NCBI RefSeq assembly: GCF_003627075.1
Contig: NZ_CP032630.1
Span: 1,426,001 to 1,490,000 of the forward strand
DNA from: Protaetiibacter intestinalis
GTDB taxonomy: Bacteria; Actinomycetota; Actinomycetes; Actinomycetales; Microbacteriaceae
Direction of reading: 5' to 3'
Length of the DNA: 64,000 nucleotides
Shown here: positions 1 to 64,000 of the stretch, piece by piece
Layout of the letters: every line of letters begins with the position of its first letter
Numbering within the stretch: the stretch's first letter is position 1
The notes under the pieces: model-generated
What the model saw: only the letters and a program-made list of their open reading frames with translations
Told to the model about the DNA's origin: nothing
Databases searched by the model: none
Made by a program: the position numbers and the translations under genes

Positions 1-325
1 GCACGACGCCGGTGAGCGTCAGCACGCCGAGCCCCACCCCGAGCAGCAGCATCGCGCCCTGGGTGACGGCGAGCACGCGGCGTCGGTCGAAGCGGTCGGC
101 CACCCAGCCGGTGATCGGCAGCAGCACGAGCTGCGGCCCGAACTGCAACGCCATCACGACGCCCACCGCGATCGCGTCGTCGTCGGTGAGCTCGGCCAGC
201 ACGAGCCAGTCCTGGGCGATGCGCTGCATCCAGGTGCCCGTGTTGGAGACGAGCGCGCCCGCGAACCAGATGCGGTAGTTCCGTGTCGCGAACGAACGGA
301 ACATCTGACTCATCGCATCCATCAT
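1..325 (-). CDS. MFS exporter, N-terminal part (cut by window edge)
   Basis: The visible 108 codons are the amino end of a major facilitator transporter of the enterobactin-exporter-like (MFS_3) type. A short cytoplasmic start (FRSFATRNYRIWF) leads into TM1, then GTWMQRIAQDWLV, typical of this branch, then TM2 and the loop motif GWVADRFDRRRV. The rest lies left of the window. Four in-frame ATGs occur (325, 322, 313, 304); an AGGGG just upstream favours the first two. It diverges from the hydrolase at 386. The substrate cannot be told from this part. Confidence 0.75.
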   Translation of the reverse strand, partial: MMDAMSQMFRSFATRNYRIWFAGALVSNTGTWMQRIAQDWLVLAELTDDDAIAVGVVMALQFGPQLVLLPITGWVADRFDRRRVLAVTQGAMLLLGVGLGVLTLTGVV

Positions 326-385
326 CCACCCCTCGCCTGGATGCCGGCCGCTCGGCGCTACGCTCGGATCCGGCGAGGAGGCCCG

Positions 386-1270
386 ATGACCTACGTGACC
401 CGCACCGAGCACACCTTCGTGGACGCCCACGGGGTGACCATCCACTACTACGTGTGGGCGGCCCCCGAGCCGCGCGCGATCGTGCAGCTGCTGCACGGGG
501 TGGGCGAGTACGCCACCCGCTACGAGCGCTTCGCGCAGGCGCTCGCATTCGCCGGGTACACGGTCTACGCCGACGACCACCGCGGGCACGGCGCCACCGG
601 CCTCGGGCAGTGGGGCGGCGACCACGCGAAGCTCGGCAAGCTCGGCCCGGGCGGCGTCCGCGCCGCCATCGCGGCGATCCAGCAGCTCACGGGCATCATC
701 CGCACCGCGCACCCCGACCTGCCCCTCGCGCTGTTCGGGCACAGCCTGGGGTCGCTGTTCGCGCAGAAGATCATCGGCACGGATGCCGCGAGCTACGACG
801 CCGTGATCCTCTCGGCGAGCGCCTACCGCACCCTCACCGACATGAACGGGGGCGACCTCAACGCGAAGCACAAGCACCTCGGCACGACCGGGCACGAGTG
901 GCTCTCGCGCGACCCCGCGGTGTGGGCGGCGTTCGCGGCCGACCCGCTCACCTTCGATGCCAAGGTGCTGGCGCTCTTCGGCCTGCCCGACACCCTGCGG
1001 CTGCTCGGCACGCCGAGGAGGCTGAACCGGGACCTGCCGATGCTCATCATGATCGGCGAGGAGGATCCGCTGGGCGGCCCCGCGAGCATCCGCAAACTCG
1101 CGGCCGCCTACGAGAAGCGCGGCGGCCTCAGCGATGTGACGGTCACCATCTACCCCGGCGCGCGCCACGAGACCCTCAACGAGACCAACCAGGCCGAGGT
1201 GCGCGCCGACATCGTCGCCTGGCTCGACGCCCACGTCGGTCGTGAGAACCCGAGCCCGCACCGCGGGTAA
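386..1270 (+). CDS. alpha/beta hydrolase, monoacylglycerol-lipase-like
   Basis: Serine hydrolase of the Hydrolase_4 / lysophospholipase group, 294 aa, cytoplasmic with no signal peptide. The oxyanion segment LLHGVGEYATRY and the DDHRGHG segment match that family. The nucleophile elbow is GHSLGS (near residue 120), the acid is likely the Asp in GEEDPLGG and the base the His in GARHETLNE, so the triad is complete. An upstream in-frame start exists at 341, but GAGGAGG sits 5-11 nt before the ATG at 386, which also begins the conserved region. The substrate is probably an acylglycerol or another ester, by family only. Confidence 0.8.
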   Translation: MTYVTRTEHTFVDAHGVTIHYYVWAAPEPRAIVQLLHGVGEYATRYERFAQALAFAGYTVYADDHRGHGATGLGQWGGDHAKLGKLGPGGVRAAIAAIQQLTGIIRTAHPDLPLALFGHSLGSLFAQKIIGTDAASYDAVILSASAYRTLTDMNGGDLNAKHKHLGTTGHEWLSRDPAVWAAFAADPLTFDAKVLALFGLPDTLRLLGTPRRLNRDLPMLIMIGEEDPLGGPASIRKLAAAYEKRGGLSDVTVTIYPGARHETLNETNQAEVRADIVAWLDAHVGRENPSPHRG

Positions 1271-1278
1271 GGCGCACC

Positions 1279-1284
1279 TAAGCT
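1279..1284 (+). promoter_or_regulatory. -10 box TAAGCT of leaderless lipoate-ligase gene
   Basis: TAAGCT lies 6 nt before the GTG at 1291. This fits an actinobacterial -10 hexamer with transcription starting at the start codon. Confidence 0.55.
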
Positions 1285-1290
1285 AGAGGG

Positions 1291-2340
1291 GTGCATGGCG
1301 AGTACAAGGTGCCGGGCGGCAAGCTCGTCGTGGTCGACGTCGACATCGAGGGCGAGCGGCTCGCGAACGTGCGGCTCTCGGGAGACTTCTTCCTCGAACC
1401 CGACGACGCGCTCCCGCTCATCGACGCCGCGCTGACCGGCCTTCCCGCGGATGCCGACGGTCGGGCGATCGCCGCCGCCGTGCAGGCGGCGCTGCCGGAG
1501 GGTGCCGTGATGCTCGGCTTCTCGCCCGAGGCGGTCGCCACCGCGGTGCGCCGCGCCGTGCACCGCGCCACCACCTGGCGCGACTACGACTGGGAGCTCG
1601 TGCATCCCGGCCCCCTCAGCCCCGTCACCCACCTCGCCCTCGACCAGGTGCTCGCCGAGGAGGTCGCGGCCGGTCGCCGCAAGCCCACCCTGCGCATCTG
1701 GGAGTGGGACGAGCCCGCCGTCGTCATCGGCAGCTTCCAGTCGGTGAAGAACGAGGTGGATGCCGAGAACGCCGAGCGTTTCGGCATCCCCGTGGTGCGG
1801 CGCATCTCGGGCGGCGGCGCCATGTTCATGGAGGCGGGCTCCGTCGTCACCTACTCGCTGTACGCGCCGATCGACCTCGTGCAGGGCATGAGCTTCGCCG
1901 ACAGCTACGCCTACCTCGACGACTGGGTGCTCGTGGCGCTGCGCTCTCTCGGCATCGAGGCGACGTACCAGCCGCTCAACGACATCGCGAGCCCCACCGG
2001 CAAGATCGGCGGCGCCGCCCAGAAGCGGCTCGCCGACGGCGCCGTGCTGCACCACGTGACGATGTCGTACGACATCGACGCCGAGAAGATGGTGCAGGTG
2101 CTGCGCATCGGGCGCGAGAAGCTCAGCGACAAGGGCACGAAATCCGCCCAGAAGCGCGTCGACCCGCTGCGCAGCCAGACCGGCCTCTCGCGGGCCGAGA
2201 TCATCGAGCGCATGGTGGCGACCTTCCGCTCGCTGCACGGACTGCACGACGGCGAGATCACCCCGGCCGAGTACGCGCGCGCGGAGCAGCTGGTGGCCGA
2301 GAAGTTCGGCACCGACGAGTGGCTGTACCGGGTCCCGTGA
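1291..2340 (+). CDS. lplA: lipoate-protein ligase with N-terminal accessory domain
   Basis: Biotin/lipoate A/B ligase family protein, 349 aa; members attach lipoate or octanoate to E2 and H proteins. Residues 5-90 (YKVPGGKLVVVDVDIEG..., LSGDFFLEP) match the accessory domain that is normally carboxyl-terminal in LplA or separate as LplB. The catalytic domain follows, with RRISGGGAMFM in place of the usual RRxSGGGAVxH and the lipoyl-adenylate lysine region KIGGAAQKR. So the domain order is permuted relative to E. coli LplA. The GTG start fits a leaderless promoter. Its stop overlaps the next start (GTGA), coupling it to the heme/iron permease. A role as octanoyl transferase rather than ligase cannot be excluded. 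Confidence 0.8.
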   Translation: MHGEYKVPGGKLVVVDVDIEGERLANVRLSGDFFLEPDDALPLIDAALTGLPADADGRAIAAAVQAALPEGAVMLGFSPEAVATAVRRAVHRATTWRDYDWELVHPGPLSPVTHLALDQVLAEEVAAGRRKPTLRIWEWDEPAVVIGSFQSVKNEVDAENAERFGIPVVRRISGGGAMFMEAGSVVTYSLYAPIDLVQGMSFADSYAYLDDWVLVALRSLGIEATYQPLNDIASPTGKIGGAAQKRLADGAVLHHVTMSYDIDAEKMVQVLRIGREKLSDKGTKSAQKRVDPLRSQTGLSRAEIIERMVATFRSLHGLHDGEITPAEYARAEQLVAEKFGTDEWLYRVP

Positions 2341-3404
2341 GCCGCCCCGCGGCCGGCGGGGGAGCCCACCTCGCGCGACGGCGCACCCTCCTCGGGGTGG
2401 CGCTCGCCGTGCTGCTCGTGGCGGCGGTGCTCGTCTCGGCGGTCGTCGGCCAGTTCCCGGTGAGCGTCGCGGAGGTGGTCGGCTCGCTGCTGCGCGCGGT
2501 CGGCATCCCCAACGGCTGGGCGCCCGACGACCCGACGACGGAGGCGGCGCTCTGGGTGATCCGGTTCCCGCGCATCGTCATGGCGATCGCCGTCGGTGCC
2601 GCGCTCGCGGTGGCGGGCACCGTCATGCAGGCGATCTTCGGCAACCCGCTCGCCGAGCCGGGTGTCGTGGGCGTCTCCTCCGGTGCGGCGCTCGGTGCGG
2701 CGGTGGCCATCGTCTCCGGGCTGCTCGCCTTCGGCGAGTGGACGATCGCGCTGCTCGCCTTCGCGGGCGGCCTCGGCGCGACGCTGCTCGTCTACGGCGT
2801 CTCGCGCGCGGGCGGCCGCACCGAGGTGGTGACGCTGCTGCTCACCGGCATCGCCGTCAACGCCTTCGGCGGTGCCGGGCTCGCGTTCCTGCTGTTCCTC
2901 GCGGGCACCGCGAGTCGCGAGCAGATCGTGTTCTGGCAGCTCGGATCGCTCAGCGGCTCGCTCTGGCGGGAGTCGATCCTGGTGGTCGTCGTCGCGGCGA
3001 TCGGCACGGTGGTCGCCGTCGTGCTCGGCCGGCGCTACGACATCCTGTCGCTCGGGGAGCGGAACGCCCGGCACCTCGGCGTCGACGTGGAGCGGCTGCG
3101 GTTCTGGTCGATCGTGCTCGTCGCGCTGCTCACGGGCGCGGCGGTGGCGTTCGTCGGCATCATCGCCTTCGTGGGCCTCGTCATCCCGCATCTCATGCGC
3201 ATGATCATCGGGCCGTCGCACCGCGCGCTGCTCGCATCGAGCGCGGCGGGCGGCGCGCTGCTCATCGTCGTGGCGGACCTGCTCTCGCGCACCCTCGTGT
3301 CGGGGGCGGAGCTGCCGATCGGCCTGCTCACCTCGCTCATCGGCGGCCCGTTCTTCTTCTTCCTGCTGTGGCGTCAGCGCCGCGCGTCGGGGGGATGGGC
3401 ATGA
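2337..3404 (+). CDS. hmuU: FecCD-family heme/iron ABC permease
   Basis: Membrane subunit of a siderophore/heme importer, 355 aa, with about ten transmembrane helices. Family hallmarks visible are RFPRIVMAIAVGAALAVAG, the GNPLAEPGVVGVSSGAALGA segment and the coupling region LGERNARHLGVDV. The loop GIIAFVGLVIPHLMRMIIG contacts the ATPase. The GTG at 2337 overlaps the ligase stop; an in-frame extension into the ligase gene is ignored because the first helix begins about 20 residues after this GTG. The ATPase gene overlaps its end. No periplasmic-binding-protein gene is present nearby, although hmuT usually precedes hmuU. Heme versus siderophore specificity is inferred from HmuV resemblance only. 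Confidence 0.8.
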   Translation: MSRPAAGGGAHLARRRTLLGVALAVLLVAAVLVSAVVGQFPVSVAEVVGSLLRAVGIPNGWAPDDPTTEAALWVIRFPRIVMAIAVGAALAVAGTVMQAIFGNPLAEPGVVGVSSGAALGAAVAIVSGLLAFGEWTIALLAFAGGLGATLLVYGVSRAGGRTEVVTLLLTGIAVNAFGGAGLAFLLFLAGTASREQIVFWQLGSLSGSLWRESILVVVVAAIGTVVAVVLGRRYDILSLGERNARHLGVDVERLRFWSIVLVALLTGAAVAFVGIIAFVGLVIPHLMRMIIGPSHRALLASSAAGGALLIVVADLLSRTLVSGAELPIGLLTSLIGGPFFFFLLWRQRRASGGWA

Positions 3405-4162
3405 CGGGCCTGCGCGCGGAGGGCGTCACGGTCGAGCTCGGCGGGCGCGCCGTCGTGCAGGGGGTGAACCTCGAGGTGGCGGCGGGTGAGGTGCTCGCCC
3501 TCGTCGGACCGAACGGCGCCGGCAAGTCGACACTGCTCGCGGCGATCTCGGGCGAACGCGCGCCGAGCCACGGCCGGGTGGTCGTGGCGGGCCGCGAGGT
3601 GGGCGAGTACACCCCGCTCGAGCTGGCGCGGGTGCGCGCGATGCTCACCCAGGACAACGCCGTCAGCTTCCCCTTCCTCGTCGCGGATGTCGTGGAGATG
3701 GGGCGCAGCCCCTGGGCGCGCACGGGCGAGCGCGAGCGCGACGACGCGGTCATCGCATCCGCCACCGCCCGCACCGACATCGCGCACCTCGTGAAGCGCC
3801 GCTTCACCGAGCTCTCGGGCGGCGAGCGCGCCCGCGTCTCGCTCGCCCGCGTGCTCGCCCAGGACACGCCCGTCGTGCTGCTCGACGAGCCGACCGCGGC
3901 CCTCGACCTGCGCCACCAGGAGGACGTGCTGCGCATCGCGCGCGAGCTCGCCGCCGAGGGCCGAACGGTGGTCGTCGTGCTGCACGACCTCTCCCTCGCG
4001 GGCGCCTACGCGGATCGCGTGGCCCTCCTCGAGGACGGCCGCCTCCGCGCCCACGGCACCCCCGTCGAGGTGCTCACCGCCGAGCTCGTCTCCGAGGTCT
4101 ACCGCCTCCCCGTCGAGGTGCTCGTCCGCGACGGTCGCCCCCTCCTGATCCCGGTGCGCTAG
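3401..4162 (+). CDS. hmuV: heme/iron ABC transporter ATP-binding protein
   Basis: ATPase subunit of the preceding importer, 253 aa, with all ABC motifs. Walker A is GPNGAGKST (near residue 36), followed by Q-loop LTQDN, signature LSGGERAR, Walker B VVLLDEP and the switch histidine in VVLHDLSLAGAYAD. The segment SFPFLVADVVEMGRSPW is typical of HmuV/FecE ATPases. The ATG at 3401 overlaps the permease stop (ATGA), with a GGGGGGATGGG purine tract upstream. The gene ends just before a long perfect hairpin. Confidence 0.85.
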   Translation: MTGLRAEGVTVELGGRAVVQGVNLEVAAGEVLALVGPNGAGKSTLLAAISGERAPSHGRVVVAGREVGEYTPLELARVRAMLTQDNAVSFPFLVADVVEMGRSPWARTGERERDDAVIASATARTDIAHLVKRRFTELSGGERARVSLARVLAQDTPVVLLDEPTAALDLRHQEDVLRIARELAAEGRTVVVVLHDLSLAGAYADRVALLEDGRLRAHGTPVEVLTAELVSEVYRLPVEVLVRDGRPLLIPVR

Positions 4163-4237
4163 TCCGTTCGGGAGGACGACGCGCCGTGCAGCCCCTCCAA
4201 TCCGGGCCGTGTGCGGCGCGTCGTCCTCCCGAACGGA
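4163..4237 (+). terminator. 24-bp perfect inverted repeat after hmuV
   Basis: Bases 4163-4186 are the exact reverse complement of 4214-4237 (TCCGTTCGGGAGGACGACGC and onward), with a 27-nt loop. It begins directly after the hmuV stop codon and ends 7 nt before the -10 box of the next gene. A U-tract is lacking, as is common in high-GC actinobacteria. It most likely ends the lplA-hmuUV transcript; a palindromic repeat element is the alternative. Confidence 0.55.
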
Positions 4238-4244
4238 GAGCACG

Positions 4245-4250
4245 TAGGCT
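4245..4250 (+). promoter_or_regulatory. -10 box TAGGCT of leaderless GDSL hydrolase gene
   Basis: TAGGCT is followed by a 6-nt spacer (CGGGCG) and the GTG start at 4257. Confidence 0.6.
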
Positions 4251-4256
4251 CGGGCG

Positions 4257-5024
4257 GTGGGTTCCGTACGGTACGTCGCCATCGGCGACTCGTTCAGCGA
4301 GGGGATGGGCGACGAGCTGCCCGACGGCACGGTGCGCGGCTGGGCGGACCTCGCCGCGCAGGGCTGGGCCGACGGCCTCGGCGAGCCGGTCGAGTACGCC
4401 AACCTCGCCATCCGCGGCAAGCTCATCGCACCCATCGTCGAGCAGCAGCTCGAGCCGGCGCTCGCCCTGAAGCCCACCCACCTGAGCTTCAACGGGGGCG
4501 GCAACGACATCCTGCGGCCGCGCGCCGACGCCGAGCACATCGCCGACCTCTTCGAGCATGTCGTGCGGCGCTGCGACGAGGAGGGGGTGACGCTCATCCT
4601 GCTGTCGGGCGCCAACCCCACCGCGCAGCTGCCGCTCGGGTCCGTCATGCGGCGCCGCGGCGACCTGTTGGCCCGGGTCGTCGAGGCGCGCATCGGAGGC
4701 CGCGACGACATCGTGCGCGCGCTCAACTGGTTCGACGCCGAGCTCGCGAAGCCGTCGTACTGGTCGGACGACCGCCTGCACATGAACCCGCGCGGCCATC
4801 ACCGGGTCGCCGCGCGGCTGCTCGACGCGCTTGGTGTGCCGCGTCCGGATGCGTGGTGGTCGCTTCCCGAGCTGCCCGCCTCCGGCCCGCGCGGTGCCGC
4901 CTACTACCGCGAGCACGTCGGCCCGTGGGTGAAGCGCCGCCTCACCGGCACCTCCTCGGGCGACGGCCGCGAGCCGAAGTTCGGCGGCGGCTGGGTGACG
5001 CGGAACCCCGCCGGGATAGCGTGA
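4257..5024 (+). CDS. SGNH/GDSL hydrolase
   Basis: Small esterase of the SGNH superfamily, 255 aa, probably cytoplasmic since there is no signal peptide. Block I is VAIGDSFSEGMGDE with the catalytic Ser, block II contains NLAIRG, block III is NGGGND, and block V is DRLHMNPRGHH with the Asp-x-x-His pair. All four signature residues S, G, N and H are therefore present. The GTG start follows a leaderless promoter and fits the family's start 6-8 residues before GDS. The next gene starts 5 bp after its stop, and that gene's -10 box overlaps this stop codon. The substrate is unknown. Confidence 0.85.
   Translation: MGSVRYVAIGDSFSEGMGDELPDGTVRGWADLAAQGWADGLGEPVEYANLAIRGKLIAPIVEQQLEPALALKPTHLSFNGGGNDILRPRADAEHIADLFEHVVRRCDEEGVTLILLSGANPTAQLPLGSVMRRRGDLLARVVEARIGGRDDIVRALNWFDAELAKPSYWSDDRLHMNPRGHHRVAARLLDALGVPRPDAWWSLPELPASGPRGAAYYREHVGPWVKRRLTGTSSGDGREPKFGGGWVTRNPAGIA
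5017..5022 (+). promoter_or_regulatory. -10 box TAGCGT overlapping the upstream stop codon
   Basis: TAGCGT ends on the first base of the GDSL hydrolase stop (TGA 5022-5024) and lies 6 nt before the ATG at 5029. This gives the membrane-protein gene its own leaderless promoter. Confidence 0.5.
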
Positions 5025-5028
5025 TCGG

Positions 5029-5973
5029 ATGAGCTCCTCCGCGTGGCCCGAGGCCGAGCCGCCCGTCCGTCGCCCGCCACGGTGGGGCGCGGCGCTCGCG
5101 AGCGTCGCGATCGGCGTCGGCGGGGCGCTGCTCGGCCTCCTGCCGTGGATCGCCACCGGGATGCGGCTGCCGCTGCAGAACCTGTGGGCCCTCGACGCGC
5201 TGCCGGAGGACATGCCCGTGGCCTGGCTGCCGTTCAGCCAGTACTCCGTGACCTTCCTGCTCGCCGTGCTCGTGGTGGGCGCCGCGGCCGCGGGGATCGC
5301 GACCCGCGTGCTGCGGCGACGGCTGCCGTCGGCGGCACCCGTCACCGTCGCGGCGGGGCTGCTCTTCGTGCAGGTCGTCGCGGCCGCGCAGGCCGTGGAG
5401 GTGCTGCGGGCCGGGCTGCAGACCGGCGACGAGGCCGCGTTCTATCTCGCGGCGTGCATCGGTGTGGCGGTGTTCGGGATGGTCGGCGGGCTGCTCGGTT
5501 TCGCGGCCGTCGCCCGCGGGGGCGTGCCGGTCGCGGTCGTGGCGTTGACGCTCGCGGCGATCTCGGTCGGATGGTGGATCTCCGGGTACCTCGCGCTGCT
5601 CGGTCCGCTGTCGCCGCTGCCCTACGCCCTGGCGCCGCTCGCCACCTGGATCCCGCCCGTGCTCGCGGGCGCCGCGATCGCCTGGGGCGGAGTCCGCACG
5701 CGCGGGCGGATCGTCGCGGCCGCGGTCGGCCTCGTGCTGCTCTGGGTCGTGCCGGCGCTCGCGACCGCCGTGCAGTCGGCGGTCGGCTCGCGGGTGCTGC
5801 TGCGGAGCCCGGGGGACCTGCTCGACTACGGCTGGAGCGTGTTCGTGTCGGCGCTCACGATGCCGCAGCTCGTGCTGCCGCGACTCGCGGTCGCGGTCGT
5901 CGTGGCGGCGGTGGGGTTCGCGGGCGTGGCGGTGGTCTCGAGGCGGGTTGCTCAGCGCGTCAGCAGCGGCTGA
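5029..5973 (+). CDS. uncharacterised integral membrane protein
   Basis: 314 aa, not recognised. A proline-rich cytoplasmic start (about 20 residues) is followed by eight or so hydrophobic segments, for example near residues 22-42, 65-86, 101-120, 137-160, 166-187, 200-222, 229-250 and 285-305. No catalytic or binding motif is apparent. The protein ends with a short basic tail. Its last 22 bases overlap the convergent GNAT gene. The neighbouring hydrolase gives no clear functional link because each has its own promoter. Confidence 0.6.
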   Translation: MSSSAWPEAEPPVRRPPRWGAALASVAIGVGGALLGLLPWIATGMRLPLQNLWALDALPEDMPVAWLPFSQYSVTFLLAVLVVGAAAAGIATRVLRRRLPSAAPVTVAAGLLFVQVVAAAQAVEVLRAGLQTGDEAAFYLAACIGVAVFGMVGGLLGFAAVARGGVPVAVVALTLAAISVGWWISGYLALLGPLSPLPYALAPLATWIPPVLAGAAIAWGGVRTRGRIVAAAVGLVLLWVVPALATAVQSAVGSRVLLRSPGDLLDYGWSVFVSALTMPQLVLPRLAVAVVVAAVGFAGVAVVSRRVAQRVSSG

Positions 5974-6236
5974 TAGTCCGGATGCCGCTCGACGTAGGCG
6001 GCGATGAAGGGGCACAGCGCGACGACGCGCGTGCCCTCCTCGGCGGCCACCGCATCCAGCGCGCTCTTCGCGAGCAGTGACCCGAGCCCGCGCTCCTGGA
6101 TGGTCGGGTCGATCTCGGTGTGGGTGAAGGTGATGACGCCGGGTTCGCGCCGGTAGAGGGCCTTGCCGATCACCTCGCCATCGCGTTCGAGCACGAATCG
6201 GCTGCGTTCGGGGAGGTCGACGACGCGATCGGTCAT
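5952..6236 (-). CDS. small GNAT-family N-acetyltransferase
   Basis: 94-aa protein of the short GNAT group (Acetyltransf_CG, YjdJ/YidJ-like). These proteins bind acetyl-CoA; their substrates are mostly unknown. The hallmark ITFTHTEIDPTIQERGLGSLLA has the acetyl-CoA pyrophosphate loop (ERGLGS), followed by the family's ending VVALCPFIAAYVERHPDYQ. Length is normal for the family. The ATG at 6236 has a TANNNT box 6 nt upstream. Its 3' end overlaps the membrane-protein gene tail to tail. Confidence 0.8.
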   Translation of the reverse strand: MTDRVVDLPERSRFVLERDGEVIGKALYRREPGVITFTHTEIDPTIQERGLGSLLAKSALDAVAAEEGTRVVALCPFIAAYVERHPDYQPLLTR

Positions 6237-6242
6237 GCTCCG

Positions 6243-6248
6243 ACGCTA
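6243..6248 (-). promoter_or_regulatory. -10 box TAGCGT of leaderless GNAT gene
   Basis: On the minus strand TAGCGT is followed by CGGAGC and then the ATG at 6236. Confidence 0.55.
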
Positions 6249-6291
6249 GCCGGTGGCCGCGCGCCGCGCTTGCCGGCATCCCACTTGGCGT

Positions 6292-6416
6292 CCCATCTCA
6301 AGGAGCCGAACCACCCATCTCAAGGAGTGCGCTCGGAGAAACCGTCACACGGGCCGCATCCGCCTCACCCTCCACACGGGTTCCTTGAGATGGGATGCCC
6401 CACTCCTTGAGATGGG
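6292..6416. repeat. four copies of CCCATCTCAAGGAG, two direct and two inverted
   Basis: Copies lie at 6292-6305 and 6314-6327 (forward) and at 6382-6394 (reverse, 13 of 14 bases) and 6403-6416 (reverse). The inner forward and outer reverse copies extend to a 16-bp perfect inverted repeat, CCCATCTCAAGGAGTG. The block fills the gap between the end of the LacI gene and the start of the GNAT gene and holds no credible ORF. It could fold into a large stem, act as a terminator, or be the remnant of a palindromic element. Confidence 0.7.
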
Positions 6417-6431
6417 AGGGGGTGGGAGGGA

Positions 6432-7448
6432 TCACTCCGAGCCGCGCTCGATGATGCGCGTCGGCATCATCGTGATCTGCGACACCGTGCCGCCGTCGAT
6501 GAGGTGCAGCAGCACGTCGACCATGCGCCGCCCCTGCTCGACGGTCGGCTGCTCGACGGTCGTGAGCGGCGGGCTCGACGACTGGGCGGCGTAGTCGTTG
6601 TCGAAGGTCACGAGTCCCAGGTCGTGCGGCACCGCCTTGCCGTGGCTGCGCAGCACGTTGAGGGCACCGGATGCCATGAGCGAGCTCGCCGCGAACACCC
6701 CGTCGAGCTCGGGCTCGCGTTCCAGCAGCCGACGCATGGCGGCCTCGCCGCCCGCCGGGCTGAAGTCGCCGTGCTCGACGAGGTCGGTCGGGATCCCGGC
6801 GGCGTCGAGCGCCTGCCGCCAGCCCTCGAGGCGGTCGAGTCCCGCGGACATGTCGGCGGGGCCGGCGATCGTCGCGATGCGGCGGCGCCCGTGCTCGACG
6901 AGCGTGCGGGTGACGTTGCGGGCCGCCTCGACGTTGTCGACGTCGATGTAGTACGCCGCCGAGCCCTCCTGGCTCATGGGCCGCCCGCCGAACACGACCG
7001 GGATCGAGCGCGCGAGCTGCGTGTAGGAGCGGTCGTCGGAGTGGTGCGACAGCACGAGGGCGCCGTCGACGTTGCCCGCCTGCAGGTAGCGGCGGGTCTT
7101 CTCGCCGTCGTTCTCGGCGGCGATGAGCAGGCTCAGCGTGTAGTCGGTGTCGGCGAGGTACATGGCGATGCCCTGCACGACGGTGGCGAAGTACGGGTCG
7201 GCGAAGAACTTGGCCGTGTTCTCGGGGATGACGAGGGCGATCGACTGCGTGCGCCGGCTCGCGAGGGTGCGGGCGGCGCGGTTCGGCACGTACCCGAGCT
7301 CGTCGATCGCCTTCTGCACCGCGGCGAGCGCTTCGGGCGTCACCTTCGGGGAGTCGTTGATGACGCGCGACACGGTGGACCGGGACACACCGGCGGCAGC
7401 GGCGACCATCTCGAGGGTCGGCGCTCCTCCGCGCAGTTCCGGGGTCAT
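6432..7448 (-). CDS. cebR: LacI-family repressor of cellobiose genes (CebR-like)
   Basis: LacI/GalR repressor, 338 aa. The N-terminal HTH (TLEMVAAAAGVSRSTVSRVI) and hinge helix NRAARTLASRRT precede a periplasmic-binding-like sensor domain. The core reads SIALVIPENTAKFFADPYF, close to actinobacterial CebR as I recall it. It ends the cebEFG-bglC gene block, and the TGGGAGCGCTCCCA sites upstream of cebE are the known CebR/BglR-type operator in streptomycetes. It probably releases DNA on binding cellobiose or a related beta-glucoside. An AGGAGG lies 7-8 nt before the ATG. Gene identity by order and operator is strong; ligand is inferred. Confidence 0.82.
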   Translation of the reverse strand: MTPELRGGAPTLEMVAAAAGVSRSTVSRVINDSPKVTPEALAAVQKAIDELGYVPNRAARTLASRRTQSIALVIPENTAKFFADPYFATVVQGIAMYLADTDYTLSLLIAAENDGEKTRRYLQAGNVDGALVLSHHSDDRSYTQLARSIPVVFGGRPMSQEGSAAYYIDVDNVEAARNVTRTLVEHGRRRIATIAGPADMSAGLDRLEGWRQALDAAGIPTDLVEHGDFSPAGGEAAMRRLLEREPELDGVFAASSLMASGALNVLRSHGKAVPHDLGLVTFDNDYAAQSSSPPLTTVEQPTVEQGRRMVDVLLHLIDGGTVSQITMMPTRIIERGSE

Positions 7449-7484
7449 CGGGGGGTCCTCCTGGCCGGGATCGGCCTGTTCATC

Positions 7485-8906
7485 CTACGGCGTGAGGCTC
7501 CGGGCGGAGGCGGCGATCGCGGCGAAGGTGTGCCCGGAATCCTTGACGATGCGCTCCTGGCTGACGTAGTCCACGTACACCACCCCGAAGCGCTTCTCGT
7601 AGCCCCAGGCCCACTCGAAGTTGTCCATGAGCGACCACGCGAAGTAGCCCCGCACATCCGCCCCCTGCGCGACCGCCTGCGCGACCGCCTCGAGGTGCCG
7701 TTCGAGGAACGCGACCCGGTCGGCGTCGTGCACGTGCCCGTCCTCGGCGAGCTCGTCGGGCCAGGCCGAGCCGTTCTCGGTGATGTAGAGCGGCGGCAGC
7801 TGGGGGTACTCCCGGCCGAGGCGCACGAGCAGGCTGCGCAGGCCGTCGGGGTTGATCTCCCAGCCCATCGCCGTCTGCGGCAGGTGCCGGGTGGGGGTGG
7901 TGATGAACTCGGAGCCCACGAACCACGACGAGGTCTGCTTGTCGGTCGGGGCGAGCCCCCGCGGGTGCCCCTCGGGCAGCGGATGCCCCGAGACGTTGTC
8001 GTCGTGGTAGTGGTTCACGCCGAGGAAGTCGATGGGCTGGTTGATCACCTCGAGGTCGCCGCCGAGCACGAGCTCCTCGAAGCGGTGGGCCGCGACGTCC
8101 TGGAGGAAGTCGGCCGGGTAGGAGCCCAGCAGGATCGGCTCGAGGTACGCGCGGTTCCAGAGGGCGTCGAGGCGGCGGGCCGCGTCGAGGTCGACGGGGT
8201 CGGCCGGGTCGTTCGGGATGGCGTTGGTGAGGTTGAGCGTGATGCCGAGCTTCTCGGCGCCCCGCGCGCGCAGCTCGCGCACGGCGAGGCCGTGGGCGAG
8301 GTGCTGGTGGTGCAGCGCCGCGAGGCCGGCGCGCGGTTCCTGGCGTCCGGGGGCGTGCTCGCCGCCGGCGTAGCCGATGAGCGAGGAGCACAGCGGCTCG
8401 TTGAAGGTCGTCCAGTGGGTGACCCGGTCGCCGAGCGCATCGTGCACCGCGATCGCGTAGTCGAGGAAGCGCTCGGCGGTGTCGCGGTTCGCCCAGCCGC
8501 CCGTCTCCTCCACCGCCTGGGGCAGATCCCAGTGGTAGAGCGTGAGCCAGGGCAGGATGCCGTTCGCGAGCAGTTCGTCGACGAGACGGCTGTAGAAGTC
8601 GAGGCCCTTCGCGTTGACGGGGCCGTCGGCGGGCTTCACCCGCGCCCAGCTCACCGAGAAGCGGTAGGAGTCGAGCCCCAGCCGCTTCATGAGCTGCACG
8701 TCCTCCGGCATCCGGTGGTAGTGGTCCACCGCCACCTCGGGGGTGTCGCCGTGCGCCACGTTGCCGGGGATGCGGGCGAAGTGGTCCCAGATGGAGTCGA
8801 GCTTGCCGTCCTCGTGGGCGGCGCCCTCGATCTGGGCGGCGGCCGTCGCGGCACCCCACAGGAACCCGGCCGGCCAGTGGAAGCCGTCGGGCAGGGCCAG
8901 CGCCAT
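7485..8906 (-). CDS. bglC: GH1 beta-glucosidase
   Basis: Cytoplasmic family 1 glycoside hydrolase, 473 aa, hydrolysing imported cellobiose or other beta-glucosides to glucose. The N-terminal FLWGAATAAAQIEGA is the GH1 signature. The acid/base is Glu170 in TFNEP and the nucleophile Glu377 in ITENG. The tail SLMDNFEWAWGYEKRFG forms the aglycone pocket as in the family. Its ATG overlaps the cebG stop by one base (TGATG), so it is translated from the transporter message. No signal peptide is present, which agrees with intracellular action. Confidence 0.93.
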   Translation of the reverse strand: MALALPDGFHWPAGFLWGAATAAAQIEGAAHEDGKLDSIWDHFARIPGNVAHGDTPEVAVDHYHRMPEDVQLMKRLGLDSYRFSVSWARVKPADGPVNAKGLDFYSRLVDELLANGILPWLTLYHWDLPQAVEETGGWANRDTAERFLDYAIAVHDALGDRVTHWTTFNEPLCSSLIGYAGGEHAPGRQEPRAGLAALHHQHLAHGLAVRELRARGAEKLGITLNLTNAIPNDPADPVDLDAARRLDALWNRAYLEPILLGSYPADFLQDVAAHRFEELVLGGDLEVINQPIDFLGVNHYHDDNVSGHPLPEGHPRGLAPTDKQTSSWFVGSEFITTPTRHLPQTAMGWEINPDGLRSLLVRLGREYPQLPPLYITENGSAWPDELAEDGHVHDADRVAFLERHLEAVAQAVAQGADVRGYFAWSLMDNFEWAWGYEKRFGVVYVDYVSQERIVKDSGHTFAAIAASARSLTP

Positions 8907-9781
8907 CAGCCCTTCACCGCCCCCGCCATGATGCCGGCGACGAGCTGGCGTCCGGCGAAGAAGAACAGCAGCAGCAGCGGGATGGTGGCGAGCACCGCAC
9001 CGGCCAGCACGATCGTGTAGTTGACGTACTTGGCGGACTGCAGCTGACTGAGCGCCACCTGCAGGGTGGGATTCGAGCCCGCGACGATGAGGGGCCACAG
9101 GTAGTCGGTCCAGGCCGTCATGAAGGTGAACAGGCCGAGCACCGCCATCGCGGGCCGCGCGGCGGGCACGCCCACGTTCCAGAAGGTGCGGATCTGGTTG
9201 GCGCCGTCCATGCGGGCCGCCTCGATGAGCTCGTCGGGGATCACATCCACGAGGTACTGCCGCATGAAGAACACGCCGAACGCGGTCACGAGCGTCGGCA
9301 CGATGATCGCGCCGAGGCTGCCGGTCCAGCCGAACTCCTTCATGAGGATGAACAGCGGGATGATGCCGAGCTGCGTCGGCACCGCGAGCGTCAGGATGAC
9401 GAACAGCATGAGCCCGTTGCGTCCGCGGAAGCGGAGCTTCGCGAACGCGTAGCCGGCGAGGGTGGAGAAGAACAGCACCGACACCGTGATCGCGGTCGAG
9501 ACGATGACGCTGTTGGCGAGCGCCTTCCAGAAGTCGATGGTGTTGAACACCTCGATCGCGTTCTCGAAGAAGTGGCTGCCGGGGATGAGCGGCGGGTAGG
9601 GCAGCGTCAGCACCGTGGTGTCGCTCGAGCCGGCGACGAACGACCACCACAGCGGGTAGGCGCTCACGGTGAACCAGACGCCGAGGATGGCGTAGATGTA
9701 CCAGCGGGGCCGGCGGTCGCGCATCCCGCGGGAGACGCGGACGTCGTCGCGGCGGGAGATGCGGGGGGTTGCGGTGGTCAT
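8906..9781 (-). CDS. cebG: sugar ABC permease, MalG type (CebG-like)
   Basis: Inner-membrane subunit of a CUT1 sugar importer, 291 aa with six predicted helices. The family coupling motif is LIEAARMDGANQIRTFWNVGVPAARPA (EAA loop, near residues 185-210). The long basic cytoplasmic start (MTTATPRISRRDD) is usual for this subunit. Its start overlaps the cebF stop (ATGA) and its stop overlaps the bglC start. The gene order binding protein, MalF-type, MalG-type, beta-glucosidase, LacI matches the streptomycete ceb locus. Confidence 0.88.
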   Translation of the reverse strand: MTTATPRISRRDDVRVSRGMRDRRPRWYIYAILGVWFTVSAYPLWWSFVAGSSDTTVLTLPYPPLIPGSHFFENAIEVFNTIDFWKALANSVIVSTAITVSVLFFSTLAGYAFAKLRFRGRNGLMLFVILTLAVPTQLGIIPLFILMKEFGWTGSLGAIIVPTLVTAFGVFFMRQYLVDVIPDELIEAARMDGANQIRTFWNVGVPAARPAMAVLGLFTFMTAWTDYLWPLIVAGSNPTLQVALSQLQSAKYVNYTIVLAGAVLATIPLLLLFFFAGRQLVAGIMAGAVKG

Positions 9782-10827
9782 GGGCGGCGCTCCAGCTGGT
9801 TCTCGGCGACGAAGGGGATGGACTTCCGCGACCGGTAGCGCAGCAGTCGCCGTGCGGCGCTGCGTTTGGCGATCTTGGTCTCGCTCGAGGCGATCCCCTT
9901 GGAGAGGTAGTAGTTCACGAGCCCGATGAGCACGATGATGATGAGCAGGATGAAGGCGATCGCCGAGGCCCGCCCGAAGCGGTCCTGGTTGAACGCCATG
10001 TTCCAGATGTAGAGCGTGGTGGTCTCGAACTGGTGGTACGCGCCGCCCGGGGTGGCGCGGGTGGCGTCGAACAGCTTCGGCTCGGTGAAGATCTGCAGGC
10101 CGCCGATGGTCGCCGTGATGAGCACGAAGATGAAGGTCGGGCGGATGCTCGGCAGCGTGATCGAGAAGAAGCGGCGGAAGGCGCCGGCGCCGTCGAGGGC
10201 GGCCGACTCGTAGATGTCGGTGGGCACGGCCTGCATGGCGGCGAGCAGGATGAGGGCGTTGTAGCCGGTCCAGCGCCAGTTCACCATGGTGGCGATCGCG
10301 AGGTGGCCGGGGAGCGTGTCGTGCTTCCACAGCACCGGGTCGATGCCGAACGAGCCGAGGATGTTGTTCACGAGGCCGTAGTCCTCGGAGAAGATGCTGC
10401 TGAAGATGAGGGCGACGGCGGCGGGCGTCACGACGTAGGGCAGCAGGACGCTCAGGCGCCAGAAGGTCTGCGCCCGCAGGTTCTGGTCGAGGATCGCGGC
10501 GATGAAGGTCGCGCCGATCAGCTGCGGGATGGCGGACAGCAGGAAGATGCTGAAGGTGTTGCCGAGGGAGTTCCAGAACCACGGGTCCTGCAGCTCGATG
10601 ATGTAGTTGTCGAAGCCGACCCAGTCGCCCTGGCCCTTCAGCAGGTCCCAGTCGTTGAGCGAGACGACGAAGGTGTAGACGAGCGGGAAGAGTCCGACGA
10701 GGCCGAAGAGCACGAAGAACGGCGCCACGTAGACGTAGGGCGAGTACTTCGCGTCGGCGTGGTTGAGCCGCTGGCTGAGCGTCAGCCGCGGTTTGGCCGC
10801 CGGCGGGGCGTTGAGTGTCGTGGTCAT
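9778..10827 (-). CDS. cebF: sugar ABC permease, MalF type (CebF-like)
   Basis: Partner permease of the CUT1 importer, 349 aa. TM1 starts near residue 32 (YVYVAPFFVLFGLVGLFPL); the EAA loop reads IYESAALDGAGAFRRFFSITLPSIRP near residues 205-230. A basic tail (KRSAARRLLRYRSRK) of about 35 residues extends past the last helix. It follows cebE across a 91-bp gap that holds a strong hairpin. No ATPase gene accompanies the permeases, so an MsiK-like shared ATPase encoded elsewhere is expected from family knowledge. Confidence 0.88.
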   Translation of the reverse strand: MTTTLNAPPAAKPRLTLSQRLNHADAKYSPYVYVAPFFVLFGLVGLFPLVYTFVVSLNDWDLLKGQGDWVGFDNYIIELQDPWFWNSLGNTFSIFLLSAIPQLIGATFIAAILDQNLRAQTFWRLSVLLPYVVTPAAVALIFSSIFSEDYGLVNNILGSFGIDPVLWKHDTLPGHLAIATMVNWRWTGYNALILLAAMQAVPTDIYESAALDGAGAFRRFFSITLPSIRPTFIFVLITATIGGLQIFTEPKLFDATRATPGGAYHQFETTTLYIWNMAFNQDRFGRASAIAFILLIIIVLIGLVNYYLSKGIASSETKIAKRSAARRLLRYRSRKSIPFVAENQLERRP

Positions 10828-10859
10828 CGGGTGCTTCTTCGTCAGAGTCGTTGTCGGAG

Positions 10860-10900
10860 GCGAGGCCCCCCGGGCGGGAGTGCCGCCCGAGGGGCCTCGC
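10860..10900 (-). terminator. intercistronic hairpin between cebE and cebF
   Basis: GCGAGGCCCC at 10860-10869 pairs with 10891-10900 and CGGGCGG at 10871-10877 pairs with 10883-10889, leaving one mismatch and a 5-nt loop (17 pairs). Such stems after a binding-protein gene usually give partial termination or protect the upstream mRNA. The binding protein is then made in excess over the permeases. Confidence 0.6.
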
Positions 10901-10918
10901 GTGGTGTTACTGCTCCGG

Positions 10919-12235
10919 TCAGCCGACCAGCTGGTTCAGCAGCTCGATCGCCTGGTTCCAGGTGGTCTCGCCGTCGGCCTCGCCGGCGTCGAGGGCGGTG
11001 CGCGGCGGACCGAAGACCTGCTCCTGGATGATCGCGTCATCCGGGCCCTTGAACTGGGCGGTCACGCCCTGGGCGCGCGAGCCGAGGATCTCACCGACGG
11101 GAGCGTCGTTGAAGAACGCACCGAGGTCGTTCGGCCCGGTCACGCCGGGGTCGGACTGCGCCTCGATGTTGCTCGGGAAGGTGCCCGCGGCCTGGAAGGC
11201 GGCGACCTGCTGCTGGGCGGCGGTCAGCCACTCGGCGAGCGCAGCGGCCTCCTTCGGGTGCTTCGACGAGGTGGGAACCGTCAGGAACGATCCACCCCAG
11301 TTCGACGCTCCACCGGGGAACACGTCGGCGAAGTCCCAGCCGGTGCTGGCGTCGCCGCCGGCGGCCTCGGTGTTGCCCTTGACGACGCCGAGCATCCAGC
11401 CCGGGCAGACGAAGACGGAGAAGGTGCCGTCGACGAACGCCTGGCCCTTACCCCAGTCCCACTGGGCCTGGTTGGCGGAGAGGCCCGCCTGCTGGGCGTC
11501 GGCGAGCTGCAGCCAGAAGTTCTTCAGCGTCGAGTTGCCCTCGACGTTGAGCTCGCCGTCCGCGGTGTAGTAACCCTCGTCCTGCTGGTTCACGAAGGCG
11601 TTCCACAGGAAGCCGGACTGGTCGTAGAACGCCTTGCCCGACGCGTCGTGGTACTGCTTGCCGACCTCGAAGAACTTGTCCCAGGTGGCCGACGAGCCGC
11701 CGAAGAGCTCCGCGACGGCGTCGCGGTCGCTCGGGAGGCCGGCCGCCTCGAAGAGCTTGCCGTTGTAGCACAGGCCCTCCGGTCCGATGTCGGTGCCGTA
11801 GCCGATGATGCGGCCGTCCGAGTCGGTCGCCTGCTGGACCTTCCAGTCCACCCAGTTGCCCTTGATGTCGTCGGCGCCGTAGTCGCGCAGGTCGGTGAAG
11901 GTGTCCGACACCTCCATCACCGAGCCGAGCCAGCCCTCTTCGACGGCCTGGACGTCGGGGAGGCCACCGGAGGCCTGCTTCGTCTTCCAGTCGGTCAGCG
12001 CGTTGCCGCCGGTGTCGATGTTGGTGGCCTTGATGGTGATGTTCGGGTGGTCCTTCTCGTACTGCGCGTAGAGACCGTCGAGACCCATGGTTCCGAACGT
12101 GGTGATGGTGAGGGTGATGGGCTCGTCGCTGGAGCCGCCGTTGTCGCCGTCACTCGCGCACCCGGAGAGGACCAGGGCGAGGGAGGCGGTACCGGCGATC
12201 GCAGCGACAGCAGCGGTGCGTCGTGAGAAGTTCAC
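10919..12235 (-). CDS. cebE: sugar-binding lipoprotein of ABC importer (CebE-like)
   Basis: Extracellular solute-binding protein family 1, 438 aa, anchored as a lipoprotein. The signal peptide MNFSRRTAAVAAIAG... ends in the lipobox LVLSGC, followed by a Ser/Gly/Asp linker. The mature part begins ITLTITTFGTMGLDG, as in oligosaccharide-binding proteins. The GTG at 12235 is chosen over an upstream in-frame start because AAAGGAG lies 5 nt before it. Transcription probably starts from the TTGACA/TAGTGT promoter at 12326-12355 and is controlled by LacI operators in the leader. Cellobiose or a cello-oligosaccharide is the likely ligand, by locus resemblance. Confidence 0.88.
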   Translation of the reverse strand: MNFSRRTAAVAAIAGTASLALVLSGCASDGDNGGSSDEPITLTITTFGTMGLDGLYAQYEKDHPNITIKATNIDTGGNALTDWKTKQASGGLPDVQAVEEGWLGSVMEVSDTFTDLRDYGADDIKGNWVDWKVQQATDSDGRIIGYGTDIGPEGLCYNGKLFEAAGLPSDRDAVAELFGGSSATWDKFFEVGKQYHDASGKAFYDQSGFLWNAFVNQQDEGYYTADGELNVEGNSTLKNFWLQLADAQQAGLSANQAQWDWGKGQAFVDGTFSVFVCPGWMLGVVKGNTEAAGGDASTGWDFADVFPGGASNWGGSFLTVPTSSKHPKEAAALAEWLTAAQQQVAAFQAAGTFPSNIEAQSDPGVTGPNDLGAFFNDAPVGEILGSRAQGVTAQFKGPDDAIIQEQVFGPPRTALDAGEADGETTWNQAIELLNQLVG

Positions 12236-12273
12236 GGTCACTCCTTTGTGTGCGTGGATGGGGTAGATCTCGG

Positions 12274-12312
12274 TGGGAGCGCTCTCATGATCGGAGCGTG
12301 GGAGCGCTCCCA
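12274..12312 (-). promoter_or_regulatory. two CebR-type operators in the cebE leader
   Basis: TGGGAGCGCTCCCA at 12299-12312 is a perfect 14-bp palindrome, extending to 16 bp at 12298-12313. TGGGAGCGCTCTCA at 12274-12287 has one mismatch. The first sits directly after the predicted transcription start, a classic road-block position for a LacI repressor. Confidence 0.85.
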
Positions 12313-12325
12313 CGAAATCGGGGCC

Positions 12326-12355
12326 ACACTACGCACGGTCCGCGAGCGGTGTCAA
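12326..12355 (-). promoter_or_regulatory. cebE promoter (TTGACA / TAGTGT, 18-nt spacer)
   Basis: On the minus strand TTGACA occupies 12355-12350 and TAGTGT 12331-12326. Initiation near 12319 would place the perfect operator just downstream. Confidence 0.7.
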
Positions 12356-12431
12356 CTCCGGCTTTGGCAACGAATTGGCAACGATCGAAAATGCCTGGTC
12401 GGAGGCGGTAGACAGGACGGTCCGACACGCG

Positions 12432-12445
12432 GGAGAGCGCTCCCA
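12432..12445. promoter_or_regulatory. third, imperfect CebR-type operator
   Basis: GGAGAGCGCTCCCA matches the operator at 12 of 14 positions, with an intact AGCGCT centre. It lies upstream of the cebE promoter and about 85 bp before the divergent amidase gene's -10 box. It could support looping or be a weak site. The 305-bp gap 12236-12540 holds only these sites and promoters; I see no gene in it. Confidence 0.5.
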
Positions 12446-12528
12446 CGACCTCGGCGCGCGAGGCCCCGACGCACCCCGCGCACGCCCTCCGGCGGGGTGG
12501 CATCCGGGCGCCTTCCAGGGGGCGGCGG

Positions 12529-12534
12529 TACCAT
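12529..12534 (+). promoter_or_regulatory. -10 box TACCAT of leaderless amidase-like gene
   Basis: TACCAT is followed by GCGCGG and the GTG start at 12541. Confidence 0.55.
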
Positions 12535-12540
12535 GCGCGG

Positions 12541-13818
12541 GTGAGTGTGCTGCAGACGGATCCCCCCGGGCCCACCCCCGGCGCGATGCGTCCCCGCCGC
12601 TCCAAGAAGGTGTACCGCCGACGCCGGATCGTCGCCCTCATCATCGGCCTGATCGTCGTCGCCGGCCTCGTCGCCGCCGTCGTGCTCGTGCCGCCCGTGC
12701 TCACCCGCGCGGCCGCCGTCGCACGCTACGACGCCGCCGAGAAGCAGCTCGGCGAACTGCGCGGCAAGCTCGACGCCGCCTACGCCGACGCGGGAGACGG
12801 CACGGGCCGGCCGCCGAGCGCCGACCAGCTCGACGCGATCCTCGCCGACGGCAGCGGCCTCGTCACCGACGACGCCGCGAGTGCCCTGCAGACCGCCCGC
12901 GAGGACGCGGCCGCCGCCCTCGGCGGGGGCGACTCCGACATCCTCGCGCGGCCCGCGCTCGACACCGCCACCGCATCCGTCGCCGAGCTCGACGCCGAGA
13001 GCGCCGTGCTCGAGGCGGGGCTCGACGGACTGCGCGACACCGTCGACGCGGCGCCCGACAAGGTCGCGGCCGCCGCGCAGGCGCTCGGCACCGCGTGGGA
13101 CGACTTCCGCACCGCCGTCGTCGCGGAAGGCACCCGGCAGCTCGGCGCCTACTCGGACGCCGAGAAGAGCACCGAGGACGCCCTCTACCAAGCGCTCACC
13201 GCGTTCCAGGACGCGCCCGCCGACCAGGCGGAGGCGGCGCTCACCGCCGCCGGCGCCGCATCCGCCTCCATGATCGCCGACGCCGAGGCGTACCGCGCGC
13301 AGATCGTCGCCGCGGCCTCCGGCAGCAGCCAGCCGACCGGCGGCGACGTCGACGCGCAGCTCGGCTACCTGCTCGACCACTGGCAGAACTACAACACCGC
13401 CGCGTGGAACGACTACAACGCCTACGGCGGCGACTGCGTCAACTTCACGAGCCAGGGCCTGCTCGCCCGCGGCTGGAAGATGGACGGCACCTGGAGCTCG
13501 CCCGGCGCGTCCGGCTTCGCCAGCAAGGCGTGGATCTCGACCACCGCCATGGAGGCCTACCTCAAGTCGCAGGGCTTCGTCTCCAACGACAACGACCACC
13601 TCGACCGGGTGCGCGTCGGCGACGTCGGCATCTTCGACTGGGGCGAGAAGGGCCCGGGCGTCGACCACACGATGACCGTGTCGAAGGTCGAGTACACGCC
13701 CGACGGCCCCGTCGTCTACTTCGTCAGCCACAACTCCGACGGCGACTACCGCGAACTGCAGTACACCCTCTTCACGCAGCACCAGAACTCGAAGGTGCGG
13801 ATCTACTCGATCCCGTAG
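12541..13818 (+). CDS. membrane-anchored protein with amidase-like (Amidase_6) domain
   Basis: 425 aa. A basic cytoplasmic stretch (RPRRSKKVYRRRR) precedes one transmembrane segment at about residues 29-52. An alanine/aspartate-rich, probably helical region (about 55-270) follows. The C-terminal domain begins YNTAAWNDYNAYGGDCVNFT, with the Cys-x-Asn-Phe-x-Ser motif of the Amidase_6 family (cysteine, later His in VDHTMTV and Asn in SHNSDG). Such proteins are thought to be cell-wall or peptide amidases outside the membrane; the substrate is unknown. The start is supported by a leaderless promoter. It converges on pgm across a repeat element. Confidence 0.78.
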   Translation: MSVLQTDPPGPTPGAMRPRRSKKVYRRRRIVALIIGLIVVAGLVAAVVLVPPVLTRAAAVARYDAAEKQLGELRGKLDAAYADAGDGTGRPPSADQLDAILADGSGLVTDDAASALQTAREDAAAALGGGDSDILARPALDTATASVAELDAESAVLEAGLDGLRDTVDAAPDKVAAAAQALGTAWDDFRTAVVAEGTRQLGAYSDAEKSTEDALYQALTAFQDAPADQAEAALTAAGAASASMIADAEAYRAQIVAAASGSSQPTGGDVDAQLGYLLDHWQNYNTAAWNDYNAYGGDCVNFTSQGLLARGWKMDGTWSSPGASGFASKAWISTTAMEAYLKSQGFVSNDNDHLDRVRVGDVGIFDWGEKGPGVDHTMTVSKVEYTPDGPVVYFVSHNSDGDYRELQYTLFTQHQNSKVRIYSIP

Positions 13819-13840
13819 GCCCGCTTCGCCGGGCCCCCTC

Positions 13841-14058
13841 CCGCTGGTTGAGTAGCGCCCGGAGGGCGCGTATCGAAACCCGTGCAGACGTGGATGCGTG
13901 GGGCCTCACCGACGACGGGCGCCCCGTCGAGGGGCGTCCGTCGTGGTCTCGATACACCGCCTGCGGCGGCACTCGACCAGCGGCGGTGGGGCGCGCCTGC
14001 GGCGGCACTCGACCAGCGGGGGTGGGGCGCGCCGCCGAGCGGCGCTCGACCGGCGGGA
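13841..14058. repeat. composite dispersed repeat, copy A
   Basis: Order on the plus strand: GGTTGAGTAG...TATCGAAACC arm (13846-13881), core GCAGACGTGGATGCGTGGGG (from 13884) leading to GCCTCACC, a hairpin (13912-13925 with 13931-13944, one G-T pair, 5-nt loop), then the reversed arm TCTCGATACACC...ACTCGACC (13947-13978). Two further partial arms follow up to 14058. It lies between the convergent amidase and pgm genes. Frame-wise translations of it are spurious. Confidence 0.85.
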
Positions 14059-14062
14059 AGCG

Positions 14063-15682
14063 CTACCCCAGCGCCGCGTCGACGATGCGCTTCGCCTCCG
14101 CCTGCACGAGCGCCAGGTGCTCGGGCCCGCGGAACGACTCGGCGTAGATCTTGTACACGTTCTCGGTGCCGCTCGGCCGCGCCGCGAACCAGGCGTGCTC
14201 GCTCGTCACCTTCACCCCGCCGATCGCGGCCCAGTTGCCGGGCGCGTGCGAGAGCCTCGCCGTGATCGGGTCGCCCGCGAGCTCGGTCGCCGTGATGTCG
14301 TCGCCCGAGAGCTTGCCGAGCCGCGCCTTCTGCTCCGGCGTCGCCGCGGCGTCCACCCGCGCGTAGGCGGGGTCGCCGAACTCGGCCGTCAGCTCGCGGT
14401 ACAGCTCGCTCGGGCTCTTGCCGGTCACCGCGCGGATCTCGGCCGCCAGCAGGGCGAGCAGGATGCCGTCCTTGTCGGTCGTCCACGCCCTGCCGTCGAG
14501 CGTCAGGAAGCTCGCGCCCGCCGACTCCTCGCCGCCGAAGCCGACCGAGCCGTCGACGAGGCCCGGTACGAACCACTTGAACCCGACCGGCACCTCCCAC
14601 AGCCGCCGCCCGAGCGAGGCGGCGACGCGGTCGATCATCGAGCTCGAGACGAGCGTCTTGCCGATCGCCGCATCCGGACGCCAGCCCGGCCGGTGCGCGT
14701 ACAGGTACTGGATGGCGACCGCGAGGTAGTGGTTGGGGTTCATGAGCCCGCCGTCGGGCGTGACGATGCCGTGCCGGTCGGCGTCGGCGTCGTTGCCGGT
14801 GAGGATCGCGTAGTCGCCCGCGCGGGCCACGACGGATGCCATGGCCGAGGGCGAGGACGGGTCCATGCGGATCTTCTCGTCCCAGTCGAGCGTCATGAAC
14901 GACCACCTCGGGTCGACGGCCGGGTTCACGACCTCGAGGTCGAGCCCGTAGCGCTCGGCGATGAGCTCCCAGTAGTGCACGCTCGCCCCGCCGAGCGGGT
15001 CGGCGCCGAGCTTCAGCCCCGAGGAGGCGATCGCCTCCATGTCGAGCACGCCCGCGAGGTCGTCGACGTACGCCCCTCGGAAGTCGTAGCTGTCGACCCC
15101 CGAGGGCTCCGCGAACCGCACCTCGCGGTTGCCGCCCTCGATGATCGCGTTCGCGCGCGCCGCGATCCAACCCGTCGCATCCGAGTCGGCCGGGCCGCCG
15201 TGCGGCGGGTTGTACTTGAAGCCGCCGTCGCGCGGCGGGTTGTGGCTCGGCGTGATGACGATGCCGTCGGCCTGGGGCTCGCCCGGGTTGTCGGTGTTGT
15301 ACCGGATGATGGCGCGGCTGAGCGCGGGGGTCGGCACGTAGTCGTCGTACTCGTCGGCGATCGCGTGCACCCCGTTCGCCTCGAGCACCCCGAGCGCGGT
15401 GGTCTGGGCGGGGGCCGAGAGTCCGTGGGTGTCGGCGCCGACGAACAGGGGACCCGTGACGCCCTGCTCGGCGCGGTACTCGACGATCGCCTGGGTGATG
15501 GCGGCGATGTGGGTCTCGGTGAAGGCGCCGTCGAGGCTCGAGCCGCGGTGCCCGCTCGTGCCGAACACGACCCGCTGGGCGGCATCCGTCATGTCGGGGG
15601 TGCGGTGGTAGTACGCGTCGACGAGCTCGTGCACGTCGATCAGGTCGGACGGCTGGGCGGGGGTTCCGGCACGCGAGGTCAT
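14063..15682 (-). CDS. pgm: phosphoglucomutase (alpha-D-glucose phosphate-specific)
   Basis: Interconverts glucose-1-phosphate and glucose-6-phosphate in the cytoplasm; 539 aa, normal length. The phosphoserine loop is FGTSGHRGSS (near residue 45). The metal loop is NDADADRHG, the sugar-binding loop lies near GGEESAGAS, and the phosphate-binding end reads RPSGTENVYKIYAES. A much longer open frame runs upstream through pheA antisense, but homology and spacing support the ATG at 15682. It is divergent from pheA with 30 bp between the start codons. The final residues touch repeat copy A. Confidence 0.94.
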   Translation of the reverse strand: MTSRAGTPAQPSDLIDVHELVDAYYHRTPDMTDAAQRVVFGTSGHRGSSLDGAFTETHIAAITQAIVEYRAEQGVTGPLFVGADTHGLSAPAQTTALGVLEANGVHAIADEYDDYVPTPALSRAIIRYNTDNPGEPQADGIVITPSHNPPRDGGFKYNPPHGGPADSDATGWIAARANAIIEGGNREVRFAEPSGVDSYDFRGAYVDDLAGVLDMEAIASSGLKLGADPLGGASVHYWELIAERYGLDLEVVNPAVDPRWSFMTLDWDEKIRMDPSSPSAMASVVARAGDYAILTGNDADADRHGIVTPDGGLMNPNHYLAVAIQYLYAHRPGWRPDAAIGKTLVSSSMIDRVAASLGRRLWEVPVGFKWFVPGLVDGSVGFGGEESAGASFLTLDGRAWTTDKDGILLALLAAEIRAVTGKSPSELYRELTAEFGDPAYARVDAAATPEQKARLGKLSGDDITATELAGDPITARLSHAPGNWAAIGGVKVTSEHAWFAARPSGTENVYKIYAESFRGPEHLALVQAEAKRIVDAALG

Positions 15683-15699
15683 GCGACCATCCTGCCCGC

Positions 15700-15705
15700 T
15701 AGGCT
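15700..15705 (+). promoter_or_regulatory. -10 box TAGGCT of leaderless pheA
   Basis: TAGGCT, 7-nt spacer, then the GTG at 15713. Confidence 0.6.
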
Positions 15706-15712
15706 CGCGGAC

Positions 15713-16639
15713 GTGTACAGCTATCTCGGCCCCGCGGGCACCTTCACCTGGGCGGCGCTCGCCCAGGTGCCGGAGGCGGCGGGGACCGAGTGGCGCAGCG
15801 TCAACAACGTGGGCGAGGCGCTCGACGACGTCGTGAGCGGGCGCAGCACGGCCGCCATGATCGCGATCGAGAACTCGGTCGAGGGCGGCGTCTCGGCCAC
15901 CCAGGACGCCCTCGCCAACATCCCGGGGCTGCGGATCGTGGGCGAGTACCTCGTGTCCGTCAACTTCCAGCTCGTCGCGCGGCCGGGCACCCGCCTCGAG
16001 GAGGTGCGGGTCATCAACGCGCACCCCGTCGCCTACGCGCAGTGCCACCTGTGGCTCGACGCGACCCTGCCGAGCCACGGGCACATCCCGTCGACCTCGA
16101 ACGTGGCGGCGCCCGCCGAGCTGCTCGAGTCGACGAACGCCGACGCGGCCATCGCACCCCCCGGCATCACGGCGCACCTGCCGCTCGAGGTGCTCGCCGA
16201 GGACATCGCCGACAACGCGGAGGCGGTGACCCGCTTCGTGCTCGTGTCGCGTTCGCGCGTCATCCCGCCGCGCACCGGCGCCGACAAGACGAGCGTCATC
16301 GTCGAGCTGCCGACCGATCAGCCGGGCGCGCTCGTCGAGATGCTCGAGCAGTTCGCCACCCGCGGGGTGAACCTCAGCCTGCTCGAGTCGCGCCCCATCG
16401 GCGACGCCCTCGGCCGCTACCGCTTCATCGTCGACCTCGACGGTCACGTGCTCGACGAGCGGGTCGCGGATGCGCTGCTCGGCCTCAAGCGGTTCAGCCC
16501 GAGCGTGCAGTTCCTCGGCTCCTACCCGCGCGCCGACCAGCAGCACGTCGAGGTGACGAGCCGCTACGACGACCAGGTCTTCATCGACGCGCGCGACTGG
16601 CTGCGCGACATCGTGAGCGGCGCGCCCGCCGCGGAGTGA
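15713..16639 (+). CDS. pheA: prephenate dehydratase
   Basis: Converts prephenate to phenylpyruvate in phenylalanine synthesis; 308 aa, monofunctional with no chorismate mutase domain. The catalytic domain starts YSYLGPAGTFTWAAL and contains IAIENSVEGGV. The conserved Thr is in VTRFVLVSR (near residue 180). The C-terminal ACT domain has the GALVEMLEQFATRGVNLS and LESRPIGD motifs that bind phenylalanine for feedback inhibition. The start is set by the conserved first residues and the leaderless promoter. Transcription converges on the lipid kinase gene across repeat copy B. Confidence 0.93.
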   Translation: MYSYLGPAGTFTWAALAQVPEAAGTEWRSVNNVGEALDDVVSGRSTAAMIAIENSVEGGVSATQDALANIPGLRIVGEYLVSVNFQLVARPGTRLEEVRVINAHPVAYAQCHLWLDATLPSHGHIPSTSNVAAPAELLESTNADAAIAPPGITAHLPLEVLAEDIADNAEAVTRFVLVSRSRVIPPRTGADKTSVIVELPTDQPGALVEMLEQFATRGVNLSLLESRPIGDALGRYRFIVDLDGHVLDERVADALLGLKRFSPSVQFLGSYPRADQQHVEVTSRYDDQVFIDARDWLRDIVSGAPAAE

Positions 16640-16701
16640 CGGCGAGGTGCGGCCTGCGGCCGCGCTGTGTCTTGCGGGACGGCCGCGATGCGGCCTTCCC
16701 G

Positions 16702-16893
16702 CTGTTGAGTGCCGCGCGCCGGGCGTCACCCCTTCCGCTGGTTGAGTGCCGCGCGAAGCGCGGTGTATCGAAACCAGCGAAGGCGCCCCTCGATGGGGCG
16801 CCTTCGCTCGGTGAGGCCCCACTGGTCCACGTCTGCATGGGTTTCGATACGCCCGCTGCGCGGGCTACTCAACCCGCGGGGGCAACCAGCGGG
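16702..16893. repeat. composite dispersed repeat, copy B (inverted relative to A)
   Basis: A partial arm (16702-16729) precedes a complete element. On the minus strand this reads GGTTGAGTAG...TATCGAAACC, core GCAGACGTGGACCAGTGGGG leading to GCCTCACC, a perfect 14-bp hairpin (16776-16789 with 16795-16808) and the reversed arm up to 16735. The hairpin arms differ from copy A at paired positions, so the stem is kept by compensating changes. It lies between the convergent pheA and lipid-kinase genes. Confidence 0.88.
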
Positions 16894-16912
16894 AGGGGGC
16901 AACCCAACCCGC

Positions 16913-17908
16913 CTACGCGTCGCGGGGGAGGCGCACCACGAGGGCTGCGGGGTCGACGTGGGCGCGGAAGCCGTTGATGAGGCCCAACTCGTCGCCGTCG
17001 AGCTGGAAGTCCTCGGGATGGTCGAGGTCGACGTGCAGGCGGCGCCCGCGCAGGTAGCGCATCGCCCGCACCGGCTTCTGCCGCAGGTCGAGCAGTTTGC
17101 GCCCCATCGAGCTGCGGCGCAGCACCCCGTTCTCCCACAGCACGCCCACCCACACGCGCGCCCAGCCGAAGAAGCCCTCGGGGCGCAGCATGACGATGTC
17201 GAACAGGCCGTCGTCGAGTTCCGCATCCGGCAGCAGGTGCACGTTGCCGGGCAGGGTGCCGCAGTTGCCGACGATGACGGTGTGCGCCCGCGACGCCTTC
17301 ACCTCGCCGTCGTCGAGGCGGTAGTTCACCTTCAGCACCTCGCGGTCGACGAGCGCGCGCGCGATGGCGTCGACGTAGGCGAGCCAGCCGACCCGCTTCT
17401 TCAGCTCGGGGTTGGTGTTGGCGATCATCTTCGCGTCGAGCCCGACGCCCGCCATGACGAGGAACGCGAACTCCTCGCTGCCGCCGTCGGCGCGGTCGAT
17501 CTCGATCACCCCGACGTCGATCGCGCCGTCGAAGCCGGTGAAGGCGTAGTCGACCATGCGTTCGAGGTGGCTGGTGTTGACGTCGAGCCGCAGGTTGCGG
17601 GCGAGCAGGTTGCCGGTGCCGCAGGGCAGTACCGAGATGGCGACGCCGGTGCCGCGCAGTACCTGCCCGACGGCGCGGACGGTGCCGTCGCCGCCGCACG
17701 CGATCACCACATCCGGCGCGGAGGCGAGGGCCTGCCGGGTCTGCCCGTAGCCCGGGTCGTCGGGGGTGGTCTCGAACCAGATGCTCTTCGCCCAGCCGTG
17801 CTCGCTCTCGGAGACGGCGACCGCGGCGCGCAGCCGGTCGATGTCGACCTTGATCGGGTTGTAGACGACGGCCGCCCGCTTGGGTGCACCTGCGTCGGGC
17901 GGCGTCAT
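16913..17908 (-). CDS. diacylglycerol/sphingosine kinase-family protein
   Basis: 331-aa lipid kinase-like protein (YegS/LCB5 group), presumed to phosphorylate a lipid or glycolipid at the membrane. The N-terminal KRAAVVYNPIKVD and the ATP-binding VIACGGDGTVRAVGQVL (near residue 70) define the DAGK catalytic domain. GTGNLLARNL follows, and the C-terminal beta-sandwich contains the DDGLFDIVML segment. Upstream in-frame codons exist, but the ATG at 17908 has a TANNNT box exactly 6 nt upstream and begins just before the conserved domain. It diverges from serS with 53 bp between starts. Confidence 0.85.
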   Translation of the reverse strand: MTPPDAGAPKRAAVVYNPIKVDIDRLRAAVAVSESEHGWAKSIWFETTPDDPGYGQTRQALASAPDVVIACGGDGTVRAVGQVLRGTGVAISVLPCGTGNLLARNLRLDVNTSHLERMVDYAFTGFDGAIDVGVIEIDRADGGSEEFAFLVMAGVGLDAKMIANTNPELKKRVGWLAYVDAIARALVDREVLKVNYRLDDGEVKASRAHTVIVGNCGTLPGNVHLLPDAELDDGLFDIVMLRPEGFFGWARVWVGVLWENGVLRRSSMGRKLLDLRQKPVRAMRYLRGRRLHVDLDHPEDFQLDGDELGLINGFRAHVDPAALVVRLPRDA

Positions 17909-17914
17909 GGTCTC

Positions 17915-17920
17915 ACGGTA
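17915..17920 (-). promoter_or_regulatory. -10 box TACCGT of leaderless lipid-kinase gene
   Basis: On the minus strand TACCGT, then GAGACC, then the ATG at 17908. Confidence 0.6.
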
Positions 17921-17949
17921 GGCCATGAGCCACGCGCCCGACAGGCTCC

Positions 17950-17955
17950 TAGACT
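17950..17955 (+). promoter_or_regulatory. -10 box TAGACT of leaderless serS
   Basis: TAGACT, then TGAGGC, then the GTG at 17962. It is divergent from the lipid-kinase promoter 30 bp away. Confidence 0.6.
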
Positions 17956-17961
17956 TGAGGC

Positions 17962-19224
17962 GTGATCGACCCCGTGCTGCTGCGTGAGAACCCGGATGCC
18001 GTGAGAGCCTCGCAGGAGCGTCGCGGGGCATCCGTCGCCCTCGTCGACGACGCGCTCGCGGCGGATGTGGGCCGCCGCGCCGCGATCTCGGCGTTCGAAA
18101 CCCTGCGGGCGGAGCAGAACGCCTTCGGCAAGACGGTCGCGCAGGCGCCGAAGGAGCAGAAGGCGGCGCTCGTCGCGCAGGCGCAGGAGCTGGCCGCGAA
18201 GGTGAAGGACGCGCAGCGCGCGAGCACCGAGGCCGAGGAGCGCTTCGCCGAGGTGGCCGGGTCGATCCCGAACATCGTCATCGACGGGGTGCCCGCCGGG
18301 GGCGAGGACGACTTCGTGACGCTGCGCGAGGTGGGCGGGAGGCCGAGCTTCGACTTCGCCCCCCGCGACCACCTGGAGCTCGGCGAGCTGCTCGACGCGA
18401 TCGACATGGAACGCGGCGCGAAGGTGTCGGGCGCCCGGTTCTACTTCCTGAAGGGCGTCGGTGCGCGGCTCGAGTTCGCGCTCATCCAGTTGGGTCTGCA
18501 GCGCGCGCTCGAGGCGGGCTTCACCCCGCTCATCACCCCGACGCTCGTGCGACCCGACATCATGGCCGGCACCGGCTTCCTCGGCGCGCACGCCGACGAG
18601 ATCTACTACCTGGAGCGCGACGAGCTCTACCTCACCGGCACGAGCGAGGTGGCGCTCGCCGGCTACCACAAGGACGAGATCATCGACGTCTCGGCGGGCC
18701 CCAAGCGCTACGCCGGCATCTCGACCTGCTACCGGCGCGAGGCCGGCTCGGGCGGCAAGGACACCCGCGGCATCATCCGCGTGCACCAGTTCCAGAAGCT
18801 GGAGATGTTCAGCTACATCGACCCCGCGGATGCCGAGGCCGAGCACGAGCGTCTGCTCGCCCTGCAGGAGGGGATGCTGCAGAGCCTCGGCCTGTCGTAT
18901 CGCGTGATCGACACGGCCGCGGGCGACCTCGGCACGAGCGCCGCGCGCAAGTTCGACGTGGAGGCGTGGGTGCCTACCCAGGACGCCTACCGCGAGCTCA
19001 CCTCGACGAGCAACTGCACGACCTTCCAGGCGCGACGCCTCGACATCCGCCGCCGTGGCGAGGACGGCCGGACGAGCCCCGTCGCGACCCTCAACGGCAC
19101 GCTCGCCACGACCCGCTGGATCGTGGCGCTGCTGGAGACCCACCAGCGCGCCGACGGCTCGGTGGCGGTGCCGGAGGTGCTGCAACCGTTCCTCGGCCTC
19201 GAGGTGCTGGAGCCCGTGAAGTGA
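17962..19224 (+). CDS. serS: seryl-tRNA synthetase
   Basis: Charges tRNA-Ser; class II synthetase of 420 aa. The N-terminal coiled-coil arm (about residues 30-100) is rich in Glu/Lys/Ala. Motif 2 reads [17 protein letters not shown] with HQFQKLEMF. The motif 3 region is [14 protein letters not shown] followed by [15 protein letters not shown]. The GTG start is leaderless and its ending overlaps the HAD gene (GTGA). Two tRNA-Ser genes lie just downstream in the same orientation. Confidence 0.96.
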
Positions 19225-20048
19225 CGGCGCTCGCCCCCGAGGACCGCTGGCTCATCGGCCTCGACATCGACGGCACCGTGCTGCACGAGGACGGCCAGCT
19301 CGACGACCGCGTGGCGGCCGAGATCCGCCGGGTGCGCGATCTCGGCCACGAGATCATGCCCTCGACGGGCCGCTCGGTGTCGATGACGCTGCCCGTGATC
19401 GACCGGGTCGGCATCGCGCCGTCGTTCGCGGTGTGCGCGAACGGGGCGATCGTGATGCGACGCGACAAGGAGGCGCCGGTCGGCTGGGTGCGCGACCGCG
19501 TCGAGACGTTCGACCCGCGCGAGGTGCTCACGACGATCAGCGGCCACCTGCGCGGTGCGAGCTACGCCGTGGAGGACGAGGAGGGGTTGTTCCGCTTCAG
19601 CGGCCCGTTCCCGGAGGGCGCGCTCGCCGCGGGCCGCCTGCAGGTGGAGTTCGAGGAGCTGCTCACCACCCGCGCGACGCGCGTCGTGGTGCTGTCGCCC
19701 GGCCACGCGATCGAGGACTTCCTGAAGATCGTCGAGCGGATGGGCCTGCACAAGGTGAGCTACAACGTCGGCTGGACGGCGTGGCTCGACATCGCCCCCG
19801 ACGGTGTCAACAAGGGCACCGGCATGGAGTACGTGCGCGAGACGCTCGGCATCTCGCGCGAGCACGTCATGGTGATCGGCGACGGACGCAACGACATCGA
19901 CATGTTCGAGTGGGCGGCATCCGGGGGCGGCGTCGCGATCGCGATGGGGCAGGCGCCGGATGAGGTGAAGGCCGTGTCGACGGATGTCACGGGCACCGAC
20001 CTCGAACAGGGCGTCGCCAGCGCTCTCGCACGGTATTTCCAGGGTTGA
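19221..20048 (+). CDS. HAD-superfamily phosphatase (Cof type, class IIB)
   Basis: 275-aa cytoplasmic phosphatase, likely acting on a sugar phosphate or nucleotide. Motif I is [13 protein letters not shown], motif II lies in MPSTGRS, the lysine region is GVNKGTGM and motif IV is [15 protein letters not shown]. The IIB cap lies between about residues 85 and 190. The GTG at 19221 overlaps the serS stop, giving translational coupling with serS. Any functional tie to serine charging is unproven. Confidence 0.85.
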
Positions 20049-20063
20049 CGACCCCTTCTCCCT

Positions 20064-20069
20064 TACACT
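20064..20069 (+). promoter_or_regulatory. -10 box TACACT upstream of tRNA-Ser(TGA)
   Basis: TACACT lies 17 nt before the tRNA 5' end. TTGACG occurs upstream but with only a 13-nt spacer, so the -35 is uncertain. Confidence 0.45.
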
Positions 20070-20086
20070 CGATTCCGGTCAACCGA

Positions 20087-20171
20087 GGAGGGCTGTCCGA
20101 GCGGCCGATGGAGCCGGTCTTGAAAACCGGTGGGCAGTGATGTCTCGTGGGTTCGAATCCCACGCCCTCCG
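20087..20171 (+). tRNA. tRNA-Ser (anticodon TGA)
   Basis: 85-nt class II tRNA. The acceptor GGAGGGC (20087-20093) pairs with GCCCTCC (20164-20170), and G at 20171 is the discriminator. The anticodon loop CTTGAAA gives anticodon TGA, reading UCA and other UCN codons. A long variable arm and GGTTCGAATCC T-loop are present. CCA is not encoded. Confidence 0.95.
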
Positions 20172-20223
20172 CTGCACGTCGTCCCCGTCCGTTTTCCGAG
20201 CCTGATCCCGAGAAGAGGTGTCC

Positions 20224-21480
20224 GTGTCCGAGCAGGAGCAGCTGCGCGATCGTTCCCAGCGCGCCCGGGCGCCCCGCCCCACCGGCATCGCGCGGCATGG
20301 ACGGCTTCCGCGGTCGCGGGCCTGGAAGACGGTGCTCGGGCTGATCGGCTCGACCGTCGCCGTCGTGCTCGTCGCCACGACCTCGGTCGGTGCGATCGCC
20401 ATCATGCAGCTCAAGCAGGAGCTCGACGACACGGGCGTGACGATCAACGAGACCGAGGCGCCCATCCCCGAGATCGGCGCCTACGAGGGCGGCTTCAACG
20501 TGCTGGTCGTCGGCAGCGACGCCTACTACGACCGCGACAGCGTGCTCAACGACGTCAACATCCTCGTGCACGTCTCCGCCGACCAGACGAGCGCTGTCGC
20601 GGTGAGCTTCCCGCGCGACATGGTCGTGCCGTTCCCCCCGTGCACCAACGAGGAGACGGGCCGCAAGACGAGCGCCGCCTCCGGCATCCCGATCAACAGC
20701 GCCCTCTCCTACGGTGGCCTCAACTGCGTCGTCGACGTGGTGCGCAACTTCACGGGCCTCGAGATCCAGTACGCCGCCATGATCGGCTTCGAGGGGGTCG
20801 CCAACATGGCGACCGCGGTCGGCGGCGTGGATGTCTGCGTGCAGGGTGAGATCCACGACAAGTACGTGGGCCTCGACCTGGAGGCGGGGACCCACCACCT
20901 CGACGGCTGGCAGGCGCTGCAGTTCGTGCGTTCGCGTCACGGTGTCGGCGACGGCTCCGACCTCACGCGTATCAGCTCGCAGCAGGTGTTCATGTCGGCT
21001 CTGCTGCGCAAGCTGAAGTCGGAGGACACGCTCACCAACGTCGGCAAGCTGTGGGGCATCGCGAATGCCGCGCTCGAGAACATGAAGCTGTCGAAGGAGC
21101 TCACCCAGGTTCCGACGATGATCGCCATGGCGAAGGCGCTCAGCAACATCCCGATGGACCGCATCACCTTCGTGCAGTACCCGGGCAGCACCGGCGGCAC
21201 GGGGATCTACGCGGGCAAGGTGCAGCCGAACAAGACGCTCGGCACCCAGCTGATCGACGCGATCAAGGCCGACCAGGCGATCGCCGTCGAGGCCGGTGAC
21301 GGTCGCGGCTCGGAGCTCGACCCGAACGCGACGCAGGAGCCGACGGCCCCCGAGACCTCGACGCCGGACCCGACCGGCTCGGCGACCCCCACCCCGGAGC
21401 AGACCCTGTCGGAGGCGGTCACGATCAACGGTCTGCGCGGTCAGACGGCGGCAGACCAGACCTGCACGATCGGCAACTGA
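20224..21480 (+). CDS. LytR-CpsA-Psr (LCP) family cell-wall ligase
   Basis: 418 aa. LCP enzymes transfer lipid-linked wall polymers such as teichoic acid-like or arabinogalactan-like glycans to peptidoglycan. A cytoplasmic start of about 37 residues precedes one transmembrane helix (about 38-62). The LCP domain begins GGFNVLVVGSDAYYD and contains the pyrophosphate-binding Arg in VSFPRDMVV and the SRHGVGDGSDLTRISSQQ motif. A Pro/Thr-rich tail (PTAPETSTPDPTGSATPTPE) precedes the last 25 residues. GTG codons occur at 20218 and 20224; the second is preferred because AGAAGAG lies 6 nt before it. It sits between two tRNA-Ser genes. Confidence 0.9.
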   Translation: MSEQEQLRDRSQRARAPRPTGIARHGRLPRSRAWKTVLGLIGSTVAVVLVATTSVGAIAIMQLKQELDDTGVTINETEAPIPEIGAYEGGFNVLVVGSDAYYDRDSVLNDVNILVHVSADQTSAVAVSFPRDMVVPFPPCTNEETGRKTSAASGIPINSALSYGGLNCVVDVVRNFTGLEIQYAAMIGFEGVANMATAVGGVDVCVQGEIHDKYVGLDLEAGTHHLDGWQALQFVRSRHGVGDGSDLTRISSQQVFMSALLRKLKSEDTLTNVGKLWGIANAALENMKLSKELTQVPTMIAMAKALSNIPMDRITFVQYPGSTGGTGIYAGKVQPNKTLGTQLIDAIKADQAIAVEAGDGRGSELDPNATQEPTAPETSTPDPTGSATPTPEQTLSEAVTINGLRGQTAADQTCTIGN

Positions 21481-21509
21481 CGCGCGTCGGGAGCCCATCC
21501 CGCTGTGGG

Positions 21510-21515
21510 TATGAT
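21510..21515 (+). promoter_or_regulatory. -10 box TATGAT upstream of tRNA-Ser(GCT)
   Basis: TATGAT lies 15 nt before the tRNA 5' end. No clear -35 is seen. Confidence 0.55.
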
Positions 21516-21530
21516 GGGCAGGCAGTACCG

Positions 21531-21619
21531 GGAGACGTCGCATAGTCCGGTCGAGTGCACCACCCTGCTAAGGTGGAGACCCCTCCGGGGGTCCGAGGGT
21601 TCAAATCCCTCCGTCTCCG
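21531..21619 (+). tRNA. tRNA-Ser (anticodon GCT)
   Basis: 89-nt class II tRNA. GGAGACG (21531-21537) pairs with CGTCTCC (21612-21618); G at 21619 is the discriminator. The anticodon loop CTGCTAA gives GCT for AGC/AGU codons. The long variable arm is the ACCCCTCCGGGGGT stem region. Its last 18 bases plus one are repeated at 21760-21778. Confidence 0.95.
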
Positions 21620-21628
21620 CGAACGATG

Positions 21629-21653
21629 AAAGCCCCGCCGCGTGCGGGGCTTT
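21629..21653 (+). terminator. terminator after tRNA-Ser(GCT)
   Basis: AAAGCCCCGC (21629-21638) pairs with GCGGGGCTTT (21644-21653) around a 5-nt loop. This is the A/T-flanked form typical of tRNA gene ends in this window. Confidence 0.85.
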
Positions 21654-21759
21654 CGTCGTTGTCGGGAGCCGGAAGGACGCGAAGCCTTCACACGAGGGTG
21701 GGCCCACGCCGCCGGAGGCTCCGCGCGCCGCGCAGCGGCGGGTGGAGGGGCGGTGGGGA

Positions 21760-21778
21760 CAAATCCCTCCGTCTCCGC
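21760..21778 (+). repeat. duplicated 3' end of tRNA-Ser(GCT)
   Basis: CAAATCCCTCCGTCTCCGC is identical to 21602-21620, the T-loop and acceptor end of the tRNA. The two copies are 139 bp apart and the second is followed by its own terminator. This looks like an attachment-site scar or a partial tandem duplication. The stretch 21654-21759 between the terminator and this copy shows no gene. Confidence 0.8.
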
Positions 21779-21784
21779 ATCGTG

Positions 21785-21806
21785 AAACCCCGCTTCGGCG
21801 GGGTTT
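21785..21806 (+). terminator. terminator after the duplicated tRNA end
   Basis: AAACCCCGC (21785-21793), a TTCG tetraloop and GCGGGGTTT (21798-21806). It is placed relative to the repeated tRNA end much as the first terminator is to the real tRNA. Confidence 0.8.
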
Positions 21807-21873
21807 CGGCGTTTGCGGTCGAGACGGGAGACCATCAGGACCCGGAAGCTGCATCTCATACTGTCGGCGGCGG

Positions 21874-21905
21874 CGTGTATGACTTAGGCTACTAAGTCAT
21901 ACACG
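21874..21905 (+). promoter_or_regulatory. 14+14 bp palindromic operator over the Fic-gene promoter
   Basis: CGTGTATGACTTAG (21874-21887) and CTAAGTCATACACG (21892-21905) are exact inverted repeats around GCTA. A TAGGCT -10 box (21885-21890) lies inside. The block is AT-rich compared with its surroundings and ends 14 bp before the Fic start. It is a likely binding site for a dimeric repressor, possibly the Fic protein's own C-terminal winged helix. Confidence 0.75.
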
Positions 21906-21919
21906 TGAGGTGATGCGGT

Positions 21920-23110
21920 ATGGGATCGTGGCCGGCGGCGACAGCCGAGGTGTTCGAGTGGCGATCGCTCGCGCGCGCGGAAACGGGTCCGGGCCTCGCC
22001 GAGTACCTGGGCGGTCCGCGCGAGTACACCGCGACGATTCCGGCATCGATCGCCGGAGTCGACGTGGCGCTACCGGCCGCCCTGCTCGCGGCCGCGGACG
22101 AGGCCGCTCGTGAATTGAGTCGGTTCGATGCCGAGCTGGGCCACCGCGTCGCGGCGTTCGCGCCCGTGCTGTTGCGGAGCGAGGCTGCAGCCTCGTCGCA
22201 GATCGAGCAGCTCACGGCGAGCGCCCGTGCGATCTTCTCGGCGGAGCTCGGCGCTCGGGGAGCCCGCAACGCATTGCTCATCGCGGCGAACACCTCCGCA
22301 CTCCAGGCCGCCGTGGATCTCGCAGGAGAACTCGGCCCGGCCGCCATCCGCCAGATGCACGCGGTTCTCATGGCGGAGCAGCCCCGGCACGCGCCCGGCC
22401 GGTGGCGCGAGGAGCCGGTCTGGATCGGGGTCTCGTCGCAGTCGCCGGTCGGGGCGGACTTCGTGGCTCCTCCGTGGGAGCTCGTCCCCGGGCTGATCGA
22501 CGACCTCGTGGCTTTCACCGGGCGGCTGGATGTGCTGCCGCTGGTGTCCACGGCGGTCGCACACGCGCAGTTCGAGACCATCCACCCGTTCACCGACGGG
22601 AATGGCCGAACCGGTCGTGCGCTGGCTCAGGCGATGCTCCGACATCGCGCGGTCACCCGCAGCGTCGCCGTACCGGTCTCTGCGGGTCTGCTCTCGGACG
22701 TCGAGGGGTACCACCGGGCGTTGACGGCATACCGCGCCGGCGACGCCGAACCGATCGTCGCCAGGTTCACGGAGGCGAGCGTGCGCGCGGTGGCCAACGC
22801 ACGCGAGCTGGTGGCTGACATCGATGCGATCCACGCCGGGTGGCGCGAGCGTGTGCGGGCCCGCTCGGACAGCGGAGTGTGGCGGGTGCTGGACGTCGTC
22901 GCCCGGACTCCTGTGGTGGATGCCGCGCTGATCGCCCGCGAGCTCGGCATCCGGACGCAGAACGCGTACCCGCTGCTGCGTGACCTCACGGAGAAGGGCG
23001 TGCTTGCGGCGAAGAACGAGTATCGGATCGGAACCCTCTGGCGTAGCGAGGAGATCCTCGACGCCGTCGACCGCTTCGCGAGGCGCGCAGGTCGTCGGCA
23101 GCGGGCCTAA
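21920..23110 (+). CDS. Fic-family AMPylase-like protein with C-terminal winged helix
   Basis: 396 aa. The Fic core motif HPFTDGNGRTGR (near residue 222) is complete, so nucleotidyl (usually AMP) transfer to a protein target is expected. An N-terminal inhibitory-helix-like segment, SSQIEQ, fits the class II S-x-x-x-E pattern except that Gly/Asn is replaced by Gln. The N-terminal about 100 residues match the Fic_N region, and residues 315-380 (LIARELGIRTQNAYPLLRDL) form a DNA-binding-like winged helix. GAGGTGA precedes the ATG. No separate antitoxin ORF is visible. The position beside a duplicated tRNA end suggests acquisition. The protein target is unknown. Confidence 0.88.
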   Translation: MGSWPAATAEVFEWRSLARAETGPGLAEYLGGPREYTATIPASIAGVDVALPAALLAAADEAARELSRFDAELGHRVAAFAPVLLRSEAAASSQIEQLTASARAIFSAELGARGARNALLIAANTSALQAAVDLAGELGPAAIRQMHAVLMAEQPRHAPGRWREEPVWIGVSSQSPVGADFVAPPWELVPGLIDDLVAFTGRLDVLPLVSTAVAHAQFETIHPFTDGNGRTGRALAQAMLRHRAVTRSVAVPVSAGLLSDVEGYHRALTAYRAGDAEPIVARFTEASVRAVANARELVADIDAIHAGWRERVRARSDSGVWRVLDVVARTPVVDAALIARELGIRTQNAYPLLRDLTEKGVLAAKNEYRIGTLWRSEEILDAVDRFARRAGRRQRA

Positions 23111-23120
23111 GGAGGCGTGG

Positions 23121-23957
23121 ATGCGGGGCGTCGGGGTCGGCGGGCTGCTCGTCGCCGTGCTGTTCGGTGCGGCGGGGTGCGCCCCCTCGCCGGCGCCGGC
23201 GCTGCCGGACGGCGTGCAGGTGCAGCTCGTGCAGCTGCGTTCGGACGTCGCCGACCGCACGGCCCAGGTACGGGTGGTGAACGGATCGGACGCCGACCTC
23301 GTCGTGGAGCGGCTCGTCGTCGAGGATGACTGGTTCGCCGGCCCCGCCGAGCGCGAGAAGCGCAGCGCGATCGCCGCCGGGCGCACGGTCGACCTGCGCA
23401 TCCAGCTGCCGGAGTCGGCGTGCGAGGGCGAACCGGCCGCGGGGGAGCGGCGCAGCCGCGCCCTGCTCGAGCTGGCCGGCATCGGCACCGTCGAGGTCGA
23501 TCTCGTCGACCCGCTCGGGTTCAGCGTCCGCCTGCACGAGCGGGAGTGCCTCGCGCACGACGCGGCCGCCGTCGCGGGTATCCGCATCTCGGGTTTCGTG
23601 GCATCCCCCGCGGGCGAGCCCGCGCGGCTGGAGCTCGCGATCGAGCCCACCGGCGGCGATGGCGCGATCGAGCTGCTCGAGTTGCGGCCGACCAACCTGC
23701 TGCAGTTCACCACGGCCGAGTCGAGCCCGCATCCGCTCGGCGTCACGGTCGCCGGATCCGACGCACCGCAGACCCTGCAGATTCCGCTCGTGCCACAGCG
23801 GTGCGACCCGCACGCCGTCATGGAGGACAAGCGCGGCACGGTGTTCGGCCTCTCGCTGCGCGCCGACGGCGTGGAGGGCGTCGTCGACGTGGCGGCGTCG
23901 GACGAGCTCAAGGGGCGGATGCTGCGCTGGGTCGCCGACTGGTGCGGATACGCGTGA
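23121..23957 (+). CDS. putative lipoprotein of unknown function
   Basis: 278 aa, not recognised. A signal peptide (MRGVGVGGLLVAVLFGAAGC) ends in a lipobox with Cys20, so it should be anchored outside the membrane. The mature part is rich in beta-strand-like stretches and has four cysteines in acidic contexts (SACEGE, ERECLA, PQRCDP, DWCGYA). These could form two disulfides. AAGGAGG lies 6-12 nt before the ATG at 23121; longer in-frame codons overlap the Fic gene and are dismissed. It ends 2 bp from the convergent AraC gene. Confidence 0.7.
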   Translation: MRGVGVGGLLVAVLFGAAGCAPSPAPALPDGVQVQLVQLRSDVADRTAQVRVVNGSDADLVVERLVVEDDWFAGPAEREKRSAIAAGRTVDLRIQLPESACEGEPAAGERRSRALLELAGIGTVEVDLVDPLGFSVRLHERECLAHDAAAVAGIRISGFVASPAGEPARLELAIEPTGGDGAIELLELRPTNLLQFTTAESSPHPLGVTVAGSDAPQTLQIPLVPQRCDPHAVMEDKRGTVFGLSLRADGVEGVVDVAASDELKGRMLRWVADWCGYA

Positions 23958-23959
23958 TT

Positions 23960-24880
23960 TCAGAGCACCGCCGAGTGGCGGCGCGGCTGACCGACCGTCT
24001 CGAGCAGCCGCGCGACGTCGCGACTCGGGGGCTCGCCGAACTGGCGACGGTACTCACGGCTGAACTGCGAGGGGCTCTCGTAGCCGACGGCGTATGCGGT
24101 GCCGGCGATGTCGGCGGGGTCGGCGAGCAGCCGCAGCCGCGCCTCCTGCAGCCGGATGCTCTTCTGGTACTGGATGGGGCTCATCGCGGTGACGGTGTGG
24201 AACGCGCGGTGGAACGCCGAGGCACTCATGTTCGCGAGCGACGCCAGCTCGTCGACGCGCACCGTCTCGGCGTAGCGCTCGCGCATCCATCGGGCGACGT
24301 GGCGCACGCGGCTCAGGCTGCTGTCGGCGAGGCCGAGCTGGCGCACGGTCGCCCCCTGCTCGCCCGACATGACGAGCCAGAGGATCTCGCGCTCGATCAT
24401 CGGGGCGAGCACGGGGATGTCGCGCGGGGTGTCGAGCAGCCGCAGCATCCGCACCGCCGCGTCGAGCAGGCGCGCGGATGCGGTGCCCACGGCGATCGCG
24501 GGTGGGACGGGTTCGCCGCGCACGGGCCGCGCGACGTCGGCGGCGGCGGGGTTGAGCAGCAGCTCCGCGATGACCTCCGGACGCAGCTCGAGCCCGAAGC
24601 CGAGGGCGGGGTGGTCGGGCGACACGTCCGTGTAACGTCCGCTCACGGGCACCTCGACCGAGGCGACGAGGAACTGCCCCGGGCCGTAGTCGTGCACGGC
24701 GTCGCCGACCGAGAGGCGCTTCGAACCCTGGGCGACGATCGCGAGCACCGTGCCCGTCGTCGACTCGTCCTGCGGCCCGGACTCGTCCTGACGGGCGACG
24801 AGCACGCCGGGGATGGCGGTGGGCGAGACCCCGTTCGCGGCGTGGCGGACGAGCAGGCTCTGCAGTTCGGGCAACGACAT
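23960..24880 (-). CDS. AraC-family transcriptional regulator
   Basis: 306 aa. The N-terminal half is the AraC_N type ligand domain (VLAIVAQGSKRLSVGD, YGPGQFLVASVEVPVSG). The C-terminal half has two HTHs: VDELASLANMSASAFHRAFH and the second ending FGYESPSQFSREYRRQFG-like, here VGYESPSQFSREYRRQFG. The ATG at 24880 begins the conserved start MSLPELQSLL. It is divergent from an SDR gene 124 bp away, the common arrangement in which such regulators control the neighbouring oxidoreductase. The inducer is unknown. Confidence 0.88.
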   Translation of the reverse strand: MSLPELQSLLVRHAANGVSPTAIPGVLVARQDESGPQDESTTGTVLAIVAQGSKRLSVGDAVHDYGPGQFLVASVEVPVSGRYTDVSPDHPALGFGLELRPEVIAELLLNPAAADVARPVRGEPVPPAIAVGTASARLLDAAVRMLRLLDTPRDIPVLAPMIEREILWLVMSGEQGATVRQLGLADSSLSRVRHVARWMRERYAETVRVDELASLANMSASAFHRAFHTVTAMSPIQYQKSIRLQEARLRLLADPADIAGTAYAVGYESPSQFSREYRRQFGEPPSRDVARLLETVGQPRRHSAVL

Positions 24881-25004
24881 GCGCCGATTCAAGCAGCACG
24901 ACCGCACCGGTGTCGCCGGATCGTGGCGGATCGAGCAGGATCAGGCAAGGGTCTGGCGTGAATCCCCTACCGCCCCCCTGCGGCTCGCGGCTTGGCTGGA
25001 GGGC

Positions 25005-25787
25005 ATGAACAGTCAGCAGAACGAACACCCGTCCGTCGTCGTGGTGACCGGTGCGAGCGCCGGCATCGGGCGCAGCGCCGCCGTCGAGATCGCCCGGCGC
25101 GGCTCCGGCGTCATCGCGACCTACCACTCTCGCCCGGAGGGCGCCGAGGAGACCGTCGCCCTCATCGAGGAGCTCGGAGGGCGGGCTCACGCGCTCCGGC
25201 TCGACGTCGGCGACACCGCGACCTTCCCCGCCTTCCACGACGCGGTGCGCGACCTCCTCGCCTCCGAGTGGGGCGCCGACAGCATCGACGCGCTCGTCAA
25301 CAACGCCGGCTTCGGCGGCGGCCGCTCCTTCGAGGAGATGACCGAGGAAGCCTTCGACGACTACTACCGCGTGCTGTTGCGCGGCCCCTACTTCCTCACC
25401 CGGTCGCTCCTGCCGCTGCTCGCGCCGGGCGGCGCGATCCTCAGCGTCTCCAGCAGCTCCGTGCGCCCCGGCGACACCGAGCCCGGCTACTCCGGGTACG
25501 CGGGGATGAAGGCCGGCCTCATCACGGCGAGCCGCTTCCTGGCCCGCGAGCTCGGCGAGCGCGGCATCCGCGTCAACACGATCGCACCCGGACCCACCCG
25601 TACGCGCCTCGGCGGCGACGCCTTCGAGAAGTACCCGGAGATCATCGCCCCGCTCGCCGCGAAGACGGTGCTCGGCCGCATCGGCGAACCCGAGGACATC
25701 GGGCGCGTCATCGCGTTCCTCGTCTCGCCCGAGGCGGCCTGGATCACCGGCCAGGACATCCAGGTGTCCGGCGGGTACGCGCTGTGA
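25005..25787 (+). CDS. short-chain dehydrogenase/reductase
   Basis: Classical NAD(P)-dependent SDR, 260 aa. The cofactor motif is TGASAGIGRSAA (residues about 13-24), then NNAGFGGG. The catalytic Ser is in SVSSSSVRPG and the Tyr/Lys pair in GYSGYAGMKAG (Y-x-x-x-K). The ending GQDIQVSGGYAL is typical. TGGAGGG lies just upstream of the ATG at 25005. It is probably regulated by the divergent AraC protein and is coupled to a second SDR through a GTGA overlap. The substrate is not evident. Confidence 0.9.
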   Translation: MNSQQNEHPSVVVVTGASAGIGRSAAVEIARRGSGVIATYHSRPEGAEETVALIEELGGRAHALRLDVGDTATFPAFHDAVRDLLASEWGADSIDALVNNAGFGGGRSFEEMTEEAFDDYYRVLLRGPYFLTRSLLPLLAPGGAILSVSSSSVRPGDTEPGYSGYAGMKAGLITASRFLARELGERGIRVNTIAPGPTRTRLGGDAFEKYPEIIAPLAAKTVLGRIGEPEDIGRVIAFLVSPEAAWITGQDIQVSGGYAL

Positions 25788-26611
25788 CCTCCGTCGAGGG
25801 TCGTTGGGGCACGGTCGTGCTCACGGGTGCGACGAGCGGCATCGGCGAGGCGACGGCGCGGCTGCTCGTCACGCGGTGCGAGGTGCTCGTCGTCCAGGGG
25901 CCCGAGTCTGCGGATGCCGTCGCGCCGCTGCTGCGGGAGCTGCGGACGCGGGGCCGCGCCGAGGTGCACTACGTGCCGGCGGACTTCACGAGCCTCGACG
26001 CCGTCGTCGACGCGGCGCGCGCGATCCGGGCGCGGGTGCCGCACGGGATCGACCTGCTCATCAACGACGCGGGTGTGCCGGGTGCTCCCGAGCGGCTCCT
26101 GACCGTCGACGGCTTCGAGCGCACCCTCCAGGTGAACGCGCTCGCGCCCGCGCTCCTCACGCGCCTGCTCGTGCCGGCGCTCGCCGCGGGCGCGCGCATC
26201 GTCAACGTCGGCTCGTCGGCGCACCGGGTCGAGCGGTTCCACCTCGACGACCCCGACCTCGTCCACGACTACTCGCCGGTGGCGGCCTACGCGCGGTCGA
26301 AGCTCGCGATGGTCACCTGGTCGGCACTGCTCGCCGAGGAGGAGGCGGGCACCTCGACGACCGTCGTCGCGCTGTGCCCGGGACTCAACGACACCCCGCT
26401 GAGCGCGGCGATGATGGGTCGCATCGGCGGACCGCCGTCGCGCGGGGCCGAGCGCGTGCTGCATGCAACGGTCGCGGACGTGCCGTCGGGTTCGTACCTC
26501 GAGGACGATCGGGTCGTCGCCCCGAGTCCCGAGGTGACCGACCCGGGCAACCGGGCGCGGCTCGCCGCCCTCTACGTCGGGCGGCTCGCGCCCGTCGCCT
26601 CCCGGAGATGA
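25784..26611 (+). CDS. short-chain dehydrogenase/reductase, second of the pair
   Basis: 275 aa SDR resembling the retinol-dehydrogenase/protochlorophyllide-reductase branch. Cofactor motif TGATSGIGEATA, then INDAGVPGAPE in place of NNAG. The catalytic Ser lies in NVGSSAHRV and YxxxK in AAYARSKLA. The GTG at 25784 overlaps the previous stop. It is followed by two hairpins. It likely shares a pathway with the preceding SDR, inferred from coupling only. Confidence 0.85.
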   Translation: MTSVEGRWGTVVLTGATSGIGEATARLLVTRCEVLVVQGPESADAVAPLLRELRTRGRAEVHYVPADFTSLDAVVDAARAIRARVPHGIDLLINDAGVPGAPERLLTVDGFERTLQVNALAPALLTRLLVPALAAGARIVNVGSSAHRVERFHLDDPDLVHDYSPVAAYARSKLAMVTWSALLAEEEAGTSTTVVALCPGLNDTPLSAAMMGRIGGPPSRGAERVLHATVADVPSGSYLEDDRVVAPSPEVTDPGNRARLAALYVGRLAPVASRR

Positions 26612-26615
26612 CGAA

Positions 26616-26636
26616 GGAGAGGGGCGACCCCTCTCC
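26616..26636 (+). terminator. hairpin after the SDR pair
   Basis: GGAGAGGGG (26616-26624) pairs perfectly with CCCCTCTCC (26628-26636) around a 3-nt loop, 4 bp after the stop codon. Confidence 0.7.
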
Positions 26637-26659
26637 GCCTCCAATCTATCGAACGACCC

Positions 26660-26678
26660 GGGGCTTGCCGCAAGCCCC
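26660..26678 (+). promoter_or_regulatory. 19-bp inverted repeat resembling the rifamycin-associated element
   Basis: GGGGCTTGCCGCAAGCCCC is a perfect 9-1-9 inverted repeat 48 bp upstream of helR, extended outward by CGACC/GGTCG with one mismatch. As I recall it, the rifamycin-associated element (RAE) is a 19-bp inverted repeat of this kind found upstream of rifamycin-induced genes in actinomycetes, including helR. The exact consensus should be compared. Induction by rifamycins is thus inferred. Confidence 0.7.
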
Positions 26679-26726
26679 CGGTCGTGGAGCAGAATCGACC
26701 TTCTGCCGTGCCGAAGGACGTGATGC

Positions 26727-28880
26727 GTGACCCGTCGAAACCCTGTCTTCGACCTCCCCGATCGCCTCGCCGCGAAGCGCGACCCCGCGCTCATCGCGGG
26801 CGATGAGGAGCATTTCGCGCGCATCGCCGAGACGCTCGAGGCGACGATCGCCGAACTCGGCGAGCGGCTCGCGGCCGAGCGGCGTCGGCCGCAGGGCGAG
26901 GGTCAGGATGCGCTCGACCGCGACCAGGAGATCCATCGGCTGACCGCGCAGCTGCGCTCGCTCACCCGCTTCGGCCTCGACCTGTGCCTCGGCCGGATCG
27001 TGCGCGCGGGTGAGGCCGAGCCGGTCTACATCGGCCGTCTCGGCCTCACCGACCGCGACGGTGAGCGCCTGCTCGTCGACTGGCGCTCGCCCGCCGCCGA
27101 GCCCTTCTTCGCCGCCACCCACGGCGACCCGCACGGCCTCGTCAGCCGCCGCCGCTTCCGCTGGACCCGCGGCCGCATCACCGACTACTGGGACGAGGCG
27201 TTCACCGCCGAGGGGCTCGAGAACACCGCCGCCCTCGACGACCAGTCGGCGTTCATCGCGAGCCTCGGCAGCAGCCGCTCGGCCCGCATGCGCGACGTGC
27301 TCGGCACCATCCAGGCCGACCAGGACGCCATCATCCGCGCCTCATCGCGCGGCGCCCTCGTGGTCGACGGCGGCCCCGGCACCGGCAAGACCGTCGTGGC
27401 GCTGCACCGCAGCGCCTACCTGCTGTACTCCGACCCGCGCCTCAGCCGCGGCCGCGGCGGCGTGCTGTTCGTCGGCCCGAGCGCCGGCTACCTCGCCTAC
27501 ACCGCCGACGTGCTGCCGGGACTCGGCGAGGAGGGCGTGCAGACCTGCACCCTGCGCGACCTCGTGCCCGAGGGGGCGGATGCCGGGGTCGAGGCGGATG
27601 CCGAGGTCGCGCGGTTGAAGTCCTCCGTCGCGATGGTGCGGGCCGTCGAGGCCGCCGTGCGCTACCACGAGCGCCCGCCCACCACGGGGCTCGCCGTGAC
27701 GACCGACTGGGCCGCGCTGCACCTCGACGCCGACGACTGGGCGGAGGCCTTCGACGCACCCGACCCCGGCACCCCGCACAACGAGGCGCGGCTCGTGGTG
27801 TGGGAGGCGCTGCTCGAGATCCTCGAACGGCAGCACGACGACCGCATCCCGCCCCACCAGGTGCGCCGCTCGCTCACGCGCAACGCCGAACTGCGCGCCG
27901 CCTTCAGCCGCGCCTGGCCGGTGCTCGACCCCGCGGGGGTCGTGGGCGACCTGTGGTCGGTGCCCGCCTACCTGCGGGTGAGCGCACCGTGGCTCGCCGC
28001 GGAGGAGGTCGCGCTGCTGCAGCGTGGTGAGCCGCGCGCGTGGACGGTCTCCGACCTGCCGATCCTCGACGCGGCCCGCCTGCGCATCGGCGACCCGCGC
28101 ACCTCATCCGTGCGGCGCCGCGCCGAGGCGGAGCTCGCCGACCGGCGCGAGCGGATGTCGACCGTGATCGACTACCTCGTCGGTTCGCAGGAGCTCGACG
28201 ACGGCGAGGGTGTCATGACGATGCTGTCGGTCTCCGACCTGCAGAACACCCTCGTCGACGAGTCGGGGATCGCGCACCTCGACCCCGACGAGCTGGCGGG
28301 GCCGTTCGCCCACGTCGTCGTCGACGAGGCGCAGGAGCTCACCGACGCCGAGTGGCAGATGCTGCTCGCGCGGTGCCCCTCCCGCAGCTTCACGATCGTC
28401 GGCGACCGCGCCCAGGCGCGCCACGGCTTCACCGAGAGCTGGGAGGAGCGCCTCACCCGGGTGGGCCTGCGTGCCGTCACGCTCGCCTCGCTCACCATCA
28501 ACTACCGCACGCCGGCCGAGATCATGGCGGAGGCCGAGCCCGTGATCCGCGCGGCGATCCCGGATGCCAACGTGCCGGTCTCGGTGCGCAGCAACGGCAT
28601 CCCGGTGCGCCACGGTCGGCTCGACGAGCTCGACACCGTGCTCGGCGCCTGGCTCGCCGAGCACGACGACGGCGTCGCGTGCGTCATCGGCGCCCCGGGG
28701 TTCGCACCGGGGGAGCGGGTGCGCTCGCTCACCCCGGAGCTCGCGAAGGGGCTCGAGTTCGACCTCGTCGTGCTCGTCGACCCCGCGCGGTTCGGCACCG
28801 GCATCGAGGGCGCCGTCGACCACTACGTCGCGATGACCCGCGCCACCGAGCGACTCGTCGTGCTCGAGGGCGGAGCCTGA
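26727..28880 (+). CDS. helR: HelR-type RNA polymerase-recycling ATPase
   Basis: 717-aa helicase-like ATPase of the HelD/HelR group. These proteins insert arms into RNA polymerase, release stalled or rifampicin-bound enzyme and confer rifamycin tolerance. The N-terminal coiled-coil arm is about residues 20-75. Walker A is GGPGTGKTVVALHR (near 213) and Walker B VVVDEAQELTDAEW (near 531). Later motifs are VGDRAQARHGF, NYRTPAEIM, KGLEFDLVVLVDP and YVAMTRATERLVVL. The insert between about 275 and 500 would hold the polymerase-channel loop. GAAGGA precedes the GTG at 26727. The upstream inverted repeat supports HelR rather than a UvrD/Rep DNA helicase. Confidence 0.9.
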   Translation: MTRRNPVFDLPDRLAAKRDPALIAGDEEHFARIAETLEATIAELGERLAAERRRPQGEGQDALDRDQEIHRLTAQLRSLTRFGLDLCLGRIVRAGEAEPVYIGRLGLTDRDGERLLVDWRSPAAEPFFAATHGDPHGLVSRRRFRWTRGRITDYWDEAFTAEGLENTAALDDQSAFIASLGSSRSARMRDVLGTIQADQDAIIRASSRGALVVDGGPGTGKTVVALHRSAYLLYSDPRLSRGRGGVLFVGPSAGYLAYTADVLPGLGEEGVQTCTLRDLVPEGADAGVEADAEVARLKSSVAMVRAVEAAVRYHERPPTTGLAVTTDWAALHLDADDWAEAFDAPDPGTPHNEARLVVWEALLEILERQHDDRIPPHQVRRSLTRNAELRAAFSRAWPVLDPAGVVGDLWSVPAYLRVSAPWLAAEEVALLQRGEPRAWTVSDLPILDAARLRIGDPRTSSVRRRAEAELADRRERMSTVIDYLVGSQELDDGEGVMTMLSVSDLQNTLVDESGIAHLDPDELAGPFAHVVVDEAQELTDAEWQMLLARCPSRSFTIVGDRAQARHGFTESWEERLTRVGLRAVTLASLTINYRTPAEIMAEAEPVIRAAIPDANVPVSVRSNGIPVRHGRLDELDTVLGAWLAEHDDGVACVIGAPGFAPGERVRSLTPELAKGLEFDLVVLVDPARFGTGIEGAVDHYVAMTRATERLVVLEGGA

Positions 28881-28883
28881 CGC

Positions 28884-29516
28884 TCAGTCGCGCTCGACCA
28901 TCCGGCTGAGCGTGAGCGGCGGCGCGTCGGGCGACTGCAGCACGAGCTCGTCGCCCGCGCAGACGAAGTGGTCGATGTCGGTGAAGCCGGACGACAGCGA
29001 CTGCGTGCCCGGGTCGGCCTCGATCGCCTGCCCCTTGAAGCTCCAGCTCGTCTCGAGCAGGCTCTCCCAGCCGTCCGCGACGACACGGATCTCCTCGCCC
29101 GAGACCGTCCACACGCCGCTCGCCTGGCCGGTGATCTCGCCGAGCACGTCGCCGAAGTTCGTCGGCATCCGCATGGTGAAGGCGGTCGGCAGCACGTTCA
29201 TGCCGAAGCCGTGCTCGATGAACTCGTAGACGATGCTGCCGTCGGCGATGATCTCGTACTCGCTCGCCCCCGCGGCCTCGAGCGCCGCGTCGAAGTAGGC
29301 CTGCAGGGCGGGGGCCTCGGCGACCCACGCGCCCGTGACGCACTCCATGGCGGCGCGTTCGGCGGCGGGGTCCTGCGCGGGCGCGCCGGCCGCGTCGGGC
29401 GCGGAGGGGGCGGTGGCCCCCTCCGACCCGGCGGTGGCGCATCCCGCGAGTGCCGCGGCGCCCGCGAGGGCGAGCGCGAGCGCGGCACCCCTCGGGCGCC
29501 GTCGGCCCCCGCTCAC
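28884..29516 (-). CDS. putative lipoprotein (third of a three-gene set)
   Basis: 210 aa, unrecognised. The signal peptide after MSGGRRRPRG ends in the lipobox AALAGC. An Ala/Pro/Ser linker (to about residue 55) precedes a beta-rich domain with two cysteines (MECVTGAW and HFVCAGDEL), likely a disulfide. That domain includes EVRVVADGW-like strands (EIRVVADGWESLLE). The GTG at 29516 overlaps the upstream gene's stop. A longer open frame through the upstream gene lacks a signal peptide and is rejected. It ends 3 bp from the convergent helR. Confidence 0.72.
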   Translation of the reverse strand: MSGGRRRPRGAALALALAGAAALAGCATAGSEGATAPSAPDAAGAPAQDPAAERAAMECVTGAWVAEAPALQAYFDAALEAAGASEYEIIADGSIVYEFIEHGFGMNVLPTAFTMRMPTNFGDVLGEITGQASGVWTVSGEEIRVVADGWESLLETSWSFKGQAIEADPGTQSLSSGFTDIDHFVCAGDELVLQSPDAPPLTLSRMVERD

Positions 29517-30019
29517 GAGAGCGATCCGACGAAGCTGAACTCCATCTCGAGGGTCGCGGGGGCCACGGAGAGCGTCGCCATGTAGGTCTCCGACTTGGCC
29601 GCGAGCCCGAGTTCGTCGTCGCCCTGGTCGAGGTCGGCGAAGCTCGGCGTGAACCACGTGATGCCGGCGGCGGCGAGCCGGTCGGCGTACGCCTGCGCCT
29701 CGTCGATCGAGCCGACCGTGACGGTGATCGACCAGACGCCCCCTTCGCCGACCGGATTCGCCCCCGAGGTCTCGAAGGTGGGCGTCGCGTCCGGGCGCGG
29801 GAGCGCCTCGGGCCACGGCCAGGCCGGGTCGATGAAGCCGCCCACAGTCGGCGCGTCCGGCGTATCCACCGTCTCGTCGGTCGTCGAGTCGGACTGGGTG
29901 GGCGGGTCGGCGACCTCGGGCGTGGTCGGGGCGGGCGCGGCGCAGCCGCTCAGGGCCAACAGGATGCCGGCGCCGCCGACGAGGGCGAGGCGGGCGCGGA
30001 TGCGGATGCGGATGCTCAC
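29513..30019 (-). CDS. putative lipoprotein (second of the set)
   Basis: 168 aa. The signal peptide ends in the lipobox LALSGC (Cys near residue 26), then a Thr/Asp/Pro-rich linker. The mature domain contains PWPEALPRPDATPTF and a compact alpha/beta region (IDEAQAYADRLAAAGITWF). Its architecture parallels the upstream neighbour, which also has a short motif PSELPLPDGIPV before an ADELTALHDWYRGAGW helix. The two look like distant paralogues. It overlaps both neighbours by 4 bp. Confidence 0.72.
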   Translation of the reverse strand: MSIRIRIRARLALVGGAGILLALSGCAAPAPTTPEVADPPTQSDSTTDETVDTPDAPTVGGFIDPAWPWPEALPRPDATPTFETSGANPVGEGGVWSITVTVGSIDEAQAYADRLAAAGITWFTPSFADLDQGDDELGLAAKSETYMATLSVAPATLEMEFSFVGSLS

Positions 30020-30564
30020 GAGCTCTGGACCTCCAGGTTGTACTGCACGCCGGTGGGCCAGTCCGCCATACCGGAGACGGTGGCGCGTCGCAGCGGGCCG
30101 GTTTCGTTGGTCTCGGGGCTCGCGTAGATGGACAGCACGACGCCGTCCACCTCGAACTCCGACTCGACGGTCCAGCCGGCGCCCCGGTACCAGTCGTGCA
30201 GCGCGGTCAGCTCGTCGGCGGATGCGGCGTCGAAGACGAGGTAGAAGCTCTCACCCGAGCGGATGCCGCTCACAGGGATGCCGTCGGGCAGCGGCAGCTC
30301 GGAGGGCCAGCCGCTCGGCATCTCGACGGCGGTGTACCCGGCCGCGATCGCCTCCGGGCTGAGACCCTCGGTGCCGGGCTGGACGGTGTCGTCGTCGCCC
30401 TCGTCCTCGGGGGCGTCGGAGACGAGCTCCTCGGCATCCTCGACGAGCTCGCCGAGCTCATCCAGATCGGGGACGGACGGGACGGTGGGGACGCAGGCGC
30501 ACAGGGCGAGCGCCGCGACGGCGAGCGCGGCGGGCGCGAGCGCCGCCGGGATTCGTGAGGGCAT
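30016..30564 (-). CDS. putative lipoprotein (first of the set)
   Basis: 182 aa. The signal peptide ends ALALCAC, a usable lipobox; a very acidic linker (DLDELGELVEDAEELVSD, EDEGDDD) follows. The domain after about residue 75 has GWPSELPLPDGIPVSG and a helix ELTALHDWYRGAGWTV. It then ends in strands. AAAGGA lies upstream of the ATG at 30564. It leads a coupled three-lipoprotein operon divergent from a large LuxR-type regulator 129 bp away, which may control it. Function is unknown. Confidence 0.75.
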   Translation of the reverse strand: MPSRIPAALAPAALAVAALALCACVPTVPSVPDLDELGELVEDAEELVSDAPEDEGDDDTVQPGTEGLSPEAIAAGYTAVEMPSGWPSELPLPDGIPVSGIRSGESFYLVFDAASADELTALHDWYRGAGWTVESEFEVDGVVLSIYASPETNETGPLRRATVSGMADWPTGVQYNLEVQSS

Positions 30565-30680
30565 ACGGGTGTCCTTTCGAACGGGCTGTGTGGTGGCGCG
30601 GCGCCCCCCGGCGCCGACGACATCAGGGTCACAGAACGGCGTGCGTACGCAATCGGTACGAATTACCTACGGGCGCTCGC

Positions 30681-30686
30681 TACGAT
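30681..30686 (+). promoter_or_regulatory. -10 box TACGAT of leaderless LuxR-type regulator
   Basis: TACGAT, 7-nt spacer, then the GTG at 30694. Confidence 0.55.
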
Positions 30687-30693
30687 CACAACC

Positions 30694-33285
30694 GTGACGG
30701 ATCCTCGAAGCCCGGCCGCCACGGGGGAGTGGCCTCTCGTCGCCCGTGCGCTCGAGACCGGGGACATCGCGGCGGGGCTCGCCCGGCAGCCCGCGCGCGT
30801 GCAGTTGCTCGTGGGGTCCGCCGGCGTCGGCAAGACGGTGCTCGCCTCGATGGTCGCGCGCGGCGAGGATCGCGAAGTCGTCGAGGTGATCGCCCTCGCC
30901 GAGCTCGCCGGGGTTCCGCTCGGCGCCTTCGGTCCGGCGCTCGCCCGGCTCGGCATCCCGAGCGACCCCGAGCGCGCCGTGCCCGCCCTCATGGCGGTCG
31001 TGGGCGGTGCCGCCGAACGCCACGTGCTGCTCGTCGACGACATCCCGCGGCTCGACGACGTGTCGGCGGCCGCCGTCTACCAGCTCGTGCGCGCCTTCGG
31101 CGTGCCGACGATCGCGACGGCGCGGCTCGGCGAGCGGCTCCCCGCGCCCGTGCAGCGGATGGTCGACGAGGGGCTCACGGTGCGGCACGACATCGCGGGG
31201 CTCACGCTCGGCCAGGTGGGTGAACTGCTCGACCGCCGCTTCGACGCGCGCGTGCGCTACGCCGACGTGCTGCGCCTCACCGAGCGCACGACCGGCAACC
31301 CCCTCTACCTGCGGGTGCTCGTCGAGCGCGCCCAGCGCAACGGCGAGATCCACCGCGACGGCGACACCGTCACGATCGACGAGGGCGACGCCCCGACCGA
31401 CCTCGTCGACGCGATGGCGGCGCGGCTCGCCGACCTCAGCTCCGAGCAGCGCCGCCTGCTGCGGCTGGCCGCCCTCCTCCAGCCGGTGCCGCGCGGCGTG
31501 CTCGCCAGCACGCGCGACGAGGCGCTGCTGCTCACCACCCTCGAGGCCCGCGGGCTGCTCGCCGCCGAACCCGGCACGGGCCGCATCCGTGTCACGCATC
31601 CGCTCATCTCGGAGAGCGTCGCCGGCGACCCCGAGTCGCACCACGACGTCGCCGATGCGGTCGGCCGCCTGCGGGCGACGGGCGACGACCGCGACCGGCT
31701 GCTCGCCGTGCGCCTGCAGTTGAAGGATGCCGAGCCCCCGCCGCTCGAGGAGCTCGCGTGGGCGGCGGCGTACGCCTACGGCACGGGCGACCTGCTGCTC
31801 GCGGCCGAGCTCTCCTCCGAGCTGCTCGCGCGGGCCGACGAGCGGCCGTACCGTTGCGCGGCGCTCACGACGCTCGCGAGCACGCGCTCACTGCTCGGCG
31901 AGCACGGCCCCGCCGAGCAGGCCTTCGCGGAGGCCGAGGAGCTCGCGCACTCGCCGGAGGAGCTCGCGCTCGTCGCGGTGCGGCGCGGCGAGCACCTCTC
32001 GTACCGCCGCTACGACCTGGCGGGCGCGGTCGCCCAGGCCGAGCGCATCCGGGCACGCATCAACGCCGAGTCCGACGCCCTCGACGACTCGCTGCGCCAG
32101 TGGGACGCCTCGCTCGACATCATCGCCGGGATGCCTCTGCTCGGCCGGCTCGCGTTCCGGGTGAAGCCCGAGCTCGCGATCCGCTCGGCGATCCTGTTGA
32201 TCGTGTCGCGCTCGTCGCGCGGCGACCTGGGCGCGGCGCGTTCGGCGATCGACGACCTGGCCCGCATCCAGCAGCAGATCGGCCAGGTCGATCCGCTCGC
32301 CTCGGCCGCCCTCGGCTTCGCGCGTTTCGTGGAGCTCATCTGCGCGGGCCGCGTGCCGGAGGCCGCCGCCTACGTCGAGTCGCGCCGCGTGGACGCCGAT
32401 GACGGCGTCGGCATCTACACGATGCTGCTCGGCAACCTGCGGCAGTGCGGCGGGCGCCTCGCCGAGGCGGAGCGGCTCACGACGCTCGCGGTCGACCAGC
32501 TGCGCTGGCGCGACGGGCTCGGGCTGCTGGGCGTCGCGATCGGCTACCAGGCGAACGCGATCGCGAAGCAGGGGCGACTCGAGGAGGCGCGCGCCCTGCT
32601 CGACGCCATGACCCCGGCCCAGCGAGCGGGTCGGCACGCCTACCTGCAGGTGGCGGAGGCGGAGGCGTGGATCCTCGCGCACTCGGGCGACGTGGACGGT
32701 GCCGTCGAGGTGGTCGGGCGCGCGATCACGCGGGGGGCCGAGCGCGGTGCGATCTTCCTCGCGGCGCTCGCGGCGTGCATCCCGATCCGGCTGGGCGCCC
32801 TGGATCGCGCGGCCGAGCTGCTCGAGCTGCTCGTGGAGTCGGCGCCCACCGAGCTCGAGATCGTGCTGTGCATCCGCGACCTCGCGGTGGCGCTGCGCGA
32901 CCGCGACCTCGAGGTGCTGCCGGGGGTGCTGCGGCGCGTGGAGGCGTCGGGGCAGGAGCCGACGGTCGTCGATGCGATCGCCATCGCGCTGCGGATGCGA
33001 CCCCGGCCGGAGCTGCGCCGCAAGCTCGAGCTCACGCTCACCCGGGTGTCGGCGACGGTGTCGGAGCCGCCCTTCCAGCGCAGCGTCGCGACCCTGCTGA
33101 CCGCGCGGGAGCTCGAGGTGGCCCGCGCGGCGGCGGCGCGGGAGCGCTCGAAGGAGATCGCGGCTCGGCTCGGCACCTCGCCGCGCACGGTCGAGGCGCA
33201 GCTGCGCTCGGCCTATCGCAAGCTCGGGGTGAACTCGCGCGACGCCCTGCGGGAGGCGCTCGCGGAGGTCGGACTGGATGGTTGA
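30694..33285 (+). CDS. large STAND ATPase transcription regulator, LuxR C-terminus
   Basis: 863 aa, MalT/LAL-like. The N-terminal NTPase has Walker A GSAGVGKTVLA (near residue 42) and Walker B VLLVDDIPRLDD (near 112). A GTTGNPLYLRVLVERA-like sensor segment (TTGNPLYLRVL) follows. The middle third (about 340-770) is a helical repeat, TPR-like region. The C-terminal HTH reads LTARELEVARAAAARERSKE and then RTVEAQLRSAYRKLGVNSR. It starts at a leaderless GTG. It is divergent from the three-lipoprotein operon and ends inside an operator of the following MFS operon. Signal and targets are unknown. Confidence 0.88.
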   Translation: MTDPRSPAATGEWPLVARALETGDIAAGLARQPARVQLLVGSAGVGKTVLASMVARGEDREVVEVIALAELAGVPLGAFGPALARLGIPSDPERAVPALMAVVGGAAERHVLLVDDIPRLDDVSAAAVYQLVRAFGVPTIATARLGERLPAPVQRMVDEGLTVRHDIAGLTLGQVGELLDRRFDARVRYADVLRLTERTTGNPLYLRVLVERAQRNGEIHRDGDTVTIDEGDAPTDLVDAMAARLADLSSEQRRLLRLAALLQPVPRGVLASTRDEALLLTTLEARGLLAAEPGTGRIRVTHPLISESVAGDPESHHDVADAVGRLRATGDDRDRLLAVRLQLKDAEPPPLEELAWAAAYAYGTGDLLLAAELSSELLARADERPYRCAALTTLASTRSLLGEHGPAEQAFAEAEELAHSPEELALVAVRRGEHLSYRRYDLAGAVAQAERIRARINAESDALDDSLRQWDASLDIIAGMPLLGRLAFRVKPELAIRSAILLIVSRSSRGDLGAARSAIDDLARIQQQIGQVDPLASAALGFARFVELICAGRVPEAAAYVESRRVDADDGVGIYTMLLGNLRQCGGRLAEAERLTTLAVDQLRWRDGLGLLGVAIGYQANAIAKQGRLEEARALLDAMTPAQRAGRHAYLQVAEAEAWILAHSGDVDGAVEVVGRAITRGAERGAIFLAALAACIPIRLGALDRAAELLELLVESAPTELEIVLCIRDLAVALRDRDLEVLPGVLRRVEASGQEPTVVDAIAIALRMRPRPELRRKLELTLTRVSATVSEPPFQRSVATLLTARELEVARAAAARERSKEIAARLGTSPRTVEAQLRSAYRKLGVNSRDALREALAEVGLDG

Positions 33286-33342
33286 CATCGGTCAACCATC
33301 CGCGTATCGTTGACGAATCTCAACGGTTGACGTTCGTCAACC
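33280..33342 (+). promoter_or_regulatory. three MarR-type operators over the exporter promoter
   Basis: Three 18-bp palindromes share NGTTGA-N6-TCAACN: 33280-33297 (extends to 9+9 bp at 33278-33299), 33308-33325 and 33325-33342. A TTGACA (33283-33288) / TATCGT (33305-33310) promoter with a 16-nt spacer is embedded in them. The first operator overlaps the stop codon of the LuxR gene. The downstream MarR protein is the probable ligand-sensitive repressor. Confidence 0.82.
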
Positions 33343-33395
33343 ATCTCGCGCCGTCGTCGTCGCGCGCCCCATCCGACTCCACCAGAAGGACCCGC

Positions 33396-35090
33396 ATGTC
33401 CAGCTCCGCCCCCGCGTCGCCCGACGCGATCGCCGACAAGAAGCGCCGCCGCCAGGTGCTCGAGGCCCTCTCCGGCCTCCTGCTCGGCATGTTCGTGTCG
33501 ATGCTCGCCTCGACCGTCGTCTCGACCTCGCTGCCGACGATCATCCACGACCTCGACGGCGACCAGGCGGCCTTCACCTGGGTCGTCACGGCGACCCTGC
33601 TGACGACCGCGATCTCGACGCCCATCTGGGGCAAGCTCGCCGACTTGACCAACCGCAAGGTGCTGTTCCAGTTGGCGATCGCGATCTTCGTCATCGCGAC
33701 CGCCGCCGCCGGCTTCTCGCAGAACCCCGAGACCCTCATCGCGTTCCGCGCCGTGCAGGGCATCGGCGCCGGCGGCCTCGCCGCGCTCAGCCAGGTCATC
33801 ATGGCCGACATCATCAGCCCGCGCGAGCGCGGTCGCTACATGGGCCTGTTCGGCGCCGTCATGGCGGTCGCGACCGTCGGCGGCCCGCTGCTCGGCGGCG
33901 TCATCACGGATGCGTGGGGCTGGCGCTGGAACTTCTACGTCGCGATCCCCTTCGCCGTGCTCGCGCTCATCCTCGTGCAGAGCACCCTGCACCTGCCCCA
34001 GCGCGCGCCGAAGAAGACGGCGATCGACTACCTGGGCGTCATCCTGCTCTCGGTCGCCGTCTCGCTGCTGCTCATCTGGGTGACCCTCGCCGGCGACCAG
34101 TTCGAGTGGTGGAGCTGGACGACCGCCTGGATGGTGGGCGGCGCGCTCGTCGCCGTGGCGCTGTTCATCGTCGTCGAGGTGCGCTCGAAGGAGCCGCTCA
34201 TCCCGCTGACCTTGTTCCGCAACCGCACCTTCACGCTCTCGGTGATCGCCTCCATCGCGACGGGCCTCGCGATGTTCGGCGCCTCCGTGTTCCTCAGCCA
34301 GTACATGCAGCTCGCCCGCGGCGCCACGCCGACCGAGGCCGGCCTCATGACGATCCCGATGATCGCCGGCCTGCTGATCTCCTCGGTGCTCGTGGGTGCG
34401 CTCATCACGCGCTTCGGCCGCTGGAAGCCGTTCGTCGTCCTCGGCGCGCTGCTGCTCATCGCGGGCTCGTACCTGCTGTCGACCATCCACTACGACACCG
34501 ACTTCACGCTCGTGTCGATCTACATGGTGCTGCTCGGCGCGGGCGTCGGCATGACGATGCAGAACCTCGTGCTGGTCGTGCAGAACACGACCGAGCCCGC
34601 GCAGATCGGCGTCGCGAGCTCCGGCGTCACCTTCTTCCGCAGCCTCGGCGGCACGATCGGCGTCTCGGTCATGGGCGCCGCCCTCGCGGCGCGCGTGACC
34701 GACCTCGTCGCCGAGCGCAAGGACGACATCGCGGCCGCGATCGCGAGCCTCGGAGCCGACGCCCCCACCTGGGCCGAGCAGCTGCAGTCGGGCTCGCTGC
34801 CCAAGGTGTCGACGATGCCCGAGGCGCTGCGCGTGATCTTCGAGGACATCTACGCCACCGGCATCTCGCACTCCTTCCTCATCGCGGTGCCGTTCGCCGT
34901 GCTGAGCCTGCTCGCGATCGTGTTCCTGCCCAACAAGCCGCTCACCCGCATGACGACGACCGAACGCGTCCAGGCCTCCGAGGCCGACCTCGCGACGGTG
35001 TCCGTGCCGGAGGGCATGGAGGCGCTCACCGCGACCGGTAGCATCGCCACCACCGAGGGCGACCGGAACGGGGAGGGCACCGCGAGATGA
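33396..35090 (+). CDS. MFS drug exporter, EmrB/QacA (DHA2, 14-TM) family
   Basis: 564-aa proton-driven multidrug exporter. About 14 helices start at residue 24. Motif A is GKLADLTNRKVLF, and motif C of exporters lies near AVMAVATVGGPLLGG. The RAVQGIGAGGLAALSQ segment is typical for DHA2. The carboxyl tail after NKPLTR is acidic and cytoplasmic. AGAAGGA lies 5 nt before the ATG at 33396. Its stop overlaps the marR-type gene (ATGA), so exporter and probable repressor form one operon under the three upstream operators. Confidence 0.92.
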   Translation: MSSSAPASPDAIADKKRRRQVLEALSGLLLGMFVSMLASTVVSTSLPTIIHDLDGDQAAFTWVVTATLLTTAISTPIWGKLADLTNRKVLFQLAIAIFVIATAAAGFSQNPETLIAFRAVQGIGAGGLAALSQVIMADIISPRERGRYMGLFGAVMAVATVGGPLLGGVITDAWGWRWNFYVAIPFAVLALILVQSTLHLPQRAPKKTAIDYLGVILLSVAVSLLLIWVTLAGDQFEWWSWTTAWMVGGALVAVALFIVVEVRSKEPLIPLTLFRNRTFTLSVIASIATGLAMFGASVFLSQYMQLARGATPTEAGLMTIPMIAGLLISSVLVGALITRFGRWKPFVVLGALLLIAGSYLLSTIHYDTDFTLVSIYMVLLGAGVGMTMQNLVLVVQNTTEPAQIGVASSGVTFFRSLGGTIGVSVMGAALAARVTDLVAERKDDIAAAIASLGADAPTWAEQLQSGSLPKVSTMPEALRVIFEDIYATGISHSFLIAVPFAVLSLLAIVFLPNKPLTRMTTTERVQASEADLATVSVPEGMEALTATGSIATTEGDRNGEGTAR

Positions 35091-35539
35091 CCACGGATCC
35101 GCGGCAGGAGGCCGTGCGCGGGCTCGAGGGCGCCTTCGGCGAGCTGATGGGCGAGTTCCGCCGCATCTACGTGCAGGCGGCCGCCTCCGTCAGCCCCGGG
35201 ATGCTGCCCGGCACCTTCAAGGTGCTGTCGATGATCCAGCGCTCCGGCTCCGAGACGGTCTCGGGCCTCGCCGAGCGGATCTCCGCCGACAAGGGCCAGG
35301 TGAGCCGCAGCGTCACCGAGCTCGAAGACCTCGGGCTCGTCGAGCGCACGGCCGACCGGTCCGACGGCCGCATCAAGGTCATCTCGGTCACCGAGGAGGG
35401 CCGCCGCCGCCTCGAGCAGGCCCGGCTGCCCTACGAGGGGCGCCTCACCGAGGTGCTCGCCGACTGGCCCATGGAGTCGATCGAACGCCTCACCGGCCTG
35501 CTGCACGCACTCGCCCGGGGCGAGACGCCCGAGGCGTAG
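35087..35539 (+). CDS. MarR-family repressor
   Basis: 150 aa winged-helix regulator. The recognition region is ETVSGLAERISADKGQVSRSVTEL and the wing is ERTADRSDGRIKVISVTEEG, with the conserved DxR pattern. Helices at both ends give the dimer. It is translationally coupled to the exporter. The likely role is repressing its own operon until a drug-like ligand binds. It ends 9 bp from the convergent CDF-like gene. Confidence 0.9.
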   Translation: MTTDPRQEAVRGLEGAFGELMGEFRRIYVQAAASVSPGMLPGTFKVLSMIQRSGSETVSGLAERISADKGQVSRSVTELEDLGLVERTADRSDGRIKVISVTEEGRRRLEQARLPYEGRLTEVLADWPMESIERLTGLLHALARGETPEA

Positions 35540-35548
35540 CCGCCGGGC

Positions 35549-36442
35549 TCAGTCGAGCGTCTGCTCGGTGGTGAGCTCGACCGTCGACCAGATCTCCATC
35601 TCGAGCGGTTCGAGTTCGCGCAGGATGTGTCGCCGCACCAGGTCCTGCCGCTCGATCGTGCAGCCCGGCTCCACGCGGAACAGCACCTCGAGGTTGAGGC
35701 GGTTGCCGAGCTTCGACGAGCGGATGAGGTGCTCGTCGTGGAGGCCGAACTCGGCCGCCGCGCTCTCGACCGCCGCGGTCACGCGCGCGGACACCTCGGG
35801 CGGCGGTGCGCCCTCGAGCAGCTCGCGCACGCCGGTGCGCACGAGCGAGATCGGCATGGGCGCGACGAGCGCGCAGGAGGCCAGCACGAGCACCGGGTCG
35901 ACGTAGGGCAGCAGCCCGTGCCAGCTCGCCGCCGCGATGAGGATCGCGGCCACCGCGGCGACCGCCACCATGGCCGCGCGGATCGCGCCCCCGCGCCACT
36001 CGAGCGACTCGGCGTGCACGAGGTCGCTGCGGATGAGGCCGAGCCAGATCGCCATCCCCGTCGACACGACGGCGACCGCGATGCCGTAGGCGACGACCGC
36101 GCCCATCTGCACCTCCTCGCCGCCGTCGAGGATCACGATCACGGCATCCCCGACCGCCACGACGAGCGCCGCGAGGGCCGCGACGCCCTGCGCCGCGACC
36201 ACGAGCGGGGTCACCGCCGCCCGTCCGAAGGGGTTGAGGCGGGTGGGCGCCTCGCGCGCGATCTTCACGGCGGCGATCGCCATCCAGGTGGTCGCGATGC
36301 CGATCACGCCGAACGCGCCGTCGAAGACGAGCACGCGGATGCCGAGGGCGAGACCCAGCCCGAGCGCGACGAGCGCGAGCCCCACACTGACGGCGAGGGA
36401 GATCGTCAGGATGCGCACCTCGCGGGCGGCCGAGATCGCCAT
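35549..36442 (-). CDS. cation-efflux (CDF)-like membrane protein
   Basis: 297 aa with the CDF layout: six helices (about residues 10-200) and a cytoplasmic ferredoxin-like domain (from about 205). In TM2 the family's D-x-x-x-D/H metal pair is reduced to one Asp (FDGAFGVIG). In TM5 the second pair is also missing (LEWRGGAIR). Zinc or iron transport is therefore doubtful, although fold membership looks good. The start at 36442 has a leaderless -10 box. It ends near the convergent marR-type gene. Confidence 0.7.
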   Translation of the reverse strand: MAISAAREVRILTISLAVSVGLALVALGLGLALGIRVLVFDGAFGVIGIATTWMAIAAVKIAREAPTRLNPFGRAAVTPLVVAAQGVAALAALVVAVGDAVIVILDGGEEVQMGAVVAYGIAVAVVSTGMAIWLGLIRSDLVHAESLEWRGGAIRAAMVAVAAVAAILIAAASWHGLLPYVDPVLVLASCALVAPMPISLVRTGVRELLEGAPPPEVSARVTAAVESAAAEFGLHDEHLIRSSKLGNRLNLEVLFRVEPGCTIERQDLVRRHILRELEPLEMEIWSTVELTTEQTLD

Positions 36443-36448
36443 GCGGCC

Positions 36449-36454
36449 ACCCTA
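36449..36454 (-). promoter_or_regulatory. -10 box TAGGGT overlapping the upstream hydrolase stop codon
   Basis: On the minus strand TAGGGT, 6-nt spacer GGCCGC, then the ATG at 36442. The TAG is also the stop codon (36454-36452) of the preceding hydrolase gene. Confidence 0.5.
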
Positions 36455-37291
36455 CGACCCCGCCGTCCTCCCGGCGATGCGTTCCATCGCGGCCACGGCA
36501 TCCGGCCACACCTCGCGCGGCAGCTCGTGGCCCATGCCCTCGACGAGCAGCAGTTCGGCACCGGGGATCGCGGCAGCCATGTCGCGCGCGGCATCCGCCG
36601 AGAGCACGCGGTCGGCGGTGCCGTGCATCACCACCACCGGCATGCGCAGCCCGCGCAACGCCTCGAGCCGCTCGGGCGCCCGCAGCAGCGCCGACCACTG
36701 CCGCGCGAGCCCGTCGGGCCGGTACGAACGGTCGTAGGCGGCACCCGCCGCCCAGCGATGCCAGGCGGCGTCCCACGGGAAGCTCGAGCCGGGCGGGCGC
36801 TGGAACCGCGCGCCCCACACCACGAGCCGGCGCGGCAGCCGCGGTTGCGGTCGACGCAGCTCCGGATGCTCGCCGTGCAGCACCCAGCGGGGCGAGCGGC
36901 CCGGGATGGTCGACACCAGGCCCAGCCCGAGCACCCGCGCGGGGTGTCGCAGCGCCGCCAGCTGCGCGATCATCCCGCCCATCGACTGGCCGAGCAGGAA
37001 CGCGGCGGGGATTCCGGCGGCGTCGAGCACCCGCACGACGTCGTCGCCCATGTCCTCGAGCCCGTAGCCGCCGTCGACGCTGCGCGGTCCGCCCGTCATG
37101 GTCGACAGGCCCGTGTCGCGGTTGTCGACGCGCAGCACCCGGAACCCCGCGGCGACGAAGGCGGCCACGAGCTCCTCGTGCCAGGCGATGAGCTGCGCGC
37201 CGGTGCCCGCGAGCAGTACGAGGGGGATGCCGTCCTCCGGCCCGGCGACGTCGTAGAACAGCCGGATGCCGTCCGCCTCCGCGTAGGGCAT
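36452..37291 (-). CDS. alpha/beta hydrolase
   Basis: 279-aa esterase-like enzyme (homoserine-acetyltransferase/haloperoxidase-like AB_hydrolase_1). The oxyanion region is LLAGTGAQLIAW, the Asp-Asn-Arg turn VDNRDTGLS, the nucleophile GQSMGG, the acid HGTADRVLS and the base GMGHELPREVW. The ATG at 37291 overlaps the stop of the upstream MFS gene (TGATG). A far longer open frame to 40213 crosses other genes antisense and is rejected. The substrate is unknown. Confidence 0.82.
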   Translation of the reverse strand: MPYAEADGIRLFYDVAGPEDGIPLVLLAGTGAQLIAWHEELVAAFVAAGFRVLRVDNRDTGLSTMTGGPRSVDGGYGLEDMGDDVVRVLDAAGIPAAFLLGQSMGGMIAQLAALRHPARVLGLGLVSTIPGRSPRWVLHGEHPELRRPQPRLPRRLVVWGARFQRPPGSSFPWDAAWHRWAAGAAYDRSYRPDGLARQWSALLRAPERLEALRGLRMPVVVMHGTADRVLSADAARDMAAAIPGAELLLVEGMGHELPREVWPDAVAAMERIAGRTAGS

Positions 37292-38556
37292 CAGGACCCC
37301 GTGCCGCCGCGGTCGCCGCGCGCCCAGAACGCCGCGACCGTCACGCCGGCCACCGTCAGCAGGCCCGCGAGCGTCACGAGCAGCGGGAACCCCGCGACCG
37401 CGATGAGCGCGAGGCCGCCCGAGTTGAGCCCGAGGCGCAGCAGCCCGATCACCCCGATCTGCAGCGAGAAGTCGGTGGCCGCGAGCTCGGGGCGGGTGTT
37501 GTCCATGGCGATCGTGTAGACCCAGACGCCCGCCGAGGCGTAGCTGAGGTAGAGCACCACGAGGGCGACGGTCGCGGGCGTGTCCCACGCGACGCCCATG
37601 GCGAGCGGCAGCAGCCCGAAGATGCCGACGGCGTACAGCGCCCCGACGGCGAGCAGCGGCACGAGGCGCCCGAAGCGGCTGATGAGCCAGCCCACGACGA
37701 GCCCGCCGAGCAGGCCGGCGATCGGCGAGACGGTGCCGAGCACGACCCCGATCCGCGACAGCGACCATCCGGCGTCGAGCAGCATCGCCGACTGGATCGC
37801 CGTGACGAGGTACGGTCCGAGGCAGAGCGCCGGCACGATGAGCACCACGAAGACGGCGCGTCGGCGCGAGCGGAAGAACCCGGGCAGCGCCTCCCACGGC
37901 ACGCGTCGGGGCACGGTGAACCCGCCCGCCTCGTGGAAGAAGGCCATCACGACGAGCGGCAGCACGAACAGCGCCGCGAGCAGCAGCACGGTCGGCGTCC
38001 ACCCGATCGCGTCGTAGACGATGAGCGCGAGGCCCGTGCCGATGACCGCCGAGATGGTCGCCGCCCCCACCTGGATGCCGTTGCCGATGCCGCGCTCGCG
38101 CGGGGCGAGCAGGCGCACGGCGAGACCGTTGACGGCCGCGTCGTGGAAGGCGCTCGGCACGAGCACGGCGGCGAGCGCGAGCACGAGCAGCCCCGGGGAG
38201 GCGAGCGGGTCGATCGTCGCGAGCCACAGCAGCGCGCCGATCACGAGCAGCTGCGTCACCACGATCCAGCTGCGGTAGTGCCCGAAGCGGACCGAGCCGT
38301 AGCGGTCGACGATCGGGCCGATCGCGAAGCGCAGCACGTAGACGAGGCCCACGAGCGAGATCGCGCCCACCGTCGCGGGCGGCATCCCGCCGTTCAGCAG
38401 GATCGTGGTGAGCGCCCCGAGGAAGAACGCGAACCCGATGTCGGTCACCAGGTAGAGCACGCCGATGACGGTGAAGCGCCAGGTACGCGACGGCAGCTCG
38501 GGCGCCGGAGGGGTCGCGAGCTCGGGCGTGAGCGGTTCGGGGGCCGGGAGGGTCAT
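37291..38556 (-). CDS. MFS transporter (AmpG/PAT-like)
   Basis: 421 aa with about 12 helices. The first follows a Pro-rich cytoplasmic stretch (PAPEPLTPELATPPAPELP). The loop 2/3 motif reads GPIVDRYGSVRFGHYRSW and the central loop contains FHEAGGFTVPRRVPW. The pattern resembles the PAT/AmpG branch that carries muropeptides or acyl-CoA, but this is weak. ATG 38556 follows GAAGGCGG; an upstream in-frame start at 38637 is possible. It is coupled to the downstream hydrolase. Confidence 0.72.
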   Translation of the reverse strand: MTLPAPEPLTPELATPPAPELPSRTWRFTVIGVLYLVTDIGFAFFLGALTTILLNGGMPPATVGAISLVGLVYVLRFAIGPIVDRYGSVRFGHYRSWIVVTQLLVIGALLWLATIDPLASPGLLVLALAAVLVPSAFHDAAVNGLAVRLLAPRERGIGNGIQVGAATISAVIGTGLALIVYDAIGWTPTVLLLAALFVLPLVVMAFFHEAGGFTVPRRVPWEALPGFFRSRRRAVFVVLIVPALCLGPYLVTAIQSAMLLDAGWSLSRIGVVLGTVSPIAGLLGGLVVGWLISRFGRLVPLLAVGALYAVGIFGLLPLAMGVAWDTPATVALVVLYLSYASAGVWVYTIAMDNTRPELAATDFSLQIGVIGLLRLGLNSGGLALIAVAGFPLLVTLAGLLTVAGVTVAAFWARGDRGGTGS

Positions 38557-38658
38557 CGATGCCGCCTTCGCGTCGATCGGGTCGGTTGCCCGATGATCCC
38601 AGCGGGGCGCCGCCCGCGCAGTGGGGCGAACCACCATCGTCGCCCGCCGCGGGTGGGC

Positions 38659-39987
38659 TTATGACCGCTCGGGCGCTGGATGCGACGGCAGTCGCACGAA
38701 CGCGAACGGCACCGCCGAGAGCAGGCAGCTCGCCGCGGGCACGAGCGTGATCGACAGGAACACGGTGTGCTGCATCGCGGGGGTGACCGTGGCGCCGGCC
38801 TCGTAGCCGGCGAGGACCACGAAGACGCCGAAGACGAGCACCGCGAGGGCGCTCATGATCTTCGAGACGAAGGTGAGCGTCGCGAAGGAGATGCCGTCGT
38901 TGCGCACCCCGGTGCGGCGCTCGGCGTCGTCGACGGCATCCGCGATCATCGTGGCCTGGACGACGAGGAAGACGCCGAGGGTGAGCCCGGTGAGGAAGAT
39001 GAACACGACGATCCAGAGGATGCTCGCGAAGCCCACGAGGTACATCGCCACATAGAGGGCCGCGCCGAGCAGCGAGCTCGCGATCACGAGCGCGCGGCCG
39101 GAGATCGCGCGCAGCAGCAGCGGCGTCGTGAAGCTCGAGATCACCATGCCGGCGATGATCGCCGCCCCGATGAGGGTGAACAGCCCCTCGTCGCCGTACG
39201 CCACCACGACGAACACGGCGCCGCCCGCCTGCACGATGTAGCGACCGAAGCCGAGCACGGACCCCAGCAGCACGAGCAGCAGGGGCGTGTTGCGGGCGAG
39301 GGTGCCCGCGAGCTGGCGCAGGGTGAGGCGGCCGCCCGCGAGCGACGAGGCACGCTCGCGGGTGAAGAAGAAGGCGAGCAGGAACAGCCCCATGCCGAGC
39401 ACCGAGATGACGAGCACGGCGAGCGACCAGCCCGACCCCGTCGTCTCGCCGCCCGAGAGGGCGCGGGCGAGCCACGGCATCCCGAGCGTCGCGAGCCCGA
39501 GCGAGATCGCGCCGAACGCCCGCACGTCGCCGATCACCCGGGTGCGCCGGGCGGGGTCGGGGAACGCCGAGCCGATGAGCCCCCAGAACGGCACGTCGCA
39601 CACCGTGTAGGCGAAGCCCCACAGCGCGTAGACCACGCCGAACCAGACGAGCTGCAGCGGCTCGTCGGCATCCGGCACCGAGAACATGAGGGTCGTCAGC
39701 AGCGCCACCGGCACCGCCGAGAACAGGAGGTACGGCCGGAGCTTGCCCCAGCGGGTGCGGGTGAGGTCGATGACGACGCCCATGACCGGGTCGGTGACGG
39801 CGTCGACCACCTTGGCGACCGTGATGATCGCGGTGACGACCGCGAGGCCCGCGGTCGAGATGCCCGCGTACTGCACGAGGTAGACGAGGATGAACGTCGT
39901 CACCGTGGTGAGCACGAGGTTCTGCCCGAACCCGGCCGTCACGACCGCGAGCGCCTGGGTGCGCGGCGGCACCTCGCGCTCGGTCAC
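38659..39987 (-). CDS. GPH-family sugar:cation symporter (MelB-like)
   Basis: 442 aa, twelve helices, glycoside-pentoside-hexuronide family importing oligosaccharides with H+ or Na+. Signature segments are DAVTDPVMGVVIDLTRTRWGK (near residue 60, cation-site Asp pair) and KLRPYLLFSAVP. The DVPFWGLIGSAFPDPARRTRV segment is also typical. The GTG at 39987 overlaps the alpha-mannosidase stop (GTGA), so the symporter very probably imports the substrate or product of that enzyme. It is a second import route beside the ABC system of the divergent operon. Confidence 0.9.
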   Translation of the reverse strand: MTEREVPPRTQALAVVTAGFGQNLVLTTVTTFILVYLVQYAGISTAGLAVVTAIITVAKVVDAVTDPVMGVVIDLTRTRWGKLRPYLLFSAVPVALLTTLMFSVPDADEPLQLVWFGVVYALWGFAYTVCDVPFWGLIGSAFPDPARRTRVIGDVRAFGAISLGLATLGMPWLARALSGGETTGSGWSLAVLVISVLGMGLFLLAFFFTRERASSLAGGRLTLRQLAGTLARNTPLLLVLLGSVLGFGRYIVQAGGAVFVVVAYGDEGLFTLIGAAIIAGMVISSFTTPLLLRAISGRALVIASSLLGAALYVAMYLVGFASILWIVVFIFLTGLTLGVFLVVQATMIADAVDDAERRTGVRNDGISFATLTFVSKIMSALAVLVFGVFVVLAGYEAGATVTPAMQHTVFLSITLVPAASCLLSAVPFAFVRLPSHPAPERS

Positions 39988-42923
39988 CCGTCCTCCAGCA
40001 GCAGGGTGAGCACCTCGAACGGGCCGAGCTCGAGCCGCTCGAGGTCGACCTCGCGGATGCGGCGCTCGAGCAGGTCGGTCTCGTGCACGGTGACATGGGG
40101 GATGCGGGTGACGAGGGCCGTGGTGGCCGGGCGGCCGAGCGACTCGTAGAGGCGCACCACCGTGCCGGCGCCCGCCTCGGCGCGCTTGACGGTGTCGACG
40201 ACGACCCCGGCATCCGTCGTCGAGACGAGGCTGTCGAAGGCGACGCCGCGCGTCGTGCGCAGCGGGTTGTTCAGCCGGTAGCCGTCGCGGATCACCTCGC
40301 CGAGCCCGCCGGGCGCGAAGGGCCGGAACGCGTACGTGAACTCGTGCCGGCCGCGGTCGGCGCTGCGGTCGGGGAAGGTGGGGGAGCGCAGCAGGTTGAG
40401 GCTCAGCAGCCCCTGCTTCGCGCGGTGGCCGTACTTGCCGTCGTTGAGCAGCGCGAAGCCGCCCGCCTCGTCCTGCACGGCGATCCAGCGGTGCGCGCAC
40501 ACCTCGAACTGGGCGGCCTCGACGGCGTCGCGCTCGGTCGTGGTGCGGGCGAGGTGGCCGAACTGGATCTCGCAGAGCGCCTCGGGTCCGTACCGGCTCG
40601 GGCGGAACTCGGCGCGCAGCATCCGGTGGCTCGCGTGCCAGTCGACGCGGGTGTGGAAGCGCACCAGCTCGGAGCCCGCCTCGAGCACGATGCGCTGCTC
40701 GAGTTCGACGCCGCGGCCGACGAGCCGCTGTGTGCGCACCACCGTGGGGCCGTCGACGCGGGTCTCGGCGGAGGCGAGGCGCAGCTGTCGGGGAGCGCGG
40801 GTCGTGTAGCGGGGGTCGATGTCCCAGGCGTCGAACGGCCACTGGTACGGGTCGCGGTGCAGCACGAGACGGTTCAGCCCGGCGCCCGCGTGCTGGGCGC
40901 CCGCGGCATCCGTGCACGAGACGATGACGCCCGCGCTGTCGAAGCGCAGCGTCAGCAGCCCGTTGGTCATCATGTCGCCGGCCGTCGCGAGGCCGAAGGG
41001 ACCGGGCGCGGGTTCTATGCGCGCGGCGGCATACGGCTCGACGACGGCCCGGTGCCAGCGTCCGTCGACGCGCACGTGCTCGTCGCGCGCGAAGCCCGTG
41101 AGGTTGACGGCCGTGGCAGTGTCGCCCTCGGCCGCGCCCTCGAGCAGGTCGCTCGCGAGCGTCTCGAGCTCGCCCTCGAGCCGGCGGTACGTCTCCACCG
41201 CCTCGCGGTTCACGCGCTCGATCGAGGAGCCCGGCAGGATGTCGTGGAACTGGTTCAGCAGCAGCGCCCGCCAGATCGGCTCGAGCTCGGCGCGGGTGTC
41301 GACCGAGGCGAGCACCGAGAGCGCCTCGACCTCGTGCAGCATCCGCTCGACGACGCGGTTGTGCCGCTTGATGGCGCCCTGCGTCGTGTAGGTGCCCTGG
41401 TGCGCCTCCAGGTACAGCTCGCCCGCGTGGGTGTGCGGCACCTCGTGCCGCTCGAGCTCGCGGAAGAAGGCGTTCGCGGTCGAGAACCGCACGCGCGGCA
41501 GACCCCGGATGCCCTGGCCGTCGACGCCGATCTCGCGATCGAGCACCTCGAGGTGGATCTCGCCGGGTCCGCCGCCGCCGTCACCCGAGCCGTAGACGAG
41601 CAGCGCCGCCCCGAGCGCGCGCTCCGGGTACTGGGCGAGGCCGCGCAGCAGCCCGTCGGGGGCGCCGCGCGAGTTGTAGTCGCCCTCCGGCGGCATGTGC
41701 ACGAGCACGCTCGAGCCGTCGATGCCCTGCCAGCGGAAGCTGCGGTGCGGGAAGACGTTCGTCTTGTTCCAGGAGATCTTGATGGTCTGGAACCAGTCCA
41801 TGCCGCTCTTGCGCAGCAGCTGCGGCAGGTTGCCGCTGTAGCCGAAGGTGTCGGGCAGCCAGCACAGCCGCAGCTGCTCGTCGTCGAGGCCGAACTCCTG
41901 CTGCAGGAAACGCCGCCCCACGAGCGCCTGGCGCACGAGGGATTCCCCCGACGGCATATTGGTGTCGGGCTCGACCCAGAAGGAGCCCTGCAGCTCGAGC
42001 CGCCCCGACGCGGCCGCGTCGCGGAGGCGCGCGAACAGCTCGGGCCGCTGCTCCTTCATCCAGGCGAGCTGCTGCGGCTGGCTGGTGCCGTAGCGGTAGC
42101 CGGGGTAGCGCTCGAGGTTGGCGAGGGTGCGCGTGTAGGTGCGGGCCGCCTTGCGGCGGGTCTCGCGCAGCGGCCACAGCCACGCCATGTCGAGGTGGCC
42201 GTGACCGATCGCGTGGTAGACGAAGTCGGATGCCGCGGGCGTCGTGAGCGGGCCGGCGAGCGCCGCCCGCGCCGCGACGAGCTCGCCGGAGCGCGCGTGC
42301 CGCCAGGCGATGTCGAGCGAGGTGCGCAGCTCGCGGGCGAGCTCCGCGTCGTCCGTGTGGCCCGCGAGCACGGCGAGGGTGAGGTAGTCGTAGTAGAGCC
42401 CGAAGGCGGTCTCGTCGCGCACGGCGAGGTGGGCGCCGCGGAAGACGCCGCGCCCCACCGGGTAGAGGATGAAGCCGTTGTACGACACGTCGGCGTAGAG
42501 CTCGACGCGCTCGCCCGGTGCGAGCCCGTCCCCCACGGGACGGAACCGGCCCCCGGAGTGCGGCAGGTCCCCCTGCTGGAAAACGGTCGACACGGCGTCG
42601 AAGGGTGTGCCGTGCCGGTCGACGACGAGCCCCTCGCCCCGGATGCCGAGCATCACGCGGGCGCCCACGGCATCCGCGGGCACCTCGCCCGTGAGCCGCA
42701 GCCACGCGCAGTCGAGCACGCCGCCCCACGCCGCCCCGGCGCGGATGGGGGTGAACGCCGCGGGGTCGAGTTCGGCGAACGGGATCGGCTCGGCCGAGCG
42801 CACGACGGCCGCCTCGAGCGGCGCGACCCGCCGGTACACCCGCGCCCGCAGCCGCCGCAGCCGAAGGTACTGCTCCGGCTGCTCGACGCGGATGCCGTAC
42901 AGGAAGGACAGGAACCCCGCCAT
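39984..42923 (-). CDS. GH38 alpha-mannosidase
   Basis: 979 aa, cytoplasmic; family members remove alpha-linked mannose from manno-oligosaccharides or N-glycans with a zinc ion. The zinc motif is HAIGHGHLDMAWLWP (about 237-251). The nucleophile Asp lies in WLPDTFGYSGNLPQ (near 358), and the helical domain carries LLNQFHDILPGSS (near 595). The C-terminal half is the beta-rich GH38 region. ATG 42923 is chosen over an upstream in-frame start because GAAGGAGGG lies 3-11 nt before it. It leads the minus-strand block and diverges from a LacI gene 83 bp away, its probable regulator. Confidence 0.93.
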   Translation of the reverse strand: MAGFLSFLYGIRVEQPEQYLRLRRLRARVYRRVAPLEAAVVRSAEPIPFAELDPAAFTPIRAGAAWGGVLDCAWLRLTGEVPADAVGARVMLGIRGEGLVVDRHGTPFDAVSTVFQQGDLPHSGGRFRPVGDGLAPGERVELYADVSYNGFILYPVGRGVFRGAHLAVRDETAFGLYYDYLTLAVLAGHTDDAELARELRTSLDIAWRHARSGELVAARAALAGPLTTPAASDFVYHAIGHGHLDMAWLWPLRETRRKAARTYTRTLANLERYPGYRYGTSQPQQLAWMKEQRPELFARLRDAAASGRLELQGSFWVEPDTNMPSGESLVRQALVGRRFLQQEFGLDDEQLRLCWLPDTFGYSGNLPQLLRKSGMDWFQTIKISWNKTNVFPHRSFRWQGIDGSSVLVHMPPEGDYNSRGAPDGLLRGLAQYPERALGAALLVYGSGDGGGGPGEIHLEVLDREIGVDGQGIRGLPRVRFSTANAFFRELERHEVPHTHAGELYLEAHQGTYTTQGAIKRHNRVVERMLHEVEALSVLASVDTRAELEPIWRALLLNQFHDILPGSSIERVNREAVETYRRLEGELETLASDLLEGAAEGDTATAVNLTGFARDEHVRVDGRWHRAVVEPYAAARIEPAPGPFGLATAGDMMTNGLLTLRFDSAGVIVSCTDAAGAQHAGAGLNRLVLHRDPYQWPFDAWDIDPRYTTRAPRQLRLASAETRVDGPTVVRTQRLVGRGVELEQRIVLEAGSELVRFHTRVDWHASHRMLRAEFRPSRYGPEALCEIQFGHLARTTTERDAVEAAQFEVCAHRWIAVQDEAGGFALLNDGKYGHRAKQGLLSLNLLRSPTFPDRSADRGRHEFTYAFRPFAPGGLGEVIRDGYRLNNPLRTTRGVAFDSLVSTTDAGVVVDTVKRAEAGAGTVVRLYESLGRPATTALVTRIPHVTVHETDLLERRIREVDLERLELGPFEVLTLLLEDG

Positions 42924-42994
42924 CCGCCCTCCTTCGCCGCACCGCTGTCTCATATCCTGCCCCTTCGCGCCCCCGGGGGTGGCGGTGCGGCGGC

Positions 42995-43000
42995 TATCGT
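42995..43000 (+). promoter_or_regulatory. -10 box TATCGT of leaderless LacI gene
   Basis: TATCGT, then TCCCTC, then the GTG at 43007. Confidence 0.6.
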
Positions 43001-43006
43001 TCCCTC

Positions 43007-44047
43007 GTGAGCACTTCCCGGCGATCGAGCGGTCGTGTGACCATCAGCGACATCGCCGAACGCGCGGGGGTGTCGATCGGCGCCGTCTCGTTCGCGCTCA
43101 ACGGGCGCAAGGGCGTCTCGGAGGAGACCCGCGCCCGCGTGCTGCGGGTGGCCGACGAGCTCGGCTGGGCGCCCTCGACGGCGGCTCGGTCGCTCGCCGA
43201 GGCGAAGACCGAGACGTTCGGCCTCGTGCTCGCCCGCGACCCCCACAACCTGGGCGTCGAGTCGTTCTACATGGAGTTCTTCGCGGGCCTCGAGATCGAG
43301 CTCTCGAAGCGCGGCTACAGCCTGCTGCTGCAGGTGGTGGGGTCGACGGACGACGCGCTCGCGACCCTGCAGAAGTGGCACCGCACGCGCCGGGTCGACG
43401 GGGTCGTGCTCACCGACCTCATCGACGACGACCCGCGCGCCGCGTTCGTCGCGGACTCCGGGCTGCCGGCGGTCGTGGTGGGCGACCCGGGTATCGCCGG
43501 GGGCCTCACGAGCGTGTGGACGGATGACGCGGCCTCGATGCGCGAGGCGGTGCGGCACCTGGTGTCGCTCGGCCACCGTCGGATCGCGCGGGTGGCCGGG
43601 CTCGGCTCGCTCGCCCACACCCGCATCCGCGACGACGCGTTCGCGGAGGAGACCGGCCTCCTGGGCGTCGCGGGCGAGCTGCTGCGCACCGACTACACGC
43701 CGGAGGCGGGCGAGCGCGTGACGCGCGAGGCGCTCACGGGGGCGGAGCCGCCGACGGCGCTCATCTACGACAACGACGTGATGGCGGTGGCGGGGCTCAC
43801 GGTCGCGATGGAGCTGGGGCTCGGCGTGCCGGGGGAGGTGTCGATCGTCGCCTGGGACGACTCGGTGCTGTGCGAGCACACCCTGCCGAAGCTCACCGCG
43901 CTCAGCCACGACGTCGTCGCGTTCGGCTCGCACGTGGCGCGCCGTCTGTTCGACGTCGTCGCGGGTTCCGAGCCGGCCGCCTTCCTCGACTCGACCCCGC
44001 ATCTCGTGGTGCGCGGCTCGACGGGCACGGCGACTCGGGACAGCTGA
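43007..44047 (+). CDS. LacI-family regulator of the mannoside locus
   Basis: 346 aa. The HTH is VTISDIAERAGVSIGAVSFALNG, the hinge STAARSLAEAKT, and the sensor domain follows with GHRRIARVAGL and VSIVAWDDSVLCE. It lies between the alpha-mannosidase block and the mannoside ABC operon, whose promoter carries two TAAAGCGCTTTA-type LacI sites. It is therefore the best candidate regulator of both. I see no such site in the 83-bp gap upstream of it. It ends 13 bp from the convergent gntR-type gene. Confidence 0.87.
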   Translation: MSTSRRSSGRVTISDIAERAGVSIGAVSFALNGRKGVSEETRARVLRVADELGWAPSTAARSLAEAKTETFGLVLARDPHNLGVESFYMEFFAGLEIELSKRGYSLLLQVVGSTDDALATLQKWHRTRRVDGVVLTDLIDDDPRAAFVADSGLPAVVVGDPGIAGGLTSVWTDDAASMREAVRHLVSLGHRRIARVAGLGSLAHTRIRDDAFAEETGLLGVAGELLRTDYTPEAGERVTREALTGAEPPTALIYDNDVMAVAGLTVAMELGLGVPGEVSIVAWDDSVLCEHTLPKLTALSHDVVAFGSHVARRLFDVVAGSEPAAFLDSTPHLVVRGSTGTATRDS

Positions 44048-44060
44048 GACCGAGGTCGAC

Positions 44061-44720
44061 TCAGCTGCTCGGATCCTCGTCCGCGGGGGCCAGGCTGTGC
44101 CAGATCTCGAACGCCACGCTCGCCGCCTGCTCGGCATCTCCGGCCGCGAGCGCCTCGATGAGGCGGTCGTGCACCTGGACGGAGGCGCCTCCGTCGTGCC
44201 GGAAGCGCTGGCCCTCGGCGCGACGCACCAGCGGGTCGAAGTGATCGAGCACCGATTCGAGGGCCTGATTCCCCGCTGCCGCGACCGGGATCCGGTGGAG
44301 TTCTTCGTCCGCGTCGAGCGCATCCGCGACCCGGCCTGAGGCGACGGCCTCGGCGAAACGCCGGTTGGCCGCTCTCATGCGGGCGAGCTCGTCGTCGCCG
44401 AGTCTCCCCGCCACCTGCCGCACCGCCAAGGCGTGCATCGCCGCGATCACGTCCCGGGCGTCTCGAACCGCGCGGGGGTCGATCGTGGTGACGGTCGTCG
44501 ACCGGCCCGGTATCGCCTGCACGAGCCCGCTCGCCCCCAGCCGGAGCAGGGCCTCGCGGATGGGCGTGCGGCTGACCCCCAGCCAGTCCGCGAGCTCCCC
44601 GTCCTTGAGCTGCTCTCCCGGCTCGAACGTGCCGTCGACGATCGCGTCGCGGAGACGCCTGAAGACGTCGTCGCGCAGCAGCGAGCGGCCGACGCCGTGG
44701 GTTCCTCCGGGAATGGGCAT
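44061..44720 (-). CDS. GntR-family regulator (FCD subgroup)
   Basis: 219 aa. The winged helix reads LRDAIVDGTFEPGEQLKDGELADWLGVSRTPIREALLRL-like (see ELADWLGVSRTPIREAL), followed by a helical FCD ligand domain with metal-site residues such as the Asp in DALDADEELHR and the His in VQVHDRLIEA. Its start codon touches a GCAATATGTTGC operator, and a second copy lies in front of the divergent hydrolase. So it likely represses itself and that gene. Its small-molecule ligand is unknown. Confidence 0.88.
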   Translation of the reverse strand: MPIPGGTHGVGRSLLRDDVFRRLRDAIVDGTFEPGEQLKDGELADWLGVSRTPIREALLRLGASGLVQAIPGRSTTVTTIDPRAVRDARDVIAAMHALAVRQVAGRLGDDELARMRAANRRFAEAVASGRVADALDADEELHRIPVAAAGNQALESVLDHFDPLVRRAEGQRFRHDGGASVQVHDRLIEALAAGDAEQAASVAFEIWHSLAPADEDPSS

Positions 44721-44800
44721 GCAATATGTTGCGGGCCCGCGAGGCCGAAACGCAAATCATGAGGGGGGGTGGGAATATCGGTCGGACTGCAATATGTTGC
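44721..44800. promoter_or_regulatory. twin GCAATATGTTGC operators between gntR-type and hydrolase genes
   Basis: Identical copies at 44721-44732 and 44789-44800, 68 bp apart, share a preceding T. Each has GCAA/TTGC arms around TATG, and the second is a 14-bp TGCAA-TATG-TTGCA palindrome. The first abuts the GntR start codon. The region is AT-rich for this genome. The spacing and placement suggest looping by the GntR protein. Confidence 0.8.
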
Positions 44801-44874
44801 ATATCACAAGTCGAGATACGACGGACCACAACCTCGCCGCCGAGCGACGGCGCGAGGGGGAAAGGAAGTGCATC

Positions 44875-45585
44875 ATGAACACCACTGAGCAGGGGATCAG
44901 GAACATCGTCCTCGTGCACGGCGCGTTCGCGGACGGCTCCGGCTGGCGTCGCGTGTACGACAACCTGACGGCGCGGGGGTACCGCGTGTCGATCGTGCAG
45001 AATCCCCTCACGTCTCTCGAGGACGACGTCGCCGCCACCCGGCGGGTCCTCGACCGGCAGGATGGCCCGAGCATCCTCGTCGGCCACTCCTGGGGCGGCA
45101 CCGTCATCACCGAGGCGGGAGTGCACGACGGGGTCGCCGGACTCGTCTACGTGGCCGCACTCGCGCCGGACTCGGGCGAGACCACGGCGCAGCAGTACGA
45201 GGGATTCGCCCCCACCCCCGAGTTCGTGATCGACGTGGGCGACGACGGCTTCGGGTACCTCGACGCCGATGCGTTCAAGGCCGGATTCGCGGCGGACGCC
45301 GACGACGCCGACGCGGCCTTCCTCCGCGATTCGCAGGTGCCGATCAACATGTCGGTGTTCGGTGCGGCGGTCACCCGGGCCGCGTGGCGCGACAAGCCGA
45401 CGTGGGCGGTCATCGGCTCGGACGACAAGGCGTTCGACCCCGCGATGGTGCAGCACATGGCCCACCGGATGGGGGCGGCGATCACCACCGTCGCGGCCAG
45501 CCACGCCCTCTACCTGACGCAGGCCGACGTCGTCTCCGACGTCATCGTCGCGGCCGCCGAGAACGCCCTGGTCGGCATCTCCTGA
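44875..45585 (+). CDS. alpha/beta hydrolase (GntR-controlled)
   Basis: 236 aa, compact AB_hydrolase_6-type esterase without signal peptide. The oxyanion loop is VLVHGAFADGSGW, the nucleophile GHSWGGTV, a likely acid is in GSDDKAFDP and the base in ASHALYL. AAAGGAAG precedes the ATG at 44875; a longer upstream frame overlaps the regulator antisense and is rejected. Proteins of this type often degrade ester or lactone compounds, but no substrate is shown. A perfect hairpin follows 15 bp after its stop. Confidence 0.85.
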   Translation: MNTTEQGIRNIVLVHGAFADGSGWRRVYDNLTARGYRVSIVQNPLTSLEDDVAATRRVLDRQDGPSILVGHSWGGTVITEAGVHDGVAGLVYVAALAPDSGETTAQQYEGFAPTPEFVIDVGDDGFGYLDADAFKAGFAADADDADAAFLRDSQVPINMSVFGAAVTRAAWRDKPTWAVIGSDDKAFDPAMVQHMAHRMGAAITTVAASHALYLTQADVVSDVIVAAAENALVGIS

Positions 45586-45600
45586 GGACCGGGCCCACCA

Positions 45601-45630
45601 GAGGTCGGCCCGCGCCCGCGGGCCGACCTC
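45601..45630 (+). terminator. 14-bp near-loopless palindrome after the hydrolase gene
   Basis: GAGGTCGGCCCGCG (45601-45614) and CGCGGGCCGACCTC (45617-45630) are exact complements with only CC between. It is probably a terminator hairpin; cruciform extrusion or protein binding is the alternative. Confidence 0.65.
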
Positions 45631-45661
45631 GAAGGAAGCAGGAGGACCATGTCGATCACTG

Positions 45662-46060
45662 TTCGTCCGGGCGGGCTGGGCCATCACGGGTCTCGACGCG
45701 GTCGTGATGGGGATCTTCGGCGCCATCGCCGCGTCGAAGGCCCTCAGCCTCGGGGTGGGGAGCGTCGGCGCGATCGTCGTGGGCGTGATCGGCGCGATCG
45801 GTGGCGGGATGCTGCGCGACGTCATCCTCAACCGCCCGATCTCGATCCTGCAGGTCGGGACGCTGTACGCGGTGGCCGCCGCCGCCGGTTCGGGGGTGCT
45901 CATCCTGCTCGTCCACGTCGGCACGCCCGTGCCGATCGCGGGGATCGTCTCCGCCGCGGTCACCGCGATGGTACGCGTCGCCGCCGTGGCGTTCGGGTGG
46001 AGCTTCCCCGAACAGCGTGCCCTCCGTGGGCGTCGCGCCCGGGAGGCAACGATTCGATAA
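45662..46060 (+). pseudogene. fragment of TRIC/UPF0126-type cation channel (second repeat only)
   Basis: One frame encodes FVRAGWAITGLDAVVMGIFG, then SKALSLGVGS, GGGMLRDVIL and LYAVAAAAG. That is the second half of a UPF0126 (YicG-like) membrane protein, normally about 200 aa with two such repeats. The first repeat is absent. A good ribosome site (GGAGG at 45641) precedes ATG 45649, but that ATG is in a different frame from the coding frame. A frameshift near 45660 or an N-terminal deletion is therefore likely. GTG 45704 could start a 118-aa product. Its stop TAA is part of the following LacI operator. Confidence 0.65.
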
Positions 46061-46094
46061 AGCGCTTTACTTAAAACGCTTTAGTCCATAGTGT
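46058..46094 (+). promoter_or_regulatory. promoter and two LacI operators of the mannoside operon
   Basis: TAAAGCGCTTTA (46058-46069) is a perfect palindrome and TAAAACGCTTTA (46072-46083) differs by one base. A TTTACT (46066-46071) / TAGTGT (46089-46094) promoter with a 17-nt spacer overlaps both. The LacI protein at 43007 is the likely repressor. Confidence 0.75.
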
Positions 46095-46174
46095 CCTTCT
46101 CAATCCCCCATGGGCGCGGGATGGATGCCTGCGCCACGCACCCCCGGGGTCCGTCAATACAAAGGAGTATTCAC

Positions 46175-47491
46175 ATGGCATCACGGAAGGCAGTCGCGGC
46201 AGCGATCGCCGGCGCCGCGACCGCGGCGCTGCTGCTCACGTCCTGCTCGGGAGCCCCCACCGGCAGCGACGACGGCCTGGACGGCGAGGTGACCGGCGAG
46301 GTCACCTTCGTCACCTGGCGCACCGACCTCATCGAGGACGGCACCTTCGACACGTACGCCGAGGAGTTCCACGCGAAGTACCCGGACGCGACCGTCAAGT
46401 TCGAGGGCATCACCGACTACGAGGGCGAGCTGCGCACCCGCCTCTCGACCACCAACTACGGCGACGTGCTCGGCATCCCCAACAGCGTGCTGCCCGACCA
46501 GCTCGCCGACTTCTTCGAGCCGCTCGGCCAGACCGCCGACCTCGAGTCCACCTACCGCTTCCTCGCGCCCAAGAGCTACGAGGGCGTGCAGTACGGCATC
46601 GCGCTCGGCGGCAACGCCAACGGCATCCTCTACAACAAGGACGTCTACGAGCAGGCGGGCGTCGACACCTTCCCGACCACCGAGAAGGAGTGGCTCGCCG
46701 CGGCCGCCAAGATCAAGGCGACCGGCGCCATCCCGCTGTACACCAACTACAAGGACGGCTGGCCGCTCAGCCAGTGGTCGGGCAACATGGGCGCCATCAC
46801 CGGCGACCCGGATGCGGTGAACAAGATCGCCGAAGAGGACGCCCCGTGGACGGAGGGCGGTGAGCTCTACGCGATCGACTCGCTCATCTACGAGTCGGTG
46901 GCCGGCGGCTTCACCGAGGCCGACCCGCTCACCACCAACTGGGAGCAGTCGAAGGTCGACTTCGCCACCGGCAAGATCGCCACCATGGCGCTCGGCTCGT
47001 GGGCCATCTCGCAGATGCAGGCGGCCGCCACCGACAACGGCATCGACCCCTCGGTCGTGGGCTACGCGGCCTTCCCGGCCACGGCATCCGACGGCACGCA
47101 GTACGCGATCGTCGGCGGCGACTACAACCTCGGCATCAACAAGCACTCGAAGGTCAAGGCCGCCGCGAAGGCGTGGATCGACTTCCTCATCGAGGACTCC
47201 GGATTCACCGACACGCAGGGCATGGTCTCGCCGCTGCTCTCGAAGGACCTGCCCGACAACCTCGCCGGCTTCGCCGACGCGGGCGTCGAGCTGCTCGAGC
47301 TGAACGCCGCACCGGCCGGCAAGGAGGCGCTGTTCAACAACATCGCCGACGCCGCTCAGATCGACATCTGGGGCAACATCTACCGGCAGAAGCTCGTCGA
47401 CATCGCCCGCGGTGCCGCCGACGGCGACAAGGAGTCGTACTTCGCCGAGCTGAACGAGCGCTGGGCCGACGCCCGGGCCGCGCAGGGCTGA
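46175..47491 (+). CDS. sugar-binding lipoprotein of mannoside ABC importer
   Basis: Solute-binding protein family 1, 438 aa. The signal peptide MASRKAVAAAIAG... ends in the lipobox LLLTSC (Cys near residue 24), and the mature domain begins VTFVTWRTDLIEDG. AAAGGAG lies 7 nt before the ATG at 46175. It heads six genes whose junctions all overlap by 1-4 bases. The ligand is likely an oligosaccharide containing mannose, judged from the beta-mannosidase and GH113-like genes downstream. Confidence 0.9.
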   Translation: MASRKAVAAAIAGAATAALLLTSCSGAPTGSDDGLDGEVTGEVTFVTWRTDLIEDGTFDTYAEEFHAKYPDATVKFEGITDYEGELRTRLSTTNYGDVLGIPNSVLPDQLADFFEPLGQTADLESTYRFLAPKSYEGVQYGIALGGNANGILYNKDVYEQAGVDTFPTTEKEWLAAAAKIKATGAIPLYTNYKDGWPLSQWSGNMGAITGDPDAVNKIAEEDAPWTEGGELYAIDSLIYESVAGGFTEADPLTTNWEQSKVDFATGKIATMALGSWAISQMQAAATDNGIDPSVVGYAAFPATASDGTQYAIVGGDYNLGINKHSKVKAAAKAWIDFLIEDSGFTDTQGMVSPLLSKDLPDNLAGFADAGVELLELNAAPAGKEALFNNIADAAQIDIWGNIYRQKLVDIARGAADGDKESYFAELNERWADARAAQG

Positions 47492-48432
47492 TGAGCCCCA
47501 TCACCACAACCCCGCGCGTGCCTCGGCGCCGCGGCCGGCGGGGGTCCTCCGGGGCCCCCGCCGGGCAGGGGTTCTTCGCATCCCTCACCCCGTACCTGTT
47601 CCTCGCGGCCGCGGTCGGCCTGCTCCTGCTGCTGACCTACCTGCCCGCCGTGAACATGCTCTGGTACTCGTTCACCGACTGGGACGGCCTCGACCTCGAG
47701 AAGAACGTCGTCTGGCTCGACAACTACGTGCAGGTGTTCACCAACCCGCAGATCTTCGGCGTGTTCTTCGTGAGCCTCTACTACTTCGGCGGCTCCTTCG
47801 TGCAGATGGCGATCGCCCTCTACTTCGCCGCGCTGCTGAGCTACCGCACCCGGTTCTCCAACTTCTTCCGCGGGGTGCTGTTCTTCCCGTACCTCATCAA
47901 CGGCGTCGCGATCGGCTTCGTCTTCCTCTACCTCTTCCAGCCGGGCGGCAGCCTGGACACGGTGCTCGGCTGGTTCGGGCTCGCCGACCCGCCGCAGTGG
48001 CTCGGCGACCCCGCGATCGCGAACGTCTCGCTCGCCGGCACCTCCGTCTGGCGGTACACGGGTCTCAACTTCGTGCTCTTCCTCGGCGCCATCCAGTCGA
48101 TCCCGGGTGAGCTCTACGAGGCCGCCGACATCGACGGCGCCAACAAGTGGCAGCAGTTCTGGGCGCTCACCTTCCCCGGCATCCGGCGGATCGTCGGCCT
48201 GAGCTTCGTCCTCGCGGTGGCGGGCAGTCTCTCGGTCTTCGAGATCCCGTTCATCATGACGGGCGGCGCCAACGGCACCTCGACGTTCGTCATCCAGACG
48301 CTGCAGACCGCGTTCAACTTCCGCCAGGTGGGGCTCGCCTCGGCCATGGCGATCGTGCTGCTCGCCATCGTGCTGCTCGTCACCTTCGTGCAGCGCAAGA
48401 TCTTCCCCGACGAGAAGGTGGACCTCACATGA
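47491..48432 (+). CDS. sugar ABC permease, MalF type
   Basis: 313 aa, six helices; first near residue 32 (TPYLFLAAAVGLLLLLTYL). The EAA coupling loop is LYEAADIDGANKWQQFWAL (near 205-223). The ATG overlaps the binding-protein stop (TGATG) and the next permease overlaps its own stop (ATGA). No hairpin separates it from the binding-protein gene, unlike in the ceb locus. Like the ceb system, it has no ATPase gene beside it. Confidence 0.9.
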   Translation: MSPITTTPRVPRRRGRRGSSGAPAGQGFFASLTPYLFLAAAVGLLLLLTYLPAVNMLWYSFTDWDGLDLEKNVVWLDNYVQVFTNPQIFGVFFVSLYYFGGSFVQMAIALYFAALLSYRTRFSNFFRGVLFFPYLINGVAIGFVFLYLFQPGGSLDTVLGWFGLADPPQWLGDPAIANVSLAGTSVWRYTGLNFVLFLGAIQSIPGELYEAADIDGANKWQQFWALTFPGIRRIVGLSFVLAVAGSLSVFEIPFIMTGGANGTSTFVIQTLQTAFNFRQVGLASAMAIVLLAIVLLVTFVQRKIFPDEKVDLT

Positions 48433-49274
48433 GCACCGCACCCGCCCGCGTCCGGATGGCCGGACTCTCGGCGACGACGGTCAAGTACGTCTCGCTCGTG
48501 ATCGGGGTGATCGTCACCCTCGTGCCGCTGTCGGCGCTGTTCATCGCGAGCTTCAAGACCTCGCAGGAGCTCGGGCAGACCGGGCCGTTCGACCTGCCCG
48601 CGAACTGGTTCAACTTCGAGAACTACGTCACGGCGTTCGTCCGGGGCGGCATGGTCGAGGGCTTCCTCAACACGACCGTCATCCTGCTGTTCTCGCTCAC
48701 CGGCACGATCCTCATCGGCACGATGGCCGCCTACGCGATCGACCGCTTCCACTTCCGGGGCAAGAAGCTCATCGTGGGGCTGTTCCTCGTGGCGACGCTC
48801 ATCCCCGGTGTCACGAGCCAGGTGGCGACGTTCCAGATCATCAACGGGCTCGGGCTCTACAACTCGATGGCCGCGCTGATCCTGCTGTTCATGGGCACCG
48901 ACATCATCTCGATCTACATCTTCATCCAGTTCATGCAGTCGATCCCCGCGTCCATCGACGAGGCCGCGATGCTCGACGGCGCCAACCGCTGGACCATCTA
49001 CTGGCGCGTGATCCTGCCGCTGCTGCGGCCCGCGATCGCGACGGTCGTCATCGTGAAGGGCATCGCGATCTACAACGAGTTCTATCTGCCGTTCCTCTAC
49101 TGGCCGTCGGAGGGCGTGATCTCCACCTCGCTGTTCCGCTTCAAGGGGCCCTTCGGCGCCCACTGGGAGACGATCGCCGCGGGCACCGTGCTCGTCATCG
49201 TGCCGACGCTCATCGCCTTCGTCTTCCTGCAGCGCTTCATCTACCGCGGTCTCGCCTCGGGGTCGGTCAAGTGA
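48429..49274 (+). CDS. sugar ABC permease, MalG type
   Basis: 281 aa, six helices. The EAA loop is IDEAAMLDGANRWTIYWRV (near residues 177-195), and the fold ends in LQRFIYRGLASGSVK. The ATG overlaps the MalF-type stop, and the beta-mannosidase GTG overlaps its own stop. It is expected to pair with the preceding permease and a shared MsiK-type ATPase. Confidence 0.9.
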   Translation: MSTAPARVRMAGLSATTVKYVSLVIGVIVTLVPLSALFIASFKTSQELGQTGPFDLPANWFNFENYVTAFVRGGMVEGFLNTTVILLFSLTGTILIGTMAAYAIDRFHFRGKKLIVGLFLVATLIPGVTSQVATFQIINGLGLYNSMAALILLFMGTDIISIYIFIQFMQSIPASIDEAAMLDGANRWTIYWRVILPLLRPAIATVVIVKGIAIYNEFYLPFLYWPSEGVISTSLFRFKGPFGAHWETIAAGTVLVIVPTLIAFVFLQRFIYRGLASGSVK

Positions 49275-51715
49275 GCGCGCGCGAACTGCACACCGGGTGG
49301 ACCGTGCGCGCCGCGGGCGGCCCGGTTCCGGATGCCGTGGGCGCCGCCGCGCTGCCGGCCGTCGTGCCCGGGGTGGTGCACCAGGCCCTGCTCGACGCGG
49401 GCCGCATCCCCGACCCCTACCTCGACGACAACGAGTCGGCGCTCGCCTGGATCGGGCTCGTCGACTGGACGTACGAGCTGGGCTTCGAGGTGACGGAGGC
49501 GGAGGCGGCCGAGGAGCGCCGCGCGCTCGTCTTCGACGGCCTCGACACGGTGGCGACCGTGCTGCTCGACGGCGAGCCGGTGGCCGAGGTCGCCGACCAG
49601 CACCGCACCCACCGCATCGAGCTGGGCGAGCAGCTCACCGCAGGCTCCCACCGGCTGACCGTCGCCTTCCGCAGTCCCGTGCGCTATGCCGACGCGCAGA
49701 GCCTCGCCCTCGGCGCCCGCCCGCGGCCCTACCCGATGCCCTTCGAGGCGATCCGCAAGTCGGCCTGCAACTTCGGCTGGGACTGGGGCATCGCCACCTT
49801 CACGAGCGGCATCTGGCGCCCCGTGCGCCTCGAGGCGTGGTCGACGGCGCGGTTCGCCGCCTCGCGGGTCGTCGCGACGCCCGAGGGCGACGGCGGCCGC
49901 ATCGCCGTCGCGGTCGAGCTCGCCACCACGGCGGTTGCCGAGCTCGAGCTGGAGCTCGAGGCGGCGGGGGAGCGGGCGGCCGCGACCGTGCCCGCGGGGG
50001 CGAGCACCGCATCCGCGACGCTCGAGCTCGCCGAGGTGGAGCGCTGGTGGCCGGTGGGCTACGGCGCGCAGCCGCTGTACGACGTGACCGTGCGCCTGCG
50101 CGCGGGTGACCGCGTGCTCGATGAGGCGCACCGCCGCGTGGGCTTCCGCACCCTGCACTGGGACACCGAACCGGACGCCGACGGCCGCCCCTTCCAGCTG
50201 GTCGTCAACGGGCAGCCGGTGTTCGTGAAGGGCGTCAACTGGATCCCCGACGACGCGCTCTTCCCACGCGTCGACCGCGCCCGCTACGCGCGTCGGCTGC
50301 GGCAGGCGGTCGCCGCGAACCTCAACCTCGTGCGGGTGTGGGGCGGCGGCATCTACGAGGACGACGCCTTCTACGAGCTGTGCGACGAGCTCGGGCTGCT
50401 CGCCTGGCAGGACTTCCTGTTCGCGTGCGCCGCCTATCCGGAGGAGGAGCCGCTGCGCTCCGAGGTCGAGGCCGAGGCGCGCGACAACGTCACCCGCATC
50501 GCGCACCACGCATCCCTCGCCCTGCTCACCGGCAACAACGAGAACCTGTGGGGCTACGAGGACTGGGACTGGAAGCGCCGTCTCGACGGCGCCACCTGGG
50601 GTGCGCACTACTACTACGAGCTGCTGCCCGCGGTGGTGGCCGAGCTCGCGCCGCACGTGCCCTACGCCCCCGGCAGCCCGTTCAGCCCGGGCGGCGAACT
50701 GCACCCGAACGACGAGACGGCGGGCTCGGTGCACCTCTGGGAGCAGTGGAACCGGCGCGACTGGCCGAGCTACCGCGAGCACACCCCGCGCTTCGTCGCC
50801 GAGTTCGGATGGCAGGGGCCGCCCACCTGGACGACCCTGCGTCGCGCGCTCTCCGACGAGCCGCTCACCCCCGAGTCGCCCGGCATGATCGTGCACCAGA
50901 AGGCGTTGGAGGGCAACCAGAAGCTCTCCGACGGCCTGCTCGCCCACTACCGGGTGCCGCGCGACATGGAGGACTGGCACTGGGCCATGCAGCTCAACCA
51001 GGCCAACGCCGTGGGCGCCGCCCTCGACCACTTCCGCTCGCACGCGCCGCACACCTCGGGTGCGATCGTGTGGCAGCTCAACGACTGCTGGCCCGTCACC
51101 TCGTGGGCGGCGATCGACGGCGACGGGCGCGAGAAGCCGCTCTTCCACGCGCTGCAGAACGCCTTCGCGCCGCGCGTGGTCACGATCCAGCCGCGTCAGG
51201 ACGGGCTCGTCGCCGTGGTCGGCAACGACACGGCCGAAGGATGGGAGGGCGACCTCGTCCTGACGCGGCTCGGCTACGACGGCGCACCGCTCGCCTCGGC
51301 CACCGTGGCGGTGTCGCTCGCGCCGCGCTCCTCGGCGACCGTTGCGCTTCCCGCGGAGGTCGCGGCGGCATCCGACGCGGCCTCCGAGCTCGCGCTCGCG
51401 GAGCTCGACGGGGTGCGCGGCACCTGGTTCTTCGCCGAGCCGCGCGACTCCGCGCTGCCGGCGGCCGACGCGGCCGTCGCCGTGGAGCGGGCCGACGACG
51501 GCACCGCGGTGACCGTCACGGCATCCGTGCTGCTGCGCGACGTGACCCTGCTCGTCGACAAGCTGCATCCGGATGCCGCGGTCGACCGCGGGCTCGTCAC
51601 CCTGCTGCCGGGCGAGTCGGCGCGGTTCACGGTGCGCGGGGTCGACGGCCTCACCGTGGATGCCGTGGCCGCCCCCGGCGTGCTGCGCTCCGGCAACCAG
51701 CTGGTGACGCGATGA
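49271..51715 (+). CDS. GH2 beta-mannosidase
   Basis: 814 aa, cytoplasmic. It removes terminal beta-mannose from manno-oligosaccharides or Man-beta-GlcNAc units. The jelly-roll start ends with the beta-mannosidase hallmark CNFGWDWG (166-173). Next come RVWGGGIYEDDAFYELCDE (near 355), the acid/base Glu in TGNNENLWG (near 421) and the nucleophile Glu in AEFGWQGPPTW (near 512). These motifs set it apart from GH2 beta-galactosidases. The GTG start overlaps the permease stop. Confidence 0.93.
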   Translation: MSARELHTGWTVRAAGGPVPDAVGAAALPAVVPGVVHQALLDAGRIPDPYLDDNESALAWIGLVDWTYELGFEVTEAEAAEERRALVFDGLDTVATVLLDGEPVAEVADQHRTHRIELGEQLTAGSHRLTVAFRSPVRYADAQSLALGARPRPYPMPFEAIRKSACNFGWDWGIATFTSGIWRPVRLEAWSTARFAASRVVATPEGDGGRIAVAVELATTAVAELELELEAAGERAAATVPAGASTASATLELAEVERWWPVGYGAQPLYDVTVRLRAGDRVLDEAHRRVGFRTLHWDTEPDADGRPFQLVVNGQPVFVKGVNWIPDDALFPRVDRARYARRLRQAVAANLNLVRVWGGGIYEDDAFYELCDELGLLAWQDFLFACAAYPEEEPLRSEVEAEARDNVTRIAHHASLALLTGNNENLWGYEDWDWKRRLDGATWGAHYYYELLPAVVAELAPHVPYAPGSPFSPGGELHPNDETAGSVHLWEQWNRRDWPSYREHTPRFVAEFGWQGPPTWTTLRRALSDEPLTPESPGMIVHQKALEGNQKLSDGLLAHYRVPRDMEDWHWAMQLNQANAVGAALDHFRSHAPHTSGAIVWQLNDCWPVTSWAAIDGDGREKPLFHALQNAFAPRVVTIQPRQDGLVAVVGNDTAEGWEGDLVLTRLGYDGAPLASATVAVSLAPRSSATVALPAEVAAASDAASELALAELDGVRGTWFFAEPRDSALPAADAAVAVERADDGTAVTVTASVLLRDVTLLVDKLHPDAAVDRGLVTLLPGESARFTVRGVDGLTVDAVAAPGVLRSGNQLVTR

Positions 51716-52680
51716 GCGGCCGCATCCCGGGCGACCCGATCGCCGGCATGACGTGGGGCTGGGTCGGCACCCGCGGAACCTGGGCCACTCCGGAGGCGGC
51801 CTCGTCGATGCGGGCGATGGCCGAGCACGGCGTCACCTGGACGGCGATCGCCTACGCGGCCGAGCAGGCGCACATCTTCTCGACCGAGATCCCGTACGAC
51901 CGGGAGCCGACGGTGACCGACGACGAGATCGTGTGGGCGATCCGCGAGGCGCACGCGCTCGGGCTGACGGTGTGCCTGAAGCCGGTCGTGAACGTGGCCG
52001 ACGGCACCTGGCGCGCCCACATCGGCTTCTTCGACCACGAGGTGCCGGGCGAGGCGACCTGGGCTCAGTGGTTCGCGAGCTACACGGAGTTCATCCTGCA
52101 CGCGGCCCGCATCGCCGAGGCCGAGGGCTGCGCGATGCTCTGCGTCGGCTGCGAGATGGTGCGCGCCGACGGGCAGGAGGCGCACTGGCGCGCGCTCATC
52201 GCGGCCGTGCGCGAGGTGTACTCGGGGCTCGTCACCTACAACTGCGACAAGTACCAGGAGGACCGCCTCAGCTGGTGGGACGCCGTCGACGTGATCTCGT
52301 CGAGCGGCTACTACCCGATCGACAGCTGGCAGGCACAGCTCGACCGCATCGAGCCGGTCGTCGCGGCATCCGGCAAGCCGTTCTTCTTCATGGAGGCGGG
52401 CTGCCCCTCGCGCACCGGCTCGGCGCAGCTGCCGAACGACTGGAACCTGCCGGGGGAGCCGTCGGGCGAGGAGCAGCTGCGCTACTACGAGACGATGTTC
52501 GCCGCCGTCGAGGCGCGGCCCTGGGTGCGCGGGCTCATGCTCTGGGACTGGCCGGCGCACTTGTACGCTGAGGGGGCGGCGGCCGGCAACGACGACTACT
52601 GCCCGTACGGCAAGCCGGCGGGCGCGTTCATGGCGGCCCGCTATCGCGACTGGACCTCGAGGAGCACGGAGCACGCATGA
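51712..52680 (+). CDS. GH113-like glycosidase (beta-mannanase type)
   Basis: 322 aa, TIM-barrel glycosidase of the GH113/clan A style; no signal peptide, so intracellular. It begins MTWGWVGTRGTW, and has LTVCLKPVVNV and a candidate acid/base region CVGCEMVRAD (near residue 143). The candidate nucleophile is in FFFMEAGCPS (near 225), and LMLWDWPAHLY is near 284. The two glutamates at strand ends 4 and 7 fit retaining beta-mannanases. It overlaps the GH2 and kinase genes. Endo versus exo action cannot be told. Confidence 0.78.
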   Translation: MSGRIPGDPIAGMTWGWVGTRGTWATPEAASSMRAMAEHGVTWTAIAYAAEQAHIFSTEIPYDREPTVTDDEIVWAIREAHALGLTVCLKPVVNVADGTWRAHIGFFDHEVPGEATWAQWFASYTEFILHAARIAEAEGCAMLCVGCEMVRADGQEAHWRALIAAVREVYSGLVTYNCDKYQEDRLSWWDAVDVISSSGYYPIDSWQAQLDRIEPVVAASGKPFFFMEAGCPSRTGSAQLPNDWNLPGEPSGEEQLRYYETMFAAVEARPWVRGLMLWDWPAHLYAEGAAAGNDDYCPYGKPAGAFMAARYRDWTSRSTEHA

Positions 52681-53579
52681 CCGACGCCGTCTCGCTCGCC
52701 CTCGACGCGGGTCAGACCGGCATCAAGGTGCGTGTCTCGCGCGCGGGCGCCGCGCCCGTCGACCGGGGGTTCCCCGGCATCCGCACGGATGCGCCCCTGC
52801 TGCCGCAGCTGGCGGAGGTGGCGCGGGTCGCCTCGGTCGGCGCGCCCGTCGAGGTGCTCGCCGCGGGCGTCTCGGGGCTGACCTCGGCCGAGGACGACGC
52901 CGCGGAGCTGCGCGCCCTCGTGCACGAGCTGACCCCCGGGCGCGTGCTGCTGACGCACGACTCGGTGAGCTCGTTCCTCGGCACGCTCGGCGACCAGCAC
53001 GGCGCGGTCGTCGCCTCCGGCACCGGCGTGGTGACCCTCGCCGTCGGCCCCGGCGGGGTGGCGCGCGTCGACGGCTGGGGCTACCTCATGGGCGACGCGG
53101 GCAGCGGGTTCTGGCTCGGCCGGGCGGCGCTCGACGCGGTCATGCGCGCCCACGACGGTCGCGGCCCCGCGACCTCGCTCACCGAGGTGGTGCAGGCGCG
53201 CTGGCCGGTGCTCGAGGACGCCTACGTGCAGCTGCAGTCGGATGCCGCCCGCGTGAGCGTGGTCGCCTGGTTCGCCGAGGCGGTCGCGGCGCGCGCCGAC
53301 ACGGATGCGGTGGCCGCCGGCATCTGCGCCTCGGCCGCCGAGGAGCTCGCCCTGTCGGTGACGACGGCCCTGCGCCGCGTCGACGCCGCCCCCGTGGTGA
53401 GCGCCATCGGCGGCGTCTTCCGCGGCGCCGCGGTGCGTTCGGGCTTCGAGGAGCTGCTGCGTGCCGTGCACCCCGAGGTGCGCTTCGAGGCGCCCCACGG
53501 CTCCGGCCTCGACGGGGTGGCGGCGCTCGCCGCCCTCGCCGACGGCCACCCCCTCCGCACCCTCGTCTCCGAGGCGTAG
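52677..53579 (+). CDS. BadF/BadG-type sugar kinase (N-acetylglucosamine kinase-like)
   Basis: 300 aa ASKHA-fold kinase. Phosphate 1 motif LDAGQTGIKVRV (near residue 10), phosphate 2 region VVASGTGVVTLAV with GWGYLMGDAGSGFWLGRAAL, and adenosine motif VVSAIGGVFRGA. The GDAGSG signature is characteristic of GlcNAc kinase-like BadF proteins. Being last in the mannoside operon it would phosphorylate a released sugar: GlcNAc, mannose or glucosamine. It ends before repeat copy C and a convergent regulator gene. Confidence 0.85.
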   Translation: MTDAVSLALDAGQTGIKVRVSRAGAAPVDRGFPGIRTDAPLLPQLAEVARVASVGAPVEVLAAGVSGLTSAEDDAAELRALVHELTPGRVLLTHDSVSSFLGTLGDQHGAVVASGTGVVTLAVGPGGVARVDGWGYLMGDAGSGFWLGRAALDAVMRAHDGRGPATSLTEVVQARWPVLEDAYVQLQSDAARVSVVAWFAEAVAARADTDAVAAGICASAAEELALSVTTALRRVDAAPVVSAIGGVFRGAAVRSGFEELLRAVHPEVRFEAPHGSGLDGVAALAALADGHPLRTLVSEA

Positions 53580-53589
53580 TCCCCTCCCG

Positions 53590-53680
53590 CGGGTTGAGTA
53601 GCCGCGAAGCGGCCCCCTCCCGTTGGTTGAGTAGCCGCGAAGCGGCGTATCGAAACCCATGCACACGTGCAGCAGAGGCC
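53590..53680. repeat. composite dispersed repeat, copy C (truncated)
   Basis: Two arms in a row start GGTTGAGTAGCCGCGAAGCG (from 53591) and GGTTGAGTAGCCGCGAAGCG (from 53624), the second with TATCGAAACCC. A shortened core ATGCACACGTGCAGCAG then AGGCCTCAGC follows, ending at the stop codon of the convergent winged-helix gene. The central hairpin and right arm found in copies A and B are missing. Confidence 0.8.
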
Positions 53681-54313
53681 TCAGCTGATCACCGTCACAT
53701 CCGGATGCGGGTCGAGCCGGTACCCCCGCCCCCGCACGGTGCGGATCACCTCCGCGTACGGCGCGATCCGCCGACGCAGCCGCTGCAGGTACACGTCGAT
53801 GGTGCGCTCCCCGATGTCGTCGGGGTTGTCGGTGTCGGTGAGCGCGACGAGCAGTGAGCGTCGGTCGTGCACGACGCCCTGGTGGCGGACCAGGTGGTTG
53901 AGCAGCGCCTGCTCGCGGTAGGTGAGGTGCACGGCGGAGCCGTCGACGCTCACCCGGTGCCGGGCCAGGTCCACCACCACGCCGTGCTGCGGGGTCGGCG
54001 CCGGCGCCGGGGCGCGGCTCACCGTCGGCTCGCCGAGGGCGGTGCGCACGACGTCGAGCGGCGCCGCATCCTCACCCTCGGGGGCGAGCACGACGGAGGC
54101 GAAGGTCGCCGCCCCGGGGATGTCGGTGAGCGCGCGCTGCACGTCGGAGACGAGCGTCGCGACGTCGACGCCCGCGGCATCCGCTGTCGCCCCGTCGAGC
54201 CCGACGTAGATGCCGAAGCCGCGGAACTCGAGGCCGGCGGGTGCGGCGATCGGCGCGCCGGGGCGCGGGCGGCTGCCCGCCTCCCAGGGGATCGCGACGT
54301 ACTCGACCGTCAT
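53681..54313 (-). CDS. winged-helix regulator without receiver domain
   Basis: 210 aa. The C-terminal OmpR/PhoB-type DNA-binding domain (about 110-205) contains VHLTYREQALLNHLVRHQG, then GERTIDVYLQRLRRRI and TVRGRGYRLDP. The N-terminal about 95 residues (YVAIPWEAG..., FRGFGIYVGLDG) are not a phospho-receiver and lack its Asp/Lys pattern; I do not recognise the domain. A Pro/Ala linker joins the two. The gene ends against repeat copy C. It may sense a ligand or a protein partner. Confidence 0.8.
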   Translation of the reverse strand: MTVEYVAIPWEAGSRPRPGAPIAAPAGLEFRGFGIYVGLDGATADAAGVDVATLVSDVQRALTDIPGAATFASVVLAPEGEDAAPLDVVRTALGEPTVSRAPAPAPTPQHGVVVDLARHRVSVDGSAVHLTYREQALLNHLVRHQGVVHDRRSLLVALTDTDNPDDIGERTIDVYLQRLRRRIAPYAEVIRTVRGRGYRLDPHPDVTVIS

Positions 54314-54352
54314 GCGCTCGAGTCTCCCCGACCCGCCGCGACCGGCGCCAAC

Positions 54353-54404
54353 GTCGTGTCACAGTGCGACGGTGTGCGACGAAACACGACACTGTGTGAC
54401 GTCG
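54353..54404. repeat. overlapping short inverted repeats upstream of the winged-helix gene
   Basis: GTCGTGT (54353-54359) pairs with ACACGAC (54384-54390), and CACAGTG (54360-54366, read from C) pairs with CACTGTG (54390-54396). The 98-bp gap may be the winged-helix promoter with operators, or the end of the upstream metallopeptidase transcript. Confidence 0.4.
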
Positions 54405-54411
54405 CGCCCGC

Positions 54412-55452
54412 TCAGCGCGTGGGGCTGTACGGGGTGACGAGCCGGTGGATGAAGTCGAGTTTCGCGTGCACCGGCTGCGAGAGCTCGAAGGGGTAGAGGT
54501 CGCGCTGGCCCATCGCCCGGTTCACCCGGTTGAAGAACAGCGACACCCACTCCCAGTCGTGCAGCATCTGCTCGGTGGTCTCCTGCGTGTAGTCGGCGTC
54601 GGGCACGATGTCGTGGTCGACGATGCCCGACACCCGGGACGCGTCGAGCACCATGCCGGCGGCGGCCGCGGTGGCGAGGGTGTTGCGGATGTGCAGGTAG
54701 TGGGCGAAGCACTCGGCGAAGTCCTCCCACGGGTGCATCGTCGCGTACTCGGAGATGAAGGAGGTGCGCCAGCCCTCCGGGGCACCGACGCTGTAGTGGC
54801 GGTCGAGCGCCTCGCGGTAGCTGGCGCGCTCGTCGCCGAACAGGGCCCGGCACTCATCCCACAGAGCATCCGTGGTGAGCAGCACGCGCTGGTAGTAGTG
54901 GCCGATCTCGTGCCGGAAGTGCCCGAGCATGGTGCGGTACGGCTCGCCGAGCGAGACCCGCAGCGCCTCGCGGCGGGCGTCGAGGGTCTCGGCGAGGTCG
55001 ATCGTGATGATGCCGTTCGCGTGCCCGATCATGACGGGTGCGTTCTCGGAGAGGCTGGAGAGCAGGTCGAAGCCGAGCCCGCCCTCCTGCTCGTAGTACG
55101 GCGTGATGGGCAGCCCGAGCTCGAACAGCTGCACCATGAGGCGGCGTTTGGCGACCCCGGCATCCGCGAGCTTCTCCCACGCGACGGTGTCGCTCTGCGG
55201 CGGCAGCCGGCGGCTCGTGCTGCACGAGAAGCAGCGCCCGGTGCCGGCGCTCTCGTCGACGAGCCAGTTGCAGCCCCACGCGCGGTTGCCGCACGGGAAC
55301 CAGCGCTCGCCGTCGATCTCGATGCCGGCCGAGTCAGCGAGCTGGTAGCTGAGGCTCGGCGGGTGGTAGCCGAGGGGGGCGTCGCAGTGCCGGCAGCCGA
55401 GCTCGTCGAGGAACACGAACTGCCCGCAGCGGGGGCATCGGGGCACGGCCAC
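54412..55452 (-). CDS. zinc-ribbon metallopeptidase-like protein
   Basis: 346 aa. The start RCPRCGQFVFLDELGCRHCD is a C4 zinc ribbon. A second Cys group is FPCGNRAWGCNW...GRCFSC. The catalytic domain carries FRHEIGHYYQ (HExxH, near residue 184) and a downstream acidic MHPWEDFAECFAHYLH, which supplies the third zinc ligand. This matches the putative zinc-binding metallopeptidase (DUF2248/Peptidase_Mx) family. The GTG at 55452 has a TANNNT box 6 nt upstream. No signal peptide is seen. The physiological substrate is unknown. Confidence 0.85.
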   Translation of the reverse strand: MAVPRCPRCGQFVFLDELGCRHCDAPLGYHPPSLSYQLADSAGIEIDGERWFPCGNRAWGCNWLVDESAGTGRCFSCSTSRRLPPQSDTVAWEKLADAGVAKRRLMVQLFELGLPITPYYEQEGGLGFDLLSSLSENAPVMIGHANGIITIDLAETLDARREALRVSLGEPYRTMLGHFRHEIGHYYQRVLLTTDALWDECRALFGDERASYREALDRHYSVGAPEGWRTSFISEYATMHPWEDFAECFAHYLHIRNTLATAAAAGMVLDASRVSGIVDHDIVPDADYTQETTEQMLHDWEWVSLFFNRVNRAMGQRDLYPFELSQPVHAKLDFIHRLVTPYSPTR

Positions 55453-55458
55453 GCTCGG

Positions 55459-55464
55459 AGTCTA
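55459..55464 (-). promoter_or_regulatory. -10 box TAGACT of leaderless metallopeptidase gene
   Basis: On the minus strand TAGACT, then CCGAGC, then the GTG at 55452. The rest of the gap 55465-55600 shows no gene. Confidence 0.6.
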
Positions 55465-55600
55465 GGCCGGATGCATGCGCCCGACGCGCTGTCAATCCCC
55501 TCCCGCGCGGGGGCGCCCCGCTGAGCGCGGTCGACGGCGACTGACATCCTGCGCCCGCTTCGGTCTCGGGTGCGTGTCCCGAGCACGCGCGTCGCCCTGA

Positions 55601-55606
55601 TATAGT
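55601..55606 (+). promoter_or_regulatory. -10 box TATAGT upstream of tRNA-Arg
   Basis: TATAGT lies 25 nt before the tRNA 5' end. No clear -35 is seen. Confidence 0.6.
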
Positions 55607-55631
55607 CGTCAGGTTGACCTCGCGTCGACAT

Positions 55632-55704
55632 GCGCCCGTAGCTCAATGGATAGAGCATCTGACTACGGATCAGAAGGTTGGGGGTTCGAGTCCCTCCGGG
55701 CGCA
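55632..55704 (+). tRNA. tRNA-Arg (anticodon ACG)
   Basis: 73 nt. GCGCCCG (55632-55638) pairs with CGGGCGC (55697-55703), discriminator A at 55704. The anticodon loop CTACGGA gives ACG, edited to ICG to read CGU/CGC/CGA. CCA is not encoded. Confidence 0.95.
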
Positions 55705-55711
55705 CAGTGTG

Positions 55712-55736
55712 AAAGCCCGGCCATCGGCCGGGCTTT
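55712..55736 (+). terminator. terminator after tRNA-Arg
   Basis: AAAGCCCGGCC (55712-55722) pairs with GGCCGGGCTTT (55726-55736) around a 3-nt loop. Confidence 0.88.
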
Positions 55737-55753
55737 CGTCGTTGGTGGCGAGT

Positions 55754-55834
55754 GTCTCGACCACCCGGGGTGGGAGCCGTCGTAACCATAGGTGGTCGAG
55801 GAGCGCCCGGCGCAGCCGGACGCGTCTCGAGACC
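55754..55834. repeat. divergent member of the dispersed repeat family, copy D
   Basis: GGTGGTCGAGGAGCGCCCGG (from 55791) continues through a small GCCCGGCGCAGCCGG stem to GCGTCTCGAGACC at 55834. This is the TCGAGGAG/CTCGAGACC variant of the TTGAGTAG/TATCGAAACC arms. A reversed half-arm GTCTCGACCACC lies at 55754-55765. It lies between tRNA-Arg and the convergent DUF2510 gene. Confidence 0.7.
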
Positions 55835-55870
55835 GCGCACGGACGGTCGGCGATGCCTCCGCACCGAAGC

Positions 55871-56257
55871 TCAGACGAGCTTCTCGAACACCATGGTCGC
55901 CTGGATACGGTCGCCTCCGCCGAAGCCGGTGCTGCCCGACGACGCCGTCGTGATGGTGTGGAGGCGGTAGCCGAGCGCCGCCTGAGCATTGATCGCCCGC
56001 TCGAGCTCGGTGAGGTTGCCCGATCCCGTTCCGAAGAACTTCTCCTTGAGCACCACCTGGAGGACGACGTAGCTCATGCCCGTTGGTGCCGGGCGTGGCT
56101 GGGCGCCCGAAACGGCGTCCGCTTGTGCTCGTTCGACGAAGCCGCCGATCCCACCGCCGGTGGCGGGGTCCTGATACTGATCGGTCCAGGCGGCGCCATC
56201 CCACCAGCGCTGCCGCCCCTGACCGTCGTCGTACCACCCAGCCTGAGCCTTCGCCAT
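55871..56257 (-). CDS. DUF2510 - DUF4177 protein
   Basis: 128 aa. The DUF2510 motif AGWYDDGQGRQRWWDGAAWT (residues 6-25) is common on actinobacterial membrane or secreted proteins. The C-terminal about 70 residues (YVVLQVVLKEKFFG, ELERAINAQAALGYRLH, GGDRIQATMVFEKL) match DUF4177, a small phage/bacterial domain of unknown function. It has no membrane segment. GAAGGAGG precedes the ATG at 56257. Confidence 0.85.
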   Translation of the reverse strand: MAKAQAGWYDDGQGRQRWWDGAAWTDQYQDPATGGGIGGFVERAQADAVSGAQPRPAPTGMSYVVLQVVLKEKFFGTGSGNLTELERAINAQAALGYRLHTITTASSGSTGFGGGDRIQATMVFEKLV

Positions 56258-56293
56258 GAGAGCCTCCTTCGGTTCGCGGCACGTCGTCGCGCG

Positions 56294-56299
56294 ACTCTA
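56294..56299 (-). promoter_or_regulatory. -10 box TAGAGT of the DUF2510 gene
   Basis: On the minus strand TAGAGT lies about 36 nt before the start, leaving a normal leader with a GAAGGAGG ribosome site. Confidence 0.4.
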
Positions 56300-56352
56300 T
56301 CCAGAGACCAGGGGCGCCGTCCATCGTCACGGCGCCGAGTGGCGAAAGCCCT

Positions 56353-56814
56353 TCAGTACTCGCCCTTGATGACGAAGAACGAGCCGCGGATGGTGCCCGC
56401 GAGCTTCGAGTTCTGGCGCGCGAACTTGAAGCGCGCGGCGAGCTCCGCGGGAACCTCCATGCCCTCCGAGAGCTTGAAGCCGACGGCGCGCTTGCCGCCG
56501 TCCTCGATCGTGTACATGACGTTGATCGCGAGCCCGCTCTCGTAGAACACGTACGCGAAGCGGATGCCGCCGGCCTCGAACGCGGTCGCCTCGAGCGGCG
56601 GGGACGCGATCTCGAGCTCGCGCTCGGCGAGCACGCGGTTCACCCAGGCGATCGCGTCGGCCTGTTCGCTCGCGGGGGAGACGGTGAAGGTGTGCGCGTA
56701 CTTGTTGGTGATGTAGCGGGCCTCGTTGGCCCGGAGACCGGCGAGCGCATCCGCCACCGGCGAGCTCTCGAGGCCCACCGTGGAGACGTTCACGAAATCG
56801 ACGACGTACGACAT
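56353..56814 (-). CDS. conserved small protein of unknown function
   Basis: 153 aa, no recognised domain, no signal peptide or membrane helix. It begins MSYVVDFVNVSTVGLESSPV and is mixed alpha/beta; FRKRA-type catalytic residues are not evident. Phrases such as FAYVFYESGLAINVMYTIEDG and a basic stretch ARFKFARQNSKLAGTIRGSF are notable. The ATG at 56814 has a TANNNT box 7 nt upstream; a longer in-frame start at 57063 lies in the PadR gene antisense and is rejected. It diverges from padR. Confidence 0.65.
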   Translation of the reverse strand: MSYVVDFVNVSTVGLESSPVADALAGLRANEARYITNKYAHTFTVSPASEQADAIAWVNRVLAERELEIASPPLEATAFEAGGIRFAYVFYESGLAINVMYTIEDGGKRAVGFKLSEGMEVPAELAARFKFARQNSKLAGTIRGSFFVIKGEY

Positions 56815-56821
56815 GGTGCCC

Positions 56822-56827
56822 ACGGTA
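56822..56827 (-). promoter_or_regulatory. -10 box TACCGT of the leaderless small-protein gene
   Basis: On the minus strand TACCGT, 7-nt spacer, then the ATG at 56814. Confidence 0.55.
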
Positions 56828-56884
56828 GTGAGCGGCCGCCGCGGGCGCTTCTCGATTCCTGATCGCCCTCCCGGCCGCCGGGGG

Positions 56885-56890
56885 TATGGT
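56885..56890 (+). promoter_or_regulatory. -10 box TATGGT of the padR-type operon
   Basis: TATGGT precedes a leader of about 20 nt containing GAGAGGA before the ATG at 56918. Confidence 0.45.
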
Positions 56891-56917
56891 GACCCCATCG
56901 TCGAGAGGATTCCGAAC

Positions 56918-57436
56918 ATGCGCGCTTCAGTTCCGAACGGGTTCGACCTCTGGGAGGCGGTCGACGGCCTCCGCGAGACCCTCGCCGCGGGCATCGGGCG
57001 GCGCGCGGGTGCGGGCGACATCCGCACGGCGATCCTCGTCGAACTGCTCGCGGGGCCGCTCAACGGCTACGAGATCATCCGCGCCATCGAGGCGCGCACC
57101 GGCGGCGCCTGGTCGCCCGGCGCCGGCACCGTCTACCCCACCCTGCAGCTGCTCGCCGACGAGAAGCTCGTCACCGCGAAGCAGACCGGCGAGCGCAAGG
57201 TCTACTCGCTCACGGATGCCGGCCGCGAGGCTGCGGAGGCCGCCGACGCCCCCGAGGTGGGCGAGTCGGCCCGCGCCCGCGCCGAACGGAACCTGGCGCT
57301 GCCGAAGGCGGGGGTGAAGCTCGCGCAGGCGGCCGCACAGGTGGCGCAGAACGGCACGCCCGAGCAGAACGAGCGCGCCGTCGCGATCGTCGACGAGGCG
57401 CGCAAGAAGCTCTACGCGATCCTCGCCGAGGACTGA
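56918..57436 (+). CDS. PadR-family transcriptional regulator
   Basis: 172 aa. The winged helix spans about residues 30-105: AILVELLAGPLNGYEIIRAIEARTGG, then SPGAGTVYPTLQLLADEKLV and KVYSLTDAGREA. A C-terminal helical region follows that would dimerise. The glycine-rich start GIGRRAGAGD is usual in this actinobacterial subgroup. It is followed after 4 bp by an ABC1-kinase gene in the same direction, so the two are likely co-transcribed. Confidence 0.9.
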   Translation: MRASVPNGFDLWEAVDGLRETLAAGIGRRAGAGDIRTAILVELLAGPLNGYEIIRAIEARTGGAWSPGAGTVYPTLQLLADEKLVTAKQTGERKVYSLTDAGREAAEAADAPEVGESARARAERNLALPKAGVKLAQAAAQVAQNGTPEQNERAVAIVDEARKKLYAILAED

Positions 57437-57440
57437 CCGG

Positions 57441-59141
57441 ATGCCGCAGCCGGGCGGCGGTCCGCCCGCGGGCGCGGAGGGTCGCCACCTCCGCGCCCGC
57501 TACCGCCGCATCATGCGCTTCGCGACGCGCGCCTTCGTGCAGGCCTGGTGGTTCGAGCTCGTGCTGCCGCGCGTCGGCCTCGCCGGGCTCGCGGAGCGCG
57601 GCCGCGCGCGGCGGCTGCAGCGGCTGGCGCGACGGTTCCACGGCCTCGCCGTCGACCTCGGCGGGCTCATGATCAAGGTCGGGCAGTTCCTCTCCTCGCG
57701 CCTCGACGTGCTGCCGCCCGAGATCACGAAAGAGCTCGAGGGCCTGCAGGACGAGGTCGCCGCCGAGCCGTTCGATCGCATCCGCGCCCAGACGGAGGCG
57801 GAGCTCGGCATCCCGCTCGACGTGGCGTTCGTGGCGTTCGACCCGGTGCCGATCGCGGCGGCATCCCTCGGGCAGGCGCACCGCGCGCAGCTGTCGCCCG
57901 GCATCGCCGCCGACGTCGGCTTCACGGATGTCGTGGTGAAGGTGCAGCGCCCCGGCATCGAGGAGGTCGTGGGCGTCGACCTCGCGGCGCTGCGGCGGGT
58001 GGGGCGGTGGCTCGCGCGCGTGCGGCTCGTGTCGTCGCGGGTGGACGCGCCCGCGCTCGTGGAGGAGTTCGCCGCCACGAGCCTCGCCGAGATCGACTAC
58101 CTGCACGAGGCGGGCAACGCCGAGCGCTTCGCCGCCGACTTCGCCGACGACCCCCGCGTCGCCGCGCCCGTCGTCGTGTGGGACCGCACCTCGCTGCGCG
58201 TGCTCACCCTCTCCGACGTCACCGCCATCAAGATCACGGACGTCACGGCGCTCGCCGCGGCCGGCATCGACCCGGCCGCGGTCGCGCAGGAGCTCGCGCG
58301 GGCCACCTTCCAGCAGATCTTCGTGGCCGGCTTCTTCCACGCCGACCCGCATCCGGGCAACATCTTCGTCACGCCGGGCGAGTCCGGCACGGGCGGCGAC
58401 TGGCACCTCACCTTCGTCGACTTCGGCATGATGGGCGAGATCTCGGATGCGCTGCGCGCGGGCCTGCGCGAGTTCATCCTCGCGGTGGTCGCCCGCGACG
58501 GACGCGCCCTCGTCACCTCGCTCGAGCGCCTCGGCGTGCTGCTGCCGGGCGCCGACACCGACGAGCTGGAGCGCGTCATGTCGGCGTCGTTCGACCGCTT
58601 CGGCGGCATGGGCGTCGCCGAGCTGCACGACCTCGACCCGCGCGAGCTGGAGGCGTTCGCGAGGCAGTTCGGCGACACGATCCGCTCGCTGCCGTTCCAG
58701 CTGCCCGAGAACTTTCTGCTGCTCATCCGCACCATCTCCCTCATCTCGGGCGTCACGAGCGCACTCAACCGCGACTTCAACATGTGGGATGCGGTCGACC
58801 CGTTCGCCCGCGCGGTGCTGAGCCGCTCCGGCTTCGACGTGCGCGAGCTCGGCCAGCGCGCCCTCGGCTACGCGACCACGCTCGGCCGCCTGCCGCGCCG
58901 CCTCGACGAGCTCGCCACGCGCATCGACCGCGGGCAGCTGGCGGTGCGGGCACCCGGCGTCGAGCGCCGCCTCGCCTCGCTCGAGCGGATGCTCGCCCGC
59001 CTCATCTCGGCGATCGTCTTCGCGGCGATGCTCTTCACCGGCGTGCTGCTTGTGCGGGCGGATGAGGTGCTCGGCTGGTTCCTCATGGTCGCCGCCGTCG
59101 TGCCCCTCGGCCACGTGCTGCTCACCTTCCGCCGCCTCTGA
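57441..59141 (+). CDS. ABC1/UbiB-family atypical kinase
   Basis: 566 aa. The family motif KVGQFLSSRLDVLP (KxGQ, near residue 75) replaces the usual glycine loop. It is followed by the Ala-rich loop AAASLGQAHRA, the VVVKVQRPG lysine, EIDYLHEAGNAERF, the catalytic FHADPHPGNIFV and the metal site FVDFGMMGE. Two membrane helices occur at the carboxyl end (about 515-560). Family members support quinone synthesis or lipid homeostasis through ATPase activity. Its last 20 bases overlap the convergent nhaA gene. Confidence 0.9.
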   Translation: MPQPGGGPPAGAEGRHLRARYRRIMRFATRAFVQAWWFELVLPRVGLAGLAERGRARRLQRLARRFHGLAVDLGGLMIKVGQFLSSRLDVLPPEITKELEGLQDEVAAEPFDRIRAQTEAELGIPLDVAFVAFDPVPIAAASLGQAHRAQLSPGIAADVGFTDVVVKVQRPGIEEVVGVDLAALRRVGRWLARVRLVSSRVDAPALVEEFAATSLAEIDYLHEAGNAERFAADFADDPRVAAPVVVWDRTSLRVLTLSDVTAIKITDVTALAAAGIDPAAVAQELARATFQQIFVAGFFHADPHPGNIFVTPGESGTGGDWHLTFVDFGMMGEISDALRAGLREFILAVVARDGRALVTSLERLGVLLPGADTDELERVMSASFDRFGGMGVAELHDLDPRELEAFARQFGDTIRSLPFQLPENFLLLIRTISLISGVTSALNRDFNMWDAVDPFARAVLSRSGFDVRELGQRALGYATTLGRLPRRLDELATRIDRGQLAVRAPGVERRLASLERMLARLISAIVFAAMLFTGVLLVRADEVLGWFLMVAAVVPLGHVLLTFRRL

Positions 59142-61002
59142 GCCCGGCGCGTCGGCCGCCCACTCGGGCACCCCCGGATCGTGCGGGGATCGTCGCGTCC
59201 CGAACCCGGTCGCGCGCCTCACGCACGGCCGCATTGACGGAGTCCGCGTCGAGCGCTCCGGTGTAGCGCATCCCGTCGATGAAGAAGGCCGGCGCCTCGA
59301 GCAGGTGCATGGCGCGTGCGTCCGACGTGTCCTCGTCGACCCGCGAACGTCCGACCTCCGCCGCGAGGTCCCGCTCGAATCGTCGCAGGTTGAGGCCGGC
59401 GGCCGCGGCGGCGCGGCGGAGCTGTCGCGGATCCCGAAGGGGCGCCTCGCTCAGCAGGGCATCGCGCATCTCCCAGAACCTGCCCTGTTCCGCGCCGGCC
59501 TCGTTGGCCAGTGCGGCGTGGCGCTCGAGCGGTTCACTCGAGGGAAGATGGCGGAACGCGTATGCGACGTCCGTGCCGAACCTCCGCGACATCTCCGAAC
59601 GCATCTCGTGCGAGGCCGCGGCGAAGGGTGACGCGTAGCCGCCGTATTCGACGACGGTCACGAGCGCCGCATCCGCATCTCCGATGACGCGGTCGCGGTG
59701 CGCGTCGAAGGCGGGGCTCAGCCGCGCCCGATCGGGAGCGTGGCTGCGCTCACGACGACCGAGGATGCCGAACACCACCGCGCCGAGCACCGCGGCGAGA
59801 AGCGTGGCGGCGAGCACGCCGATCTGCGCGCTGCTGACCTGACCCGGATCGGCGAACGCCAGCTCGGTCACGAACAGGGAGATCGTGAAGCCCATGCCCG
59901 CGAGCACGCTCACCGCGAAGACATGCGGCATCCGCACGGCGTCGCCGAGAGCATCCGGTCGAGCGCGGAGCATGATCCAGCTGGCGAGGGAGATGGCGAC
60001 GATCTTCCCCACGACCAGGCCGAGGACGATTCCCCAGGTGAGCCGCGACCCGGCGGCCTCGGCGAGTGTTTCGGGGGTGATGCGCACACCCGCGTTGGCG
60101 AGCGCGAAGAGCGGCAGGATCAGCCAGGTCACGTACGGGGTGAGGGCACGATGGGCGCGTTCGTTGACCGAGATCGTGCGTGCGAGTGATTCCTCGGCGG
60201 TGCGCGCCGAACCCGCCGAAGGGGCGAGCTGGAACGCCCGGACATGGTCCTGAGCGTGACGGACGTCGGCCGAGCGGGCGGAGAAGATCGGCAGCAGGAG
60301 CGCGATCGCCACCCCCGCGAGCGTCGCGTGCACGCCGGAGAGCAGGAACCCGACCCAGACCACGATCGACGGGATCAGATAGAGCGTGCCGCGCCAGACT
60401 CCGCACAGACGCATGACCCCGATGGCGGCGAGCCCGGCGGCGGCGAGCAGCAGCGGGAACGGATCGAAGTGATCCGTGTAGGCGAACGCGATGACGGCAA
60501 GGGCACCCACGTCGTCGGCGACCGCGAGCGTCACGAGGAACACGCGCAGCTGGGGCGGCATCCCGCGCCCGACCAGGGCGAGCATCCCGAGCACGAACGC
60601 GGTGTCGGTCGACACCACCACTCCCCAACCGTGGACCGCCTCGGTGCCCCACGTCACCGCCAAGAAGACGAGCGCCGGAATGACGAGACCTGCGACGGCG
60701 GCGACCACCGGCACGCTGGCGCGGCGCCAGTCGCGCAGTTCGCCGAGCTCGAGCTCGCGACGCACCTCGAGGGTCACGTGCGCGAAGAACAGCGCCATCA
60801 CGGCGTCGTTGATCCAGTGCCGCAGGTCGAGGCGGAACGTGTAGCCGCCCACCTCGAATCCGAGCGGCAGGTGCCAGAAGGATGCGTAGCCCTCGCCCGG
60901 CAGATTCGCCCACGTGAGCGCGACGAGGGTCGCCGCGATGAGCACCACGGCGCCGCGGAGCGCGACCGGGCTGCGTCGGATGCGGGTGATCAGCTCCGTC
61001 AT
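59122..61002 (-). CDS. nhaA: NhaA Na+/H+ antiporter fused to a thioredoxin-like domain
   Basis: 626 aa. Residues 1-415 are NhaA, exporting Na+ for H+: WINDAVMALFFAHVTLEVRRE, DTAFVLGML, and the ion-site Asp pair in TLAVADDVGALAV (near 163). NAGVRI in TM10 and GMGFTISLFVTELAF follow. Residues about 425-600 are a DsbA/Thioredoxin_4-like domain ending LEAPAFFIDGMRYTGAL with the cis-Pro loop. Its expected CxxC is replaced by a cysteine-free VEYGGYASPFA segment, so redox activity is unlikely. Fusion of this kind is known in actinobacteria. It is coupled to an SDR gene 1 bp upstream. Confidence 0.9.
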   Translation of the reverse strand: MTELITRIRRSPVALRGAVVLIAATLVALTWANLPGEGYASFWHLPLGFEVGGYTFRLDLRHWINDAVMALFFAHVTLEVRRELELGELRDWRRASVPVVAAVAGLVIPALVFLAVTWGTEAVHGWGVVVSTDTAFVLGMLALVGRGMPPQLRVFLVTLAVADDVGALAVIAFAYTDHFDPFPLLLAAAGLAAIGVMRLCGVWRGTLYLIPSIVVWVGFLLSGVHATLAGVAIALLLPIFSARSADVRHAQDHVRAFQLAPSAGSARTAEESLARTISVNERAHRALTPYVTWLILPLFALANAGVRITPETLAEAAGSRLTWGIVLGLVVGKIVAISLASWIMLRARPDALGDAVRMPHVFAVSVLAGMGFTISLFVTELAFADPGQVSSAQIGVLAATLLAAVLGAVVFGILGRRERSHAPDRARLSPAFDAHRDRVIGDADAALVTVVEYGGYASPFAAASHEMRSEMSRRFGTDVAYAFRHLPSSEPLERHAALANEAGAEQGRFWEMRDALLSEAPLRDPRQLRRAAAAAGLNLRRFERDLAAEVGRSRVDEDTSDARAMHLLEAPAFFIDGMRYTGALDADSVNAAVREARDRVRDATIPARSGGARVGGRRAGLRGGGR

Positions 61003-61003
61003 G

Positions 61004-61819
61004 TCATCTGCTCCCCGTCGGGAGGAGCACGACCTCGGCGAGGTTCGCCTCGGGGGGCAAGGCCGCAGCGAGGGCGATCACGGCAGCGATCGACTTCGGG
61101 GTGACCGGCGCATGGGCACGTCCCTGCCGGGGATCGCGCACCGGACTCTCGTCGACACCCGCGCTCGGGTGGAAGCCGGGCGCGACGACATGCACGCGCA
61201 TCCCGCGCGGCCCGTACTCGTCGCGCAGCGTTCGACCGAGCTGTGCGATCGCCGCCGACACCGCGTTGAACACGGCGAAACGGGGTGAGTGCGACTCCTC
61301 GCTGATGGCGCCGAGCAGCACCAGGTCCGCCGCCGTGCCGGAGCTCGCGGCGTCGAGCAGCGGCTGCGTGAAGGTCTGGGTCGTGTGGAGGAGGCCGCGC
61401 AGGTTGACGTCGATCATCTCCGCCCAGTCGGCCGGTACGCCGTCCTCGAACGCGGACCCCATGATCGCCCCGGAGAGCACGACGACGAGGTCGACGCGCC
61501 CGAAGGCCTCGAGTGCGGCGGCACGGGCGTCGTCCACCTCCAGTTGAGAGGTCACATCGGCCGCGACGGCGAGTACTCGTCCGCCGGCATCGAGTTCGCT
61601 CTCGAGCTGTTCGAGTCGCGCGAGATCGCGGGCGATGATGACGACCGAGCTGCCCGCGTCCAGGAGGTGCCGACTGAGCGCGCGTCCGATCCATCCGGTC
61701 GCGCCCAAGATCACGGCGACCCTTCCCGCGAGCACGCCGGGCGCGCCGAGGGAGCGCACCCTTTCGAGACTCGCCGTGTGGAGGGAGGTGGCCGGGTGGG
61801 TCGTCGACTGGGCGTCCAT
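61004..61819 (-). CDS. degenerate short-chain dehydrogenase-like protein
   Basis: 271 aa. The Rossmann motif VILGATGWIGRALSR and the IIARDLARLEQL and AADVTS strands are intact, so NAD(P) binding is plausible. The catalytic Tyr-x-x-x-Lys is replaced by Phe-x-x-x-Asn (PRFAVFNAVSAA), and NNAG is VLSGAIMG. Dehydrogenase activity is doubtful; it may be a cofactor-sensing or NmrA-like protein. ATG 61819 is used; a TTG 12 bp upstream is in frame. It ends 1 bp before the nhaA start codon, suggesting a shared operon. Confidence 0.78.
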   Translation of the reverse strand: MDAQSTTHPATSLHTASLERVRSLGAPGVLAGRVAVILGATGWIGRALSRHLLDAGSSVVIIARDLARLEQLESELDAGGRVLAVAADVTSQLEVDDARAAALEAFGRVDLVVVLSGAIMGSAFEDGVPADWAEMIDVNLRGLLHTTQTFTQPLLDAASSGTAADLVLLGAISEESHSPRFAVFNAVSAAIAQLGRTLRDEYGPRGMRVHVVAPGFHPSAGVDESPVRDPRQGRAHAPVTPKSIAAVIALAAALPPEANLAEVVLLPTGSR

Positions 61820-61909
61820 GCGTCCAGCCAAGCCGCAGAGGTGGCGCGAGTGTGAGGGCGATCCTGCGATGCTCTTGCCCGATCCTGCCGATTCGGCCAG
61901 GATTCGGCG

Positions 61910-62236
61910 CTACTCCGCGTCGCCCCACTTGTCGCGGGGCACGACGTACCAGTTGGCACCGCCGTCGGTCGAGCGCACCACGTTCGAGGCCTCGTCGGGG
62001 TCGAACATGGCGAAGCCGATCGCGAGCGTCCTGCCCATCCGCTGCACGGGGGTGCCGGGCACGTGCAGACCCCACAGCACCTCGGACGCGGATGCGGCAT
62101 CCGCCTCCGCGGGGCCCTGCGGCGCGCGCCGCATCCGGCGCACCACGAGCCCCGCCGCGACGATCACGCCGACGAGCTCGACCACCACGACGAGCGCCAC
62201 GGGGAACCCGGGCGCGGTGTCGGCGACGAACGGCAT
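61910..62236 (-). CDS. small single-pass membrane protein
   Basis: 108 aa, not recognised. One helix at about residues 12-32 (FPVALVVVVELVGVIVAAGLV) is followed by a basic VRRMRRAP stop-transfer. A cytoplasmic domain has GRTLAIGFAMFDPDEASNVV and GANWYVVPRDKWGD. The ATG at 62236 has a TANNNT box 6 nt upstream. Confidence 0.65.
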   Translation of the reverse strand: MPFVADTAPGFPVALVVVVELVGVIVAAGLVVRRMRRAPQGPAEADAASASEVLWGLHVPGTPVQRMGRTLAIGFAMFDPDEASNVVRSTDGGANWYVVPRDKWGDAE

Positions 62237-62242
62237 GTCGCG

Positions 62243-62248
62243 AGCGTA
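62243..62248 (-). promoter_or_regulatory. -10 box TACGCT of leaderless membrane-protein gene
   Basis: On the minus strand TACGCT, then CGCGAC, then the ATG at 62236. Confidence 0.55.
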
Positions 62249-62273
62249 GGCGATCCGCCCGCGGGCGCGTGAC

Positions 62274-62308
62274 GGAGGCCGGCCGCCGCGCGGGCGACCG
62301 GCCTCCGG
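62274..62308 (-). terminator. terminator of the ricin-domain gene
   Basis: CGGAGGCCGG (62274-62283) pairs with CCGGCCTCCG (62299-62308) around a 15-nt loop that itself has pairing GCCGCC/GGGCG. It lies 15 bp downstream of the ricin-gene stop on the minus strand. Confidence 0.65.
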
Positions 62309-62323
62309 TTCTCGGGCGGTGGC

Positions 62324-64000
62324 TCAGGCCCCCGTCAGGTTCCAGAGGTGATCGGCCGTGCCGGTGTCACCCCACTGGAGCACCTGGGCGCCCGAGCTCG
62401 TGCTCATGTTGGTCACCCCGAGCACGAGACCGCTGTTGGCGTTGCGGATCTTGTAGTGCCCCGCCCCGTCCGACACGAACGTCCAGAAGTGGTCGGCGGT
62501 GCCCGTGTTGTTCCACACGAGCGCCGACGCCCCCTGACTCGTCGAGGCGTTCTGGATGCCGAGCACGAGACCGCTCGCCTTGTTCACGATCCGGAACTGG
62601 CCGTTGCCCGCATCCTGCAGCGTCCACACCTGCGTGGTCGAGGTGCTCGCGGTCGACTGCACGGCGAGGGTGCCGGCGGTCGTGCCCGCGTTCTGGGTGG
62701 CGAGCCGCAGGCCGCTGTTCTGGTTCGTGATGCGGTAGTCGCCGGCGAGCGACGCTGTCGCGGAACCGAGCGTCCACAGGTGATCCTCGGTGCCGTTGTC
62801 GGGCCACTGGAGCACCTGGGCGCCCGAGCTCGTGCTCATGTTGGTCACCCCGAGCACGAGACCGCTGTTGGCGTTGCGGATCTTGTAGTGCCCCGCCCCG
62901 TCCGACACGAACGTCCACAGGTGGTCGGTCGTGCCGTTGTCGCCCCAGATGAGCGCGGACGCCCCCTGGCTCGTCGAGGCGTTCTGGATGCCGAGCACCA
63001 GGCCGCTCTTCGAGTTGACGATCTTGTACTGGCCGTTCCCCGCATCCGTCACGTTCCACACCTGCGAGGTGCTGGAGCCGTTCGCGGTCGCCTGCTGCAC
63101 GAGCGTGCCGGCCGAGGTGCCCGACCCCGCGGTGTCGAGCGGCAGGCCGCTGTGCACGTTGGTGATGCGGTAGGTGCCGGCGACGCCCGTCGACCCGCCG
63201 CCGGATCCCGGGGTCACGGTGACGCGGTAGGCGTCGTTCGTGGTCGCGGTGATCGGCACCGTGATGCTGCCGTTGACGGGCGTGTAGGTGGCGGTCGAGA
63301 GGGTCGTGGCGCCTGACGACGCCACGGTGCGGCCGAGCGACTGGGTGCGCTCCACCTTGACGGTCACCGTGCTGCCGAGGCTCAGCGAGCCGAGCCCGTT
63401 GATCTGCACGGCCGTGTCGCCCGAGCCGCCGCCGACGATGACACTCACCGTCTTCTTGTCGGCGCTCACGGATGCCGCCCCGTCGATGCCCGTCGACGCG
63501 TTCGGCGGCGTCGTGACGACCATGTTGCCGCTCATCTGGGCGTACCAGGTGTACAGCCAGTAGGCCGCGTTGGGGCTGCCGCCGCGGCTCGTGAGCAGGT
63601 CGCCGAGGGTGCCCGACTGGTTCCAGAACGCGAGCTCGGCGCGCGTGATGCCGTAGCGCTCGAACTTCGCGATGTAGCCGACGAGCGGCCCCGGCAGCCC
63701 GACCTCGGCCGGTGCCGCGTACTCCTCGATGTCGATCGGGCGCTGGCTGATGCCGAGGTCCGAGAGGATGCCGTTCACGGTCTGCAGGTCGGTGATGAGC
63801 TTGCCCGAGCGGATGAGCTCGTGCCACGCCAGGATGTCGGGCAGGGTGCCCGTGTTCTTGGCGTTCTGCAGGAAGGTGCGCATCGTCGAGATGTTGTCCG
63901 AGAAGCTCGGACCCTGGATGGGCTTGGTCGCGTCGATCTTCTTGATCTCCTGCACGGTGCGCGTCCAGAAGTCCTCGAAGGTGCCGTTGGAGGCCAGCCA
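62324..64000 (-). CDS. secreted-type glycosidase with tandem ricin-lectin units (cut by window edge)
   Basis: 559 codons visible; the frame is open to the right edge, so the true start is outside. The first about 180 visible residues look like the end of a TIM-barrel glycosidase (ILAWHELIRSG, IDIEEYAAP with a candidate catalytic Glu, AELAFWNQSG, AYWLYTWYAQMSGN), perhaps GH39-like. A beta-sandwich follows (ASVSADKKTVSVIVGG to YRVTVTPG). Then come two ricin B-like lectin units of about 144 aa, each with QVW/DHLW motifs and SGLVLGIQNAST. Part of their DNA is identical. The protein probably binds and cleaves a plant or fungal polysaccharide outside the cell. Confidence 0.8.
   Translation of the reverse strand, partial: WLASNGTFEDFWTRTVQEIKKIDATKPIQGPSFSDNISTMRTFLQNAKNTGTLPDILAWHELIRSGKLITDLQTVNGILSDLGISQRPIDIEEYAAPAEVGLPGPLVGYIAKFERYGITRAELAFWNQSGTLGDLLTSRGGSPNAAYWLYTWYAQMSGNMVVTTPPNASTGIDGAASVSADKKTVSVIVGGGSGDTAVQINGLGSLSLGSTVTVKVERTQSLGRTVASSGATTLSTATYTPVNGSITVPITATTNDAYRVTVTPGSGGGSTGVAGTYRITNVHSGLPLDTAGSGTSAGTLVQQATANGSSTSQVWNVTDAGNGQYKIVNSKSGLVLGIQNASTSQGASALIWGDNGTTDHLWTFVSDGAGHYKIRNANSGLVLGVTNMSTSSGAQVLQWPDNGTEDHLWTLGSATASLAGDYRITNQNSGLRLATQNAGTTAGTLAVQSTASTSTTQVWTLQDAGNGQFRIVNKASGLVLGIQNASTSQGASALVWNNTGTADHFWTFVSDGAGHYKIRNANSGLVLGVTNMSTSSGAQVLQWGDTGTADHLWNLTGA
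62372..62485 (-). repeat. 114-bp direct repeat inside the ricin region, copy 1
   Basis: Identical over 114 bp to 62804-62917, 432 bp (144 codons) apart and in frame. It codes HYKIRNANSGLVLGVTNMST and following residues. It marks a recent duplication or gene conversion of one lectin unit. Confidence 0.9.
62804..62917 (-). repeat. 114-bp direct repeat inside the ricin region, copy 2
   Basis: Second, identical copy of 62372-62485. The bases flanking it differ from those around copy 1 at many third positions, so only this block is identical. Confidence 0.9.

Follow-up and report, generated by a model that had tools for sequence, protein, structure and literature searches.

Several described systems resemble the dispersed palindrome family found here in Protaetiibacter intestinalis. 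Ssn are GIY-YIG single-strand nucleases of Neisseria that occur with NTS repeats, and the nuclease reportedly cuts repeat-bearing incoming strands and shapes transformation; that system has in common with ours a small GIY-YIG protein and a repeat that is multicopy and surrounds its own gene, whereas here the repeat sequence is a different one, proteins carry in-frame insertions and a hairpin composite is present. Rickettsia palindromic elements are in-frame palindromes in essential genes that occupy the same site in several species, a behaviour also seen here, but sequence and phylum differ, and our family also lies at the ends of genes and is accompanied by a nuclease gene. REP/BIME/REPIN elements with RAYT, as described in PMC3733652, are likewise short palindromes that form inverted pairs, lie behind genes and cluster round a nuclease-type gene, but no Y1_Tnp was found in our host and the cluster gene is GIY-YIG. 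That source also presents the CGTC REPs as a REP-like family without a dedicated transposase, which ours resembles, although sequence and hosts are others and a GIY-YIG gene is associated here (PMC3733652). I-shaped intrinsic terminators of GC-rich bacteria (PMC8269248) share the strong GC hairpin without a U-tract and the position behind genes, whereas here the hairpin travels inside a repeat and its terminator role is a prediction. A literature search found no paper on this palindrome repeat or this GIY-YIG nuclease.

The window, a 64,000-nucleotide stretch of contig NZ_CP032630.1, holds ten convergent junctions. Nine of those named in a sequence-only reading were matched to the base by a codon-model gene caller (gaps of -22, 244, 273, 2, 3, 9, 13, 101 and -20 bp), and the tenth (55705-55870) proved to be a tRNA (55632-55704, +) facing a minus-strand gene (55871-56077). 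That reading had assigned one repeat family to all four real gaps. Copies A (13846-13978, +, 133 bp) and B (16740-16874, -, 135 bp) are full composites, and their alignment upheld the proposed common plan of arm, core, 14-bp hairpin and reversed arm; copy C (53592-53687) is truncated, with hairpin and second arm absent, while D, a GGTCGAGG..CTCGAGACC palindrome, belongs to another palindrome subtype (Table 1). Arm sites with both halves were, within the window, confined to the named convergent gaps, as had been claimed. When examined for a GTAG tag beside the stem, type-1 arms read GAGTAG-stem and type-2 arms GAGTG-stem. Rfam at gathering scores returned three tRNAs in the window and nothing else. 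What the family is, palindromes dispersed in the genome and linked to a GIY-YIG nuclease, had not been recognised from the window.

Table 1. Components of the four repeat copies in the window.
Feature	Positions	Strand	Evidence
Copy A type-1 palindrome arm	13846..13880	+	sequence; alignment with 19 further copies
Copy A core, GTGCAGACGTGG..GGGGCCTCACCG	13881..13911	+	sequence; conserved in alignment
Copy A hairpin, 14-bp stem and 5-nt loop	13912..13944	+	14/14 pairs, one G-T
Copy A reversed type-2 arm, GGTCTCGATAC..CACTCGACC variant	13945..13978	+	sequence, alignment
Copy B type-2 arm	16740..16775	-	sequence, alignment
Copy B hairpin, 14-bp stem and 5-nt loop	16776..16808	-	14/14 pairs; fold
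Copy B core	16809..16839	-	sequence, alignment
Copy B type-1 arm	16840..16874	-	sequence, alignment
Copy C truncated half-arm, 5' half only; 33-bp tandem of next arm	53592..53613	+	sequence, direct repeat
Copy C full type-1 arm	53625..53657	+	sequence, strict arm pattern
Copy C partial core, enters minus-strand gene end	53658..53687	+	sequence
Copy D single palindrome, subtype T3 (TCGAGAC)	55794..55834	+	sequence; 2-mismatch pattern match

Across the host genome the strict arm pattern gave 57 matches in 38 sites (reversed control, 0), of which 28 bear a composite and ten a solo arm. Composite sites were convergent in 18 cases, tandem in 10 and divergent in none. Set against 63 convergent, 277 tandem and 64 divergent junctions (404 junctions in a 464-kb sample), convergent sites were in significant excess (18/28 vs 63/404, Fisher p = 4e-8), also with junctions weighted by the gene 3' ends that they offer (p = 3e-4), and divergent sites were in deficit (0/28, p = 0.008). 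Five additional composite sites comprised two convergent, three tandem and no divergent ones, the neighbour genes of two of them (2332913 and 2171011) being judged by eye. The ten solo sites were classed as five tandem, three intragenic, one convergent and one divergent, but site 357060, among the tandem ones, actually lies within an E1-E2 ATPase open frame, which raises the intragenic share to 4/38 strict sites; there are 16 strict inverted pairs, as in REP/BIME-type families. The composite is placed behind genes, with convergent gaps preferred. The predicted enrichment over tandem and divergent gaps was thereby confirmed, but the scattering that was to refute the sequence-only reading is in part observed, in the ten tandem composites and the intragenic solo palindromes. 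Confinement to convergent gaps fails genome-wide. Among solo arms outside the nuclease cluster, seven of eight read GGTTTCGATAC against fork movement, with the terminus assumed opposite dnaA; composites gave 14/23 in that count, which was made by hand and whose numbers are too small to use.

The composite measures 132-137 bp and occupies some 30 sites. Its covariance model had at least 23 matches over 100 bits in the host genome (150 candidates scored per genome), and the full composite was not found in 8 congeners, where the best score among the matches listed was 68 bits. A scan of the named genomes, possibly not including the host's own, gave no match to the core-arm junction. A plasmid or phage origin was dropped, as copy A had no match at E 1e-5 in the plasmid and phage collections. 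The location of the copies, and the E. coli REPs as an analogy (PMC3733652), would suit sites of the BIME gyrase type, where supercoils or nucleoid proteins are bound between converging genes; with ten of 28 composite sites tandem and no full composite among the matches listed for the congeners, we consider this extremely improbable.

We then consider the hairpin itself. Folding was far stronger than in shuffled sequences (A, z = -5.1; the two strands of B, z = -9.1 and -9.7; 0/200 shuffles as low in each case), 23 of 26 composite hairpins are completely paired, and two-sided changes occur at stem positions 2-6. Such paired changes do not prove a role in RNA, because hairpin-internal repair can likewise make the two stem arms match. 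Placement, fold and stem pairing agree with the stable hairpin behind genes of an intrinsic terminator, while the U-tract of such terminators does not follow the hairpins of A and B: a scan of 13600-17100 gave a single site, at 15195, outside both copies. Transcripts arriving from either side would probably terminate at the composite.

The BIME-like two-way terminator of the sequence-only reading is compatible with the 3'-end placement, but a strict BIME as defined by REP and RAYT does not apply, since no Y1 transposase was found in the host. A Y1_Tnp search gave 0 matches in its genome (controls were detected in 5/14), and the 4/99 genomes that do have one hold 5, 1, 0 and 0 arms; RAYT mobilisation is not supported by these counts. 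The standard REPtron, in which a RAYT (Y1 HUH transposase) mobilises REP/BIME elements and the GIY-YIG gene is a bystander, would account for the inverted pairs of small, imperfect palindromes that lie behind genes, for the GTAG adjoining the stem in type-1 arms and for the convergent and unidirectional placement, which PMC3733652 also reports for REPs. A resident RAYT is nevertheless refuted, which leaves a lost one; we hold this reading to be very improbable.

Solo palindromes also sit in frame within genes. Valyl-tRNA synthetase carries one, inserted at the same loop of the protein, in three of nine species of the genus and none in the other six; the comparison with relatives covered this one of the four intragenic genes and shows an in-frame insertion that some relatives lack. 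Orthologous gaps likewise lack the composite: that of A measures 24 and 81 bp, with no family palindrome, in the two congeners that keep this pair of genes, and that of B 10-34 bp, with the composite absent, in the four congeners with both genes matched. Inverted ends, as in MITEs, are present, while the orthologous gaps are too diverged to read a target-site duplication; the search for a parent transposon covered Y1_Tnp. Of the three frames, two contain stops on the GGTTGAGTAG strand and none does on the GGTTTCG strand, so surviving insertions are expected at gene ends or in frame in genes, and on this reading of the frames a function is not required to explain part of the placement bias. A neutral filter goes further, with insertion anywhere, survival behind genes, in frame or where harmless, and a composite that has no job. 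The stop pattern, the intragenic copies in open frames and the failure to find the composite among the matches listed for 8 congeners all favour it; the convergent preference that survives 3'-end weighting and the pairing kept in 23/26 hairpins count against it, but weakly, because convergent gaps may be the safest sites. We judge this account unlikely.

The GIY-YIG gene of the host lies outside the window, at 1211096-1211452, amid six palindromes, so that the repeat, as with Ssn/NTS, is both multicopy and present around the gene. Its small protein matches PF01541 (E 7e-15), has the UPF0213 protein 1zg2 as its closest PDB relative and retains the invariant residues Y5, Y15, G17, R25 and E62, which we take to be catalytic. 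By analogy, nuclease and repeats probably form a pair like Ssn/NTS. The enzyme superfamily and repeat association shared with the Neisseria system could also point to uptake or defence marks, the nuclease cutting incoming palindrome-bearing strands and shaping transformation, with spread as a side effect; this would leave the intragenic copies and the composite unexplained, and appears very improbable.

Homologues of the nuclease numbered 30 matches (29 genes, L122 and L126 being pieces of one) in 18/99 genomes. In 24/30 matches a T1, T3 or T4 palindrome overlapped the gene end or lay no more than 500 bp away, and a pattern-free comparison found a 14-mer common to both flanks in 24/30 (controls, 146/3000 and 1/30). 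Family genomes with the gene had a median of 27 palindromes (n = 17, own genome excluded), compared to 3 in those without (n = 42, p = 1.8e-5). Medians with and without a matching flank were 33.5 vs 3 for T1, 43 vs 19.5 for T3 and 95 vs 18 for T4, where some 20 matches per genome to the T3 and T4 patterns are expected by chance, G028 was counted without T1 because the cut-off falls inside its palindrome, and the T3 assignment of G008 and of G010 is based on a single palindrome each. Compared solely with genomes that have a GIY-YIG gene of another flank type, enrichment reached p = 0.05 for T1 and p = 0.03 for T3, which, like the chance background, tells against the pairing. In relatives the palindromes beside each homologue match it in subtype; paralogues within one genome differ in subtype, congener G002 having both T3- and T4-flanked homologues, and subtype tracks nuclease lineage within the genus (2 changes on 10 rows, 0/500 shuffles as low; over all 25 tree rows, 6/500 do as well). 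The tree took 25/30 matches, leaving out L116, L122 and L126 (broken) and L115 and L127 (distant); its inner branches are mostly weak (4/22 starred), and the labels of L099, L103, L105, L112, L113, L114 and L120 were assigned wholly or partly by manual reading. The association extends to other phyla: a repeat was common to both gene sides in 55/80 named loci drawn from many phyla (control, 5/76; L213, a run of N, was removed from 56 positives), and TTCGA..CTCA-type repeats adjoin GIY-YIG genes in several phyla. Against the pairing, five repeat-rich family genomes had no close homologue: G053 (706 arms), G033 (122), G045 (42), G020 (34) and G048 (31). PF01541 matched once each in G053, G033 and G045 and three times in G048, all in long open frames, and not in G020.

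Taken jointly, we favour, with moderate confidence, the reading in which the arms are the cognate repeats of the host GIY-YIG nuclease and the composite a putative two-way transcript end. The arm is a dispersed 33-38-bp palindrome, GGTTTCGATACG-stem-CTACTCAACC, and would be cognate to the nuclease of the same genome, which may recognise it as single-stranded hairpin DNA and cut, after which repair or replication would copy or move the repeat. In this species two arms bracket the core, about 31 nt long, and the 14-bp hairpin, and this composite spread as a unit to about 30 gene-end sites, where RNA of the composite may form a strong hairpin from either side and end both converging transcripts without a U-tract. 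More tentatively, and as a possibility about which we remain doubtful, small GIY-YIG nucleases might drive repeats across bacterial phyla as a second class of enzyme that is not HUH. Each would reside in its own palindromic repeat, co-evolve with it and spread it through the genome, to the ends of genes and also, in frame, into proteins that are essential; the hosts would then reuse the repeats as two-way transcript ends, and TTCGA..CTCA-type repeats would be their footprints.

On the favoured reading, a common class of bacterial palindromes would be tied to a specific enzyme, with enzyme/repeat-subtype pairs that can be tested in vitro. An essential tRNA synthetase carries in-frame palindromes at one loop in three species. 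The repeat has brought a strong hairpin to the ends of about 30 genes, and the host genome offers a natural test both of the origin of new transcript ends and of the reason why palindromes collect in convergent gaps.

A gene caller, for which 187 long ORFs from the window plus 20 sampled stretches served as training set, reproduced the convergent junctions listed for the window in the sequence-only reading, and the layout claimed for copies A and B, two of the four repeat copies named in convergent gaps, was read from the sequence as described. Copy C retains an arm of the family but lacks the hairpin and second arm, and copy D, assigned to the same family, proved to be a palindrome of a different subtype. 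The repeat unit, an arm of 33-38 bp, reads GGTTGAGTAG-stem-GTATCGAAACC on one strand and GGTTTCGATAC-stem-CTACTCAACC on the opposite strand, with two arm types ending in ..CTACTCAACC (type 1) or ..GCACTCAACC (type 2). Alignment of copies placed a core of ~31 nt (GCAGACGTGG..GGCCTCACCG) and a hairpin between the two arms of each composite; the 16 strict inverted pairs (length 132-137) joined type 1 with type 2 in 14 cases and had type-1 ends at both sides in two, and outside the arms there were often truncated half-arms in tandem. Predicted folds reached -82.6 kcal/mol for copy A (z -5.1) and, for copy B, -88.3 kcal/mol on the minus strand (z -9.1) and -95.2 kcal/mol on the plus strand (z -9.7). 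The 14-bp hairpin stem paired fully in 23 of 26 copies selected via a flanking motif, with two-sided changes that kept pairing at stem positions 2-6, and a terminator scan called no U-tract-type terminator in copy A or B.

Across the genome, a single contig of 3.10 Mb with the window at 1426001-1490000, the strict arm pattern matched 57 times and its reversed control never. Composite parts were present at 28 of 38 sites, the other 10 being solo palindromes outside composites. Convergent gaps held 18 of the 28 composite sites and tandem gaps 10, with none intragenic, compared to 63 convergent, 277 tandem and 64 divergent junctions in a 464-kb sample (convergent excess, Fisher P = 4e-8; after weighting by available 3' ends, P = 3e-4; divergent sites absent, 0/28, P = 0.008). 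A covariance model added two convergent and three tandem sites, each directly behind a gene, one neighbour having been assigned by eye at two of the five. The proposed confinement to convergent gaps thus stands as a strong preference, not an exclusive rule.

Among congeners (G001-G008), the copy A gene pair was kept only in G001 and G007, where the gap measured 24 and 81 bp, respectively, and held no family palindrome; the remaining six had different neighbours. Both genes at copy B were matched in G008 (gap 34 bp), G006 (27 bp), G003 (30 bp) and G007 (10 bp), with one solo palindrome each in the first three and none in G007, and in G001 the second gene, which overlaps, was unmatched. In G006 and G003 (L218, L221) the solo palindrome, behind prephenate dehydratase, overlaps the stop codon of each of the two genes that converge there. 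The copy B gap had thus been entered by palindromes earlier, and among the species compared the composite is particular to Protaetiibacter intestinalis.

A 118-aa GIY-YIG gene (PF01541), located near dnaA with a ParA-type gene on one side and a GidB/RsmG gene on the other, lies amid six palindromes, one overlapping its 3' end. A search of 99 genomes, including this one, gave 30 matches in 18 genomes, of which 24, under strict patterns, had a T1 (TCGATAC), T3 (TCGAGAC) or T4 (TCGACAC) palindrome that either lay at most ~500 bp away or straddled the end of the gene. On reading, five of the remaining six had variant repeats alongside: TGATC arms at L099 and L112, TCGGCAAGCTCGA at L113, and TTCGACAAGCTCAGG-type repeats, related to the palindrome but shorter, at L114 and L120; none was read beside the distant match L127. 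Independently of any pattern, both 400-bp flanks shared 14-mers in 24 of 30 matches, compared to 146/3000 random places and 1/30 locus edges.

Gene and repeat also agreed in subtype. Family genomes with the gene (n = 17) held a median of 27 T1 palindromes versus 3 in those without (n = 42, P = 1.8e-5), and medians were higher where the gene was flanked by the same subtype (T1, 33.5 versus 3, P = 7e-5; T3, 43 versus 19.5, P = 2e-4; T4, 95 versus 18, P = 0.002), also against only genomes with a GIY-YIG gene of other flank type (P = 0.05, 0.03 and 0.005, respectively). On the nuclease tree, with 4 of 22 inner branches starred, the three homologues of G002, of three subtypes, each grouped with other species of that subtype; subtype labels changed 9 times over 25 rows (6/500 shuffles as low) and twice over 10 rows within the genus (0/500), versus 7 changes there when labelled by genome.

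Four solo palindromes lie in open frames and resemble Rickettsia palindromic elements; the table also lists further repeats of the window. The typical arm is open in three frames on its GGTTTCG strand and one on its GGTTGAG strand; three intragenic copies are read in the fully open direction, and the fourth uses the only frame left open in the other. The valyl-tRNA synthetase loop after KFVYSFP/KFVYGFP carries palindromes of differing subtype, T1 here and T3 in G003 (L087, two copies) and G005 (L094), matching those flanking a nuclease gene of the same genome, and none in six other species compared.

Palindromes inside genes (genome positions) and other repeats (window positions)
Feature	Position	Context
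Solo palindrome, open frame	206588	valyl-tRNA synthetase
Solo palindrome, open frame	930492	Lhr-type helicase
Solo palindrome, open frame	105756	chorismate-binding enzyme, PabB-like by reading
Solo palindrome, open frame	357060	E1-E2 ATPase, His-rich start
Inverted repeat of TCCCATCTCAAGGA units	6291-6326, 6382-6417	tandem gap
Perfect inverted repeat, 24 nt, 27-nt spacing	4163-4237	tandem gap
Two GGGAGCGCTCCCAC-type palindromes, presumably operator-like	12296-12324, 12429-12457	divergent gap
Direct repeat, 298 nt, 87% identity, 432 bp apart	62341-62638, 62773-63070	within called gene 62324-64000

Outside the family, 580 relatives came up when named genomes were scanned; 80 were kept, at least three of them belonging to genomes that the relatives set also contains. 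The two sides of the gene shared a repeat of at least 14 bases at 55 of 80 loci (a 56th, an N-run, was left out) compared to 5 of 76 controls: Actinomycetota 32/39, Pseudomonadota 6/6, Bacteroidota 9/20, Spirochaetota 2/3, Chloroflexota 3/3, Fibrobacterota 0/3 and others 3/6.

Identity with REP/RAYT systems was rejected, as PF01797 (Y1_Tnp) had no match in this genome; it matched in 4 of the 99, none repeat-rich. The tested features of Ssn/NTS, a GIY-YIG nuclease with cognate repeats, fit here. Five repeat-rich genomes had no close GIY-YIG homologue in the 99-genome search, including G053 of the same family with 706 strict-type arms. REPtrons are described as missing through deletion in some REP-bearing species (PMC3733652), and by analogy deletion may account for these genomes. 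The system may work like a REPtron in which a GIY-YIG nuclease replaces the transposase, with putative cutting and movement, and in this species the palindromes would carry the hairpin composite, a candidate terminator, to gene ends.
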